A DNA stretch of 64,000 bases, from contig OX243822.1 in assembly GCA_945859605.1 (NCBI GenBank), positions 7,295,860-7,359,859 of the forward strand. The letters are read 5' to 3'. The translations under genes were made by a program, and so were the position numbers. Within the stretch, counting starts at the first letter, position 1; each line of letters begins with the position of its first letter. Under the pieces are notes generated by a model that was not told where the DNA came from, ran no database searches, and was given only the letters and a program-made list of their open reading frames with translations. Below are positions 1 to 64,000 of this stretch, one piece after another. This DNA is from Lumbricus rubellus (Eukaryota > Annelida > Clitellata > Crassiclitellata > Lumbricidae).

Positions 1-2
1 TC

Positions 3-1283
3 GAGGGATTCATTTCACTGACAGATCCACTGGCTGATATAGATTCGCGCCGACTTAGGTCCGTCAGTGTTTTCCAATGGAAGACATCAAACGAAAACAT
101 CAGCACTGTCAGCGAAAGAATCTTCGATTATGCAAAGAAATCGTTTGTTCGAGAGCTCGGCGAATTGATTAAAAACGCTGTGTGCAAAACAGAATATTTA
201 AATTCCGCGTTCATGACAAAACGCGCGTTTCTCAAAACGATTTTAACAGGTCTTGGCCAAAGAGCGAAGGATTTAACGCAAGAATACAAAGAAGTAGAAA
301 CAGAGAAGCAGACGATTTTTGAAGAGTTTATGTTATATGTTGACCCGGTTGATTCGAGAGCCAGAGAAGACTTCTTTTTGAAGGTAATATTAAACTTATT
401 AAAACAAATGTTGCTCAAAGAGAACGGGCCTGAAACTGATTTTCAGAAAATGGTTGAAAATAATGTCGGCAAGGTTGTGGAGAGGGCTAAAAATGCACTG
501 AAACAGGCAGAAGCAAAGTGCAACGAAAATGTAAAAGAATATATTCGGATTTTCAAAGACTGCATGAACATAACAAATGAAATTAATTTTCAAATAAACA
601 CTCTGAGTGGTTTTACAGAGGCAGCTATGCAACAGATTGATGGTTTATACGCTGACTTTCACAGCCAAGCTAATTCTTCTTTCGAGACACTTGTTTCCGA
701 AGACAATGAAGCTGCAGTCAGAGCAGTATTCGAGAAGATGATGGGATGTCGAGAGAAATGTCCTTTCTGTTCAGCGCCATGTTGTCAATCATTCCAGGGC
801 CACGCAAGAGCTCATCGTGCTAACCATTATCCAACTGGTGTGAGTGGTACAATTGATATTTGGGGTTTATTTTCAAATATACAACAAACTGTCGATGCCA
901 CTGGAAAAAGACGCAGATGGCGCAGAAAACTGTCCCTGGACACGTGTCAAACCTTGGTTGGCACTCGAGTTGATTTCAGAACCAAAGTCACCGTGGAAAA
1001 GTATGACAAATGGTATCACAGGCTGTTTAACAAGAATTATCACTCATTTAAGACCTACAGAGAATTGGCAGAGTATGAGAACTGGGATATTACATACAGT
1101 CAAGATTATAAGACTTCTTTGTATTGGAAATGGTTCATGGCTCAGTTTCATAAAGAACTAGCTGAACATTACAAAGCTTTGTGTCCACAAATACCGGAAT
1201 CCTGGAAAAAAGTTACTTGGGAAGAAGCAAAAGAGAGCTTGGTTGACCCTGACTTTCAGTCAGGTATTGAAGAACAGTTGTAG
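3..1283 (+). CDS. VLIG-type giant GTPase, copy A, C-terminal part (cut by window start)
   Basis: The frame is open from base 3 to the TAG at 1281-1283 (426 codons), so this is the 3' end of a much larger single-exon gene. It aligns with the C-terminal quarter of copies B and D: a helical stretch beginning SLTDPLADID, the conserved KRAFLKTIL block, a probable zinc-binding cluster (CREKCPFCSAPC, about bases 746-781), the CQTLVG block, and the terminal YWKWFMAQF / WEEAKESL motifs typical of vertebrate VLIG C-termini. The GTPase domain lies outside the window. One oddity is that the His-Gly-Asp-His segment after the cysteine cluster reads HARAH, so the acidic residue kept in B and D is lost. By family the product is a large cytosolic GTPase of innate immunity; that role is inferred from vertebrate relatives. 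The homologous frame continues upstream of any Met, so the apparent first Met is not a real start. Confidence 0.85.
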   Translation, partial: EGFISLTDPLADIDSRRLRSVSVFQWKTSNENISTVSERIFDYAKKSFVRELGELIKNAVCKTEYLNSAFMTKRAFLKTILTGLGQRAKDLTQEYKEVETEKQTIFEEFMLYVDPVDSRAREDFFLKVILNLLKQMLLKENGPETDFQKMVENNVGKVVERAKNALKQAEAKCNENVKEYIRIFKDCMNITNEINFQINTLSGFTEAAMQQIDGLYADFHSQANSSFETLVSEDNEAAVRAVFEKMMGCREKCPFCSAPCCQSFQGHARAHRANHYPTGVSGTIDIWGLFSNIQQTVDATGKRRRWRRKLSLDTCQTLVGTRVDFRTKVTVEKYDKWYHRLFNKNYHSFKTYRELAEYENWDITYSQDYKTSLYWKWFMAQFHKELAEHYKALCPQIPESWKKVTWEEAKESLVDPDFQSGIEEQL

Positions 1284-1703
1284 GCTAAGTGATAGTATCC
1301 AGATGCAAAGCGGCCGACTTATAATATTGCTCGGACTCTGCGGCTTTCAAATAGTTTGTGTAATAATTAATTCATGAAGATGCTTGGTATTAATGTTAAG
1401 AGAGGACGTTTTCAGTTCCAGAAGAGGATGACCAAATTATGAACACTTGGCTTATGACTTATGAGACAGTGGAATCATCATTATCGACTAATATTTTATT
1501 TCTATAGACCTATTATCTATGCAGTAGGCCTACTTCTGAGAAATGAGTGTTATAGGCTATACGAACTAAAAACAGGTCGACTAAAATAGTTTGGCCATTT
1601 GAAATATTTTGATGTTGACAGAATTATCCTTCATCTAGGCCTACGTGGTTTGCTTAACCTCTATAGCGTTCTTTGTAGAATAGCCAATAGCGGTAGAACA
1701 CAT

Positions 1704-1709
1704 AATAAA
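1704..1709 (+). terminator. Candidate polyadenylation signal of VLIG copy A
   Basis: This is the first AATAAA on the coding strand after the copy A stop, about 420 bp downstream, followed by TGTTTTGTAATTTTTGC, which is GT/T-rich as expected. The assignment is positional only. Confidence 0.3.
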
Positions 1710-2764
1710 TGTTTTGTAATTTTTGCATTATTTTATTTTTTACTGAAGTCCGGAGAGGGCGATAGATAAAGATAACATCGCTTGACTTGAATTGCAGAAA
1801 ATCAAGTTGGATGCGGGATCGACTTCTGATACAAAGGTTAACACAACACGGCCTTCCATTCATGATATCACTGAGATGCAGTGGGTAAAATGACTTGCGG
1901 CTCAGTTTCCTACATACATGTACAGTGTGTAGCCATGCCATAAAGATGCAAATGATGACAATAATTATTTATGTGCACGCATGATCAATAATATCTTCTT
2001 CCCATAGCGTGCTGGCCTGCTACGTGTATGATAGGCCGTGGTCTAGATGTATATCCACAGGCAGGACCCCATTCGAGTCGAGGGTATAGGCTAATGCGCG
2101 GTTAGGCCTATACAGCGTGTACTCATCTCAGATATAGGCCTAAGCTTATAATAATATTGTTATTTTGTCTCAATGTAGGCCTACTCAATCCTGCAAGCGA
2201 CCTAATACGAAAAAATGCTGAGTGTAGCCTACTCAACTCAAAAAGACTAGTATAAAGCTTTTTAAGACTATGTTATTCTATATCTTTTAGCCATCAGGAA
2301 ATTTAAGACGAAATATAACGTCGAGGACCCGATGTTCTATTCAATGTAGATTGTGTGGCTTCCCCTTGTCTTCCACAGACAATGATAGTATTGTGGTTGA
2401 GTATAAGCCTAACATTCATTGCGACTGCAATACAGGTGCATGTGTAGTCGACACAGAAGACTTAGTGTTGCCTTTTCTGATGGTGTGATAATAGGCCTAT
2501 TAGAAACATCAGTTACCAACGCACTGGTGTTCATATTTTCATTTGACATTTTATATCATAGAGCTGATGTTATTGATAATTGATACTGTGCTGTTGAATG
2601 ACTTTGCCGTGTTTTTTACACAGTTTTCAGATCTTATTATCTTCAATAGAAGAAACTTTCCATATTTTCTCTGAGCTTACAGATCATTTGAACGAATAAA
2701 ACCTACATAAATGTAGATCATGGATAGGCCACCATCGATTATCGATCTAAGATTGTATATTGGG

Positions 2765-2865
2765 GGCCCGGTAGAGTAATGGATAACACGCTGGCGTAGA
2801 GAGCGAGAGGTAGGCCCAGCGACTTCGAGGCTCGAGCTCCCGTTGGGCGGATATGATAGGCTGCT
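2765..2865 (+). repeat. tRNA-like SINE head, degraded
   Basis: The stretch GGTAGAGTAATGGATAACAC resembles a tRNA A box region, and about 60 bp later GAGGCTCGAGCTCCC resembles a B box. The spacing fits a tRNA-derived SINE or a tRNA pseudogene. The arms do not pair well enough for a functional tRNA and no target duplication was found. Confidence 0.4.
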
Positions 2866-3327
2866 ATTAGCACCATGTATTGCAGGCTGTCTGTTCATTT
2901 AGTATAGTTAAGTTTGGTTTAATTAAGATTACTGCATAACTTGTTCACGTAAAGCGGAGTGCGTTTGTAGGCGTTTAATAATTAATTCCAAAAAAAAATA
3001 TTGTATGTTGGAGAGCAATCGTCTACCGCCTTAGGCTATTATAGCCTATCGTAAACGTGATCTCCAAATTTCTAAAGCACCACTTAAAAGCTGAGCGCAG
3101 GGCAAAAGCGCTTAGCCTATATAATATAAATTTTATTTGTTTAACTGCGACAAATAAGCCTACTCCAAACTGGTTTCAACTTAGATTTCCTGTGGATTAT
3201 GAGCTTGTTTTCTAAACCACCGTCTTGTCGTGGTCATCATTATAGGCTAACGGCGCTATAAAAGTAATCTAATCAGGTCAGACAAGATTTAATACCCTTC
3301 CACTTAATTTTGTACAATTAAGTGAGC

Positions 3328-3556
3328 GGTGGTGGTGGTGGTGGGGGGTGTGGGTAATGGTGGATGTTGTGGTGGTGGTGGTGGTGGTGGTGGTGGTGGT
3401 GGTGGGGGTGATGGTGGTGGTGGTGGTGGTGGGGGTGGTGGTGGTGGTGGTGGTGGTGGGGGGTGATGGTGGTGGTGGTGGTGGTGGTGGTGGTGGGGGT
3501 GATGGTGGTGGTGGTGGTGGTAGTAGCAGCAGCAGTAGCAGCAGCAGCAGCAACAG
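3328..3556. repeat. (GGT)n microsatellite passing into (AGC)n
   Basis: About 190 bp of almost pure GGT/GGG repeats are followed by about 35 bp of AGC/AGT repeats. The repeats keep long frames open on both strands (poly-Val/Gly, poly-His/Thr), but these frames have no other coding character. Confidence 0.95.
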
Positions 3557-3782
3557 TAGTATTAACTCTCTTTCGCCATGAGAATATTTCAAATAGACAG
3601 AAAAACTTTATTCGACTTTTTTTCTCTCCAAAACAAAGTTGTGGTAGGCCTACATAATTATTATTAGCTAGAATTAACTGAAGAACTTTGGTTACAAATG
3701 TTATAACTTTCTCTAGCATTAGCTGAATAAATTAAAATCGCCATTGTTGCTGAATAAAACCAGGACCCTTCATAACTTACAT

Positions 3783-4183
3783 CAGTGGTTCTCAAACTTC
3801 TGCTGGCCGCGGACCGGCAATAATTTTTTTGGGAAGCTCGCGGACCGCTAAACTTTAATGGCAAGCACAAACAAAAGCGAACTGTATTATTTAAAAAAAA
3901 CTAATTATAGGGTTATTTTTAATTAGAGATTTTTTATTTAATAAAACTGTTTGTACAACCATTTGGCAAGTTAAAATAAGGCACTGGTAATGTATTTTTA
4001 AAGTTTGAGACAGAATTTTGAATAAATTTTGAAAAACAATTCGAATAATTTCACAATTTTAAATATATAAATTCATAATTAAAATTTATATTTCACTCTC
4101 AGACTTCTTCACGGACCGGTGATCAGGACTCCGCGGACCGGCGCCGGTCCGCGGGCGGCGGACCACCACTTTGAGAACCACTG
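3783..4183. mobile_element. hAT MITE (CAGTGGTTCTCAAACTT family)
   Basis: A 401-bp element has inverted ends CAGTGGTTCTCAAACTT and AAAGTTTGAGAACCACTG-like sequence. It is flanked by an exact 8-bp duplication ACTTACAT (3775-3782 and 4184-4191), diagnostic of hAT insertion. The sub-terminal regions are GC-rich inverted repeats (GCGGACCGGC). It lies about 100 bp beyond the 3' end of VLIG copy B and has no coding capacity. Confidence 0.92.
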
Positions 4184-4291
4184 ACTTACATAAAATGTTA
4201 CGAACGAAAGGGCCAGAAAAGCATCAAGACGATTGTTGGACGTAGGCCTATGCGGGGCAACGTGAGTTTTAAGTCTCTAAGTTTTATATGA

Positions 4292-7200
4292 CTAACATTT
4301 TTGTTCAACATTAAGTTGCAAATCCAAGTCAGGCTCGTCTAAGCTCTGTTGTGCTTCTTCCAAAGTTACTTTCTCCCAGGCATCTGGTATTTCTGGTAAG
4401 GAAGCGTTATAATGTTTAGCAAGTTTTTCAACAAACCGAGCCATGAACCATTTCCAAAATAACGAAGTTTTATGGTCTTGTCTATATGGAATGTCCCAGT
4501 TTTTATACTCCGCAATTTCTCTGTAGTTTTTGAATGAGTGGTAATCACAGTCAAACAATTTGTGATACCATTTGTTATATATTTGCACTGTGACTTTCGT
4601 TCTGATATCTGCATCAATTCCAACCATGGTTTGACAAGTAACCAGAGCCAGTCTTGTCCGATTTCCTTCTTCTTCAGTTGCATCGGGAGTTTCCATTGTA
4701 GGCCTACTTGTAAACCAACCTCTGCACTCGACTGCACCTCTCACCCCAATTGGATAATGATTAGCCCTATGATCTCCAGCGTGGTGCTGCAGTGATTGTG
4801 AGCAGGGCGCTGAACAGAAAGGACATTTCTCTCGGCATCCCATTATCTTATCCAACACTGCTCGAAGCGCAGCTCTGCTGTCTTCACATACAAGTGTTTC
4901 AAAGGAAGAATTGGCCTTGCTTAGAAAGTCAGCGTATGCAATGTCAATCTTTTGCAGAAGTGCATCTGTAAAACCACTCAGCGTGTACATTCTGAAGTCA
5001 ATCTCACTTGTTACGTTCATATAAGCTTTGAAAATTCGAATGTATTCCTTTGTACATCCTTTGCAATCTATATCTGCCTGTCTCAGTGCATTTTTCGCTT
5101 TCTGCACAACTTTGCCTAAGTTATGTTCAGCTATTTTCTGAAAACTAGTCTCAGACGCGTTCTCTTTTACCAGCATTTCTTTCAGTATCTGCAATATAAT
5201 ATCGATGAAGAAGCTTTCACTGTCGTTTGATTCCGCCATATTTACATATAACATAAACTCATCAAAAATTTTCTTTCTTTCTTTCTATGAATTATATTCT
5301 GAGTCTTTTGGCTGAGATCCGTTAGAATCGTTTTCAGAAAGGCGCGTTTAGACTTAAACGTATGATTTTTATTGTCTTCTTTCAACACTTCTGTTTTAAT
5401 TAAATCACCGAGATCTCTAACGAACGATCTTTCCGCGTAATCGAAGATTTGTTTACTGACAGCCTTGATGTTTGTTTCTACTGTCATATTAACGATATCG
5501 TGCAATTGATTGACGGACCTTTCATAACGCTCGTCGATATCGGCCAGTGGATCGGTCAGTGAAATGAATATCTTGCTGTTTTCTAAAGATCGATGGAAAG
5601 TATAACGACAGACAAATTCAATGAATCGTACGGTGTAATCGCGAGTAAAGCTATATCCGAGCGGTAGGTTTGAACACGTTATTTCATCTAGTTCAGTATC
5701 GATTGCATGCTCTATCGTAACGATTCCTAAAAGTTGACCAACTTCTCGCATAACGTGGTTCAAAAGAGAGGCATCGAAATCCAGGCCTCTTCTATGTTGA
5801 TATTCCGAATCCCAATGTTTAAGCGCATGCACAAAATTACTGTTGGCCTTGTAGACGTCTGTAGATTTTAACAGCATCGAATCTATCGCTCCTATATCTT
5901 CGTTTGGTACAATGTCATTTACGGTTACCTTCGGCATTTCAACATCAAAAGACTTGACTAATTCTAACCAAGCCACATCTGCCATATGCAGTTTGTCTTT
6001 TGGATCTATGGCTCTGTAACATACCCAAATTCGTTCTTTAATTTCATTTTCAACTATCTTGATTCTCTCATTCACTAGCAATTTGTTGTCAGCAATAAGA
6101 GTTTGCCATGACTCATCGAACTCATTCACCTGTGCTTCATTTAATTTGCCACTCTCAACCTCTTCAATGTACCTCTCTAAATCAGCAAGTCTGGTAGTTA
6201 AGTCTTTTACTCTTTGATCGTTTCCGATTTCAAGTTTCTTCATATGGACACCTATGTCTTTAGTCGTTTCATTGTTATTTCGACAAATTTCTGTATCTCT
6301 TACCTTAGACAGTGATGTTTCATACTTTGTCTTCGTAGCTGCGCAGATATCAGTGGCGTCGATAATATCCTGCAAAGTTGCTTTAATCTTTACAAAATTG
6401 TTTTCAACAGCAGCGCTCACGTCTGCATATATATTTTCCTTCTTTGACATCAGATCCTCGATGCTTTTGCAAGAAACAATTAATTTTTGAAATGTTATAT
6501 ATTCACGTTTGTTCATATTCTTGAAATTGTCCACTTCGTGAGAAATTTCATCATTTAGAACTGTGCCTGACATGATCTCCTGTGTGTTTCTAAAGCAGAG
6601 CACAAAGTCGATGTGAAGCAGAGCATTCCACAGATCAGACAAACGAAGATAAAAATTTGAGATAGGCAAGTTTGAAGATTTGTCTTTTATCATTTCTATA
6701 AGGTGTTGCCTTAATTCGTTTGCCTTCTTAGTGTAGTCTTGACTTATTCCAGCGTTTGGTGGTCTGCCATTCCATAAGTCCGGAAAGAACCAGGAATGTG
6801 AACCTGGATCATACTTGATCACTTGATCAAATTTTGTTATTTCAGTGAAACCTTCTTTACGACCAGCGGCCTCTATTGCTTCGTCTAGAAGTCTTAGCTG
6901 CTTTTCTTGGCCCAATCGATTCTTTTCTTCCGCATCAATTGCAGAAACATTCTGGTGCACAAACAAACACCTTGGCATCAACTCCAATTCCTCTTTGGTT
7001 TGCCTGACACGAATTAAACCGTAAGCCACGATCTGAAGGATGTCTTTTATTTCGGACCAGTTTTCTCCTTTCATGTTGATTATTGTAGCATCGGCCAATC
7101 CAATGGCAAAAGTAGCCAATTCATTGTCTCTGAAAGTTGAATTTCCAGTAAACTGCGATGCTCCAAGACCTTCTGTGTCCACGACCAAAATATATTCACA

Positions 7201-9288
7201 TTCTACTTGTAAACTTCCTTTATCAAGAGGAACTAAATGACAGTAGATTCCTTTTGTGCATCTGCCAGCGCTCGTTGGAAACTGAAGACCAAACATTGCA
7301 TTGAGTAAAGTTGATTTTCCAGAACTTTGTACGCCAATTATCGACAAAATAAATATCTTTGCACTCTTAGATAAAATGTTAATTTGATCTAAAACGGCTT
7401 TCAGCCAAGTTATTGGAACATTTGAAGAATCACCGTCCATTAATTCCAGCGGCAGACCCTTCAGAAGAAGTCTAGCTATGATTGAAGGAAAATGGCGAAT
7501 AACATCCAGTGGCAAAGGAGCGTTCTTCAACTCCTCTCTCATACGAATTTCTTCTGAAATCACGGCTTCATACATTTGTCCACACTCTCGTAGAAGGTGC
7601 TCCAGGCAAATTGTACTGTTTTCAATTTCAAACTCGGTTTGGCTTAGGTTAACTTTATACTCCCCTTCATTTGACAGCTGATGTAGATGGCTTTCTTGCA
7701 GCAGCTTCTTATACTGTTCTAGTAGGTTTGATGTGATAACTTTACTCCTGGCATCTAATTTTATCTTGCAAGAATTCAGGTAGTATAAAAGATTCTGATC
7801 TTGAAGAAGATGAATTTTTAGGAAGAACATTAGAATCATTTTATTTTGTTTAATAAGGCTGAGACATTGTATTTCTCTTTGTCGTCTTTTTTCTGTTTCC
7901 TTCTCTGCAATAAAATATTCGGCATGTTTTTTATCTAGTGACTTTCCGAGTTGTTCACGTGCCAGCTTTCCAAAGTTTTCCCAAGGTTCGCCTTGCAGCG
8001 GAAGTATTGTTGGTTTACAATCGGACGATTGTTCCAAAACTGAATCAACGAATTCGTCAGCACTCGCTTTTTCCAAATCGAATTTCGACTTATCTTCATC
8101 AAGTGAAAACCCGAAATTCTTTCCCTCTCGGCTGATGCTGGAATATGTGGGCATATCGTTATGATGTAGATGTTTCGAATTGAGAGCATTTGATATTTTA
8201 TTTCTCAAATCGTTTGTTAAATCATCGTCGCTCATTTGCTCGTCGTCACTCCAGTCGCAATACAGCGATGAAATTACACCATGCTCGTCCAACAATTCGA
8301 AATTTATTTTATCACTTTCATCAGGAGGTTCAGATGAAATACGGTAAACGATGATCTTTGTTTTTGACACGACAACATATTTAAGAACATCGTTGTTCAA
8401 CTCCTTGAATGATTTAAACGAATCGACCAAAAGGAAAGTCAGCGTTGATGACTGGCATAGAAATTGTGTCTGTGTTAGATAATCTCTTGCATCTCCACGA
8501 AGATTTAATGCAGTGAATAATCTACAGTTGAATTCTTCTTCAGATGCTACTGATGACTGAAACCAAGCAGCTTCTATAGATCCATTTGACACTGTTCTTT
8601 TTACTTTTCCGTGAGAACATCCTCTATGAAAAAATGTATTGAGAGAGTTGGGGTTGAGAAGGTCATTTAACAGCTTTGATTTGGATCTGTTCAAATTACC
8701 AGCACGAATAAACGACACAACTGGGTTTCTTACGTCAACTAATGTATCAGTCAAAGACTCTGAGCAATCTCGGATTCGGTTTTGTACTTCCGGGACAAGG
8801 CTTCTCATAGCAAAAAGCAACAACGTACATGTATATGAACTGTTTCTTACATTTCCGAACCAATTGCTTGGAAGCAATATCGGAATACTTAGCTTATTGA
8901 CAAACATCCTTTCTACCAGAAATTGTCTGAGAAAGTCGTCACAACAGTTAAATACCGTAACCAATAAATCCATTGGATGCAATTTTGGTCTCTTCGCCTT
9001 CGTTTCAGTCGGTCTATTGTTTCCTTTCTGTGATGGACTATCTCCATCGGAAGCGCATTGACCTCTGGTCTCTATTTCTGTGTTGTTGAGACGCTTATTA
9101 ATTTCTGTTGCAACCGAAACCACAACCTTTGAGTCAAACGTAAGTAATTTCCTAACAATTTCTAGTCCATATTGCTTAGAGCAACCATTCTGAGATTGTC
9201 CGCGCAACTTTATTGCTTCACTGAAAGAAAGTTTCTGAGGATAGTAGTCGCTCAACTTCAGCTCGCTCAGAAGGTCGATTGAAGTCAT
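4292..9288 (-). pseudogene. VLIG-type giant GTPase, copy B, single frameshift
   Basis: Near-complete copy in two overlapping frames: 9288-5242 (1348 codons) and 5254-4292 (320 codons). The first carries the VLIG N-terminal block (LKLSDYYPQKLSFSEAIKL), the P-loop GVQSSGKS (residues 652-659), a G2-like CTKG, G3 DTEGL (704-708), FVHQN at the VLIG-specific G4 position, and long helical segments. The second carries the Cys cluster CREKCPFCSAPC with its H-x-G-D-H segment and the terminal WKWFMARF motif. The frame is lost near 5265-5290 in an AAAG tract; copies A and D read straight through here. One extra or missing base would explain it, either a real mutation or an assembly slip in a short repeat. 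The second frame also carries a 6-bp in-frame TAGGCCTA insertion (4699-4706). I chose the start by alignment with copy D. No introns are evident. Confidence 0.88.
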
Positions 9289-9594
9289 TCTTCTTTGTGG
9301 AATATTTTCAATTTCGTAAGGTGAGGCAACTGTAGCTACAACAAAGTTATAAAGTTGCAGGATTCTGAGGCAAAGGTCACACAGTACTGTTAAGAAATAT
9401 TTTCATTTTAGGCTCTAATTCATTCCTAATTCATGCCTCAGGCATACCTGCAAAATTGTAAAGGTACAACAAAATCTTCCGCCATGGAATGAGTTTCACT
9501 TTCTTAAGAGCAACGATCATTCAGGGTTTCTTCCTATTTGCGAGAATTTTGCGAAGTATCGTCGCTGAGTTATTTTTGTGGTTTACCTTACCTT

Positions 9595-9785
9595 AGACCT
9601 TAGTCCGTCCACGTGCTGTGTGCTGTGTGCACACTGGGCGATACAGGTCTTCCATTCTTCTCTGTTTTGAGCAGCATTGACAGCCTCCTCCCACGTCAGT
9701 CCTCCATCGGTGAGGTCTTTTGAGATCGTGTCCCTCCAGTTCTTTCTCGGCCTTCCCCTCTTCCTCTTTCTTTTCCATCCGCATT
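9595..9785 (-). mobile_element. LINE 3' ORF tail fragment
   Basis: The minus strand encodes the characteristic C-terminal tail of an APE-type LINE reverse transcriptase: basic KRKRGRPRKNWRDTI, then an acidic DLTDGGLTWEEA block, then NREEWKTCIAQC. It matches the tail of the LINE at 25829-27030. Only about 60 codons survive. It lies 300 bp upstream of VLIG copy B. Confidence 0.8.
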
Positions 9786-10494
9786 TGTGGTTTAAGGCTA
9801 TAATATTAGGCTATATTTGTGATTGTTCGACTTTTCGCTACCATGGATTATATTAATTTGTAACCATTTGGGAACCATCGAACATTACTGATATTCCTAG
9901 CAGCATTTTACAATAGGCCTAAATCTTACAAACACGTGTATAACAGTAGGCCTACTGTGATGTGCGGGAGACGACAATTCAATTCACTCCATGGATTCTC
10001 TAGACTCGAGAGCGTCGGAATTCAATGTGCATGCATATACTCTACAGAAAATATGATTCCCCATTGTGATCGTGAAATATACTGCATCGTGGGTAATTTA
10101 TGCCGTTTCACGGTTGAGCACTAAAGGATGTGCCAAATGCAAGATGTCGACGTCCGATGGATGTCACATTTCTTGCTCTTAAGTTTCAGGCGATTTCACG
10201 AACACTAACTCACCAAGCGACAAAGCGTGATCCAACTGCTGCCTCTTAAAATTTTAAAATCCTCTTTGCTGTGTTGTAGGTTTACGCCGCACAAAGCGAA
10301 GGCTAGCTGTAGCCTATTAAACGGCAATATTATTGTTGTAAAGCACATGTACGCCAAAGTTTAAGCAAAAATTTTAAAAATAGATTCCTTCTTGTGACGC
10401 TTAGGCTAAGGTAGAGAAAATTTCAAAGTTAAGAGTGGAGCGTTGAGATTGGGCGCGGCATTGTTCGCCAAATCCAATGCTTATTGCTTAAGTA
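9786..10494. other. Intergenic stretch without recognised feature
   Basis: AT-rich sequence with two TAGGCCTA motifs (near 9915 and 9947) and no ORF with recognisable similarity. It may contain upstream sequence of copy B, but I see no defined promoter element. Confidence 0.5.
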
Positions 10495-10502
10495 ACGGGG
10501 GT

Positions 10503-11710
10503 CAGGCCCGGCCTTAGGGCAAGGCGAGCGAGGCAACCGCCTTGGGCCCCGCGCTTCCAGGGGCCCCGCGCTGCTGACTATAATTTTTTTCTTTGTCGAT
10601 ATTGACAATGAATAAGTCGTATAACAACTATTCTTGCAGTCAATTTGCCACTCGAATGTGACATAGGCCCCTAGTGATTTTGAAAGAACGAAACTTCGCT
10701 AAACTTAAAAGCGAGTCACAGTTAGTCTACTTTTTGGCCTGCATGCAAAATTCTCTCCAGAAAACACCAATTAGGGCCTAACTCATTTTGCTTCAAATTT
10801 GCAAATGGACGTCCGCGTACATTGTTGCAGGAGAGAGCAAAACAATGATAGTGGTGAGCACTGGTGACATTTTAAACATGAGTTTAGAAAATGCAACACA
10901 GGAAATTTAGAACATGGATATTTTCAGAGAGAGATGCCTATAAATGTAAATTTATCCGTTTCACTTTGTGAATAAATTAGCATCATTAGGCTATAGCTGT
11001 TAAAACTTCTCTATTTCCAGGGCTGGGCCTCTCTTGCCTCTATGTAGATAGGCCCACATAAGGTAGAAGGAGAAAACCAAGTGAGATGGGAAGGCTCATA
11101 AGTTGGAACAGCTGCTACTATACGCAGAGGAAGCCATGGTCTGTGACCGTCTGTCACGAGTTGCGAATAACACATGATATATCACGTATACTCTATATAA
11201 TTTTACCAAGCAACTGTTAATAGGCTACTTACGTACGGTGCTGCTTTCTTGGTTTTATTTGATAATAATAGAAATGTTTCATGTTCGCTGATGTTATTTC
11301 ACATTATTAAATTTTCCCAATCTGACATTATGAAAATTATTGTCCTATCTTATGGATTTAGTTGCTTAAGATGGGATATAGGCCTAATACGTTCCATTGA
11401 AAAAATGCTAATATTAGTAGTAATTGTTTTTCAATGACAATAATATCGCTTTCTTACAAACTTGCTAATCTTTTACATGCATCATTATTTTGAAAATCAA
11501 ATGCATGTATGTAGGCTTAAAGGCCACATCAATGTGGTTTGTTATAAAATAGTGCTCTTAGCTCTAAAGAAATTTGAGAAGCAACGTTAAGTGTCCCATC
11601 TTAGGTGGCTCTCCCCCACCAGTGCCGTATTTACAGGAAATCAACTGCGTAAATTTATTCTAGAGGACCCGCTGCTGCCTTGGGCCCCGCAAACTCTAGG
11701 GCCGGGCCTG
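10503..11710. mobile_element. Non-autonomous hAT element, 1.2 kb
   Basis: The ends are CAGGCCCGGCCTTAGGG and its inverted match CTCTAGGGCCGGGCCTG. They are flanked by an exact 8-bp duplication ACGGGGGT (10495-10502 and 11711-11718). The sub-termini repeat the GGGCCCCGC motif. The interior is AT-rich and has no transposase. Confidence 0.92.
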
Positions 11711-11769
11711 ACGGGGGTCTACGGAAAGTGTAGGCTAACCAGCAGGATAAAATATGCCTATTAGTAGGT

Positions 11770-12929
11770 CAAGGCCGCAGCCAGGATTTTATTTGGGGGG
11801 GGTGTTTCTTCGCCGGAAAATATTTGACGACCTTTTTCGTTCCCTTTTCATCGCCAAAATTTCTGACGACCTTTTTTTAATCATCAGATCGAAAATTCAT
11901 CTCATTTTCCTTAAATTCATTTTTTTATGTGCTAGCGTATGCATTCTATTGTTTTATTTCATCAGGGGTGTTTTCATGGTTTTATTTCATGGTTTTTTCA
12001 TCACAAGCTAGTAAATACAATAGATTTTTTTGCATTTTTCATTTAGGGTCATTGCATAATTACGTAACGCTCGAGGGTGGGTGGGTGGGGTCATTGAAAA
12101 CGTTGCGAAACGTTACGGGGTGGGTGGGTGGGGGGGAGCTGAACGTTACGTAACGCCATGAAAAAATTATTAATGAATATTATATTACATCGAATGTCAC
12201 TTTAGACATGATGTGATCGAAGTTTAAACTTCGTGACACTGATTTAAAACTTATCCGAAGTAGGTCTATTTATCTCTAAGCTTATACGATACGGCAGTAG
12301 ACACCATTTACATGCCAGGTCAATTCTGTTAGCCTATCCCGTAGTTTTACCAACGGAACAAGGTGGCAGGCCTAATTCTCCTTGAATTCTTGACATCGAA
12401 GAACCACTTTGAAGCAGGTTTTATTTACCTATAATTAAATATTATCATCGAAGTGCCTAAACTACGCAAATTATTAGTTCATCTTAATTTTCATTAATTG
12501 AGCTATTTAGTCCATGAAATTTTTCAGTGATGTAAAATTTTCTTTTTGCGATAAAATTTAAGAAAATCGCAGTTCACGCATGACTCATTTATATAAATAA
12601 AACATTGTGTAGGCTATAGGCCTATTTCAAGCCTAGTCTACTGTCAAGTTAGCCTATAATTCACATACACCTACTATGCTAGGCTATATTAAATTCACTA
12701 TGTAAATAGGAATTATAATTACGCACTCACATAAGCCAATGATAGACCTAGATACAATCGAGACAATCGTTACGTAACGCTGGGGAGGGTGGGTGGGTCA
12801 AGGGCAACGTTACGAAGCGTTACAGGGTGGGTGGGTGGGTGTAAAACGGTCATTTTCGGCGTTATAATTATGCAATGACCCCTTTCGGGGATGTTCGAAC
12901 ACCCAAAACACCCCCTGTCTACGGCCTTG
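11770..12929. mobile_element. MITE with CAAGGCCG inverted ends, hosting a nested MITE
   Basis: The inverted ends CAAGGCCGCAGCCAGG and (as the complement of the right end) CAAGGCCGTAGACAGG continue into GGGTGTTTC / GTGTTTTGG. The flanks AGTAGGT (11763-11769) and AGTAGGC (12930-12936) match at six of seven bases, suggesting a 7-8 bp duplication. A related partial copy starts near 59346. The interior is occupied by a second element (12046-12881). Superfamily not assigned. Confidence 0.7.
12046..12881. mobile_element. Nested MITE with GGGTCATTGCATAATTA inverted ends
   Basis: The left end GGGTCATTGCATAATTACG and the right end (complement GGGTCATTGCATAATTATA) form terminal inverted repeats. Inside each end there is a GGGTGGGTGGG block with ACGTTACG motifs. 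No clear target duplication is visible: the left flank ends in TTTA and the right flank starts CTTT. No coding capacity. Confidence 0.7.
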
Positions 12930-13144
12930 AGTAGGCCCACTATAGTACATTTTTTATTGCTGTTGTCGATCGAAACGGCAGCGTTTCATGAACCGAAAAT
13001 CGATGCATTGCAATAGGCCTATTATCACAAGAATAAACTACGTAAAAATTATAATATTTCTTTGTAGTGAAAAGGTTCCCAATGCCGACCACAGCGGTCT
13101 GCATTCAGACGACGCATGTGGAGCATTTGGACAATCAATAATTC

Positions 13145-14084
13145 GGTTCTAGGGCAATTACCCCCTGGACAATTACCCCCGGACAATTACCCCCCGACAA
13201 TTACCCCCTGGACAATAACCCCCCAGGACAATTACCCCCGGACAACTACCCTCCGTGCCAATTACCCCCCGGACAACTACCCCCCCCGTACCAATTACCC
13301 CCCGGACAACTACCCCTCGTGCCACAGTGTCAGCTTGTTCCTTCACGCGTTAATCTCTTTACCAGTCTCTTCGTATTTGTCAGACGTTAATAGTACTATA
13401 TCTAGTCAATAACTAAGTCTATGTCATGTTAAACGTATAACTATAATCTAGTCATGATTGAATTTTCTAAATCTGAGAGAGGGAAAGATAAACTTTTTTT
13501 GAAGGTTTTATTTACGTGAAACAGAAGAAACAGAAGAATTTAGCAAAATTTAATGGTGTCGTTTCGATTGAGTTCGAAAATAGGCAGAACTCTATCGATA
13601 ACATTTAAATATTTTATTAGGCAGGCATTTAACACGTTGAAGTTTTCTTGACACTTTAACCTTTTTCACACGTTAGCTTAGAACCGTGTTTAGATTTGAT
13701 TTAGTATTTTTCTTGAACGTTTAAAAATAACTTGCCTATTTTCGTGGAGTTGCTCTTAACCTTGCTTTTTAGGCTAACTAAAGTCATAACTCTATCAATA
13801 ACATTAAAATGTTTAATTAGGCAGGCGTTTAACATGACATAGACTTAGTTAGTGACTAGATATAGTACTATTAACGTCTGACAAATACGAAGAGACTGGT
13901 AAAGAGATTAACGCGTGAGGGAACAAGCTCACACTGTGGCACGGGGGGTAATTGTCCGGGGGGTAATTGGTACGGGGGTAGTTGTCCGGGGGGTAATTGT
14001 CCTGGGGGGTAATTGTCCAGGGGGTAATTGTCGGGGGGTAATTGTCCGGGGGGTAATTGTCCAGGGGGTAAATGTCCTGTTACC
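13145..14084. mobile_element. TU-like foldback element, GGACAATTACCCCC arms
   Basis: The left arm (13145-13325) and right arm (13935-14084) are inverted tandem arrays of a roughly 12-17 bp unit, GGACAATTACCCCC with small variants. They continue inward into about 115 bp of unique inverted sequence. The termini are GGTTCTAGGGCAATTA and (complement) GGTAACAGGACATTTA. The flanks carry an exact 8-bp duplication AATAATTC (13137-13144 and 14085-14092). The middle contains a degenerate internal repeat (about 13587 and 13787). No transposase. The same end structure recurs at 25445, 36473, 37913 and 51926. Confidence 0.85.
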
Positions 14085-14940
14085 AATAATTCATCTGGTT
14101 CTAATCATATTTAATAGAGTGTACCTGATCATCCTCCAGTTGATGACACCTAATTGCGCTACCACGCAGAGAAGACCAAATAACAATTTATCAAAATTCA
14201 GAATCAATGCTAGCAAACCTTCGTTTAGGCTACCATATGGCATGTAATCCCAATCAGAAAATACCCTCACTGGTCAATTTCAAGTAGGGCAACGTAACAT
14301 ATCTCTATCCAACCTGAGGGTATTCTGTTTCACACTAGGCCTATTATACAGTAAAACCGTCTAAGTTTAATTTCCTGTGATGAACTGCCTGCATTTGGAC
14401 TATCCAAATGTAGGCCATGAACACATCTTAATGCAGGCCATGAATGGCCAGTGGCCTACGTTTGAGATAATTAGAAAAGATGCTCAGTGAATGATCCCCA
14501 AATTTCACCAGATGTTTTGCAATATAGGCTACTGTCCTTAATAAAATTTATATAATTCACTTACATATTTTGTGCTGAAAATAGGAAACTAGACATTTAT
14601 TGCAATATTGTATTGTAGGCCTATCTTACCATTTATAAAACGCCTATCGCAGCAAGAGCCTTTCAGAAGCGCACGTTGTATGTTGAATCCCGAGAGAAAA
14701 GGGAGGTTTTTAAACAACAGAAGGACGAGTAAAGACTACCACTGCAGAGAGGACGACAGAGCAAAGTAGTATCAACGAGTCCGAAGGTCTCCTGACATAA
14801 GTGTATTAACTCGAAAATTCAGTTAAGCGATGAATTCCGAAAAAAGCACAATTAGTCGGAGCTAACGAGCTAATGATCTGATGTCACTGTGTCAGGTGTG
14901 CACAAGTAAACGTAGTGCAATATCTCTGTAAAAGGCTTTC
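14085..14940. other. Intergenic stretch
   Basis: No gene recognised. It holds a small inverted repeat around AATACCCTCA (about 14257-14325) and several TAGGCCTA motifs. Confidence 0.45.
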
Positions 14941-15045
14941 TTCATTGTAGCATGAGACGTCCGGGTATAAAACGTCCACTGGATGAATCGTCCCGGGATG
15001 AAACGTCCGGGGATGAAGCGTCCACTGGATGAATCGTACGCATAC
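14941..15045. repeat. Short tandem array of GGATGAAACGTCC-type units
   Basis: Units such as GGATGAATCGTCC, GGATGAAACGTCC and GGATGAAGCGTCC alternate over about 100 bp. The structure resembles one arm of the TU-like foldback elements elsewhere in the window, but no inverted partner arm or target duplication is present. It could be a solo or truncated arm. Confidence 0.5.
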
Positions 15046-15059
15046 CAAATAAATAGGAT

Positions 15060-15392
15060 CAGGGCCGGATTAAGGCATGTTCAACATGTTCGGCCGAACA
15101 GGGGCCCCCACACTTTCCACACTTCAGGGGCCCCCACAAATGCGGGGGGGGGGAAATTTTTGAGCAAATTTCGACGAAACAACTAATTTCCCGAAAATTT
15201 CGCCAGATGACTAAAAAAAGGTCATCAACTTTTTTGGCGGATGAAATGGTATGATTTTCCAGAAAATTTTGGCCAGATGACTAAAAAAAGGTCATCAACT
15301 TTTTGGGCGGATGAATTGGTATGATTTTTCCGAAAAATTTTCATCCGCAAAAATTTCCCGAACAGGGCCCCACAATGCTTAATCCGGCCCTG
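15060..15392. mobile_element. hAT MITE (CAGGGCCGGATTAAG family)
   Basis: A 333-bp element with inverted ends CAGGGCCGGATTAAGGC and GCTTAATCCGGCCCTG, and an exact 8-bp duplication AATAGGAT (15052-15059 and 15393-15400). The interior holds tandem segments containing CATCAACTTTTTGGCGGATG that recur in the MITE at 15911. Confidence 0.95.
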
Positions 15393-15910
15393 AATAGGAT
15401 AGAGCTGCAATTCAAATTTTGATCCAACACGCAATAATCTTATTGGGGTTTTTTATAAACCGTTGACCGCTAATCAAATTTAGTATCTGATAGTTTCACT
15501 TTAATAACTAGCCAATTTTTTGGATAGCAATACCACCATGGCAATACCTAGAGGTTCATTGCTTTTAATCGACCAAAATTAAAAAGGTTCAGCAACCGTA
15601 CATAGGGCCTAATTATGTTAGCAAATAGGCCTACTGTAGCATTAATTACATTTATAAGGCTGAAGATGAAGTCCTTTGCGACATGAACATGTATTTGTTG
15701 CGTGACTGCATTGCTTGTACTTTGCAACTCTTCACTGTTCGTCAGCAAAGACTGTCAAGATCGCGAACTTAGCCTTTCTCAATATACAACAATTGTGTAC
15801 AAAACTCTTGAAAGACGGCAAACCATACTTGACGTCGGAAACATAAAGTTTTATGGTCAGGTGATTCAGATGTTTACGTAACCTAGGCCCATAAATTATA
15901 TAACAGATCT

Positions 15911-16381
15911 CAGTGGCGGATCCAGAACTGTTTCAGGGGGGGGCAAAATCTTAGATCTTGGACGGGAAAAAGGAGACATTTTTCGAAAGTTCGAAAAATA
16001 GTGATCGGTCGTTGAGGAAAAAAGTACTTTTCATCCGCCAAAAAGTTGATGACCTTTTTTTTACTCATCTGGCAAATTTTTAGGGAACATCATACCACTT
16101 CATCCGCCAAAAAAGTATGACCTCTTTTTTTATTCATCTGACAAATTTTTAGGAAAAATCATACCATTTCGTCCGCCAAAAAAGTATGACATTTTTTAGT
16201 GCTCAACTTGAAAACCAAATGGGGGGCCACGTTCCGTACAATTTTCCAAATAGGGGGGGGGGGGCAATATCCATTACACCCATATTCGTATTGCTAATTT
16301 CAGACCAAATGGGGGCCACGTCCCATGGCAGTTTTCAATGGGGGGTCATGGCCGGATTGGCCCCCCCTGGATCCGCCCCTG
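15911..16381. mobile_element. hAT MITE (CAGTGGCGGATCCAG family)
   Basis: A 471-bp element with ends CAGTGGCGGATCCAG and CTGGATCCGCCCCTG and an exact 8-bp duplication ACAGATCT (15903-15910 and 16382-16389). The interior repeats a TTCATCCGCCAAAAAG segment. A truncated relative ends at 61670. Confidence 0.95.
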
Positions 16382-16439
16382 ACAGATCTAAGCTTCTATG
16401 CGGTTCTCTTCGCGTATTATTGCTATTTCGTATGCATGT

Positions 16440-16560
16440 AAAATTGTAAATTTTGACATTTAGGTCGTAAACTTGGCTCCTACAGTTAATATGTAGTATG
16501 TAGCCTTCTCCATATTGTTCCATTTCCACTTAACAAGGCCTTAATATAAGAAAATCTATT
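16440..16560. repeat. Dispersed repeat carrying GTCGTAAACTTGGCTCC
   Basis: The segment GACATTTAGGTCGTAAACTTGGC followed by CACTTAACAAGGC recurs in degraded form near 20575-20630 and 60175-60200. It lies immediately beyond the 3' end of VLIG relic C and may be part of a repeat that also includes the 15700, 18460, 25080 and 59940 segments. Confidence 0.45.
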
Positions 16561-16591
16561 CGCAGCAAATTATTTTAAATTTTCTGTGCAT

Positions 16592-16950
16592 TACTGAGAC
16601 GCTCATTAATTTATTTATGTTGTGACCGAGTCCACTGCCGTGGAATTTAACATAAGAAGTTTTCTCACAATTTCTATTCCATATTACATAGGGCAACCAC
16701 TTTGATTTTCTCCACGCAGTTTAATTTCTTCAATGAAAGAAAGTTTATGGGAGTAGTAGCCTACTCGGTCAACCTTAGCTCTTCCAGATGACCAATGAAA
16801 GCAAGTCTGTACAACAACAAAGTAATGATAGAATTTCAGAATTAAGGAGAAATAATGTTGTGTTAAGAAATAGATCATTGTACAAAGCTTATGTGCCTGT
16901 TAAATAGTAAAGGCGCAATAAAACTTAAGGTTTTCACAAAGATCGTAGCC
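16592..16950 (-). pseudogene. VLIG copy C, N-terminal relic
   Basis: The minus strand between about 16800 and 16592 aligns with the first ~70 codons of copies B and D: YYSHKLSFIEEIKLRGENQSGC, a degraded YYPQKLSFSEAIKLRG block, then a broken ...IVRKLL region. Homology continues upstream (16800-16950) with the 5' flank of copy B (shared ACAACAAAGT, TGTTAAGAAAT and GTAAAGG..CAATAAAACTT motifs), so the piece includes promoter-proximal sequence. Nothing matching the GTPase or C-terminal domains remains. A TAGCCTA insertion at 16757-16763 shifts the frame relative to B and D. Clearly non-functional. Confidence 0.75.
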
Positions 16951-17517
16951 TACATGTAAGATGAAGCACAGTCAAAAGCGCAACGAGAAGTCAGAAGACC
17001 AATACAATTTGATATCCACTGAGAGATGGGCAACCAATTCAGTGCATCGCGTATGAATGATCGGACATAATTATGCGAATTATGGAACCCCAATTTTTTT
17101 CGTTATTTTGTGATTGGTTGGTAGGCCCAGGTGTGTAGTTTCGGTCCTCTGGTAAGTCTGGTGGTGAACTTTGAGTTCGTAGCGATCTGATTGGATCATA
17201 ATTATTGTGGTGAAAACTGCAGTATAAAGTTATAAACGATGTTAGCTAGTGAACTAGACGAACGGTTGATCACTACAAAATAATAAGGCCAACATTTAAC
17301 AACTAATATAAAGAAAGGGTCCTTGAGCGCAACATTTCTGCCATAACATACTATTAGGTCTAGTCTAAATTAAATAGTCCGAATAACAACACGTTTCACT
17401 CTCAGACCGTTTAAGACTGAGCCTCCTTGAAGTTCTGTCTGACCATCTATACTGTACTGTCGTTCAGAGGTAGGCCCTATGCAACTGTATAGGTTCATAA
17501 ATTATACGGTGGCCACT

Positions 17518-17830
17518 TTATTCATTCATTCATTCATTCATTCATTCATTCATTCATTTCGAAAACTTATAGCCTATAGCGCCCATTAAAGAAGCCTACC
17601 GAGAGGCGCTCCCAGTCCAGTCACGGCTAGAAAGATAGGTCTTGAGCAACTGATAGAAAGCATGCAAATTATTCCGAGGCAATAAGCGCAGTGCAAGCAG
17701 GAGCCCATTCGATGTGGACTGGCCAACAGCAGAGAAGGTTCGACGCTGTCTGGTAGCAGAGCGGGTTCGAGGGACTAACAGCTCTAAATTGGCCGAGGAG
17801 CGTAGGCTATATATAGCCTAAAGCTCGACA
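17518..17830. repeat. (ATTC)n tail joined to a LINE/SINE 3'-end-like repeat
   Basis: A run of ATTC units (17518-17558) adjoins TATAGCGCCC and GAGGCGCTCCCAG motifs. These recur inverted at 24805-24870, suggesting a retroelement 3' end. Further in, a GGAGCCCATTC...GTGGACTGGCCAACAG stretch resembles sequence at 40550-40600. I cannot assign a family. Confidence 0.45.
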
Positions 17831-17847
17831 GGAAGCTAAGTCGGAGA

Positions 17848-18061
17848 GATCCTGAGTGGCCGAGTGGGTTGGTAGCCCGCTCGCCACACAGGCGGCCCGG
17901 GTTCGATTCCCGGTCGGTTTATCAGAGATTAATTTCTCGGATCTTTAGCCTACTTTGGGTGGCTCGGTCGCAATAAAAACGTGGAGTGAGAGGTTGTACT
18001 CTGCCTCCGACACTAATCATCTTCGAAATGAAAAGTGTCGTTAGGCCCGAAGTACACACAC
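17848..18061 (+). mobile_element. tRNA-derived SINE with 13-bp target duplication
   Basis: The head carries an A-box-like TGGCCGAGTGGG and a B box GGTTCGATTCCC at tRNA spacing, followed by a 130-bp unrelated body. It is flanked by an exact 13-bp duplication GCTAAGTCGGAGA (17835-17847 and 18062-18074), as expected for LINE-mediated insertion. Total 214 bp. RNA polymerase III would transcribe it from the internal boxes. It is not a functional tRNA: the acceptor arm does not pair. Confidence 0.9.
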
Positions 18062-18459
18062 GCTAAGTCGGAGACAGGGCAACAGATAAAAGACTATTAG
18101 GACGGAGCACTATCAGTGAAATACCGCCAGGCAAGTGCTGCCATTCTGTAAGAGATGTGTTGCGATGCTGGAAGCATGATGCTGGATGCTGGAATTTAAA
18201 TAGAAGACGAGTCCAAAGCTCTCAGTTGAAACTTAAATGAAATTCGCAATGAGCTGATAGTTTTCCGATATCATAGACCACTAAATAGCCTAAACTTCGA
18301 GTCAAAGAGTAACAGCCAATTATTTATAATCAATTAACTCACCAATTTTCGGCGTCGACGCTCAACCTCTTTTCGGCGAAAAGGAAAAAGAATTCAGCTA
18401 TATAGGCTAGATAAACAAAATCTGTAGCATAAATTTATAAAAGCACTTATGTCAAAGGC

Positions 18460-18640
18460 GACAAGGACATGTTCCTGTCACTGTTATCTGTAGCCTAGTG
18501 ATAGCACCTTCTTACTCGTCACTAATTGTCGTGTAAATATTCTCGCAAACTAGATCGTGTCTAAGGTCGAGAAAATTCATGCGACCCGTGTACAACACAT
18601 GCACAATGCACATGCTTTCGAAACACCTCAAAGCTTTCGT
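18460..18640. repeat. Dispersed repeat R, copy 2
   Basis: Contains GCGACAAG-GACATG, CTGTCACTGTTATCTGTAG and a later CGAGAAAATTCATG..GTGTACAACAC block in the same order as at 25080-25300, and weakly as at 15700-15830 and 59940-60080. Family unknown. Confidence 0.4.
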
Positions 18641-18999
18641 CAGCTCTGACAGTCTCAGGGCCAGGTTATCGTAAATTGATATTTATGGATGTTTACAGGA
18701 TATATATATATATACATGTATCAGGCGCGGATTTAGAGGGGGCGGAGCCGGCGTACGCCCCCCCCTAAACCTGCAGAACTGACCTAAAACTAATATAATT
18801 GCAATTTGGAAATAGGCCTAGGATGTTTGAAGTAGCTGGACCGGCAGAATGGAGCTCTCTTACCGGAGCTCTCTTACCTACTTACCTCAGTTGCTAGCAG
18901 ATGTAACCCACGTGATTAATGACTTTTGCCGTGACGTCATTCACAAAGTTCATGTACAGACAAAATTTACAATAGAAATTGGTCAATTTAAACATTATG

Positions 19000-19203
19000 T
19001 CGAGTCACTCGAGCAATGGTTGCTCCGCTGCAGTGGAAAAGACCTCGAGGGAGACCCAGGAACACCTGGTTGTCTTGTATCTCGAGAGACCTACGGAACA
19101 TTAGCATACCTGAGGCTATGAATCTGGCGGAAGATCGCGGTCTCTGGAGGGAATTTGTTGCCGCATCATGCAACGCCCCAGGAGGGCATGCTCCATGATG
19201 ATG
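19000..19203 (+). mobile_element. LINE RT C-terminal tail fragment
   Basis: Plus-strand codons give KRPRGRPRNTWLSCISRDL, then LAEDRGLWREFVAASC, the standard GRPR..W and W(R)EFVA tail of APE-type LINE reverse transcriptases. They are followed by a short ATGATGATGATG 3' terminus. Only about 60 codons remain. It belongs to a different subfamily from the LINE at 25829. Confidence 0.75.
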
Positions 19204-19439
19204 ATGACTCGAGTGGTCCGCCGTCAAAACGGCTTAAACAAGCAGTTTTATCATTCGCGAATAAGCCGACTGCCGTTGGTAAGACATAAGCCTATCTTAG
19301 GCCTAAATCTCAAAAGATGGCATATGATTATCATTATATTTTGAAATTCGTCGTGCTGATTAGCCTATAGCCGCCGAAAGCGTTCAGCTGCCGATATTAT
19401 GGACAAAAGCAAATCAAGGATATAGAACTAGGCCTACTC

Positions 19440-20047
19440 CAGGGCTTAAAGTGTGGCAGGACGGTCATGGACGGCGTCCTGGCACTTATTTTCGAGGCAG
19501 GACGCCGTCCTATATATGACTTTTTTGGCCAGCACTGCCAGGACGGTCATCCATGACTGCATGGACGGCGTCCATGCAGTTACCGACGACCGGCCATGAC
19601 TGCCTAAAAATGGCTCCATTTGAGGTCGACACAGCCGAAAATGCGCTGGTCGCTGGGGCTCCGCCCCAGACCCCGCAGGGGCAGCTTACGGTAAAGACAG
19701 AACCTTTCTCTATTACAATAACATTTTTATTTTTATTGTTATTCTGGTAGCTTGCGACACTGAAAAACGACTTATTCTTAAAGTTTTCGCGACTTTATCG
19801 TTCACAAATTGCTGGCAAACAAGAGCCTAAAAATGGCTCCATTTGAGGTCGACACAGCCAAAAATGCGCTGGTCGCTGGGGCTCCGCCCCAGACCCCACT
19901 GGGGGGGCTTACGACGCTCCCCCAGGCCCTCTAGCCGGGACGGGCTTCGTGCCTTTGGCACTCGCAACTTCGCGCCTTCCGCGCCGCCACTGACGACCAA
20001 TTACAATACAGCGTCCTGGCACTTCTTTTTTTACACTTTAGGCACTG
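19440..20047. mobile_element. hAT MITE (CAGGGCTTAAAGTG family)
   Basis: A 608-bp element with ends CAGGGCTTAAAGTG and CACTTTAGGCACTG-like sequence, and an exact 8-bp duplication GCCTACTC (19432-19439 and 20048-20055). The left flank reads TAGGCCTACTC, so the element landed in a pre-existing TAGGCCTA motif. The interior has imperfect repeats of GGACGGTCATG/GACGGCGTCC and two copies of a GAGGTCGACACAGCC block. Confidence 0.9.
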
Positions 20048-20766
20048 GCCTACTCATATAATCATTCTCTTAACGCTCAGTGGCGTACGGTCCATGGATG
20101 AGGCGCATCCACATTGTGACAAGTACATCAAGTTAGACATTGATGACATTATCAATGCCTACGCCAGAAAGCATCCAAGGGGAATGACACTGCTTAATCC
20201 ACTGGCATGTGACACTTAATTATTTCCTTTTTGGATCAAGGGTTGCATGATCAAAACCGATAACTGATTTATAATCGTTTCACTGTTAACCTTCAGTGGA
20301 GACCAGTGATTTTATATGAGAGACTATATATTTTTTTAAAGTTCCATAACATTTTCTATAAAAAGGATCATTATAGGTTTGCGTGATCTAATTTCATATA
20401 TTATATATATATATTTACGGGATTAGATTGGTAGTATTTAGGCCCCCCTAACCAGAAATCCTGGATCCGCCTCTGTGTATATAGGCTATATAGCATATAT
20501 ATAATACACATTATGTATATTATGCGCGGTCTCCTTCAGTTTTAATGGCGTCATTCATGCGAACGTACAAGGACCTTTTAGATCGTAAACTTGGCTCACT
20601 TGCACTCCATATCGTCACTTAACAAGGCATGGCCTGTGCAAGTATGCATGCCATGTTAAGTACGAGCTTATACATGTACAATATTTATTATATGCCTTGA
20701 TAAGGAAAATATTATGATAACTAAACATTAAATTGCTACATTCAAGTCTATGGTGCGATACCTACA

Positions 20767-20961
20767 TGTTAAGAAACGAAGCTGATGACACTTATAAGTA
20801 AGAGATTTAATATGATTAATGACAGAAATGTCTCAGAACTCAAACGCCATTAGACCTCCTTGCACGGAAGCTTAGTCAAGAACTAAGGAACAAGAACATC
20901 CGACTATACAACAGTAGAGTCAACATAGTCGTTACTATAGCGCCACTTATAAAGTTCAACA
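20767..20961 (-). repeat. copia 3' LTR (in element orientation)
   Basis: TG...CA boundaries and identical to the LTR at 24369-24563. In element orientation it begins TGTTGAACTTTATAAG, where TTATAAG is a plausible TATA-like promoter element close to the LTR start. Confidence 0.95.
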
Positions 20962-20970
20962 CCCCTCCTT
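20962..20970 (-). promoter_or_regulatory. copia polypurine tract
   Basis: On the minus strand AAGGAGGGG lies directly against the 3' LTR, as required for priming of plus-strand DNA. Confidence 0.85.
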
Positions 20971-21021
20971 AACGACTAATTTATCCTAATAACAAAATAT
21001 ACTGTTCTCTTAAGTTAGTCC

Positions 21022-21126
21022 AATTTCACAAGTAAACTTCCTAGTTTTAACTGCTTCTAGAGGTTTAGTTAAGAGATCAGCTATCATATGTTCACTAGGA
21101 CAGTACTTAATGTCTAGTTCCTTATT
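21022..21126 (-). pseudogene. Residual RNase H C-terminus of the copia polyprotein
   Basis: In a frame different from the main ORF the minus strand reads KELDIKYCPSEHMIADLLTKPL, the well-known copia RNase H tail (the I-A-D-x-x-T-K-P-L motif), up to a stop. The catalytic part of RNase H is absent. The junction with the RT remnant lies near 21130-21150 and is out of frame. Confidence 0.85.
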
Positions 21127-24100
21127 TCTGTACATTTATCGAACAAAATGATATTTAGTTCCGATAAATCATCCAGATCTTTCATAACCAGAGTTTCATT
21201 CATAACTTCGTCAAATTCCTTTATCATTGAAACTTTTGTTGCTGCTACAATTAAGTCATCCACATGAATTGAAATATAAATCCATCCATCATCGTACTGT
21301 TTTGAATATAGACATAGATCATTATCACTTCTCTTGAATCCATTAGTGATAAGTACTTCATTGAGCTTTTTGTTCCATTCATTCGCTCCTTGCTTGAGTC
21401 CATATAAATTCTTTTCCAGTTTACAGACAACTTCTGCAGCGCCTTTCTGATATCCATCAGGTTGTTTCATGTACACTTCATGAGATAAATCTCCATTCAG
21501 GTAAGCTGTTTCCACATCATAGTGTTTTACCGTCATGCCTTTAAGTCCTGCTATGGTCAAGATAGTTCTCAATGTTGATGGTTTTGCCACAGGAGCAAAA
21601 ACTTCATCATAATCTTCTCCAAATTTCTGAGAATATCCTTGTGCAACTAAACGTGCTTTATATCTTGTTATATTTCCTTTTTCATCCCTTTTGATTTTGT
21701 AAACCCATTTACTACCAATTGCTGTTTTGTTTTCAGGTAGTTCTGTTAAGATCCATGTTCCATTTTCATTAAGGGATTTCATTTCTTCATCCATAGCTTT
21801 CCGCCAGGATTGTTGCTGTTTACAAGATATTGCTTCCTTATAATTTCTTGGTTCTGACTCAACCATTGTTACTTTATTAATTGTTTCAATTAACCTTTCA
21901 GCTGGTTTACCTTTGTTAACTCTTTCTGATCTCCTTAAGTTTATCTGTGAGTCTGTAGTTTCTGTATCCTGTTGAATTATTACCTCCTCTGGTAATTTGT
22001 GTGTTGGAAATTGAAAAATTTCATCATCAAAGTCTGAATTTGATGACTTCTCTTCAACATCAATGTCTGAATTACTCACTTCTGATAAATGTGGATCAGT
22101 CTCAAGAAATATCACATCTCTACTAATGTACACTTTGTCCGTGTTCACATCTAGTAGTCTGTAACCTTTTGTACCTTTTTCATAACCTACAAAAGTTAAT
22201 TTCTTGGCTTTGTCATCCAATTTCTGTCTTTTTTCTGCTGGAATTGCTACATAAGCTTTTGATCCGAATTTCTTAATGTAGCTTAGATTTGGTTTCCTTT
22301 TGTTCCATCTTTCAAAAGGAGTGCCTTCAATACCTTCAACTGGTAATCTGTTCTGTAAATGATTCGCTGTCATAATGGTTTCGCCCCAATATTTTAGCGC
22401 TAGATCTGCATCCTTTAACATACATCTTGTCATCTCAGTAAGATATCTGTTTTTTCTTTCAGCACAGCCATTCTGTTGAGGTGTATAGGGGGTTGTGAAT
22501 TCTGCTTGAATTCCTTCACTCTTCATGAATTTCTGTAACCTTTCGGCTGTATATTCCCCTCCTCTATCTGAACGAATTCTTTTCGGCGTTTTACCAAATT
22601 TTGTCTGGACATGCTTGACATACTCTTGTATTTTGTCAGGTACTTCAGATTTATTTGCCAATAAATACACTTCTGTATATTTACTGTGATCATCAATCAT
22701 CGTCATGAAATATCTTTTCCCACCTGGTGTTGTTATCTGCATTGGTCCACAGACATCTGTATGTATTAAGTCTAGAATTTCAGCTGACTTGGAATCTGAC
22801 TTCTTTGGGATAGACTTTCTTGTCATCTTTGCTTCAATACAACATTCACATACACCTGAGAATTTACACGGCTTGATGACGATCCCTGATACTTTATTCT
22901 GATTCACCATGTTCTGTATAGCTTTTGAATCTCTGTGTCCCATTCTGTTGTGCCAAACGTGTATGCAACCTGTGCAACTTTGTGCAACCTGTGCAATATG
23001 GGTTTGCTTTACTTTATTTGTTTGTTCAGAGATCCTCACTTCAAACAAATCATTTTTGTCATCTGCAATTGCTATTGTTTCTCCATCCTTTATTATGATG
23101 CATTTGTTTTCTTTGAAAACCACTTCACAACCTTTATTGACAAGTTTCTTTACTGATAGTAAATTTCCTTTCAATTGTGGAACGTACAAGACTTCACACA
23201 ATTTTGCAACATGTATCTCTCCATTTTCCTTTATGAAATTAATCATTACCTCACCACTTCCTGCAGTTTGAATCTTCCGACCATCAGCGAGAAAAACTTC
23301 ACTTTTATACTGTCTGTTAATGTTCAAGAAGAAATTTCTGTTACTGCACATGTGTGTTGTTGCACCTGAGTCAACATGCCAAATACAACTGATGTCTTTT
23401 TCGTATGCTTTAAGACATGTATGTGCTACTTTTTCTGGAGGTTTTTCTTCAATGAAATTTTCTCTCAATGTTTTTGCCACATGGTCTGTGTTTCTTTCTT
23501 TCCACTGGATGTACTTCCTGCAATCTCTTTTTATATGGTTAGGCTTTTTACAGAAAAAACATGTGCGAGATTCTTTAGGATTTGTTACTGGTTTTGTTGC
23601 TTTAAAAGCCTTTAATTCTTGTCCTTTATGTGTTGCGAAATTACTTGTCCTTCTTGCAGACTCTTCAAGCAATTTTCCTTTGACTAATTCCACAGTCAAA
23701 TCATCTTCAGGTCTGCTTTCTAATGCTGTAATCAGTGTCCCATAACTTTCTGGAAGACTACTGAGGAAGAAAGCGACTGTTAAATGCTCTGCCAACGTTT
23801 CACCCAACGAAGTAAGCTGGTCGATTAAATTCTCCATTTCTGCAAGATGGTTTTGCATATCGCCATGCTCTGTTAACTTTAATGCACACAGTTTCCTTAA
23901 TAAATTTACTTTACTGGACAGTGTTGCCTTTTGGTGATACTTTTTCAGTTCTTCCCATGAACCCTTTGCCGTAGTTTGCTTTCTTATTAGATGAAGTTGA
24001 TTATCTTCAACTAACAAGCCTATCGTGGCTCGTGCTTTTCCATCTTTACTTTGCCACGCTTCCGTAATAGGATTAGGAGTTTCTTTAATGACAGTGTCCC

Positions 24101-24194
24101 ACAAATCCTCTTTAATTAACAGGAGTTCAACTTTAAACTTCCACGTTTGATAGTTCTGATTATTCAACTTTGCGATTTTACCTTTATCCGTCAT
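21114..24194 (-). CDS. copia Gag-Pol polyprotein, C-terminally truncated
   Basis: I take the start at the ATG at 24194 (MTDKGKIAKLNNQNYQTWKF), which matches the usual copia Gag beginning; an upstream Met 26 codons earlier adds only leader-derived residues. Order from this Met: Gag UBN2-like domain; zinc knuckle CFFCKKPNHIKRDC (212-225); aspartic protease DSGA (275-278); GAG-pre-integrase; integrase with D480, D543 and E579; Ty1-type reverse transcriptase with the catalytic V-D-D (978-980). The frame ends 46 residues after V-D-D in unrelated residues, about 350 residues short of a usual copia polyprotein, so the thumb/connection and RNase H are gone. Gag, PR and IN appear intact; reverse transcription should not be possible from this copy alone. 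Confidence 0.93.
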   Translation of the reverse strand: MTDKGKIAKLNNQNYQTWKFKVELLLIKEDLWDTVIKETPNPITEAWQSKDGKARATIGLLVEDNQLHLIRKQTTAKGSWEELKKYHQKATLSSKVNLLRKLCALKLTEHGDMQNHLAEMENLIDQLTSLGETLAEHLTVAFFLSSLPESYGTLITALESRPEDDLTVELVKGKLLEESARRTSNFATHKGQELKAFKATKPVTNPKESRTCFFCKKPNHIKRDCRKYIQWKERNTDHVAKTLRENFIEEKPPEKVAHTCLKAYEKDISCIWHVDSGATTHMCSNRNFFLNINRQYKSEVFLADGRKIQTAGSGEVMINFIKENGEIHVAKLCEVLYVPQLKGNLLSVKKLVNKGCEVVFKENKCIIIKDGETIAIADDKNDLFEVRISEQTNKVKQTHIAQVAQSCTGCIHVWHNRMGHRDSKAIQNMVNQNKVSGIVIKPCKFSGVCECCIEAKMTRKSIPKKSDSKSAEILDLIHTDVCGPMQITTPGGKRYFMTMIDDHSKYTEVYLLANKSEVPDKIQEYVKHVQTKFGKTPKRIRSDRGGEYTAERLQKFMKSEGIQAEFTTPYTPQQNGCAERKNRYLTEMTRCMLKDADLALKYWGETIMTANHLQNRLPVEGIEGTPFERWNKRKPNLSYIKKFGSKAYVAIPAEKRQKLDDKAKKLTFVGYEKGTKGYRLLDVNTDKVYISRDVIFLETDPHLSEVSNSDIDVEEKSSNSDFDDEIFQFPTHKLPEEVIIQQDTETTDSQINLRRSERVNKGKPAERLIETINKVTMVESEPRNYKEAISCKQQQSWRKAMDEEMKSLNENGTWILTELPENKTAIGSKWVYKIKRDEKGNITRYKARLVAQGYSQKFGEDYDEVFAPVAKPSTLRTILTIAGLKGMTVKHYDVETAYLNGDLSHEVYMKQPDGYQKGAAEVVCKLEKNLYGLKQGANEWNKKLNEVLITNGFKRSDNDLCLYSKQYDDGWIYISIHVDDLIVAATKVSMIKEFDEVMNETLVMKDLDDLSELNIILFDKCTEIRN

Positions 24195-24354
24195 CTTTAT
24201 TCTTTCGGAGAAAAGAAATAAACAACTGCTTCTTGCATTTCTGTCACGTCGAAGAGAACAGTCACATGTCACGCTTTACCGCGTAGTTGACCGGATTTTC
24301 CTTATTAAAGTATCGCATCCTAAACTCTTTTACTCTTTGAGATCATCTTGTGCA

Positions 24355-24368
24355 CTGGGCCCATAACC
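24355..24368 (-). promoter_or_regulatory. copia primer binding site (initiator tRNA-Met half-molecule type)
   Basis: Directly inside the 5' LTR the minus strand reads GGTTATGGGCCCAG, complementary to the anticodon arm of initiator tRNA-Met rather than to the tRNA 3' end. This is the Drosophila copia type of priming by a 5' half-tRNA. The plus strand CTGGGCCCATAACC equals the tRNA sequence. Confidence 0.9.
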
Positions 24369-24563
24369 TGTTAAGAAACGAAGCTGATGACACTTATAAG
24401 TAAGAGATTTAATATGATTAATGACAGAAATGTCTCAGAACTCAAACGCCATTAGACCTCCTTGCACGGAAGCTTAGTCAAGAACTAAGGAACAAGAACA
24501 TCCGACTATACAACAGTAGAGTCAACATAGTCGTTACTATAGCGCCACTTATAAAGTTCAACA
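24369..24563 (-). repeat. copia 5' LTR (in element orientation)
   Basis: Identical by eye to 20767-20961. It is flanked outside by the CTACA duplication and inside by the primer binding site. Confidence 0.95.
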
Positions 24564-25079
24564 CTACATGCTTGAATGACGCAGGTCTCTGAAAGCTGAG
24601 CACAACAATATTTAACTATATTACGAATATTGGGTTGTATATTATGTATCTGGGCAATGAATACAAGACGCTTAACTAAAACTCTTTAGTTAGGCCTATA
24701 GATTGTCTGCGTGTTGTGGAACCATAATAATAATTATTTTTTATTATTGTGGAACCAAAACTATGCAGGAGATTGCTACTGCGTTTGCCTTTCACATTTC
24801 TCCGTATCCGTGACTGGGCTGGGAGCGCCTCTGAGTAGGCTTTAAGGGGCGCTATATAAATCTCTGGAATTAATGAATCAGGTCAGAATTTACAGTGCAC
24901 TCTCAGGTCACAAATGAATACTATTGTTCTCTTGGGTTTACAACTTACATAGACCTTTGTCGTTCATAGATGTCGCATCAGAGACTTGATTTGGAATGGA
25001 AATGAAATGTACAGTATAGCCTAATAGGTATGCAGACGCATATTTTCGGCACTATAATATTGGAGTAGAATAACTGGGC

Positions 25080-25410
25080 TGAAACTGATATCAGGAGCGA
25101 CAAGAACTTTTGACACAATGTCATGCCTGTTACTGCTCTCTGTAGTGTTTGCACTCTGCTGCTTTTCACTGTGTATCGCCATGACATTTTCGCGAGCAAA
25201 GATCATCCGATGTCGAGGACTTTACATGCTGTGTACATATTCTTGAAAAACCGTAACCCATAAACCTTACTTGCTTTCGGCCGCACAGAGTTAAGTAGCC
25301 AGAGAATCATTATTATAATGTTTAGTTATACACTACGAATTTAAGTAGCTTCTTTGCGGCCCACTTCAAATAGGTCTAGTATTATATCGCTGCGTCATTG
25401 CGCACAATAA
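25080..25410. repeat. Dispersed repeat R, longest copy
   Basis: Blocks TTTGCACTCTGCTGC, CGCCATGACATTTTCGCG, TGTACATATTCTTGA and TTGCTTTCGGCCGCAC appear in the same order, degraded, at 18460-18640 and 59940-60100. The distal part GTAGCTTCTTTGCGGCCC...CTGCGTCATTGCG recurs at 28120-28175. No coding capacity. I could not assign a class. Confidence 0.5.
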
Positions 25411-25444
25411 TATTATGTAGTCGTATAACCTATGTGAAGACTTA

Positions 25445-27178
25445 GGTGTCCGGACAATTCGGAGTCGGACAATTCGGAGTCGGACAATTTGAAGCGGACA
25501 ATTCGGACACGGACAATTCGGAGCGGACAATTTGGAGCGGACAATTCGGACCGGGCATTTCGGAGACGGACAATATTATTAGGAGTGCATATATATATAT
25601 ATATATATATATATGAATCGTGAACTGCTAAGAGAGTAAGAGGCGCTTGATGATGGTTCTCTGCCCGAAGGCAGGTTCATTGGCTTTACGCCCCTGGGGT
25701 ATGAGATGAGTGAGGTGGTTTCCCATTGCCTTCCCCACAGACAATGATGGGTAAGCAACTTGCCCAAGGTCGCTCCGCTGGAGCTTGCGCCCCTGAGTTC
25801 CACACGTACTAGTCCGAAATCATCATCATCAGTCCTTTGCGTGCAGTTCTGCACATCGGGCAATGCAGCTCCTCCATTCTTCCCTGTCCATCGCCAGTTG
25901 AATCACCTCGTCCCATGTCATGTCCATGCATTTAAGATCTCCCTTGATGGTTTCTGTCCAGTTTTTCCTTGGTCTGCCTCTTCCGCGCCTTCCCTCCGGA
26001 GTCCAGTTCATCACTTGTTTTGCTATCCTGGCTTCATCCATGCGTATCACATGACCCATCCATTTTAATCTTCTCTTTCTGATGGTGTTCTCCATGGTCT
26101 CCTGACCAGCTATTTCCCTTATGGTGGTGTTTTTTACTTTGTCTCGCCAAGAGACGTGCAGGATTTTTCTGAGCCACCTGTGGTGCGCCGCCTCTAATCT
26201 TTTCCTGTTTGTCACCGTCATTGGCCACGTTTCCGCTCCATACAGTAGTGTACTCATGACCACTGCTTCGTACAGTCGGATTTTGACCTTTAAACTGCAT
26301 CCACTTGTTTTCCAGATCTTCTCCAATCTTCCAAATGCTGCGCTTGCTTTCCCAATTCGCTTTCTTATTTCTTCATCACAGCTGCTGTCCGCTCTGATTG
26401 AACTTCCGAGGTAGCAAAAAGTGTCTACCATATCCAGCTCTTTGTTCTCTATCGTGATCTTTTCCGTTCCTTGCCAGTTTCCTATCTTCATGATCTTCGT
26501 CTTTTCTGCATTTATGGCCAGACCCACTTTTGCTGCCTCCTCCTGAACTTTGGATGTCAGCGTCTTCATTCCATTCCATGTGTTATCAAGCAGGGCAATG
26601 TCATCGGCAAAGTCTATGTCTGCCAATCTGCCTCCGTTTATCCATCGCATTCCGGTGTCATTATCCTTTGTTGCTCTCTTCATCACCCAGTCCACCACCA
26701 GCGCAAAGATCAACGGTGACAGGACGCATCCCTGTCGCACTCCTGTCATTATCTGGAACCATTCTCCTATCTTCCCCCCATACCTCACAGCGCATCTGCT
26801 GCCGTCATAGAAGCTCTTCATGATGTTTATCATTTTGTCCGGTATTCCATATGTCTTGACTATCTTCCAGATGGATTCCCTATGTACACTGTCGAAGGCC
26901 TTCCTGAAGTCGATGTAGTTAATCAGAATAGGTGTTTGCCACATCAGGGCCTTTTCTATGATCTGTCGAAGCGTGAAGATGTGTTCGCAACAAGATCTTC
27001 CTAGTCCGAAATAGGCGTATCTAAATATCTGAATGTCAACTCCCAACCTTATTGTCCGCTCCAAATTGTTTCGGTCCGAATTTTGTTCTCGCCAGAATTT
27101 ACTCCGAATTGTCTGTCTTCGTATTGTCCGCTCCGAATTGTCTTCTCCGAATTGTCCGGTCCGAATTGTCCTGGAACC
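25445..27178. mobile_element. TU-like foldback element with a LINE inside
   Basis: The inverted arms 25445-25573 and 27047-27178 are arrays of units around GGACAATTCGGAG. The ends are GGTGTCCGGACAATTC and (complement) GGTTCCAGGACAATTC. The flanks carry an 8-bp duplication AAGACTTA (25437-25444 and 27179-27186). The space between the arms is filled by a 5'-truncated LINE in minus orientation with a (TA)n end. Either a LINE inserted into the foldback element or the element captured it; there is no clear LINE target duplication. Confidence 0.85.
25829..27030 (-). pseudogene. LINE reverse transcriptase, 5'-truncated but open
   Basis: About 400 open codons: from the RT block GRSCCEHIFTLRQIIEKA, through YIDFRKAFDSVHRE, TGVRQGCVLSP, the catalytic IDFADDIALL (F-A-D-D), the thumb, MSTLLYGAETW, RRLKWMGHVIRMD, to the tail GRRGRGRPRKNWTE and DREEWRSCIARCAEL. 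The endonuclease and first RT blocks are missing; the first ~12 codons from the Met at 27064 are foldback-arm sequence. It lies inside the foldback element 25445-27178, with a 3' region to about 25590 ending in (AT)n. APE-type non-LTR retrotransposon; clade not assigned. The preserved catalytic frame suggests a young copy, but it cannot be autonomous. Confidence 0.85.
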
Positions 27179-28181
27179 AAGACTTAGGCCTAATGGCGAA
27201 TGTTTAGTAACTCACAATGACGCTGGGTGCGTACAATTGCGTTCGCTCGTGAATAAGCTGGTGCCTTGTGCTTGGCTATTGAGTGGCGTTTTAGAAGTTT
27301 AAAGTTCACGATTCCGATTGCAATAACGATTACAATGGCGTTTGAGACTATAATCGCTCCTATCAGCAACAATGGCATTTCTCACGTTAACTCTCACCCC
27401 TGATTACTCGAGACTGGAAGTTTCTCTTTCAATGAGAGCTTGATTGTCGAAGCCTGTTGCTGTTTAACGCAACTGTGTCATATCAAAGAAGATTAGTGTC
27501 GCCCTCCTCCTTTCACCAGGCAAAGTATGCTGTTCCGCACGTAGGCCCTAGGCCTATAATTTAAAAATAAATTAGTACCAGTTCGACTTTTTCAGGCTAC
27601 TGGAGTGAAATATCTTGAATTTAACGCATAAAGTATGAATAAATTCCAAATACTGGCGGAGTTAAAATTCGTTGTATACTTGCTCTTGCAGAGGTGAAGA
27701 TCTCACTAATTTCGTAAATTGAATGGCGATTACACAATTTACACTGATCACTAAAGTGTCGATTATGATGATGATGATGATCCTGCTAGTGTTCATGATG
27801 ACGGTGACAGCGATGATAAAAGTAAGATTCAGCCTCCCTTCGAAGAAAGATTTTTTTAATCGGCTTCAGTCGACCTTAAGGAGGGGTATTGTCATGGAGA
27901 GATCGAATTAATATTGTCAATAGTTTGCTACGCTTATAAAAATAAGACACTTTTAAGTCGCTTCATATTGTATTTTCAAAGCGACATTGTTGGGATTGTC
28001 GTGTTAATTCTTATCACACGTCTTACAGAAAACCTAAAAAGAAGAACGAGTCAACGAAAACTGTTATTGAGATTTTAATACGAACGGTGAGAACTCATAT
28101 AAGAAAGTCAGCATCTTCCTTAATTAGCTTCTTTGCGGTCCTCTTCAAAGAGACCCACTTCTGCGTCATTGCGTATGATAA

Positions 28182-28652
28182 TCTATATAAATAAAAATGA
28201 AACTTTCCAATAGTTCGTAACAGGATCACGCCCAAAGTTACGCACCGATTGTTTTGAAAATTTACCAAAACCTTCCATTCCAATAGCACCGTGTCTTAAT
28301 ATTTTTTTCCACCCAAAAAACCCAATCTTTTCCACAAAAAGTGAACTTTTCTATCCGCTCGACCGCCATTTGCAAATTCAACAAAACACCAGGGCTGCCA
28401 GATTTTGCCTCTAAACACAGCAGACGAAACATGATTGAGGTCGCGTGCTGTGACGTCATAAGCGATTAATTTCCCAAAGCGGCCTTTCATCATTATTCGG
28501 CTCTATCCGATGTCAGAAATGGACGGTGTGACGGAAGAAGAGAGCGGGACGAAGAGGGTGGGGAGGGAGCGGAGGGGGAGGAAAAAGGGGAGGGGAGGAA
28601 AGGGGAGGGGAGGTCTTTTCTGCCACAGCAACGCGTGGCCGGGTACAGCTAG
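28182..28652 (+). mobile_element. Helentron-like non-autonomous rolling-circle element, copy 1
   Basis: It begins TCTATATAAATAAAAATG and ends CGGGTACAGCTAG, inserted between A and T without target duplication: the TC...CTAG rule of Helitron-type elements. Just inside the 3' end is a purine tract (28545-28615) of GGGGA/GGGAGG units. The interior aligns closely with the inverted copy at 55797-56639. No Rep/helicase coding. Confidence 0.85.
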
Positions 28653-28659
28653 TATTAAT

Positions 28660-30180
28660 AATAATAATGTAAATTTCATTAAATTACGACAGTCAAGACG
28701 ATTCATTGCGTTTATTGTATGTATGTGCACTTGTTATAGCACCACTTCAAGAATCTAATCAAAAGCGATCCCAGTTACAGCGCGGACACTGAATCGGAAA
28801 CCCCCGGCAATTCTCACCATGATGAAAGTGTGCAGAACGAATGAACGCCTAAGTCTCCAAGACTACTTAGTGCTTTCAGTTCCATTGTATGATGAGACGA
28901 CTTTGACAAGTGGTTCATGGTTCCAATTACTTATTACCGGTGTTTTGTCGCCATCATCATTCGCGTGGACCCATGTAGCCTACCATATGTATTCAAACTA
29001 TCTGATATTTCCAGCTCATGCAATACCACAGATACCTGGTGCGTGTGTCTGGACCATGGATCAAGCGTAACTATGATGGTTCATGCGCTGTGCAGCTATA
29101 TTGGGAACAGGAACAGGACATTAAAGATGATGCCATCATCCCAGGATGAGAATCCGTACGTGTGGGCAAGGTTCACCCATAGGCGACATCCATTTCTTTG
29201 TTCATTGCTTTGCTTACTAACGCTGTAAATTATGTTCTTATCCTGCCAGCCTACAATAGCAAGCATAATTATTGTGAAACTAATACGGACCCTACATGCT
29301 CAATCAAAACTGTTATGGTTTATTGTTTAGGTCTTAACAGCATTTAATTTTAATCTAATTAAAAGCCACCGGACTACTAGAAGATAATAAAGAGTTAAAT
29401 AGACAAATGGAGACGTTACAAGTAGACATTTGTTTTGCGTACGTACATTTTGTCGAGACCCCTCCCAGGTCTCCCTCCACCATACGTAAAACCGACTAAA
29501 CCCTGTGACCTTTCCCCTCCCTGCGAAATGTTTAGATTATTGTTGGATATGGACCGTCCATAAGACCACAGTTATATTTGAGCGAGTTCCCTTAATCGTG
29601 TAAGTGAGGGTATGCAGAATGGATCTGTAAAAAGAACGCCTACATGGAAGAATAACCATAACAATAGTCATAAATTTATTGAGCCAAAAGCAAACAGTGT
29701 AACACCTCGTCAAAAATAAGAACAAGAACTTACTGTTGGTCACAAAAGGAACACATAGGGCCTAATATTATAAGACTGCACAGAGTCCCGCTGCTTAGGG
29801 CTACGTAATGTATTATGTAGGCATACATACCTGGTTCCAAATAATAATAATAATAATATTTCTTTATTTGTTCAACAATCCGGTTAACAGACCTAAGCAG
29901 TTGCAGTGTACAGTTAAGCAGTTATAGTAATTTGCATCAATCAAGTCTACTAACAGAACAGACAGCCTGTAGTACAACGGCGCTAATAGCAGCCTAAATA
30001 TCGCGTATGATACACGGTACGTCGGTACACCGTATATCCTACGACGGCTTAGTGAATCGATCTTCATGCCAGTGTGTTGTCCAGTGCGCCACCGCCCACC
30101 CCCGTTGGTTTAAAAAGGTTATTTAGCTACATTCATATTAAAAGTATTTATCACGTGTGTAAAGTAGGCTATTAGCATTA
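28660..30180. other. Intergenic stretch downstream of VLIG copy D
   Basis: AT-rich sequence, a short ATA repeat (about 29840-29860) and several short ORFs of 60-100 codons without recognisable motifs (for example 28819-29070, +). I see no supported gene. Confidence 0.5.
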
Positions 30181-30189
30181 TTATAGTAT

Positions 30190-30345
30190 AGAACGTCAAA
30201 TCTTAACTAAGAAAGCATTCGTTCATAACTATGCTAAGTATTTTAATACATTTTGTAATAATAAAAATTATTGTGTAAAAAACAACCCTTAACTAAGCAA
30301 ATGTTCATTCCCATGCTAAATATCTGAATACATTTGCAATTAAAA
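30190..30345. repeat. Degenerate tandem duplication, unit about 90-100 bp
   Basis: CTTAACTAAG..CATTCGTTCAT..ATGCTAAGTAT..AATACATTTTG is repeated about 90 bp on as CTTAACTAAG..ATGTTCATTC..ATGCTAAATAT..AATACATTTGC. It lies about 260 bp past the 3' end of VLIG copy D. Confidence 0.65.
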
Positions 30346-30604
30346 GCGTTATAAGACTTAGTGTCGGCTCTTCTTTGTCCATGCATATAGTTTTTTAATT
30401 TTGCTTAAGAAATTCTATTATTTGCACAACAATGATCCAATTTATAATCAACATTCTCGAAATATTATCGGAAAATCTTAAAGCAGCATACAGAAAGCTG
30501 TCAATAACATGTAGGCTATAATTGAATATCTTATAACCTTGATGATTCCAGAGTTTCGTCACATGACAGCCTAATCGTTGTGCCTTAGAATAAGTCGGCG
30601 ATTA

Positions 30605-33600
30605 TCATTCTGTCAGGTTAAGCGTGCTGGAAAACGTGAACTCCAACTCTGGATCTTGCCACGAACGTTCTTCAACACTAAACGTCGTATCAAAGTAGGG
30701 CTCATCCAAACTCTGGTGTGCTTCTTCCCAGGTTATGTGTTGCCATGCTTTCGGTATCTTTGGAGGCAAGGCATCATAGCGCTCAGCAAGTTGTTCAACA
30801 AACTGAGCCATGAACCATTTCCCATATAACGATGCATTATAGTTTTGACTGCGTGGAATATCCCAGTTTTTATACTCGGCTAATTCTCTGTAGTTTTTGA
30901 ATGAGTGGCAATCCAAGTTAAACAACCTGTGATACCATTTGTTATATTTTTCAATGAGAGCCTTGTTTCTGAAATCAACTCGAGTGCCAACCAAGGTTTG
31001 ACAAGTACCCAGTGACAGCTTTCTCCGCCTTCTGTGTCTTATTTCAGATGCATCGGCAGTTTCTTGTGTATTTGCAAACAAACCCCAAATATCAATTGTA
31101 CCTATGATGCCCGTTGGGTAATGATTAGCACGATGATCTCCAGCATGCCCGTCAAGTGATTGAGAACAGGGCGCTGAACAGAAAGGACATTTCTCTCGAC
31201 ATCCCATTATCTTCTCAAACAGAGGGCGAATTGCAGCTTTGTTTTGTTTGCACACAAATGTTTCAAATGTGGAGTTAGCCTTGCTAAGAAATTCAGCGTA
31301 CAAGTTGTCAATTTCTTTTATCACCCCCTCTGTGAAACCGTTTAAAATATTTATTCGGAAGTAGATTCCACTGGCTATGTTCATGCACTTCTTGAAAATT
31401 TGAATATATTCACTTTCACTCTCATTGTAGTTTGTTTCTGCCTGTCTCAGAGCATTCTTAGCTTCCGTCACAAACTTTCCAACACTGTTTCTAACCATTT
31501 TCTGAAAAAGAGTTTCCGATTCGCTTCCGTTCGTCAGCCTGTCTTTCAGTAACTTTATTATTGCATCGAGGAAAAGGTTTACGCTGGCTTCTGATTCAGC
31601 AAGCTCAAAATAAAGCATATACTCTTCTAAACATGTCTTCTTTGTTTCGATATCTAGAATTAAATTATAAGTCTTTTGACCAATATCCTTTAGAATCGCT
31701 CTAAGAAAGGCGCGTTTGGACCGAAAAGTAGGATTACTATCGTCTTCCTTTATCAGTTCGCCAAGATCTTTAACAAAAGATGTTTCCGCATAATCGAAGA
31801 TTTGTTTGCTGACAACCTTGATGTTTTCTTCTGCTGTCACATTGACGATATAATGCAATTGACTGATGGACCTTTCGTGACGCTCTTCGATATCTACCAG
31901 TGGATCAGTCAGTGAAATGGATCTCTTGCTGTTTTCGAGTGATCGCTTGTAAGTATAATGACATACAAATTCAATGAATCTAGTAATGTAATCATGAGTA
32001 AAGCTATATCCTGGTGGCAGGACTGAGCACATTTCATCAGTTTCAGTACTAACGTCATGGCCTTTCTTTAGGATTCCAAGCAGCTGACGAACTTCGGACA
32101 GAATCCCATCCAAATTGGACGCATTGAATTCAGGGTCGCTCTGACTTTGAAATTTCAACTCCCACTTCTTACGTGCATCTTGAAGACGGCTCTTTGCATT
32201 GTAAACATGTGATTTGGAGTAAACAAAATCTATTACCCAAGATGGTAATAGATTTGTTTTTTCGGTTTGATCAATGTCATTTTCAGTTACCTCAGGCATT
32301 GCAAAAGCTAAATCTGAATTAAACAACTCATCTATGTTAAAGTGAATTTTGCCTTCCTCACTCAAAATTTTCATTGATCGACGAATTGTTTCTTTAATTG
32401 TATTGTCTGCAAGCTGCGTTTTTTCATCAACTAAATCCTTGTTTTCCTGAATAAGATGCTGCCATTGTTCTTCAAAGTCTTTTACTACTCTCTCATTCAA
32501 TTTGCCTATCTCCACTTCTTGAATATGCTTCTCCAGAGCAGTCAGTTTCGCATTTAAGTCTTTAACGCTGTCATCGTTTTCAAGTGTCTTCACATGGACA
32601 TTTATATCTTTTGTCGTTTCGTCGATGATGCGTTCAAGTTCTCTAGATTTGATAATATCAAGCGAATTTGAATACTTTTGCTTTAAAGCTGAGCAAATAT
32701 CAGCGGCATCAATAACACCTTGCACAGTGCCATTCAGTTTGGTAAAATTCTTTTTAACAGCATCGGTCGCTTCTATCAAAATTCTTGCTTTTTCTGCTCT
32801 GACTTCTATAGCACATTTCATAAAACAATTTGATGTACCAATCTTTGTCTGTTCGAGTTTGTTTAGACTCTTGAAGTTGTCCACTTCGTGAGAAATTATG
32901 TCATTCAAAACCATCCCTGACATTATTTCCTGCGTGTTCCTATAACAGCGCACAAAGTCGTTGTGAAGCATCGCATTCCACAGATCAGACATACGAAGAA
33001 AGAAACTCGAAATTGTCAATCTTGAAAGATTTGTTCTCATCAACTGCACCAGATATTGCCTCAACTCCTTTGTTTTTGCAATGTAATCTTGGCTTATTCT
33101 CGCCTTTGGCGGTCTGCCATTCCATAAATCCGGAAAATACCACGAATTTAACACAGGATCATACTTGATCACTTGATCAAATTTAGTTATTTCAGGGAAA
33201 CCTTCAGCACGACCAGCGGCCTCTATTGCTTCGTCTAACAGCAGAAACTGTTTTTCTTGCCCCAGCCGATTCCTGTTTTCTGCATCGACAGCCGGAACAT
33301 TCTGATGCACAAACATACATATTGGCATCAATTCCAGTTCCGCCTTGGTTTTTCTGACACGAATTAAACCATACGCAGCAATCTGCAAAATGTCTTTCAT
33401 TTCTGCCCAGTTTTCGCCTTTCATATTGATTATTGCAGCATCGGCCAATCCAATGGCAAAAGTAGCCAATTCATTGTCTCTGAAAGTCGAGTTTCCAGCA
33501 AACTCTGAAGCTGCAAGGCCTTCTGTGTCCACAACTAAAACGTAATCATAGTCTACATGTAGACTTTCCTTGTCGACAGGAACGAGGTGACAGTAGATTC

Positions 33601-35614
33601 CTTTTGTACATCGTCCAGCACTCACTGGAAACTGAAGACCAAAGAGAGCATTCAGCAGAGTTGACTTTCCAGAACTTTGAACTCCAATTATCGCTATTAC
33701 AAATATCCTTGCGTTGCTAGTCATGCTTGTAACTTGTTGTAGAACTGCTTTCACCCAGGTTATTGGGACATTTGAAGTGTCGCCATCCATTAGTTCCAAA
33801 GGATGGCCCAACAGTAGAAGTTTAGCTACGATTGTAGGGAAACTGTTTACAACCTCCGGTGAAAGATGAGCTTTCCTCAGCTTTTCCTTCATTCGAATTT
33901 CTTCCGAGATCACAGCTTCATACATCTGTCCGTGCTCACGTAGAATGTGCTCCAAACCAATAACGCTGTTTGCAGTTTTCAACTCAATTTGACTTAGTTC
34001 AGCTTTACAGTCCTCTTCCTTTGAGTTTTGTGGATGGTGTCCTAGTTTCTTCTTTTTGAATTCTTCTATGAGGTTTGATGTGACATCTCGACATCTTACA
34101 TCTAATTTTATCCTGCAGCAATTTAGGTAGTACGAAAGATTTGGACCTTGCAGGAAGTGAAATTTTAAAGAAAATTGCATAGTTATTTTGCTTTGTTGAA
34201 TAAGACTGAGACATTGCAGCTCTCTTTGGTGTGTTTTTTCTAACTCTTTTTCAGCAATAAAAGTTTCGTCTTGTTTATTATCTGGCAACTTTCCTCGCTG
34301 CTCCCGTTCAATTTTCCCAATTTTCTTCCATGGTTCACCTTGTAGCGGAAGTATAAATGGTTTACAATCAGACAATTGTTCCGACAGTAAATGGACGAAT
34401 TCGTCAGCACTCGCTTTCACTTCTTTGTAATCGAACTTGTTTTCATCACCCAGAAATCCAAAATTCAATGCACTTCGGCTGATGTTGGCATATGTGCGCA
34501 TTTGGTTTGAATTTCTTTTGTCGTGCTTGAAAAACTTGGATATCGTTTTTCTCAAATGGTTTGTAAAGTCGACATCGTTCATTTTCTCTCCATCATTCCA
34601 GTCATATATCACTTCAAAGATTACACCACTCTGATATTCCCACAATTGCAAATCGTTTTCTTCATCTTCATCGATGAACTCTGGTGAGATATAGCAAACA
34701 ATGAATTTTGTATGTGACAAGTCTACGTCCTTGATAACACTCTCGTAAAATTCCTTAAATAGTTCAAACGAATCGACCATAAAGACAACTAGTGTTGATG
34801 ACTGGCAAAGGAATTGTGCTTGCTTTTGGTAATCTTTTGCATCTCCACGAAGATTTAATGCCATGAAAAATCTGCAATTGAATTCTTCTTCAGACGCTGT
34901 TGATGACTGAAACCAGGCAGCCTCTATGGATCCGATTGAGACTAATCGTGAGGCGTATCCGTTAGCACAGTCTCTGTGAAAGAAAGTATTGAAAGAGTTG
35001 TAGTTGAGAAGTTCATTTACCAGCTTTGATTTGGATCTGTGCAGCTCACCAACACGAATAAACGACACAACTGGCTTTCTTATGTCAACTAATGTATCGG
35101 TTAAAGACGACGATCTCTCATGTATTGGCTCCTGTACTTCTGGAACTAGACTTCTCAGAGCAAAATGCAGCAACGTATATGAACCATTATTCACACCTGG
35201 AAGCACTATCGAAATACTTAGCTTATTGGCAAACATTTTCTCTACCAAAATCTGTCTGAGAAAGTCATCACAACAATTCATTACAACAACCAACAAATCC
35301 ATTGGATGCAATTTTCGTCGACTCTGCTCTTTCTTATCTTTCGTCTTTTGCTGTTTAACACCATCTGAAGTGCATTGGACCATGTTATCTGCTTCCTTTT
35401 TAACTCTGTTGTTGACATGCTTATTAATTTCAGTTGTAACTGAAAATACTGCCGTGGAGTCGAACATAAGCAGTTTTCTAACAATTTCAAGGCCATACTG
35501 CTCTTCACAACCATTCGGAGATTTTCCGCGCAACTTAATTGCTTCGCTGAAAGAAAGTTTCTGAGGATAGTAATCAGTCAACTTGAGTTCTTGCAGAAGA
35601 TCAATTGAAACCAT
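30605..35614 (-). CDS. VLIG-type very large GTPase, copy D, intact single exon
   Basis: 1669 open codons without introns, the usual VLIG one-giant-exon form. N-terminal LKLTDYYPQKLSFSEAIKL block; two up-VLIG-like helical segments; GTPase with P-loop GVQSSGKS (644-651), G2 T670, G3 DTEGL (696-700) and the VLIG-specific FVHQN (768-772) in place of a canonical NKxD; charged, probably coiled-coil helices (about 930-1090); a Cys cluster CREKCPFCSAPC (1472-1483) with H-x-G-D-H just after; CQTLVGT; terminal YGKWFMAQF and TWEEAHQSL. The start is the Met shared with copy B; in-frame TAA lies 9 codons upstream, after a possible splice acceptor (TTTTAAATTTTAG), so an upstream exon may exist. Vertebrate relatives are cytosolic, interferon-inducible GTPases; the immune role here is inferred. 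Confidence 0.93.
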   Translation of the reverse strand: MVSIDLLQELKLTDYYPQKLSFSEAIKLRGKSPNGCEEQYGLEIVRKLLMFDSTAVFSVTTEINKHVNNRVKKEADNMVQCTSDGVKQQKTKDKKEQSRRKLHPMDLLVVVMNCCDDFLRQILVEKMFANKLSISIVLPGVNNGSYTLLHFALRSLVPEVQEPIHERSSSLTDTLVDIRKPVVSFIRVGELHRSKSKLVNELLNYNSFNTFFHRDCANGYASRLVSIGSIEAAWFQSSTASEEEFNCRFFMALNLRGDAKDYQKQAQFLCQSSTLVVFMVDSFELFKEFYESVIKDVDLSHTKFIVCYISPEFIDEDEENDLQLWEYQSGVIFEVIYDWNDGEKMNDVDFTNHLRKTISKFFKHDKRNSNQMRTYANISRSALNFGFLGDENKFDYKEVKASADEFVHLLSEQLSDCKPFILPLQGEPWKKIGKIEREQRGKLPDNKQDETFIAEKELEKTHQRELQCLSLIQQSKITMQFSLKFHFLQGPNLSYYLNCCRIKLDVRCRDVTSNLIEEFKKKKLGHHPQNSKEEDCKAELSQIELKTANSVIGLEHILREHGQMYEAVISEEIRMKEKLRKAHLSPEVVNSFPTIVAKLLLLGHPLELMDGDTSNVPITWVKAVLQQVTSMTSNARIFVIAIIGVQSSGKSTLLNALFGLQFPVSAGRCTKGIYCHLVPVDKESLHVDYDYVLVVDTEGLAASEFAGNSTFRDNELATFAIGLADAAIINMKGENWAEMKDILQIAAYGLIRVRKTKAELELMPICMFVHQNVPAVDAENRNRLGQEKQFLLLDEAIEAAGRAEGFPEITKFDQVIKYDPVLNSWYFPDLWNGRPPKARISQDYIAKTKELRQYLVQLMRTNLSRLTISSFFLRMSDLWNAMLHNDFVRCYRNTQEIMSGMVLNDIISHEVDNFKSLNKLEQTKIGTSNCFMKCAIEVRAEKARILIEATDAVKKNFTKLNGTVQGVIDAADICSALKQKYSNSLDIIKSRELERIIDETTKDINVHVKTLENDDSVKDLNAKLTALEKHIQEVEIGKLNERVVKDFEEQWQHLIQENKDLVDEKTQLADNTIKETIRRSMKILSEEGKIHFNIDELFNSDLAFAMPEVTENDIDQTEKTNLLPSWVIDFVYSKSHVYNAKSRLQDARKKWELKFQSQSDPEFNASNLDGILSEVRQLLGILKKGHDVSTETDEMCSVLPPGYSFTHDYITRFIEFVCHYTYKRSLENSKRSISLTDPLVDIEERHERSISQLHYIVNVTAEENIKVVSKQIFDYAETSFVKDLGELIKEDDSNPTFRSKRAFLRAILKDIGQKTYNLILDIETKKTCLEEYMLYFELAESEASVNLFLDAIIKLLKDRLTNGSESETLFQKMVRNSVGKFVTEAKNALRQAETNYNESESEYIQIFKKCMNIASGIYFRINILNGFTEGVIKEIDNLYAEFLSKANSTFETFVCKQNKAAIRPLFEKIMGCREKCPFCSAPCSQSLDGHAGDHRANHYPTGIIGTIDIWGLFANTQETADASEIRHRRRRKLSLGTCQTLVGTRVDFRNKALIEKYNKWYHRLFNLDCHSFKNYRELAEYKNWDIPRSQNYNASLYGKWFMAQFVEQLAERYDALPPKIPKAWQHITWEEAHQSLDEPYFDTTFSVEERSWQDPELEFTFSSTLNLTE

Positions 35615-35750
35615 TCTCCGCAGCGGAATATCTAAAATTTAAAATGGTAGGCCTATAAACCTGTAGATTGTAGCTTCGATATCGTAATCACAGAAAGGCA
35701 AGCTTGTTAGGCAAAAGGACCCTCAATTAAGATGCATATAAAGTTTTAAC

Positions 35751-36359
35751 CAGTGTTGTTGAAAGTACCGGGCAAATGTACTTAAGTAAAAGTAAAAGTA
35801 AAATAGATTTTAATTACTTAAGTAAAAGTAAAAGTACTCATCACAAATTTTTACTTAAGTAAAAGTAAAAAGTAGCCCCCTCAAATAATACTTTTTAAGT
35901 AAAAAGTAAAAGTACCGAGTCTTTCTCTAAGCTTAACTCAATCGATTATTAACCTTCAAAAATACTAAATTCTCGAAATGGCACTTATCGTTGAGTCTAG
36001 TACGCACGCTTCCGATTCATTGTTAGCACAATGCACAGCTGACGAGTCGTTCTGCTGCAGAAATGGCAATGCATCCAGCGTGCACCAATCATCGAAAATC
36101 TATTTTTAGGCATGCAAATTTGAATAAGCTGTCTTAGCTTAGCGAAACGAAATGTTAATTAGCGCTTTGAAGTAACGAACATTGTAACGAGTGTCGCATA
36201 AATTGTAGCGAAGTAAAAGTACTGAAATATGGGTAAAATTTTACTTCGTTGAAAGTAAAAGTATTTTGGTTTTATGTTACTTCGTTACATGTGAAAGTAC
36301 TCAAACTTTTACTTAAGTACAGTAACGCGTTACTTTTACTTCGTTACTGTACAACACTG
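35751..36359. mobile_element. hAT MITE (CAGTGTTGTACAGTAAC family)
   Basis: A 609-bp element with ends CAGTGTTGTTGAAAGTAC and GTTACTGTACAACACTG and an exact 8-bp duplication GTTTTAAC (35743-35750 and 36360-36367). The sub-termini are dense in AAGTAAAAGTA repeats. It sits about 140 bp upstream of VLIG copy D, so it could influence that promoter, though nothing in the sequence proves this. Confidence 0.93.
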
Positions 36360-36472
36360 GTTTTAACTCTGCTTCGCGCGATTACGATCTTTCCCCTTTA
36401 CAGCTTTGCCAGGTATATTGTGCAGCAGACAGGAAGCCGAGGTGGCGTCAGAAAGAGGGGATTCAAAAAGAC

Positions 36473-37309
36473 GGTAGCACGACATTTAATCCCGCGACAC
36501 TTAATACCGCGACAGTTAATACCGGACACTTAATCCCGGCGACATTTAATCCCGCGTCAGTTAATCCCGCGACAGTTAATCCCGACGAAATTTAATCCCG
36601 GCGACATTTAATCCCGCGACATTTGATACCGCGACACTTAATACCTGTACACACATGAGTACGAATATTTGTATGACTATTGTTGTCCACATAGCTAATT
36701 AGGTAGGCAAATTAGGTAGGCCTACATCTCTGTTCAGGTTTTCTGTAGTGCATCTTTACATAAAACGATCATTATAAAGGATTTTAAACAGGATTTCCGA
36801 AGTTCAGTCTACTATAGGGCAATGATATGGTTGCGAATTTCGGCTGCAGTAGCAAAGGCAAACAAACTGTGATAGGCCCTACATGGAAATTACGAATACA
36901 TTAAACATCGCGACAATGCCAACGGAGCTTTTTTATGAAAAAAACATGCAGTAAATACTGCTGTAAATATTGCTTTTATCGAATTTTACTGGTTTTATAA
37001 TATTTAACTGCAAAGACATAACTTTTTAACAATAGTGAATAGGCCTATTACTGTGAATATTGCTTTTTGAATTTAACTGTTTTAAAATGTTATTTTACTT
37101 TACTGTTATTAAGTGTCGCGGGATTAAATGTCGCCGGGATTAACTGTCGCGGGATTAATTGGTCGAGGGATTAAGTGTCGCCGGGATTTAACGTCGCCGG
37201 GATTAACTGTCGCGGGATTAAATGGTCGCGGTATTAAGTGTCGCGGGATTAACTGTCCGGTACTAACTGTCACGGTATTAAGTGTCGCGGGATTAAGTGT
37301 CATGGAACC
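36473..37309. mobile_element. TU-like foldback element 1 in the split LINE
   Basis: The arms (about 36473-36650 and 37110-37309) are inverted arrays of GACA(T/G/C)TTAATCCCGC-type units. The ends are GGTAGCACGACATTTAAT and AAGTGTCATGGAACC. A 9-bp duplication CAAAAAGAC flanks it (36464-36472 and 37310-37318). The middle (36650-37110) is AT-rich, non-coding, and is the inverse of the middle of element 2. Confidence 0.92.
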
Positions 37310-37912
37310 CAAAAAGACTGTTCCACATCGTGAACGATTTGGCAGTATATGCAAAGATACACACCCTGCCAATAAAAATCAGCGATGGGCAGGAAACTAA
37401 AACCCAGAACTAGTAAGCGGAACGATGGAAGGAGCATTTTGAGAACGTCCTGAACTGCCCAGAACCGACTATGCGGCTCGAAATACTTGACACAGAAGTG
37501 GAGCAGGAAGTGGAAGAACTGGATATTAACTTGGAGGATATAAACGAAGAAGATGTACGAAAGGCAATCAAGAAACTAAAAAACGGGAAGGCGGCTGGAG
37601 GAGATGGAATCAAAGTTGAGATGATTAAATATGGAGGCGAGGAGATGATAAAACAACTAGCAACCTTGTGCAACAACATATGGAAAACAGGCAAAATACC
37701 AAAGACATGGAAGGAGGGTATTATCATTCCCATCCCCAAAACGGAAGATCTAAGAGAGTGCAATAACTGGAGAGGCATCACCCTGCTATCAGTCCCAGGA
37801 AAGATTATGGCCGCGATAATGCTGAACAGAATGAGAACAGCTGTAGACGAGAGACCACGACAAGAACAGGCAGGGTTCAGGCCGGGACGATCATGCGGTG
37901 GGCAGATTTTTA
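37310..37912 (+). pseudogene. LINE RT, N-terminal piece
   Basis: Reads LFHIVNDLAVYAK..., two adjacent stops, then AERWKEHFENVLN, VRKAIKKLKNGKAAGGDGI, WKEGIIIPIPK, NNWRGITLLSVPGKIMA, RQEQAGFRPGRSCGGQIF: the linker and first RT blocks of an APE-type LINE. Interrupted exactly after QIF by the second foldback element. Confidence 0.85.
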
Positions 37913-39171
37913 GGTTCCATGACACTTAATTCCGCGACACTTAATACCGCGACAGTTAGTACCAGACAGTTAATCCTGCGACACTTAATCCCGCGACCAT
38001 TTAATCCCGCGACAGTTAATCCCGGCGACATTTAATCCCGGCGACACTTAATCCCGCGAACAATTAATTCCGCGACAGTTTATCCCGGCGACATTTAATC
38101 CCGCGACACCTAATACCGGGAAAGAAATAACATTTTAAAACAGTTAATTTCCATAAAAGCAATAGTCACAGCAATAGGCCTACTCAATAATTGTTCAAAA
38201 GAGCTAAGCCTTTGCAGTTAAATATTAAAAAACCAGCAAAATTTGACAAAAGCAATATTCACAGCAAAATTCACTGTTAAAAAAGAGTTCCATTGGCACT
38301 TTCGCGATGTTTAAAGTATTCGTAATTTCCATGTATCACAGTTTGTTTGGCTTTGCTACTGCAGCCTAAATTCGCCTCCATGTCACTGCCCTATCGTAGA
38401 CTGAATTTCGCAATTCTGTTTAATATCCTTTGTAATGATTTTTTATGTACAGAAGTACAACAGAAAACCTAAACAGAGAGGGAGGCCTAACTAATTGGCT
38501 ATGTGGACAACAATAGGCGTACAAATATTCGTACTCGCGTGTGTACAGGTATTAAGTGTCGCGATATCAAATGTCGCGGAATTAAGTGTCCCCGGGATTA
38601 AATGTCGCCGGGATTAACTGTCGCGGGATTAACTGACGCGGGATTAAATGTCGCCGGTGTAAAGGTTTCAAATTACCCCCTCCTAAACATTACCCCCCGG
38701 TAACTTGAAACCGGTTTCAGATTACCCCCCGGAAACTAGATTTGCATCAACCATCGCATTTCTTGCACTAAAAAAATTAGAAAAATCATCCCGCTTCTTG
38801 TTTTGGTTTGAAGCTTTTCATCTGTCATCCTACTTCGTGGTTTGTTATCAATATTTTAATCGGGAAAAAATAATAGCCTCGAAGACATTTCTTCATGTAA
38901 CTTCCGCGGCGATTTAGTATTTTAGTAACAGATGAAAATATTGATAACAAACCACGAAGTGGGATGACGGATGAAAATCTTCGGACCAAAACAAGAAGCG
39001 GGTAGATTTTTCTGACATTTTCAGTGCAATAAATGAGATGATTGATGCAAATTACAGTTTTTAGGGGGGTAATGTTTAGGAGGGGGTAATCTGAAACCTT
39101 TACACCGGGACTAAGTGTCCGGTATTAACTGTCGCGGTATTAAGTGTCGCGGGATTAAATGTCGTGCTACC
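37913..39171. mobile_element. TU-like foldback element 2 in the split LINE, with its own nested insertion
   Basis: Same family as 36473-37309 but in inverse orientation: ends GGTTCCATGACACTTAAT and GTCGTGCTACC. It is flanked by an 8-bp duplication GATTTTTA (37905-37912 and 39172-39179). Left array 37913-38115, middle 38115-38545, right array 38545-39171, the latter interrupted by another foldback element (38658-39104). Confidence 0.92.
38658..39104. mobile_element. Nested foldback MITE with TGTAAAGGTTTCA ends
   Basis: A 447-bp palindromic element. About 42 bp of near-perfect terminal inverted repeat starting TGTAAAGGTTTCA and running through ACCCCCTCCTAAACATTACC is followed by further inverted sequence (CAAACCACGAAGT block), so most of it can fold. 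It interrupts the right array of foldback element 2. The flanking CCGG (38654-38657 and 39105-39108) may be a 4-bp duplication; equally the ends could be GGT...ACC with no duplication. Confidence 0.8.
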
Positions 39172-39862
39172 GATTTTTACACTCAGGCAAATAATAGAAA
39201 AGTCGTTAATGTACGAAAGACCAGTACTTTTCAACTTCATCGACTTCAGAACGGCTTTTGATAGTGTACACAGGAAATCACTATGGAGGATAATGAAAAG
39301 ATATGGTATACCATCCAAAATAATGGACATCATTTAGGCCTACAGGTTCTATGATGGCAGTCGGTGAGCGGTAAGATGCGAAAGCGAAGTGGGAGAATGA
39401 TTTCAGATTGTGACGGGAATACGACAGGGATGTGTGCTATCACCTTTGAATTTTGCCCTAGTCGTGGACTGGATAATGACCCAAGTGACGAATGATGCTG
39501 ACTTTGAATTACGGTGGGTGAATGGTGGTAGGCTAGGAGACCTCGACTTCGCAGATGACATCGCCCTACTATATAACACCAGTCCTGGGAGGGCATGAAA
39601 GAGTTAACAATCAGAACACAAGAAAAGGCGGCAATGATACATGTAGGTCTTGCTATCAACCCTGGTCAAACAGAGATCATGAAGGTTGGAAATTGGAGCG
39701 TGGACGATAGGATTGTTATTGACGGGGAGAGGTGGAAGAGGTGGATGCCTTCTGCTACCTGGGAAGCCTAATGACGGCGGATAGCAGCTGCGAGGGAAAT
39801 TAACGCGAATAGGAAAGGCAAACGCTGCCAGTGAGCGGGTAGGACAAATGAGGATGGGGGAA

Positions 39863-40264
39863 TAGTGTCTATTGGCTATTTTGTGGCTGGCTAATGGTAC
39901 TTATGTGATTGTGGAACGGGGTGCAGTGTTTTGTTGACATCTCGATTAATGGATCAGAGACTGCATACACAGCGCAGGCAGAATCGTAGCATTTGGATCG
40001 TAGCCTGTACTGGGGTATTTTAAGGGTAGATGATTTTACCATACCGTGGTGGATAGACCATTCCCCATATTTCAAGATTCATAACCCATTGACTTCGGAC
40101 ATTTGTTTTAAAAGCAGAGATCTTGCTGATGGGTGGAAATTTTTGACGTGAATCGCAACATAAGAGATCTGACCTTACAAGTTACACCTGCAGAACTTGT
40201 GTTTAGCTGTCGAAGATTGTTTATCCATTCCAGAACTGACATTATTTTAACACTTTTATTAGGC
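39863..40264. other. Intergenic stretch
   Basis: Sequence right of the truncated LINE. No recognised feature apart from the LINE boundary. Confidence 0.4.
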
Positions 40265-40515
40265 CCATAGAAATGAAATTGTTTCTGAACCTAAATTAGA
40301 ACTGCAATTATTTCAGAACTTGAATTAGAACAGAAATTATTTCAGAATTTGAATTAGAACTGAAATTTTTTCAGAACTTGAATTAGAACTGAAATTATTT
40401 CAGAACTTGAATTAGAACTGAAATAGGAATTATTTCCAGAATAGGAATAGAATTAGAACTGAAATTAGATTCCTAGAACAGAATTAGAACTGAAATTTGG
40501 AATTATTTTTAGAAC
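40265..40515. repeat. Minisatellite, ~30-bp unit
   Basis: TTAGAACTGAAATTATTTCAGAACTTGAA-type units recur about eight times with growing divergence to the right. Confidence 0.85.
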
Positions 40516-40534
40516 TGAAATACTCAACTCTAGG

Positions 40535-40860
40535 CACAAGGCGGGACGCAACAGGGAGCCCATTCCAGGTTCTATAGGACCAGCCACTGAGAAAGTGCGA
40601 TGCTACATTATAGTAGTCCGTGAGCCTACGTGGGTCTATAATTATATGATTGATATTCAAAACTCTACTTATAGATTGTCACCTTTTGATATAGGGTATG
40701 AGGTATTTGTCATTTCAGTTTTCTGAGCGTACTGAACTTGACCGTTCTCTCAGTATTAGAGGATAAACGACTTGGAAGAGTAAATTGAGAAATGGATCAA
40801 ATTCCAAGACAAGTCCTGAGGCTAGGCCTACGTGCCTGCAGGTCTGCTGATAATAATTAT
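40535..40860. repeat. Possible retroelement 3'-end sequence
   Basis: GGGAGCCCATTCCAGG...GACCAGCCACTGAGAAAGTGCG resembles the block at 17690-17740. A non-LTR 3' region is my best guess, with low confidence. Confidence 0.3.
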
Positions 40861-43079
40861 TATTTCAGGCACCTGCGAGAAAGTGAAAGCCAAAAGCGAA
40901 AGGCTAACGTAAACTCGCATTGAAACAATAATCGCACTCGTAATCTTCAAATTTCTAAAGCGCACCAGCTTGTTCACGAGCGCTGTGAAAAAAGCTTTAC
41001 AGCAATCACTCTGAAAGAAACCTGGTGTAAATGTTTAACATACCCGGTAACCTACTTGTGTCATGAAACCTGCATCCCGTAAAGCTCAGTAACAAGTAGT
41101 TTAATATCTATTTACTGTCCCGCTCATGGGCGCCGACTCTGCGAGGCCCGTGAGTGCTCAGCACCACCAGAAATTGGCCATGCGAGGCCCTCCTACGCAT
41201 GGGCACCACCTGAAATCAGCCGGCAAGATGTGCTTTTAAGATATTTTTTATCTGTTGGATTGCTTATCTATAAAAATCATTCCATCTTTAGTATACTTTT
41301 TTAAATCTCAGTTAGTTTACCTTACAATTTCTCCAGTTTTATCCCATCTGGTAGTCTGAACTCCATTGGTCCTAACTCCTAAGCCGATCAGCGAATGCGA
41401 GGAAACCCCAATATCCTGCTTATTCGATTCGCTTCCGTCATTTTTTTTATTACGGAAGAAGGCGACGATTTGAATGACATTGTTTCTTTAGGCCTGTGGT
41501 GCATACATGCTCAATAGTGTTCTTCAGTGCTCGAGAGTCACCTCCCAGCATCATAAAAGCGGGATATTGTTTTGTCTTTGAAAACTACTTGAAATACTAT
41601 TTGAAAAACTATTTCACAGTGTTAATATTGGCTCATTAAACAGTAGCCAATTGTGTGATTTCTTGTGCAAAATGTGAGTATGTTGACCTAATTGAGGGAG
41701 AGTGCTCCAAGATGCCCATGAAAACGAAGATTGTGCTTTTCTTCTGTGTGGATTCCCCCTACGTTTTTTGCCAATATCTTGGCCAGAAGCAAGAATTTCG
41801 AACTGAAAATTTACAGGCCTTATGTCGCACACCTTCGCGCCAACGCATGTAGCACACCTGGGGTCCAATGGACTCCACACCGATAACATGGGTCGAAATT
41901 ATAGAACGTGAATGAAGGGCTGAAATTTGTGTTGTACATAGCACATGCACTCATGGAACATGTTTGGGTCAACATTATCTAGGCCTAATATTAACCCTAG
42001 GGCTACCAAGGGGGTGGTATCAACCCGAAGGTTTTTCCCAAATGAAACTTGTTTCATATGGAATAAAATTTTAACATTTTAAGTAGCTGTAGGGAGTTCA
42101 TTTACACACATTTTGAGGCAAGATTTGTGATGATAACCCATACCGTTCAAAAGTTATACCCGCTATACCCGAGGTGCCAAGGGAGTGGAAACAACTCACT
42201 TAGATAATCGACTATTATTATCTTATCCGTCATTTGTTATGAAGAGAACAAAATATGGCATTCTATAGAGGGAATGTGTAGTTACATTGTCATGCTAAAT
42301 AATTTGTTTTTCAAAACCGGAAGTGCTCAAAATATAAAAAATGTGCAAAAATGGTTGACTTTTTTTGTATAAGATTTCCATAGCAGAATTTGTAAATTGT
42401 TCAATCATTTTCACCAGTGGCGTAGCCAGAAACAAATTAGGGGTTGCCATTTCGTGGTTTTTCAATTAAACTTATCACAAAATACACAATAATTATACAC
42501 ATAGGTCCTAGGCCTAATTGGATACAAAAAACTTCGGAAGTTACATATTTCAGAAGTTGAACCGTAAGGTGTATAAAAAAAATACCTACTTGCATATTAT
42601 TGTCACGACAAATACGAAAACGATGTTGTTGTTTGAACTTGTTTCTCATAGGAATATGTGTTGCAACACTCATTTCATTACTGCGCGTTTGTCTTGCGAT
42701 CGACCGAATGCGGACAGATAGCCTAGCAAAGCTGAAAAATCTTTGATAGCGAGCTTTGATAGGCGTTTTTTTGCATCGCCTCAGGATTGCTCAGTCGACG
42801 AATTAGCCAATAGATGACCAATGACACCAATAACATAATAATGTCTCTCGTGTTTTTTGTGATATTCCAGATACTTGCTGCGCTAAACGATACCCTATAT
42901 GCGGCCATTTCTGCAGTAAGCTTATCAATGATGCTGAGAGAAATGCGAAGGGGTTTTACAGGTATAATATGCGAATTAGGTGATCGAAGTCATCAAGCCC
43001 AGATTTTGCCGAATTGTGACACAATGTAGGTTTGCTCTCGGGTTTGTTGCAATTCCGATTCTTCCGAATTGTCTCCTTA
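40861..43079. other. Intergenic stretch with isolated transposon ends
   Basis: No gene recognised. A hAT-type end CAGTGGCGTAGCCAG begins at about 42415 without a visible partner. Several TAGGCCTA motifs are present. Confidence 0.45.
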
Positions 43080-43081
43080 TA

Positions 43082-44286
43082 CACCGTGATTCAAAAAAAG
43101 TAAGCCAAATTGTTTTGCATATATCTCTAATACCTGATGACATATAAAGGTAAAATTTTCCAAATATTTAGAGAAGTGGACCAAGAATATGATTCCAAAA
43201 TTTCATGAGATAAAGTTGAACGGATAAAAAGATATGAATCGCTCAACTTCATATGCCGAAATTTCAGTTTACAAGCATGCAATTTTCCACTGGATTCAAT
43301 AAAAAAATTAAGCCAAACTGTTTTTCGTACATCTTTAATGTCTGATGATTAATCATGCTAAAAATTTTCCAATATTTAGCGAATTGAACACAAAATAGGA
43401 TTCCAAAATATCATGTAATAAATTTGACCGAATAGAAAGATATGGATATTAGGCTACAACTGCATCTCCCGAAATATCAGTTTTCAGCAAGTCGGTTATG
43501 GTGTTCTTTGCGGTTTTGACGCTTGGTCGTTCCCATTTTAGTCTTCATTGATTCTGGAGTAAAAATTAATGAAACCTATTATCGCGACGTTCTGCTGTCA
43601 CAACATCTTCTACCTGTAATCAGAAATCTAGCCCCAGAAGACAGCTTTGTTTTCCAACAGGACAGTGCTTCAGCCCACAGAGCCAAGGAAATCATCGGAA
43701 TTCTGACAAGAGAGACGCTAGACTTCATTTCTTCCACATTAATATAATAATTATTATGGCCTCCGAACAGCCCAGATTTGAATCCTGTCGACTATAAAGT
43801 GTGGAGCGTGATGCAATACCGAGTCTATCAGACAACAATCCATGATATAAACGATCTGACGCAATGCTTGTTGGAAGTGTGGGATGGCCTGAACCAGAGG
43901 ATAATCGACGATGCGTTGCCAAATGCATGGCGCCAGCGCTTCCAGGCTGGCGTGCAAGCAGGAGTAGGACATTTTGAGCATCTTAATTAATGAAATAATC
44001 AAACTATACTGTTGGGGTCATGTTGTTAGTTCAATTCTCTACATATCTGGAAAATTTTAGAATGATTAATCATCAGGCATTGGAGATAATAAGGAAACAT
44101 TTTATTGAATCTGACAGAAAATTGCTTGTAAACTGAAATTTCGGCAACTTTATCTCATGAAATTTTGGAATCATATTACTGGTCCACTTCTCTAAATATT
44201 TGGAAAATTTTGAGCTTGTTATGTCATCAGTTATTAGAGATATAGGCTACGCAAAACAATTTGGCTTACTTTTTTGAACCACGGTG
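43082..44286 (+). mobile_element. Tc1/mariner superfamily element, defective
   Basis: The inverted ends CACCGTGATTCAAAAAAAGT and (complement) CACCGTGGTTCAAAAAAGT are flanked by the expected TA duplication (43080-43081 and 44287-44288). The TIR-proximal sequence is duplicated internally at about 43293-43470, making the left end about twice as long as the right. The right TIR contains TAGGCTA (44243-44249) where the left has TA. Confidence 0.9.
43520..43990 (+). pseudogene. Tc1/mariner transposase, C-terminal half, broken
   Basis: Encodes FQQDSASAHRAKEI with the second catalytic Asp, then, after three stops caused by a ~14-bp AT-rich insertion near 43740-43755, WPPNSPDLNPVDYKVW with the third acidic residue as Asp (mariner-like rather than Tc1-like Glu), and GHFEHLN at the end. 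The N-terminal DNA-binding domain and first catalytic Asp are absent. Inactive. Confidence 0.85.
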
Positions 44287-44367
44287 TATAACTGTTCTAA
44301 CAGTAAAATCAGTTAAAATCTCTCTCTCAGTTCCTTCCGTTCTTTCCAGAACATTGGGGGGGGGGGG

Positions 44368-44450
44368 GTTCCGTAGCTCAGTGGAGAGAGCGCTGGTCGA
44401 TCAACTGAGTTGTCATTATCGCGATCCGGGTTCAAGCCTCGCTCAGGGCA
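44368..44450 (+). repeat. tRNA-like SINE head or tRNA pseudogene
   Basis: GTAGCTCAGTGGAGAGAGCG matches an A-box region and GGGTTCAAGCC a B box 40 bp on. The anticodon and acceptor stems do not pair convincingly and no CCA or terminator is evident, so I do not call a tRNA gene. Confidence 0.5.
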
Positions 44451-44734
44451 AATATTTATTAAAGTTTTTGTTAGCTGCCGTAGGCGCTTTGCTGTTGCGT
44501 TGCTTGACTCGAGTTCTGCTGAAAGTAAGATAGCGCCTCCCACTTCTGGATTGGCCCAACCAGGAGTGATCCAGTACTTAGGCCAATAGTGCTAAGTTAC
44601 CGAACCCACTACTGTAAAGCCGACCTGCGTGTCGTGCTACAGTGGGCCGTATTTCGTATAACCTGTACCTGTAATCATTCTGCGGTTTGTCAGATTGAAT
44701 GCCAATAAAAAAAGATATTATTACAAGGTTGCTT

Positions 44735-44886
44735 GCGGTCTCCTCTGCTTCTTTCCAATCGATTCCCATTGATGTTAGGTCCTCCTTAAATGTGCTCCTC
44801 CAGGTCTTCTTTGGGCGGCCTCTGTTTCTCCTTTCTTCATCAGGTATCCACGTTAACGCCCTTTTTGCAGGTGTTTGCGCTGTCAT
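44735..44886 (-). mobile_element. LINE RT tail fragment
   Basis: Minus strand: PAKRALTWIPDEERRNRGRPKKTWRST...DWKEAEE, the tail motif of APE-type LINEs. It directly abuts a TU-like array starting at 44895. Confidence 0.7.
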
Positions 44887-44894
44887 GCGGAGTA

Positions 44895-45440
44895 GGTGTC
44901 ACGACAACTCGTCTACCGACAAGTGGTCTCCGGACAATTCGTCTACCGACAACTGGTCTACAGACAACTGATCCAGGGCTTGAGAAATGGAAGCTGCATG
45001 AAAGTTTTTTACAGGTGAAATGGAGGTTGGATTGATGAAAAAACGCAAGAGAAATGGAATCTGGATGATGGTTCTTTCACATGTAAAATAGAAGCTGGAT
45101 TGACGAAAATAACGCATGAGAAATAAAAGCTAGATGAAGGTATTTCTAGATCTGAAATAGAAGCTGGATTGACGAAAAAACGCTTAAGAAATGGAAGCTG
45201 GGTGAGTATTTTTTATATCTGAAATAGAAGCTAGATTGACGAAAATAACGAGCAAGAATTGGAAGCTGGCTGAAGGCATTTTTAGATCTGAAGTAGAAGC
45301 TGGGTGCGTGTTGAAATACATGAATGAAAATCATTAATCAGGCTTTCATTTTAGCTTTAAAAAACATTTTCATAAATCAGGCTTCCATTTTCATCAATAC
45401 GAGTTCTGTAGACCAGTTGGCAATTTTTCAAACGCACCGG
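44895..45440. mobile_element. TU-like element with an inner 35/70-bp repeat domain, incomplete
   Basis: The outer array 44895-44965 has units such as CGACAACTGGTCTAC. The inner array (44970-45320) repeats GAAATAGAAGCTGGATTGACGAAAATAACG every ~70 bp. A short inverted outer piece (TCTGTAGACCAGTTGG) lies near 45405-45420. The left terminus GGTGTCACGACAACTC fits the GGT rule, but I found no target duplication. The inner repeat is shared with 51926-52741 and 60365-60850. Confidence 0.6.
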
Positions 45441-46188
45441 TAAATAAGACATTTCAAAAAGTTGTAACAACATTTAGATTTGCTTATTAACTGCTCGTCG
45501 AAGGTTTCAACAATTAATTCTGGCATAGGCCTATAAATTTTTATAAGCCTACAATCTAATTATTAATATTGATTAGCCTAATTTTTTAGCAATGCATCAT
45601 TATTTGGTTGATTAATTATTCGCAGCATACAATTTAGTTAATTAACCCTAACTTGATAAAATTTGACTAAAATAGGCGTTTTCTGTCAGATGAATTGCAT
45701 CGAAAAAATATTTCACCCTGTGCTGCATGGTGTATAAACCCACAGTGGCTCACTGAGCACCCACTTTGGCTTACGTTAGGGTGGGAAACTCTGAAACCAC
45801 ATCCCTACCCACCCCAGTCTCACCCACGGTTCCCAGCGACAGTGTGCATTCGAAGCCTTTCTTTTGATACCTTGTAAAGGCAGCTATAGGCCTAATAGTT
45901 AAAACAGTAAATCACTTATTTTGTGCAACCAATTAATAATTTTACTGTTTGTAGGCTACATTGCAAAATCGCATGATCAACGGACTATACATGTAAAGCT
46001 AATGAGCTATTGTATCTACATTCAATTTTGACAGATCATGAACACATAAGCTTAGCGCAGGATATCACAGTTTTGAAATAACAAATTCAGAATTACGCTC
46101 AGATTTATTTTCAATTTTATGCATCTTTACAGGTTTTGGAATTATAATAGACCGTTTGATCTGACTGTGTTATCTTTCTGGAGCAACC
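45441..46188. other. Intergenic stretch
   Basis: AT-rich, two TAGGCCTA motifs, nothing else recognised. Confidence 0.4.
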
Positions 46189-46195
46189 ATCATCA

Positions 46196-46250
<55 letters not shown>

Positions 46251-46272
46251 GTCGTCGTCGTCGTCGTCGTCA
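46189..46272. repeat. (ATC)n-(GTC)n microsatellite
   Basis: About 18 ATC units pass into seven GTC units. The complementary order occurs at 46976-47097. Confidence 0.95.
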
Positions 46273-46975
46273 TTAGGACCCATGGGCCGAAAGCCCGTAG
46301 ATATCCACTGCATTATTTGTCACTTTTTCCAGAGTCCCCGATATTGTGCTGCTATTCTTAAGCTTGCTTAGATCTTGCTAACTCCAGTCCTTGATGGAGC
46401 AGCCATACCTTTTATCACTTAGGCATAGAACGGCGGACGGGAATCTCCGACTGTCAGGCTTACAGTAAATAACCAGGTTAAAATCACTTAACGTGATCAC
46501 AACTTCAGTTTTCCTGGGCACGACGTTAAACTGCATCCATCCTCCGCCGTGCACAGGGAACCAACAACGTCCCTGTGCCGGTCTTAAGCCCAGACAAAGG
46601 AGGAAGGTTTGCCAGATGGGTGGCGATACACTGGCACGAAAAGACCAAGACGATTGAAATCCGCAAAAACTACGACACAAGTGACAGAGCGGCCCAGATG
46701 CTTCAAGGTGTCATGATGTGGAGCAGACATGCACAGGCCGGTCAGGACGGACCGGTGGAGAGAGTCGGGAGAGAGCGTGGGACACATGCGGGCATTGACC
46801 CAGGTTGTCCTTCATGCCTCTCTCCCAATATTCTCTTCAATCAGCTACTCCAAGATGTTAATGGTACGGAGCAGACCTGCTGACCGGACCGGTTGAAGCT
46901 GGGCAGCATGCATGACACGAGACACACTCAGACAAAGAGTGGCGTCGGACTCTTACGGGCATTGAGCCCAATGAT

Positions 46976-46991
46976 AAGATGATGATGATGA

Positions 46992-47025
<34 letters not shown>

Positions 47026-47031
47026 TACGAC

Positions 47032-47094
<63 letters not shown>

Positions 47095-47097
47095 AAT
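46976..47097. repeat. (GAT)n-(GAC)n-(GAT)n microsatellite
   Basis: About 120 bp of GAT units with a central GAC block, inverted relative to 46189-46272. The 700 bp between the two contains no recognised gene; possible retroelement sequence (GGTCTTAAGCCCAGACAAAGG) is seen but not assigned. Confidence 0.95.
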
Positions 47098-47109
47098 AAA
47101 ACATACAAG

Positions 47110-47957
47110 AGAGTTGGCTACGGCCTCATTTGAGAAATCATGGAAGGTACGGCATAACAAAGCAAGAGCATTTTGCTTACAATTCTAATGTTTTACAGAT
47201 GACGGCTCTCTTCCTTCAGCAGTGCCATTGACTGAATGTCCGGAGTCTTCTGTAGAACATGAAAGAACGAACACTGCAGATGAGACGCATTCACATCAAG
47301 AGATCCCGCGATGCAACGCTTAAAATCTGTAACAAATTGATTTTTTTTAAATCGACCACAATTAAAAGTGACACAATAGTTAGCCTACTGATAGACGAAA
47401 CAGACAGAACTAACAGGGATGACGTGAAAGTATGGTAACATACCGTTACGCAACTTTAATGCATAACCAGTGATGATAAATAATGTCCCACTTGGTATAA
47501 TTATGGTGCTGGTTATTCCGACAAGTAATAGGTCTGCTCAGTAATATTCAAATATATAGTTACCAAGATGCTTATTGTGTTTTTCCTCTGGTTCCTTTGC
47601 TTCGATCTGAGTACTATTATAATTCATGTGCCTAATGTTTCAGGTTGCCATTACTGACTGATGTTTGTTGTTTGTTTTCTTGGTTTGATTTTGGTTTTTG
47701 GTTTGTGTTTTTTTATGTTGTTGTTTTTTTGGCTTGTTGCCAAAGGCTTTTTGTGATATTGTGTGAGCTTATGCCACATTGATTTCTTCACTTGTATTTT
47801 CTTTATAAAATTTCTATTTTCTGTTTACTTCTCTAACCTCACCATCTTGATTTACATTTTACGTTCAGGGGTTATCCAGGTTAGCGGGACCTGTCCATTT
47901 CTGGATGACCCTTTCTGAGTGTTCACCGTTTATACAATCAAGGTGTCCAACGAACAT
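47110..47957. other. Intergenic stretch
   Basis: No gene seen. T-rich run around 47660-47760. Confidence 0.4.
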
Positions 47958-47966
47958 TAATTTTTA

Positions 47967-48649
47967 GGTCGTGGATCCGCTCACGCCCGTCACGTGAACC
48001 GTCTGGAAGAGGCGAAGACCGCAGGGGGGGGAGAAGGTAGTTGATGTTAGCAGTTGATGGTCAAGCTATTAGGCTAGGTTGGCCAACAACTGCTAAACAA
48101 CCAACGCAAAAATCTTAAGAATCTAATGACGACACTAACCCTAACACTAACCCTAACCGACCCTCACGACGCAAAAATCTTAAGAATCTAATGACGACAC
48201 TAAACCTAACACTAACCCTAACCGACCCTCACGACGCGAAACCTTATACCCTATACGCGAACGACACCTAGGTCTTCTATGTTATAACCATGCTTAAATT
48301 TAACGATAAAGAGCGCATAATTACCTGTGCAAAATGTTCCTCCATACGTAGGGTCATTTGTAAGACATTTTAAACGTTTTACATTGCAATTCGTCTAAAA
48401 TCGTAAGACCCTGCGACACGCAGCACGTGCTGCTGACAGTAGGGTTTACAAAGGATGGGCATTGGGCATAAATTGTACTCGACAACCTCCTCCCCTACGG
48501 TATTCGACTCTTCCACATTGTTTTCCGCTAACCTGATTGGCCGACGGGTGTTAGCCCACCGTCCGTAGCCAGTGCGACCAATAATGTTACGGGCGTGAAT
48601 GTAGCACATGGTTTCCGCTAACGCTCGGGGCGTGAGCGGATCCACTACG
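47967..48649. mobile_element. Inverted-repeat element with 9-bp target duplication (MULE-like)
   Basis: The ends GGTCGTGGATCCGCTCACGC and (complement) CGTAGTGGATCCGCTCACGC are flanked by an exact 9-bp duplication TAATTTTTA (47958-47966 and 48650-48658). A 9-bp duplication suits the Mutator-like superfamily; no transposase is present to confirm. The interior carries a 65-bp tandem duplication with telomere-like motifs. Confidence 0.85.
48105..48236. repeat. 65-bp tandem duplication containing CTAACCCTAA motifs
   Basis: Two nearly identical units (CGCAAAAATCTTAAGAATC ... CTAACCCTAACCGACCCTCA) start at 48105 and 48170, and a third starts to repeat. The CTAACC motifs resemble vertebrate-type telomere units, but they are few, lie inside a transposon and are not a chromosome end. 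Confidence 0.9.
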
Positions 48650-48659
48650 TAATTTTTAT

Positions 48660-51600
48660 TCATGTGTACTATTTTCCTTTGCTGTCTACCTTGGTTATTT
48701 GTTTGTTTGTCTGTTGTTCATTCTCAGAATAAACTGATTTTGATTGAAAAAAAGCACGAACAAAATGACACCGCATGCTGCAGCTAACCAGTTGAAGGTT
48801 AACTACTGTAACTGTTCAAGCTTGAAATGCAAATGTGACCACGAAACATGGAACAAACATAGGATATGATCTCAGGTTGCAGAATGCAGATGAAGGATGG
48901 AGGTGCTCATTGCTCATAATTTAGGTAAATATGGAAAGTCAAAGCTTAAAGGCAACGGCTCAAGGCTGTTTTTAAGGAATTTTTTCAGAACTGCACAACT
49001 CCTTTCCTTTCCCATCCTCCATGGCAAATAAATCCCGATCGGAGGAAAATGGCCTTTTTCACATATAGATTTAACTGCACAGAAGTGCTTCTACAACGGC
49101 ACAAATCCATTTAGAACTGCACATTTTGTGAACAACTGCATGTTAAAAAAGCGATGCAACGGCTAATAGGAACTCACATTCAAGGATGGAATCATGGTTA
49201 TGAAAATGAAAGTGCAAACAACAACGAAAATCGTGACAAATTTTTACAATTTTTTAAACCATAAGCTTAGTTAAAAATGCTGACCTATAAATTCAACTTC
49301 ATAAGAAACTGCTCTCTTCTTAGATTTAATTTTTAAAAATCCACGTAACAAAACGCAACGACGAACGACTTGTTCTAACCAACAAGATTTTAGGCTGCAC
49401 GGCCCTATGCCCTCTATGGCTTTTACGAGTAGCCTACTTTAATTATGATAATTGACCCAGAGCCCTCAAAACACGTGATGCCAACGCGCGCCAGTGATAA
49501 TACGATGCTATAAATAGAGTGAATGATATGTAAATATCGGTATTTACAGAGTGGCTCAATAAAAATGTCTCACCCGATAAATGCAATTTTCTTTTCAACC
49601 GATTGAAATATTTCCGACAAAAATTTCACGATTGACAGTGGAAAGTTGTTCAAAAACCCTAAAAGTTTTTAGCCTACTTAAAACGTTTAATTTTTGCAAA
49701 AGTTACAGCCGTTTACGCATTCTATTCTACTTCTTTCAAATGTTCACAGAAAATACCGGCCCGTCATATCACAACGTCATGTAGATTTCCATGTAAGATA
49801 AAATCATTTTCATTGAGAACTCAGAATTCCGCTTTACAGTACTGTTTATCTTGAAGCATAATGGGAGTATTCACATTGTGTCACAGTCTTCAGAGATATC
49901 TAGCAGGCACAGACAGGAGACTTGTTGACGGCCTATCACCATCACAAATTTGTTGTAGATCGAGGTAATGAGTGTTTCGGTGTAGTGATGCTTAGTGTAG
50001 GCAGAATAGTTTGGGTTCATGGGCTAAGAGCCTAAGATCCCATTGCAGAGTATAGCTTCACTATATTAAATAGTGTCATAATAGAAAGAGCCAAACGTAA
50101 TGTACATGTAGATTATTCTGAATTATAATAAGTAAGTTACATTGAAGGCATAAATCATTATCAAACTCTCTCTCCCTAAAGCGGTGTTTTTTCACTAATG
50201 GGTTTGCTATTTGTCTTGGGCCTATCTGGGCTATCTGGGCAGATCCTGGTTTTCTGTTCTCCTGTATAGCGTGTGGTTTTAATCATAGTTGTAAAAAACG
50301 TTTTTTTCGTTTTTTATTCTCTCCCCAAAACGTGGTTTTTTTCGTTTTTTATTTTCCCCATCGTTTTTTATCGTTTTTTTTATTATTTCTTTATCTTTAT
50401 TTATTCATTTACTTTCTGTTATTATTTTCCGTAATTTTATTTTTTTTCGGATATTCCTTATGTTTTCCGCCAACTCTCAAGGATTCAGCTAACTAAAGTC
50501 ATTATTTCATCGTTTAACAGCATCATTTGAGATATAGCTTGCGTGTAGTAGGTTCCTAATCATGGTTTTCAAGGTTAAAATGCGGTTTTAGATGTAGCAA
50601 AGTCCAATTATTTTCCGTTTCCGTTTTTATCGTTTTTTTTGTGGTTTTTATTTTTTCGAAAAAAACGACGTTTTTGCCGTTTTTTATTCCGTTTCCATCA
50701 GTCTTTGGCGGGCAGGTAGTTTTACTCACGTGTAGCTTATAGGCTACGCCCAAATATAATGGTGTCACGGATAACGGAGTAGCCTATTATAACTTTGAAG
50801 TGCTGTGTCTAGGGTAATTTAAATTGACAATCGCATGATTAATTAGGCCTACTTAGATAATTATACTCCCTCTGTCCCTCAGTTGGACTTTAATAGTCTT
50901 ATTTAAGTGGCGCTGCTAAGCAACAAGCACAAAGTACAGGCAAAGACTGTCCCCCAAACTATGAACTTTTCGCATTTATTGCTGACAGCGCGCCTATATA
51001 TACCGATGACTCCACCAGGCATGGGGAGAGAATTTAATTCAGTTTGAACAGTGCTCAGGTACGGTAGTGGTGGACGTGGAATTGTAGATATCGACATCGC
51101 GTAGAGAATCATCTCGGAAACTATGGTGATATAGGCCTACCAGGTATACATTACCAAATGATACTGGAGCGAAGGCATCTGATTTGAAGGGGCCCACCAC
51201 CGAAGCCCTGCACACAGTGCACAGTCCCCCCTCCCCCTAAAAAAAACCTTGCTACGCCACTGAGTCGGTGCATTGGTCACATCGTATCGTCTGTCCTAAT
51301 TCCGTTATGCAGAAGGCTACTTATTACCCTATTCAGAGTGATCGCAACTTAAGCCCAGTTAAACACGGGAAATCCGAAGTGAGCTCAACTCACGGCAAAC
51401 TAGATGAAAGGGAGAGACACGGGAAGGCAGGCCAGGGCGGGGAAGAAGAGGGGTCTAACTTTGTTGTTCAGTGGGGTTAGAAGCCACTGGTAGTAAGTAG
51501 GCCTATTACTATCAAGTTTCAAACAAACTCCACTGCTGCCAGGGACCACCGACTACAGCTTTTCCGTGAGTTATAATTGATCGCGGTTGAAGTACCGAAG

Positions 51601-51917
51601 ACAAAGAGTAAACCTTACTGTATTTGACCTTCTTCTTCTTGTCCTTCCGGCTGGAATTAATCCCTCGCAGGGGAGGGGTCAGCCACTCGGAGATCTTTCG
51701 GTCACACAGCACCCCCGTCAAATCTCTCCACTTCTGCCAGGCTGCTTTTATCCTGTTTCCAACATCCACTTCACATCCTCTCTTGGCGTACTGTATTTGA
51801 CCTACTACTATACTAAGTCCAAGAAAAAAATAATTGTCCTTATAAGCCAATCTCGGGATCCCGGGATCTCGGGATTGACTTATTTAAAATCCCGGAATCC
51901 CGGGATTGAGGATATGC
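48660..51917. other. Long intergenic stretch, low-complexity patches
   Basis: No gene recognised. 50270-50700 is rich in CGTTTTTT(A) units in both orientations. A hAT-type right end (GCTACGCCACTG) lies at about 51250-51261 without a partner. Short inverted CCCGGGAT-type repeats lie at 51850-51920. Confidence 0.45.
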
Positions 51918-51925
51918 CCCGGGAT

Positions 51926-52741
51926 GGTTCTAGGACAAAATGGTATTTTACAAAATGGTACGGACAAAATGGTACGGACAAAATGGTACGGACAAAACGG
52001 TATGGACAAATTGAAGCTGGATGAGGTTATTTATTTGCTGAAATAGAGGGTGGATGGCTTTTTGTGTCTGAAATGCAGTTCTAGTAAAGAAACGTAAAAA
52101 GGAAGCCGGATTGGCGAATTTTTTTTTGAGAAATGGAAGCTGGATTGATGTCTTCCAGTCATGTGTTTCATGATATTTCCAATTTCAGCCATTATATTCC
52201 TTATATATTTCGGACATGCCATCAGAATGCAGAGCAGGAGATACCCAAAAGCGGCACTGCAGGGGTATGCGCAGGGGAGGAGGAGAAGAGGCAGGCCCAG
52301 GAAACGTTGGATGGATATGGTGGAGGAGGACTGTCTGACGATGGGATTAACCGTGGGATAGGCGACGAGGACAGCTCAGGACAGGGTCGATTGGAGGCTA
52401 TCTGTAAAGGAGCGGCTGATGCGGGCGCAAGCTTCGCCAGGGCCATAAGTCAAGTAAGTCAAGATTCCTTAAACCAACCTCCATGTGTAATGCATCTTTC
52501 ATTAATCCAGCTTCTACTTCAGCTATGAAAATACTCTGATACAGCTTCTATATCTAAAACGTTATTTTCATCAATCTAGCTTCCATTTCATATATAAAAA
52601 TATCCACGCAGAGCCTTCATCCAACTTCCATTTCACATGCGTCTTTTCAATAATCCAGCTTCTATTTCGTATATAAACATTCACTAATACAGCTTTCATT
52701 TCCTCCCTACCATTTTGCCCGTGCCATTTTGTCCGGTCACC
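51926..52741. mobile_element. TU-like foldback element, GGACAAAATGGTAC arms, with LINE cargo
   Basis: The left outer array 51926-52015 has ~15-bp units GGACAAAATGGTAC; the right has CCATTTTGTCCGG. The ends are GGTTCTAGGACAAAAT and (complement) GGTGACCGGACAAAAT. The 8-bp duplication CCCGGGAT lies at 51918-51925 and 52742-52749. Inner arrays of GAAGCTGGAT(T)GA units on both sides point at each other, and a LINE tail lies between them. Confidence 0.88.
52180..52443 (+). pseudogene. LINE RT tail inside the foldback element
   Basis: YFGHAIRMQSRRYPKAALQG, GRRRRGRPRKRWMDMVEEDC, then after one in-frame stop AQDRVDWRLSVKERLMRAQ. It is the C-terminal tail of an APE-type LINE, of a subfamily different from the one at 25829. 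Non-functional fragment. Confidence 0.8.
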
Positions 52742-52749
52742 CCCGGGAT

Positions 52750-53640
52750 TACATTGCGTACTAGACATACAAGACAAATGTAGCTGATAATTGATTATCA
52801 AAATGATTAATACCTCTTTCTTTCACTTGCTTAGTTTATAATTTACGTTGGAGTAAGCTAAGCTATTATAATAATTTGAGACGCGTTTAATTAGGCCTAG
52901 TCAGCAGTGGCTGTAGGCTTAATAGAAAACACCATCAGCTACATGTACATAAATTTGGAGGCTTGAGTGTCCATGGCCATAATAAACCGTTACGCGTCAC
53001 ATGGCAACGATATAAACAAGAACCAGTGACATTCAAGGATTTTTAAACAGGCCTACGGCAGTTTCAACCAGTACAGGCGGAAGGAAGCCAGTCTTCTTCA
53101 TTAGTCGTCGAGTTTTTATTGCCAAACGACGAAGTTAATTCGGTTGTGTTGCGAAGCGGAGCTGAATTGGGTAAAGATACGATCTACGTCTACTGTAAGT
53201 TGTTTCGAGGTTAACGAACTTGAGATTCTTCTTGGACATTCGAAAAGATTTAGAATTTTGCATGGTTGGTCTTACTGGTCATAGGCCTACGCTAGATCAA
53301 TCAGTTTTATACTCAGCAATAATTGGGCGATCGATGGTGCGTGACGAGAGGCGAATGATCCTTTGTTCTGCGAACCCCGACGTTGGCAAAGTAGCAAGCA
53401 CTGGCTGCACGTTAGCTTGAAGGGGCGCTATAACAAGTGCACATACAAACAAACAAAAAGCACGATCTACGACCTTTGACGGTGTCTGCTGTCCAGTCCG
53501 TTCATCTCCCACGTCGTCTTTGACGAAGAGCAAGAAACTGGGTTTCACGAGAAGACAGCGCAACGGTAGTCTTCAGGGCTATGATCATTGGTAAGCTTAT
53601 ACGCGGGTATACAGCGTGTAGGCTACTTACCTAACAAATT
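52750..53640. other. Intergenic stretch
   Basis: No gene recognised. Two TAGGCCTA motifs. Confidence 0.4.
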
Positions 53641-53791
53641 TTTTAGTATAAATACCAAAAAATTGCCCTCAGACAGGCGTAGACAACTTTAGCGTGTAAT
53701 CACATTTTATTTTGCCACTACACTCCTGGTGGTCTTCGAAAAACGTATGCGAACTGTCCGCAAAATTTTCTAGGCCTAACGTATACTGTGT

Positions 53792-54545
53792 CCGGTTTAA
53801 AAGTAGCCCTCACAAAAAAGTGTCATAACTCGGTCAAAACTTTTAGGATTTTTCTGAAATTTTACACAAAGCAACAGTGACTATATGTACACGAGATACC
53901 AAAGTCGTTTGCAAATATTCGCGAGTTTGTCAAATTTATGAGCGTCTGTGTAGTAGCACCGAAAAATTGAACTTTCCAACATGGAAACCCGAAAAGAAGT
54001 GCAATTCAGCTATATATGGTGCTCAAAATGTCCTCCTCGTTCACGGACACACGACCGTAGACGTAGACGCTACTGTTTGATGGTCAGGTCTATGATCACT
54101 TGGTCAAACATCTGCCACTCTTCAAACACGGTCATCGATGCCATGAATAGGGCCTACGCGTGAACGAAAAACGCGCTCCTCCAGTTCATTTACTCCGGAT
54201 CAAGGTCTGGACGACCACGTACAGCTGCGGGATATGAAACCGAGTGTCTCCCTGGACAGCTATTAATCTACTACGTCTACGGTAGTGTGTTCGTGAACAA
54301 GGAAAACATTTTGTGCACCAAGTATAGCTGAATTTCACCTTCTTTCAGGTTTTCAATGTTGAAAAGTTCAATTTTTCGGTGCTGCATTTTAAACTCTCCT
54401 AAATTTGACGCACTCACGAATATTTCTAATTCGTTTTAGGATCTCGTGTAAGGGTGGTTACTGTTGCTGTGTTAAAAATGTAAGGCAAATCCTTAAAGTT
54501 TTGACCGAGTTATGACACTTTTTGTGAGGGCTACTTTTTAACCGG
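53792..54545. mobile_element. Foldback MITE with CCGGTTTAAAAGTAGCCC ends
   Basis: Inverted arms of at least 60 bp (AGTAGCCCTCACAAAAA, GTGTCATAACTCGGTCAAAAC) lie at both ends, with more diverged inverted sequence further in (CCGAAAAATTGAACTTT). 754 bp, no coding capacity, target duplication not clear. Confidence 0.8.
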
Positions 54546-54647
54546 TAGAAGAGAAAGAATGGCAAAGAAAGTTTGATAAAGATGCAATAGATCTAATAAT
54601 ATTATTGCATTCTTATCAAACTTTCTTTGCCAGTATTTCTCTTCTAC
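54545..54647. repeat. 103-bp near-perfect hairpin
   Basis: GTAGAAGAGAAAGAATGGCA...TATTGCAT on one side pairs with its complement ending CTCTTCTAC. The arms are about 45 bp with few mismatches and a loop of ~12 bp. It could be a minimal MITE or a small-RNA precursor; nothing distinguishes these here. Confidence 0.85.
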
Positions 54648-54760
54648 TTTAGGCCTACAAATTTTTGCGGACAGTTCGCATAGGCCTACGTGTTTCGAAG
54701 ACTACCAGGACTGTTACAGTAGCCTACTGGCAAAACAAGAGGTTAGTACACCCTACAGTA

Positions 54761-55596
54761 ACTGTTACCTACGACGTTATAGATCAATGAATATATTCAG
54801 TATTCATAGATCAATAACGCCTATGTAGGTGGAATAAAATTTCTGAAATAAATGTAGGCTACAGTTTTTATCTTCTATTTTAGAGGTCTGCATTTTCTAT
54901 CTAATGCCTGGTGTCGATGAATAGAAATCTTTCTTGAAGCGATGTAATGATCCTCCTCTGGCTCTGCAATTGCACAGCGTAGAAGTCTAGCACCAATTCA
55001 CCTATGGTGTAAATCGACAACACATGACTAAAGAAAATGCTACGTTGCACGTTTATTTATAGGCCTATCGATTTCCTTCCTATGTCAATTAATAGATCTG
55101 AAAAGGTTCTTAACCGAAATGACTATTTTGAATGAGTGCTACGTCAATAATTTATTGCGGTCTCCATGAGACCACGAAGTAGACCTATGCGAAGAACGCT
55201 GAATTTTAAATGCACCGTTAAGCTTGGATCTACTACAGACAATTTGTTTTCTGTCAGCTTGGTTTTTGACTGCGTTGACCATAACGTACTCCTCCAAAGC
55301 CCTTCTACCTCTTTTTCGGTCTGTGGAGCAGCCTCTTAATTGGCTTTGTTCTTTTTTATCGGTGCGCATCAATTCTGTTGTCTTTGGTACTTTCAGATCT
55401 GTCTGGCTTCCTGCTTTTTTGAAGTCCCTCAGAGTTCTATTTAAACCCAGTGCTTTATATTATTTATAGCCTACGTCTGGAAAAGGATCACTTCTCACAT
55501 CCTGTGGTCTTTTTCACCAGCTATACGCTGATGATGTTCAAGCGTTGGTATACTCACTGCTACCAGACACGCCGACAGCAATCCCGGGGCCCTGGG
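54761..55596. other. Intergenic stretch before the assembly gap
   Basis: One open stretch (55224-55469, +, 81 codons: SAWFLTALTITYSSKALLPLF...) has no clear similarity that I can name. Nothing else recognised. Confidence 0.35.
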
Positions 55597-55796
55597 NNNN
55601 NNNNNNNNNNNNNNNNNNNNNNNNNNNNNNNNNNNNNNNNNNNNNNNNNNNNNNNNNNNNNNNNNNNNNNNNNNNNNNNNNNNNNNNNNNNNNNNNNNNN
55701 NNNNNNNNNNNNNNNNNNNNNNNNNNNNNNNNNNNNNNNNNNNNNNNNNNNNNNNNNNNNNNNNNNNNNNNNNNNNNNNNNNNNNNNNNNNNNNNN
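55597..55796. other. Assembly gap (200 N)
   Basis: Exactly 200 N, a conventional placeholder length. It lies at the start of a (CCCCT)n array, so the true missing length is unknown and probably repeat sequence. Confidence 0.98.
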
Positions 55797-56280
55797 CCTC
55801 CCCTCCCCTCCCCTCCCCTCCCCTCCCCTCCCCTCCCCTCCCCTCCCCTCCCCTCCCCTCCCCTCCCCTCCCCTCCCCTCCCCTCCCCTCCCCTCCCCTC
55901 CCCTCCCCTCCCCTCCCCTCCCCTCCCCTCCCCTCCCCTCCCCTCCCCTCCCCTCCCCTCCCCTCCCCCTCCCCTCCCCTCCCCTCCCCTCCCCTCCCCT
56001 CCCCTCCCCTCCCCTCCCCTCCCTCCCCTCCCCTCCCCTCCCCTCCCCTCCCCTCCCCTCCCCTCCCCTCCCCTCCCCTCCCCTCCCCTCCCCTCCCCTC
56101 TCCTCCCCTTTTCCTCCCCTTTCCCTCCCCTTTCCCTCCCCTCCCCTCCCCTCCCCTCCCCTCCCCTCCCTCTCCCCCTCCCCACCCCCTCCCCCTCCCC
56201 CTCCCCCTCCTCCTCCCCCTCTCCTTCCCCTTCCCCCTCCTCCTCCCCTCCCCCTTCTCCTCCGTCCCGCTCCCTCCGCT
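55797..56280. repeat. (CCCCT)n satellite tract
   Basis: About 380 bp of near-pure CCCCT units, then about 100 bp of degenerate C/T-rich variants. All overlapping long frames (poly-Leu-Pro-Ser, poly-Gly-Glu) are repeat artefacts. It corresponds to the purine tract of the Helentron-like element. Confidence 0.95.
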
Positions 56281-56639
56281 TCCTCCGCTCCTTTCCTCCC
56301 TCAACCAAGAATGTTGAAAGGCCGCAAAATTATTATGCGAATCGCTTATGACGTCACGGCACGCGACCTCATTCATGTTTCGTCTGCATGGTCGCAGTAA
56401 CTGTCAAGGCGTTTATGAAATCTGGCAACGTGCGGTTTTGAATTTGCAAATGGCGGTCGAGCGGAATGCAAACTTCACTTTTTGTGGAAAATATTGGATT
56501 TTTTCGGATAAAAATAAAAATGGATACTCTCCTATAATAGGAATGGAAGGTTTTGTTTAATTTTCAAAACAATCTGTGCGGTACTTTTCGAGAACACTTT
56601 ACACAAACTATTGGAAAGTTTCATTTTTATTTATATAGA
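55797..56639 (-). mobile_element. Helentron-like element, copy 2, with expanded purine tract
   Basis: Read on the minus strand from 56639 it begins TCTATATAAATAAAAATG and follows copy 1 (28182-28652) through shared blocks such as CATTTGCAAATTCAA and GTGACGTCATAAGCGATT. It then enters the GGGGA tract, which here has expanded to about 480 bp plus the gap. The CTAG end is lost in the gap or beyond. Confidence 0.85.
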
Positions 56640-56645
56640 TAGCAG

Positions 56646-56648
<3 letters not shown>

Positions 56649-56680
<32 letters not shown>
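56649..56680. repeat. (TA)n microsatellite
   Basis: Sixteen TA units just beyond the Helentron-like copy. Confidence 0.95.
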
Positions 56681-56689
<9 letters not shown>

Positions 56690-57814
56690 AGTTTACGATC
56701 TCAATTGTTTTTGTAGCCTAGGTACGGGCCCTGGCGGCAGAGTGCCAAGATCAAAACCGTAAACAGTGTGCGTACCACAAAAAACGCTCGAGGCATAGAC
56801 AGCTGGAGACGATCGATTTGGCGCCGCTAAGAGTTGTCCGTCTGAACCCCGGAAGCTGTGTCCAATTAGGGTTTCATTAGGCCTAGGTGAAAAATGACTT
56901 TTTTTCAACGTGCAAAATGGTCCTAGGCCTACATGACAAATTGACAATGGAAAACTGAATGTTCCGTATGGCAAAACCCTCAAGGTTTACGAATCAGAAG
57001 GTGACGAAGATTGGCCTATATCGAAAAGAGAATAGCATAATGTTGGCGCTTTGTATAAAAATGCCAATTATTATTATTTATTGTACGAACGACGCTGGTG
57101 CGTATACGTTTCCTCTGCCATGATTCTCCCGTCGGAGCGCACTAAATAAGAGTTGACAGAATGCACCATGGTAGATGATACAGTTTGCAACAACTTCAGG
57201 TTGGGTCAACGAAGATGCACTTATGATGTGATTTGACCGCATTTTTGAAACACGTGAAGCCACTACATGTAAGTCCGAGCAGCTTGTGCTAATCATGGAC
57301 TGACAAAGAAGCCACAGAACACTTGACAGTGGATACTACATGATAGTCTTATCACTAGAATTATGTGGGCGACTATGCTGTGTCTGTTGGGTGTGGGTAA
57401 TATGGACCTGGTCCATAATACCCCTGTCAGGATCCATATTACTCCTTTTGGTGTGTCCATAATACCCCAATCATGAGGTAATATGGACCTTATGGCAAGT
57501 TTTACTTTTTTGAAAATTCTGAAACAAATTGGTGTAATTTTTCCCTCAAAACAGTTCTATTTTAACCTACTTTATGATGAAAGCATTTGGTTGCAAATTA
57601 ATTTGACTGTATGGATGCTTAATTCTGTTAAGAAATGACCATTAAAGTTAATACCCCCAAGTTACCATAATACACTATGCCGTATTATGATCAAATTTCT
57701 GTTTTCGCTAGTACAATTCAAGATGACATGTGACGGTGCCTTGTTCGCTTAATCAGAACACAGGTAACGCATACAAAAATATTCATGCTTGTAGTTGGTC
57801 AATGCACAATGGGA
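56690..57814. other. Intergenic stretch
   Basis: No gene recognised. 57390-57500 has several inverted GTAATATGGACC / GGTCCATAATACC motifs that could form small hairpins. Confidence 0.4.
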
Positions 57815-57822
57815 GGGTTTGG

Positions 57823-59920
57823 CATAGGCGCAACCACGTCCTAAAAGTTGGGGGTGACCAATGGAAATTCTTAGTAGGAGTAATAATAGCGAGCGCGAAA
57901 CGCGTGGAGCCGCGATTGCCGAAGGCAGGAAGCCCCTGACGACTATGGGGTATGGGCTAGCGTCGTAAGCTCCCCTATCGGGGTCTGGGGCGGAGCCCAG
58001 CAACATACGCAATTTTGAGCATTTGATGCTAAATCGAGTGCATTTTGGGTTCTAGTTTATCTGAAATTTTGCAACGATGATATCGAAAGTATTCGGAATT
58101 AATGAATGAATGAAATAGAAGTACCTAAACCACCTCAATCTGTGAAAGTTTAAATCTAAATCAGTCAATCAATCACTTAATGAGCCATAAAAAATTGACA
58201 TTAATTTCGACATTGCTTTGTAAATAAAGAAAATTCACAGCTTCTATGGATGCAAGTTACAGAATGGACAGAAGTCATGCAACAAATACTCAATAATTTT
58301 AACAGAGCGTCTAAAGACTATAAGATCTTTGATTTTAATGTACACATAAGTTAAGAAACAATGAAACCAAAGAATGAGAATCATGAGTGCTCATTTCCAT
58401 CTAACAGGAATAAGGGACAGAAGTCCCGCTTATTTTTAGAGAAACTTATCTATAAACGGTTAAATGGTAAAAAAATTATTGTCTTACAACAAATATTCCT
58501 AATATTCATTTATTCAATTGCACAATGCCCATATAAATCGGAGTGCAAACAAAGATTTAGAAACATTATTATGTGTCCATTTGCATCTCCTGACAGTGTA
58601 TAAGTCAAAAGCGAAGCCTTGTTGTTGACTTGGGGGGGGGGTGAACGAGCGGCCGAAGGACGCCCGGCGAGGCACGAAGCGCCGAGCAGACGAATTTTTG
58701 AATTTCCACACTGCAATGGTAGCATTTTAGGCTGTCATTTTACAAAAATGTTCATCATTTCAGTGTTGACTTCAGTGGTTGAAGACTTTAAAATGGCGTC
58801 TCCTCCAATTGTCATTTTTTTCTCTCCAAATTTGCATGATGTAAAATTTGGTGACCTTTCTAAGCTGTCATCTGAAATGTTTTTTTCATAATTTCATTGC
58901 TGAAAGCCATGCTTTAAGACTTGCCCTAGTCATTGTTTAATTTTTTAAATTCTAAAAATGTAATGATATAGCATTTTAGGCTGTCTTTTACTCAATCATT
59001 TCAGTTTTGATGATTGTGATTCTGTGACTTCAGAAGCGTCTCCCACATTGCTTAAATATTTTCAGATTTCTTAAGTCATCATCTCAAACTATTTTTTATA
59101 ATTTAATTGAAAAAATTGCGTGATTTAAGACTACAATAAATGTATCCTCCCTTTGTTTAATTTTTTAATTAAATTTTTTATACTGCTATGGTAGCATGTT
59201 AAGCTGCCATTTTAACTAAATTGATCATTACGTAGAAACAATGGATAACACTGCAGACGTTTACGATGATATTTAATAAATACTTCTGAAATATTCGAGA
59301 TGGATTTAAGCACCTCCTTCCCCCGTCACAAACGTTGGAGGGCAAGGCCGTAGCCAGGATTTGATTTCGGGGGTGTTTCTTCGGCGGAGAATTTCTGAGG
59401 ACTTTATTTCTGAAGACACCTTTTTAGTCGTCAAAATGTCTGAAGATACATTTGTTTAGTCGTAAAAATTTCTGAAGACACCTTATTTTAGTCGTCAAAA
59501 TTTAGAAAAGACACCTTTTTAGGTGTAAAACATTCTAAAGACACCTTTTTTAGTTGTCAAAATTTATAAAGACATCTTATCCTTATGAAAGAAAGTCAAG
59601 ACTGAAGAGTCCAAATTCAGTATCCGTGATTCACACTTAGCAACACACTCACGTGCAATATGTGGGACGCCAACAGCCCAACACTGTCGGGATAAGATGC
59701 CAGATAAAAAACCTTCTTGACTCAGCCTTAATGCTGAGAAAACATGTTTTTAATGTGCCAATCTGTATTCGAACGGCTATTAGCAGCAGTTAGTGGCAAA
59801 AGTTGGGAGGGACCGTCCCAAGCCTCGTCGAAAGTTGGGGGACCATTCCAATAATGATCCCAAACCTCTCAAAGTTGGGGGGACGCGTCCCGTGGGTCCC
59901 ATAGGGTGGTTGCGCCTATG
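57823..59920. mobile_element. 8-bp-TSD element with CATAGGCGCAACCAC ends
   Basis: The left end CATAGGCGCAACCAC and right end GTGGTTGCGCCTATG are exact inverted repeats of about 15 bp, flanked by an exact 8-bp duplication GGGTTTGG (57815-57822 and 59921-59928). 2.1 kb, hAT-like by duplication length. The interior contains a tandem array (58705-59230) and a partial copy of the CAAGGCCG MITE (from about 59346). No transposase. Confidence 0.88.
58705..59230. repeat. Tandem repeat, unit about 230-250 bp, 2+ copies
   Basis: GGTAGCATTTTAGGCTGTCATTTTA at 58717 recurs at about 58970 and, more diverged, at about 59190. The following blocks TGACTTCAG..GCGTCTCC and TTTAAGACT..TTGTTTAATTTTTTAA recur in the same order. 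Confidence 0.75.
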
Positions 59921-59939
59921 GGGTTTGGTGGTTTGAACA

Positions 59940-60200
59940 GAAGGAACTATTACAGTTGTACTTTGCTACTCTTCACTGATCATCGTCATGACAACCTCGC
60001 AAACAGAGACGGCTTAGACTTCGAGGTTTAAATTTACAATACCTGCGTACATATTCTCGAGAGATCGTAAAGTTCATTTGCTTTCGGCATCGTCTTATGG
60101 CTAAGTTATCGAAAATTTATGAGTCTATAAATTTAGTTAGAATTACTGTGTCTTCTACATAGGCTACAAACATAGACATTTCGGTCATAAACTTGACTTC
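59940..60200. repeat. Dispersed repeat R, copy with both halves
   Basis: Has TTGTACTTTGCTACTCTTCACTG, CATGACAACCTCGCAAACA, GTACATATTCTCGAGAGATCGTAA, TTGCTTTCGGC and then GACATTTCGGTCATAAACTTG, joining the blocks seen separately near 15700/16450, 18460/20575 and 25080. Confidence 0.5.
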
Positions 60201-60364
60201 CATAAAATTACTTTGTGTCCCCTCATTAGCGCGCTGAACATTGTCCAGCCAAAAATGCCCCCAAAAAGCGCGCAGCATAATTTGCCCGACAAATGGGCGC
60301 CACGATAGCGGGCAGCGTAAACTAAGCTTACAATGACAAACTTCAAGGCATTATTCACAAAACA

Positions 60365-60850
60365 TCAAGCATCTTTTTCATCAATCAAGCTTCTGTTTTG
60401 CAAGAATTGTTATCATCCCTCTAGATTCCATTTAATATTGAATTATTTCAACAAATCCAGCTCCTGTTCAAGCAAAGTTTATTTTCATCAACCCCCTTCT
60501 ATTTAGGCAATAACTATTTTCAATATGACAATATATCACAGCTTTCATTAAATCATGAATTCTTTTCATCAACCCATATCCAATTTAAACAGCTATTTTC
60601 ATCAGTCCGGTTTCTATTTAAGCATGACTCTGAGATTGACTCTCTTTTGTCAATCCAATTTTTATATATCCAAGTATTTTTTCTTCCTTCAATATATCCA
60701 GCTGCCATTTAGTTGTGACTTCTTTTCATCAGTCCATATTCGATGTCAGCAAGAATTGGTTTCATCGATTAAGCTCCAATTTCATTGGTAATTTCATCAG
60801 GCCAGCTTCTGTTTAAATAGCCGTTCACGTCAATTCTTGCAGCTTTCAAT
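60365..60850. repeat. Degenerate array of the TU-like inner repeat
   Basis: TTTTCATCAATCCAGCTTCTATTTAAGCA-type units of ~35 bp recur about a dozen times. The same unit forms the inner domains at 44970-45320 and 52020-52680. No outer arms are seen here. Confidence 0.65.
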
Positions 60851-60952
60851 GCCTTTCATTAAAAAAACTGTTTAGGCAAGAATTAGAACGGGTTATCCGA
60901 CGCCTGCTGCATGTGGCTATGGTTGCGCCATCATTGCCTTTGACCGCGCTAT

Positions 60953-61083
60953 TGTATGTATGTATGTATGTATGTATGTATGTATGTATGTATGTATGTA
61001 TGTATGTATGTATGTATGTATGTATGTATGTATGTATGTATGTATGTATGTATGTATGTATGTATGTATGTATGTATGTATGT
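60953..61083. repeat. (TATG)n microsatellite
   Basis: About 130 bp of near-perfect units. Open frames on both strands (Met-Tyr-Val-Cys, Ile-His-Thr-Tyr) are artefacts. Confidence 0.98.
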
Positions 61084-61088
61084 GTGTA

Positions 61089-61125
61089 CAGTGGTGTGAA
61101 AAAGTCTGGAGCCACCTGGAAAAAT
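61089..61125 (+). mobile_element. Isolated Tc1-like terminal inverted repeat
   Basis: TACAGTGGTGTGAAAAAGTC is a typical Tc1-type end next to a TA. The opposite end was not found, so this is a truncated copy. Confidence 0.55.
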
Positions 61126-61419
61126 CGCATTTTTTCGACTTTCCAGTCTCTTACTCGCATATTTTCATATGCCCAATAAAAACTTTTGTGTGTAACATCA
61201 TGGGAAATACATTTGGCTATTAGAATCAACTTTTTATTCTAGGTTGAATTAAATTTTACCTGTTTGAACGTAGAAGTTGCCACGGTAATGGGTTTTTGTG
61301 TGTAAATCTAGCAATTTGCACATATATGGCCATTGGTGAAAAATACATTAGTATGGTTAAAAAACGTCATGTGTGCTCTGATTTCGTTTATATTCTAGGC
61401 CTTGAGTCTGGGGGAAAAA

Positions 61420-61670
61420 ATTTCGTGTAATCGGGAAAATCATACCATTTCATCCACCCAAAAAAGTTGATGACCTTTTTTAGTCCTCAGGTTTGAACTT
61501 CTGAAAAAACATTGGGCCACAATGCATGGGCATTTCTTAATAGGGGGGCCAAAATGTGTAATATATATACATTGTTCCACAGCATGTGAAATCCAAATGG
61601 GAGGCACGATACATGGGCGTTCCTAAATGGGGGGCCCATGGCCGGATAAGCCCCCCTGGATCCGCCCCTG
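61420..61670. mobile_element. Truncated hAT MITE, relative of 15911-16381
   Basis: Carries the CATTTCATCCACC..AAAAGTTGATGACC block, GGGGGGCCC repeats and the right end CTGGATCCGCCCCTG. The left end is missing. Confidence 0.75.
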
Positions 61671-61679
61671 TGCACATCA

Positions 61680-61953
61680 CTGTATGTATGTATGTATGTA
61701 TGTATGTATGTATGTATGTATGTATGTATGTATGTATGTATGTATGTATGTATGTATGTATGTATGTATGTATGTATGTATGTATGTATGTATGTATGTA
61801 TTTATGTATGTATTTATGTATGTATGCATGTATGTATGTATGTATGTATGTATGTATGTTTGTAAGTATGTATGTATGTATGTATGTATGTATGTATGTA
61901 TGTATGTATGTATGTATGTATGTATGTATGTATGTATGTATGTATGTATGTAG
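61680..61953. repeat. (TATG)n microsatellite, interrupted
   Basis: About 270 bp with a few TATT and TATGC interruptions. The frames open across it are not genes. Confidence 0.98.
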
Positions 61954-61959
61954 GCACGT

Positions 61960-62870
61960 ATGGATGGATCCGATTTGACCAGGCTATGTGACAACAGAGG
62001 CCGTTACCATGGACAGAAATTTGCTCCGCATATTACAGCACTTGTAGGTGTGCATATATGTAGGAATGAATGTACATGTATGTAAGAGCTGGGGTACCCA
62101 GCGTCGGCCGGTAAATTTTTGCTTTGCCTGCTCCCCGCTAATCCCCTACTCTCATCCCACCCATCCATACTCCCCATCACAACTAAACTCCCTTTACCAC
62201 ACTCCCCAACCCCAGTACCATTTCCCATCTCCCTTCACCCATCACACCAACCCATCACCTTCCCAAGCAATTCCCACCTAAACCTTTTCTTTCTCACCGC
62301 ACCAACCAATCCCGACCCTACAATCCATCTCCGACTGACCCCGCCACTAATCCTCAGGCCCACCTTGCCTCCATCACTCTGGGGTACACGGCATAGCCCA
62401 GTAAATGTCGATTTTGGCGCCACACCTGTCTGCCCTTCGAACTTCACTGCACCCAACAACCCAACCACCCAACCACACTCAGATCCCAACGAGTGCATAT
62501 TCCTCTGGAGTAATCGGTGCTACCCATGAAATTTGGTTGGCCATCAATTTTTTACTTCCCCGTCTCCCCCCCCAAAAATACCGTGCCACCACTTTGCCCC
62601 GGCGGGGCGATGTGTGGGCTGGTTGGGGGCTGTGAGGCACTGGTAGCGCTCTGTCCATCAGGTTTCAGATGATTAGCTGCGCAACTGTGGCGAAGATGCG
62701 GAAATTGTAAAATTTGGATTATTTCCCTCACTCCGCCCCCCCTCATTGGGATGAGGGGTTAGCCACCCCTCTGCTGAGTTTTCATGGTGACCATCTGCCT
62801 AGTTGTAAGGTTTCGTGCCAATAGATGGAAAACTTCCTAAAGGTGGGCTAACTTCTGGATAAATATACAC
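61960..62870. other. Intergenic, C-rich stretch
   Basis: C- and CCA-rich sequence (62130-62500) and short ORFs without recognisable motifs. Two related GGGGTACNC..G(G/C)C..GTAAAT blocks near 62090 and 62380 suggest an old duplication. No gene supported. Confidence 0.45.
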
Positions 62871-62873
62871 GTA

Positions 62874-63055
62874 CTAGCGTACCCGGTCACGCGTTGCTGT
62901 GCCTGAAAAGAGCATCCAACCACCCGTCCTTACCTTCATTCGACCTCCCCTCCCACTCCCCTCCCCCTCCCCTCCCACTCCCGTCCCCCTCCCCTCCTCC
63001 CCTTCCCCTTTCTCTCCCCTCCCCGTCCCCTCCCCTCTTCTCCCCTCCCTACCCT
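62874..63055 (-). mobile_element. Helentron-like element, copy 3, 3' end only
   Basis: Starts (plus strand) CTAGCGTACCCGGTCACGCG, the complement of the copy 1 3' end, followed by its CCCCT-type tract (62945-63055). It then meets LINE sequence; the rest is missing. It lies where the LINE RT frame stops. Confidence 0.8.
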
Positions 63056-64000
63056 TCCGTTTTGTCTATTTCAGGTCTGAGACGGTTCAACAGTACTCTG
63101 CAAAACACCTGCCTCGGTACTGAAGCAGGGTTATTCCTCGCCAGTTATTACAGTTGCTCAATGATCCTTTTTTGGGCAGCTCGATAATGACTCCTTGTTT
63201 CCAGTCGTGAGGCACATCTTCCTCTTGCCACAATAGATTAAACAGGTAAGCGAGCTCCTCTGCCACCACATCCCCTCCTTGTTTGAGCATCTCGGCCGAT
63301 TTTTCATCCAATCCAGCTGCTTTGTTGTTTTTCAGAGCCTGTGTTGCTATTCTAACCTCCTGTATGTTGATTTCCTCCATTGATATGAAGTCTTCGCTCT
63401 GCGGTTCCCCTACTTCAAAGTTGTATGTAGTTTCAGGAGCCGGTTGGTTTAGCACCTCATTGAAGTGTTCAATCCAACGCTCGGCTTGCTCTTCCTCTGT
63501 CAACAGGTTTTCGCCTGATTTGCTTTTGATGGGTAGTACACTGTGCTTCCACTCCACGCCTTGCTGAGCTCTCGTGCAATCCTGTATAGGGTTCTGCTGT
63601 CACCCCTTTCTGCAGCTTCTTGCGCCTCTCTTCCTTTCTCTTCGTGCCAGTGCTTTTTGTCTTCTCTGCAGCTTTTCTTCACCCGACGATCCATGCACCT
63701 GTATTCCTCGTCCTTTGTTTTCCACATTGGTTTATCCAGTTCCTTATCTCTCTCGATTTTCATTTCCTTCCGTTTGTCTATCAATTCCCATGTCGTGTCG
63801 CTGATCCATCTTTCCTTTGCTCCTCCTCTTCTTCTTCCCATTACATCCTCCGCACTCTTTGTGATGGCCTGAGTGAACATTTCCCATTGTTCTTCGCTGT
63901 ATGGGCTGTGTTGTAGTGCCTCAAATCTGTTCCTGACCTCCAGTTGGAACCTTTGTGCTGTGTCCGCATCACTAAGTCTCTCAGCTGCAAATGGCCTCAT
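63056..64000 (-). pseudogene. LINE, EN-RT linker and first RT blocks, two frameshifts, runs off the window
   Basis: From the right edge inward the minus strand reads RFQLEVRNRFEALQ (linker), GDSRTLYRIARELSKAW, then after a frameshift near 63540 KSGENLLTEEEQAERWIEHF, ALKNNKAAGLDEKSAEMLK, WKQGVIIELPKKG, NCNNWRGITLL. After a second frameshift near 63130 it continues VFCRVLLNRLRPEID. The Helentron-like copy 3 and its purine tract then interrupt it. APE-type LINE, broken; its upstream endonuclease would be beyond 64000. Confidence 0.82.

Follow-up and report, generated by a model that had tools for sequence, protein, structure and literature searches.

Our results suggest that a family of short motifs, in which two TA copies flank a core of G and C bases, probably represents the excision footprints of a cut-and-paste transposon that targets TA and has GGC...GCC ends. 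The motifs are strongly enriched in the analysed stretch of 64,000 nucleotides of animal DNA (hereafter the window), they duplicate TA, they differ from their empty counterparts by exact lengths and they prefer certain targets. If the scars are read correctly, past transposition is legible in DNA without a remaining transposon. Each jump would have left one footprint, giving both the target preference and the joining register, and the lifetime activity of the element and the end-joining choices of the host would become measurable. The same would apply to the rate at which genes gain two residues, one VLIG gene having two in-frame cases, a GG-class and a CA-class one. Moreover, an overrepresented octamer that could otherwise be mistaken for a regulatory motif would be explained.

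Motif counts and target sites

The original prediction had put the most frequent motif, TAGGCCTA, at about 45 copies by eye. We counted 44 across the 64-kb window, against 0.6 expected (1525, 1636, 2103, 2135, 2176, 2492, 3645, 4243, 4699, 9914, 9947, 11379, 12617, 13014, 14336, 14616, 15626, 18813, 19298, 19429, 24691, 27185, 27549, 35648, 36717, 37040, 38175, 39335, 40823, 41980, 42509, 45526, 45887, 50844, 51132, 51498, 52892, 53282, 53771, 54650, 54681, 55060, 56878 and 56924). TAGGCTA and TAGCCTA together occur 54 times against 5 expected, 29 as TAGGCTA (1281, 1553, 2087, 3032, 3243, 9807, 10402, 10987, 11221, 11731, 12610, 12680, 13770, 14226, 14525, 17803, 18403, 20482, 30165, 30512, 39529, 43450, 44243, 45952, 48070, 50740, 53619, 54855 and 60160) and 25 as TAGCCTA (2225, 3042, 3113, 10310, 12330, 12650, 16757, 16946, 17570, 17814, 17946, 18286, 18491, 19361, 25017, 28976, 42719, 45574, 47381, 49430, 49670, 50780, 54720, 55467 and 56714). 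Seven further sites, against 0.26 expected, are four TAGGGCCTA (10772, 15603, 29756 and 54148) and three TAGGCCCTA (17471, 27542 and 36873). Together these form a ladder of 105 sites, about 1.6 per kb, of which 98 have 3- or 4-base cores and seven have 5-base cores; chance alone would account for about 6 of the 105.

The enrichment depends on the flanking TA, as among XY-GGCC-XY sequences TA gave 44 and each of the remaining 15 dinucleotides 0 to 2. Cores shorter than three G/C bases show no excess, those of 0-2 bp being indistinguishable from background. Thus, in the window TAGCTA was seen 7 times (10.7 expected from composition) and TAGGTA/TACCTA 15 times (19.8 expected), TAGTA/TACTA showed no excess either, and TAGGGCCCTA did not occur in the 64 kb.

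The target of the insertions is R-TA-Y, a preference newly described here. The bias lies only at the base adjoining TA (p=8e-10), with none further out. The GTAC context is favoured 4.2-fold (15 sites, with 146 TAs so flanked), while CTAG has no site, with 112 TAs so flanked. The VLIG gene and relic sequence (11.4 kb) has one site where its TA content would predict 14.7, and the copia element, whose LTR pair is 99.5% identical, has none where 6.4 would be expected. Both deficits would follow if selection acted against such events in genes and if their build-up took time. Note that the protein relatives of the copia element, P0001 and P0002, stand at 69-70% (among the best 120 of 357 matches) and P0121, the relative of VLIG copy D, at 58% (among the best 120 of 156), and that the named VLIG matches among these best 120 of 156 are at most 36% identical.

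Empty sites among paralogous copies

We compared with their paralogues all ladder sites lying in alignments that reached 65% identity and 80 columns, excluding simple repeats and self-overlapping alignments. Sixteen of the 105 fall in usable alignments, the other 89 being without a usable paralogue in the window. Seven of the 16 clearly face an empty site (4699, 16757, 17570, 36873, 39335, 44243 and 54681). A motif-blind rule, which demanded a single gap of exactly the predicted length, was satisfied at six of the 16, 4699 failing with a gap split 2+4; as background, 1.5% of 8-bp windows placed at random in these alignments met a 5-7 bp gap.

The site at 4699..4706 (plus strand, as are all motifs below) is a TAGGCCTA in VLIG copy B, within a minus-strand open reading frame, where it adds Arg-Pro in frame. 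By paralogue alignment the site is empty in copy D (31067..31070, plus strand); it is also empty in copy A (881, minus strand, TA) and in the outside protein P0121, so that B has two extra residues which D and P0121 lack; P0122 and P0124 gave no useful alignment here. Judged by the majority of copies and not by a rooted tree, with B, D and P0121 about equally distant (55-61% identity), the insertion is the derived state at this one coding site. In VLIG relic C, the TAGCCTA at 16757..16763 is empty in both B (9245) and D (35571).

The TAGCCTA at 17570..17576 has an empty partner (TA) at 24856 on the minus strand, differing by exactly 5 bp; the TAGGCCCTA in a foldback arm (36873..36881) faces TA in the opposite arm (38335), differing by exactly 7 bp; and the TAGGCCTA in a palindrome arm (54681..54688) faces TA at 53747, differing by exactly 6 bp. 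The TAGGCTA in the right TIR of a mariner element (44243..44249) corresponds to TA in the left TIR near 43121. The TAGGCCTA in a LINE (39335..39342) has a partner LINE (26818, minus strand) shorter by exactly 6 bp, and this is the one of the seven clear empty sites without TA, reading AAG/AG.

Two of the 16 sites make one shared pair, TAGGCCTA being common to both arms of a single foldback (37040..37047 and 38175..38182); either the event predates the arm duplication or conversion copied the motif. Three are ambiguous: the TAGGCCTA at 36717..36724, whose partner lacks 13 bp overlapping the motif; the TAGGCTA at 43450..43456 in a mariner internal duplication, whose partner at about 43240 is not TA and where the gap is split 4+1; and the TAGCCTA at 54720..54726, whose partner is missing 11 bp, the motif among them. 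Four are uninformative (13770, 39529, 53771 and 54148). From the seven pairs listed in the original prediction, six were clear (4699, 39335, 54681, 44243, 16757 and 36873) and 43450 was not; the pairing of 17570 with 24856 and the TA of the VLIG copy at 881 opposite the TAGGCCTA of copy B are additions to that list. The motif is present in coding sequence and in LINE, mariner and foldback elements, as had been claimed for genes, LINEs and foldbacks.

A second footprint class was also observed. TACATGTA occurs 12 times in the window against 1.2 expected, and TAAGCTTA is likewise enriched. Three TACATGTA copies lie in alignments and two of them form insertion pairs. The copy at 8826..8833, of the CA|TG class, is a 6-bp in-frame gain in the reading frame of VLIG copy B relative to D (35175) and P0121, which lack the two residues, the distant P0122 and P0124 having unrelated extra residues. 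The copy at 39638..39645 lies in a LINE whose partner (about 26529, minus strand) is 6 bp shorter and without TA, in a weak alignment.

Proposed joining of the ends and competing explanations

On the excision model, the transposon would insert at R-TA-Y, best at GTAC, duplicating TA, with ends 5'-GGC...GCC-3'. Excision would keep a 3-nt 3' overhang, TA-GGC, on each flank, and three registers would be open to these overhangs during end joining. Overlap by 3 nt, with G:G mismatched at the centre, would give TAGGCTA/TAGCCTA, a perfect 2-nt GC overlap TAGGCCTA, and a 1-nt overlap with a C:C mismatch TAGGCCCTA/TAGGGCCTA. The unpaired product, TAGGCGCCTA, is absent. The products outside the model are TAGGCCCCTA (1 against 0.03 expected), TAGGGCTA/TAGCCCTA (3 against 1.2) and TAGGTCCTA (1).

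Likelihoods were calculated on six count classes, with TAGGTA and TAGGCCCCTA outside the fit. The overlap model, devised after the counts had been seen, reached a logL of -12.7, independent G-tailing -17.4 and a 2-nt GG overhang -29.1. A GGC overhang overlapping by 3, 2 or 1 nt would thus predict the ladder and its missing rungs better than the two alternatives, G-tailing being only 4.6 log units behind. In the original prediction, insertion with TA duplication was possibly an excision footprint leaving 1-3 terminal bases per side. The first part gains support from the empty-site pairs and the outside protein as well as from the target preference and the TACATGTA class; the second was too loose, since there is no excess of cores below three G/C bases, TAGCTA among them, and a fixed GGC overhang with varying overlap fits better.

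We consider it unlikely that the element had instead a 2-nt GG overhang, as in Tc1/Tc3-like transposons, with full retention giving TAGGCCTA and partial overlap TAGGCTA/TAGCCTA. This would account for both main classes and would parallel TACATGTA for a CA overhang, whose partial-overlap product TACAGTA/TACTGTA is seen 16 times in the window against 7.9 expected. However, it does not yield the seven 5-base cores, and its logL of -29.1 was reached with two rates; it permits TAGGTA/TACCTA, seen less often than expected; and for AG it would yield TAAGTTA/TAACTTA, of which there are 7 against 9.9 expected.

Slightly less credible is that no transposon was excised, and that the TA overhangs of a TA-specific break (e.g. 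the work of a domesticated transposase) receive 1-3 G per end from a terminal transferase-like enzyme, fill-in giving TA-Gn-Cm-TA. This process would explain the variable n and m and why the window has no source element, and it fits the counts moderately well. However, it expects 7.5 extra TAGCTA, when the total seen is already below that from composition alone, it trails the overlap model at equal parameter number, and it leaves TACATGTA and TAAGCTTA unexplained.

It is very improbable that the insertion was always TAGGCCTA and that subsequent slippage within GG or CC produced the 3- and 5-base cores: one G or C does separate the three classes, but 3-base cores (54) outnumber 4-base ones (44), and TAGCTA, the double-slippage product, is not in excess. 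Finally, although one palindrome is strongly enriched, we give even less credence to TAGGCCTA as a maintained binding site with coincidental gains and losses in the pairs, given the exact length differences at six of 16 blind-tested sites, the ladder of lengths, the variety of sequences hit, and five pairs of ladder sites within 20 bp (about 3.4 expected by a hand estimate).

Comparison with known transposons and search for a source

The termini of Tc1/mariner elements usually start with CA, and C. elegans Tc1 leaves TACATGTA-type palindromic scars between TA copies. In contrast, the cores in the window imply GG(C) ends, and the CA class is a minor one (12 TACATGTA sites). TAGGCCTA may also be frequent in marine fish and sea urchin sequence.

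Sleeping Beauty is described as having 3-nt 3' overhangs (PMC7827188) and a footprint TAC(A/T)GTA (PMC3432063), given as TAG(T/A)CTA in one review (PMC2874221). It resembles the proposed element in its TA target and duplication, 3-nt 3' overhangs, 3-base footprint and either/or centre, with CAG instead of GGC (PMC7827188; PMC3432063). It differs in that the window has GGC/GCC cores, an abundant 4-base product, which pairing of CAG overhangs could not generate, and a high site density with no source element found. Tc1/mariner footprints have 2-4 bp between both TA copies (PMC7913693); in the window TA is duplicated, except at the LINE empty site, and cores lie within or close to this range. Known excisions are less uniform than the window motifs, which is a point against the footprint model: of 94 examined in rice, 8 were perfect and the others had deletions and/or filler (PMC4423477), Hsmar2 footprints are non-canonical (PMC3770610), and the residues left by ZB and Passer amount to 0-3 and 0-4 bp, respectively (PMC7913693, PMC9976928). 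Mariner insertions in rice exceeded excisions 2.6 to 2.8 to 1 (PMC4423477).

Historical footprints are known from Stowaway MITEs in Triticeae, with 1-4 TIR bases between TA copies (PMC1925063). There, a single intron site shows five distinct footprints and some taxa still have the element, whereas the window has 105 sites, one rule and no element found. ISL2EU elements (PHIS superfamily), present in animals, duplicate AT in A|AT|T and have TIRs that usually start with GG (PMC4482050). They share a two-base AT-rich duplication with the window, where GG is only the inferred end residue, but the window duplicates TA in R-TA-Y. PIF/Harbinger elements make a 3-bp TWA duplication (PMC4482050), whereas the window has no third duplicated base and the outer base is R/Y biased. 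The footprint type is thus already known; what is surprising is its density, its uniformity and the missing source. Among the open-licence literature matches examined, no title or abstract presents this motif as an insertion or an excision scar.

The 64-kb window yielded no TA-flanked element with GG ends, nor therefore one with the matching TIRs and DD(E/D) transposase that a Tc1/mariner source should have. We examined 7891 TAGG...CCTA pairs separated by at most 10 kb; a loose TIR test retained 37, as many as the 32 of 7869 retained in a direct-repeat control. Among TAGG/TAGC...CCTA/GCTA pairs up to 6 kb apart 23 passed, and among all TA...TA pairs up to 4 kb apart 332 did, of which the 70 listed cannot by themselves establish absence. 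The passes represent foldback arms, two ladder motifs paired with each other, a hAT element or chance, the strong ones being foldback arms or hAT. The pair at 57825/59918, with TAGGCGCAACCAC at both ends, was rejected as the source; its ends CATAGGCG and 8-bp duplication GGGTTTGG are hAT-like. The MITE near 12046, an earlier weak candidate, begins TA-GGG and not TA-GGC and gained no support, and no TA-GG...CC-TA element was found in the window. With about 100 scars in 64 kb and no copy found, the element would have to hop often, over a long time and at low copy number. We tentatively propose, as a possibility we hold to be doubtful, an undescribed, long-lived family of GGC-ended, TA-target elements, low-copy or never lastingly resident, with scars far outnumbering copies (about 100 to 0 found in 64 kb), a genome-wide record of past jumps and steady in-frame insertion of two residues in genes.

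At least 120 viral-contig loci with two TAGGCCTA within 30 bp were considered as a possible source of eukaryote DNA. One of them, L075 (7.2 kb, 56% GC), chosen by motif among these, may be a second instance of the footprint pattern. It has 8 TAGGCCTA against 0.21 expected, 5 TAGGCTA/TAGCCTA against 0.97 and 0 TAGCTA against 1.13, a motif density like that of the window and four ORFs of at least 150 aa. Unlike in the window, its flanks often have G outside TA.

Motif excess and empty sites

The predicted excess of TAGGCCTA and related motifs was borne out and sharpened. The window holds 44 copies of TAGGCCTA, 54 of TAGGCTA/TAGCCTA and 7 of TAGGCCCTA/TAGGGCCTA (G/C cores of four, three and five bases between two TAs), making 105 sites in this ladder where trinucleotide composition predicts about 6. 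Some of them lie within VLIG, LINE, mariner and foldback copies. In the window, no excess was seen for TAGCTA (7 against 10.7 expected), TAGGTA/TACCTA (15 against 21.2) or TAGTA/TACTA (85 against 101.8), and no control core with C before G came near the ladder enrichment, the highest being TACGGTA (5 against 2.0). When the flanking dinucleotide was varied (XY-GGCC-XY), only TA stood out. Note that pairs of ladder motifs, adjacent or overlapping, lie at 12610-12624 and 27542-27556, as if the TA of a scar had been reused as a target.

When the window was aligned with itself, paralogous pairs emerged whose usable alignments take in 16 of the 105 sites. Largely in agreement with the original prediction, which had listed copies with the motif facing copies with TA, seven of the 16 (4699, 16757, 17570, 36873, 39335, 44243 and 54681) are clearly paired with a copy that lacks the insertion; one of these empty sites lacks TA. 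The partner was ambiguous at three sites (36717, 43450, 54720) and the alignment uninformative at four (13770, 39529, 53771, 54148), while at 37040 and 38175 the motif is common to both arms of one foldback. A motif-blind rule, a single gap of exactly the predicted length, was satisfied at 6 of the 16; a 5-7 bp gap is touched by 1.5% of random windows. At 4699 the aligner split the 6-bp difference, and the protein alignment shows the gain clearly: VLIG copy B reads FTS-RP-TMET, copy D FAN--TQET and P0121, a VLIG protein from outside the window, FRN--IQET. A third VLIG DNA copy (881) has TA at the matching position. Judged by the majority of copies, the change is a gain in VLIG B.

A proposed joining of the ends

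Excision of a TA-target cut-and-paste transposon, as originally proposed, is the best-supported explanation after this follow-up, and we consider it probable. Our confidence was slightly lowered by the empty site without TA and by minor products outside the prediction of the model described here (TAGGCCCCTA, one site; TAGGGCTA/TAGCCCTA, three).

In this model each flank would keep a 3-nt 3' overhang, GGC, and three joining registers would be possible. The flush register (G:C, G:G, C:G) would give TAGGCTA or TAGCCTA, depending on mismatch resolution; a shift by one, with both GC steps perfectly paired, would give TAGGCCTA; and a shift by two, with a C:C mismatch, would give TAGGCCCTA or TAGGGCCTA. 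Neither TAGCTA nor TAGGTA would be made. The flush register shares its geometry with Sleeping Beauty, for which 3-nt overhangs (PMC7827188) and the footprint TAC(A/T)GTA (PMC3432063) are reported.

The eight copies of TAGGNCCTA have G (4), C (3) or T (1) at the centre, and the unpaired product TAGGCGCCTA is absent from the window. The GGC-overlap model, devised after the counts were known, fitted them with a logL of -12.7 using three free rates. A break at TA, with one to three G added independently per end and then fill-in joining, would dispense with the transposon, but this alternative, also with three parameters, reached only -17.4. A 2-nt GG overhang, with two rates, fared worse than the GGC overlap (-29.1).

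Target preference, further palindromes and age

Read outward on both sides of the 105 sites, the base beside TA is enriched in C (72 against 38.7 expected) and depleted in G (20 against 39.0; p=8e-10), which fits an enzyme that reads R-TA-Y. Outward positions 2 to 8 showed no bias at these sites (p at least 0.11). Among four-base targets, GTAC (4.2x expectation), ATAC (2.7x) and GTAT (2.3x) were raised, and CTAG had no site although 112 TAs lie in that context.

When all 16 TA-xyy'x'-TA palindromes were compared with simple repeats masked, TAGGCCTA (72-fold), TACATGTA (12 against 1.2) and TAAGCTTA (8 against 1.1) stood out. The excess of TATATATA (11 against 1.8), TAATATTA (7 against 2.3) and TAAATTTA (8 against 4.1) perhaps comes from AT-rich repeats, and the remaining ten had 0 to 2 sites apiece. 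Three TACATGTA copies fall within alignments: at 8826 VLIG B has gained 6 bp compared with D and P0121, that at 39638 faces a LINE partner shorter by 6 bp in a weak alignment, and that at 33554 faces TACTTGTA, a substitution. The TAAGCTTA copies are dispersed (2141, 12277, 35928, 42917, 46047, 49262, 53592 and 60323).

The VLIG/URGCP-type GTPase cluster (genes and relics at 8-1255, 4301-9402, 16581-16808 and 30605-35638) has one site in its gene and relic sequence against 14.7 expected from TA content; copy B is broken into two ORFs and copy D is a single open frame of 1677 codons. The copia-type retrotransposon at 20764-24564, with two LTRs that share 99.5% identity across 199 bp, has none against 6.4. 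Its ORF lies on the minus strand (21114-24275), and the closest relatives of the protein among the matches listed are 69-70% identical. One-mismatch neighbours of TAGGCCTA number 34 against 16.3 expected; by a hand estimate, the neighbour/intact ratio (about 0.4) is what a steady input would give across some 12% divergence per site. The foldback arms, with one site common and one differing, also show events spread over time.

Candidate sources and other features

The search of the window turned up no element that has GG ends and is flanked by TA. Among TAGG...CCTA pairs, 37 of 7891 passed a loose TIR test, the best of them being foldback arms; a direct-repeat control gave 32 of 7869. The sole good pair beginning TAGGC was rejected as a source, being a hAT-like element (57823-59920) with ends CATAGGCGCAACCAC, an 8-bp duplication GGGTTTGG (57815-57822 and 59921-59928), subterminal AAAGTTGGGGG repeats and longest ORFs of 95-100 aa among those listed. 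Tc1/mariner ends usually start with CA, whereas the main cores here imply GG(C) ends; no element was found in the window, and no such assignment was made. Nor was the family assigned to ISL2EU, whose duplication is reported as AT (PMC4482050).

A study in rice reported 94 excisions, 8 of them perfect, and more mariner insertions than excisions (PMC4423477); the window, in contrast, has about 100 scars obeying one rule and no copy found there. Since each cut-and-paste jump would leave one scar and require no extra copies, we infer that a long-lived, low-copy element would be enough.

In L075, a 7.2 kb contig from IMG/VR chosen by its motif (IMGVR_UViG_3300005669_000010, 1-7152), TAGCTA is absent, TAGGCCTA occurs 8 times against 0.21 expected and TAGGCTA/TAGCCTA 5 times against 0.97. 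The window also contains a large foldback (36466-39178) that has nested arms and is composed of 15-bp tandem repeats. Different repeat units make up the inverted arrays at 13155-14077 and 25451-27171, and an assembly gap of 200 N (55597-55796) is adjoined by a long CCTCC array. An ARAGORN match to tRNA-Thr (anticodon ggt) at 17837-17923 is possibly a SINE.
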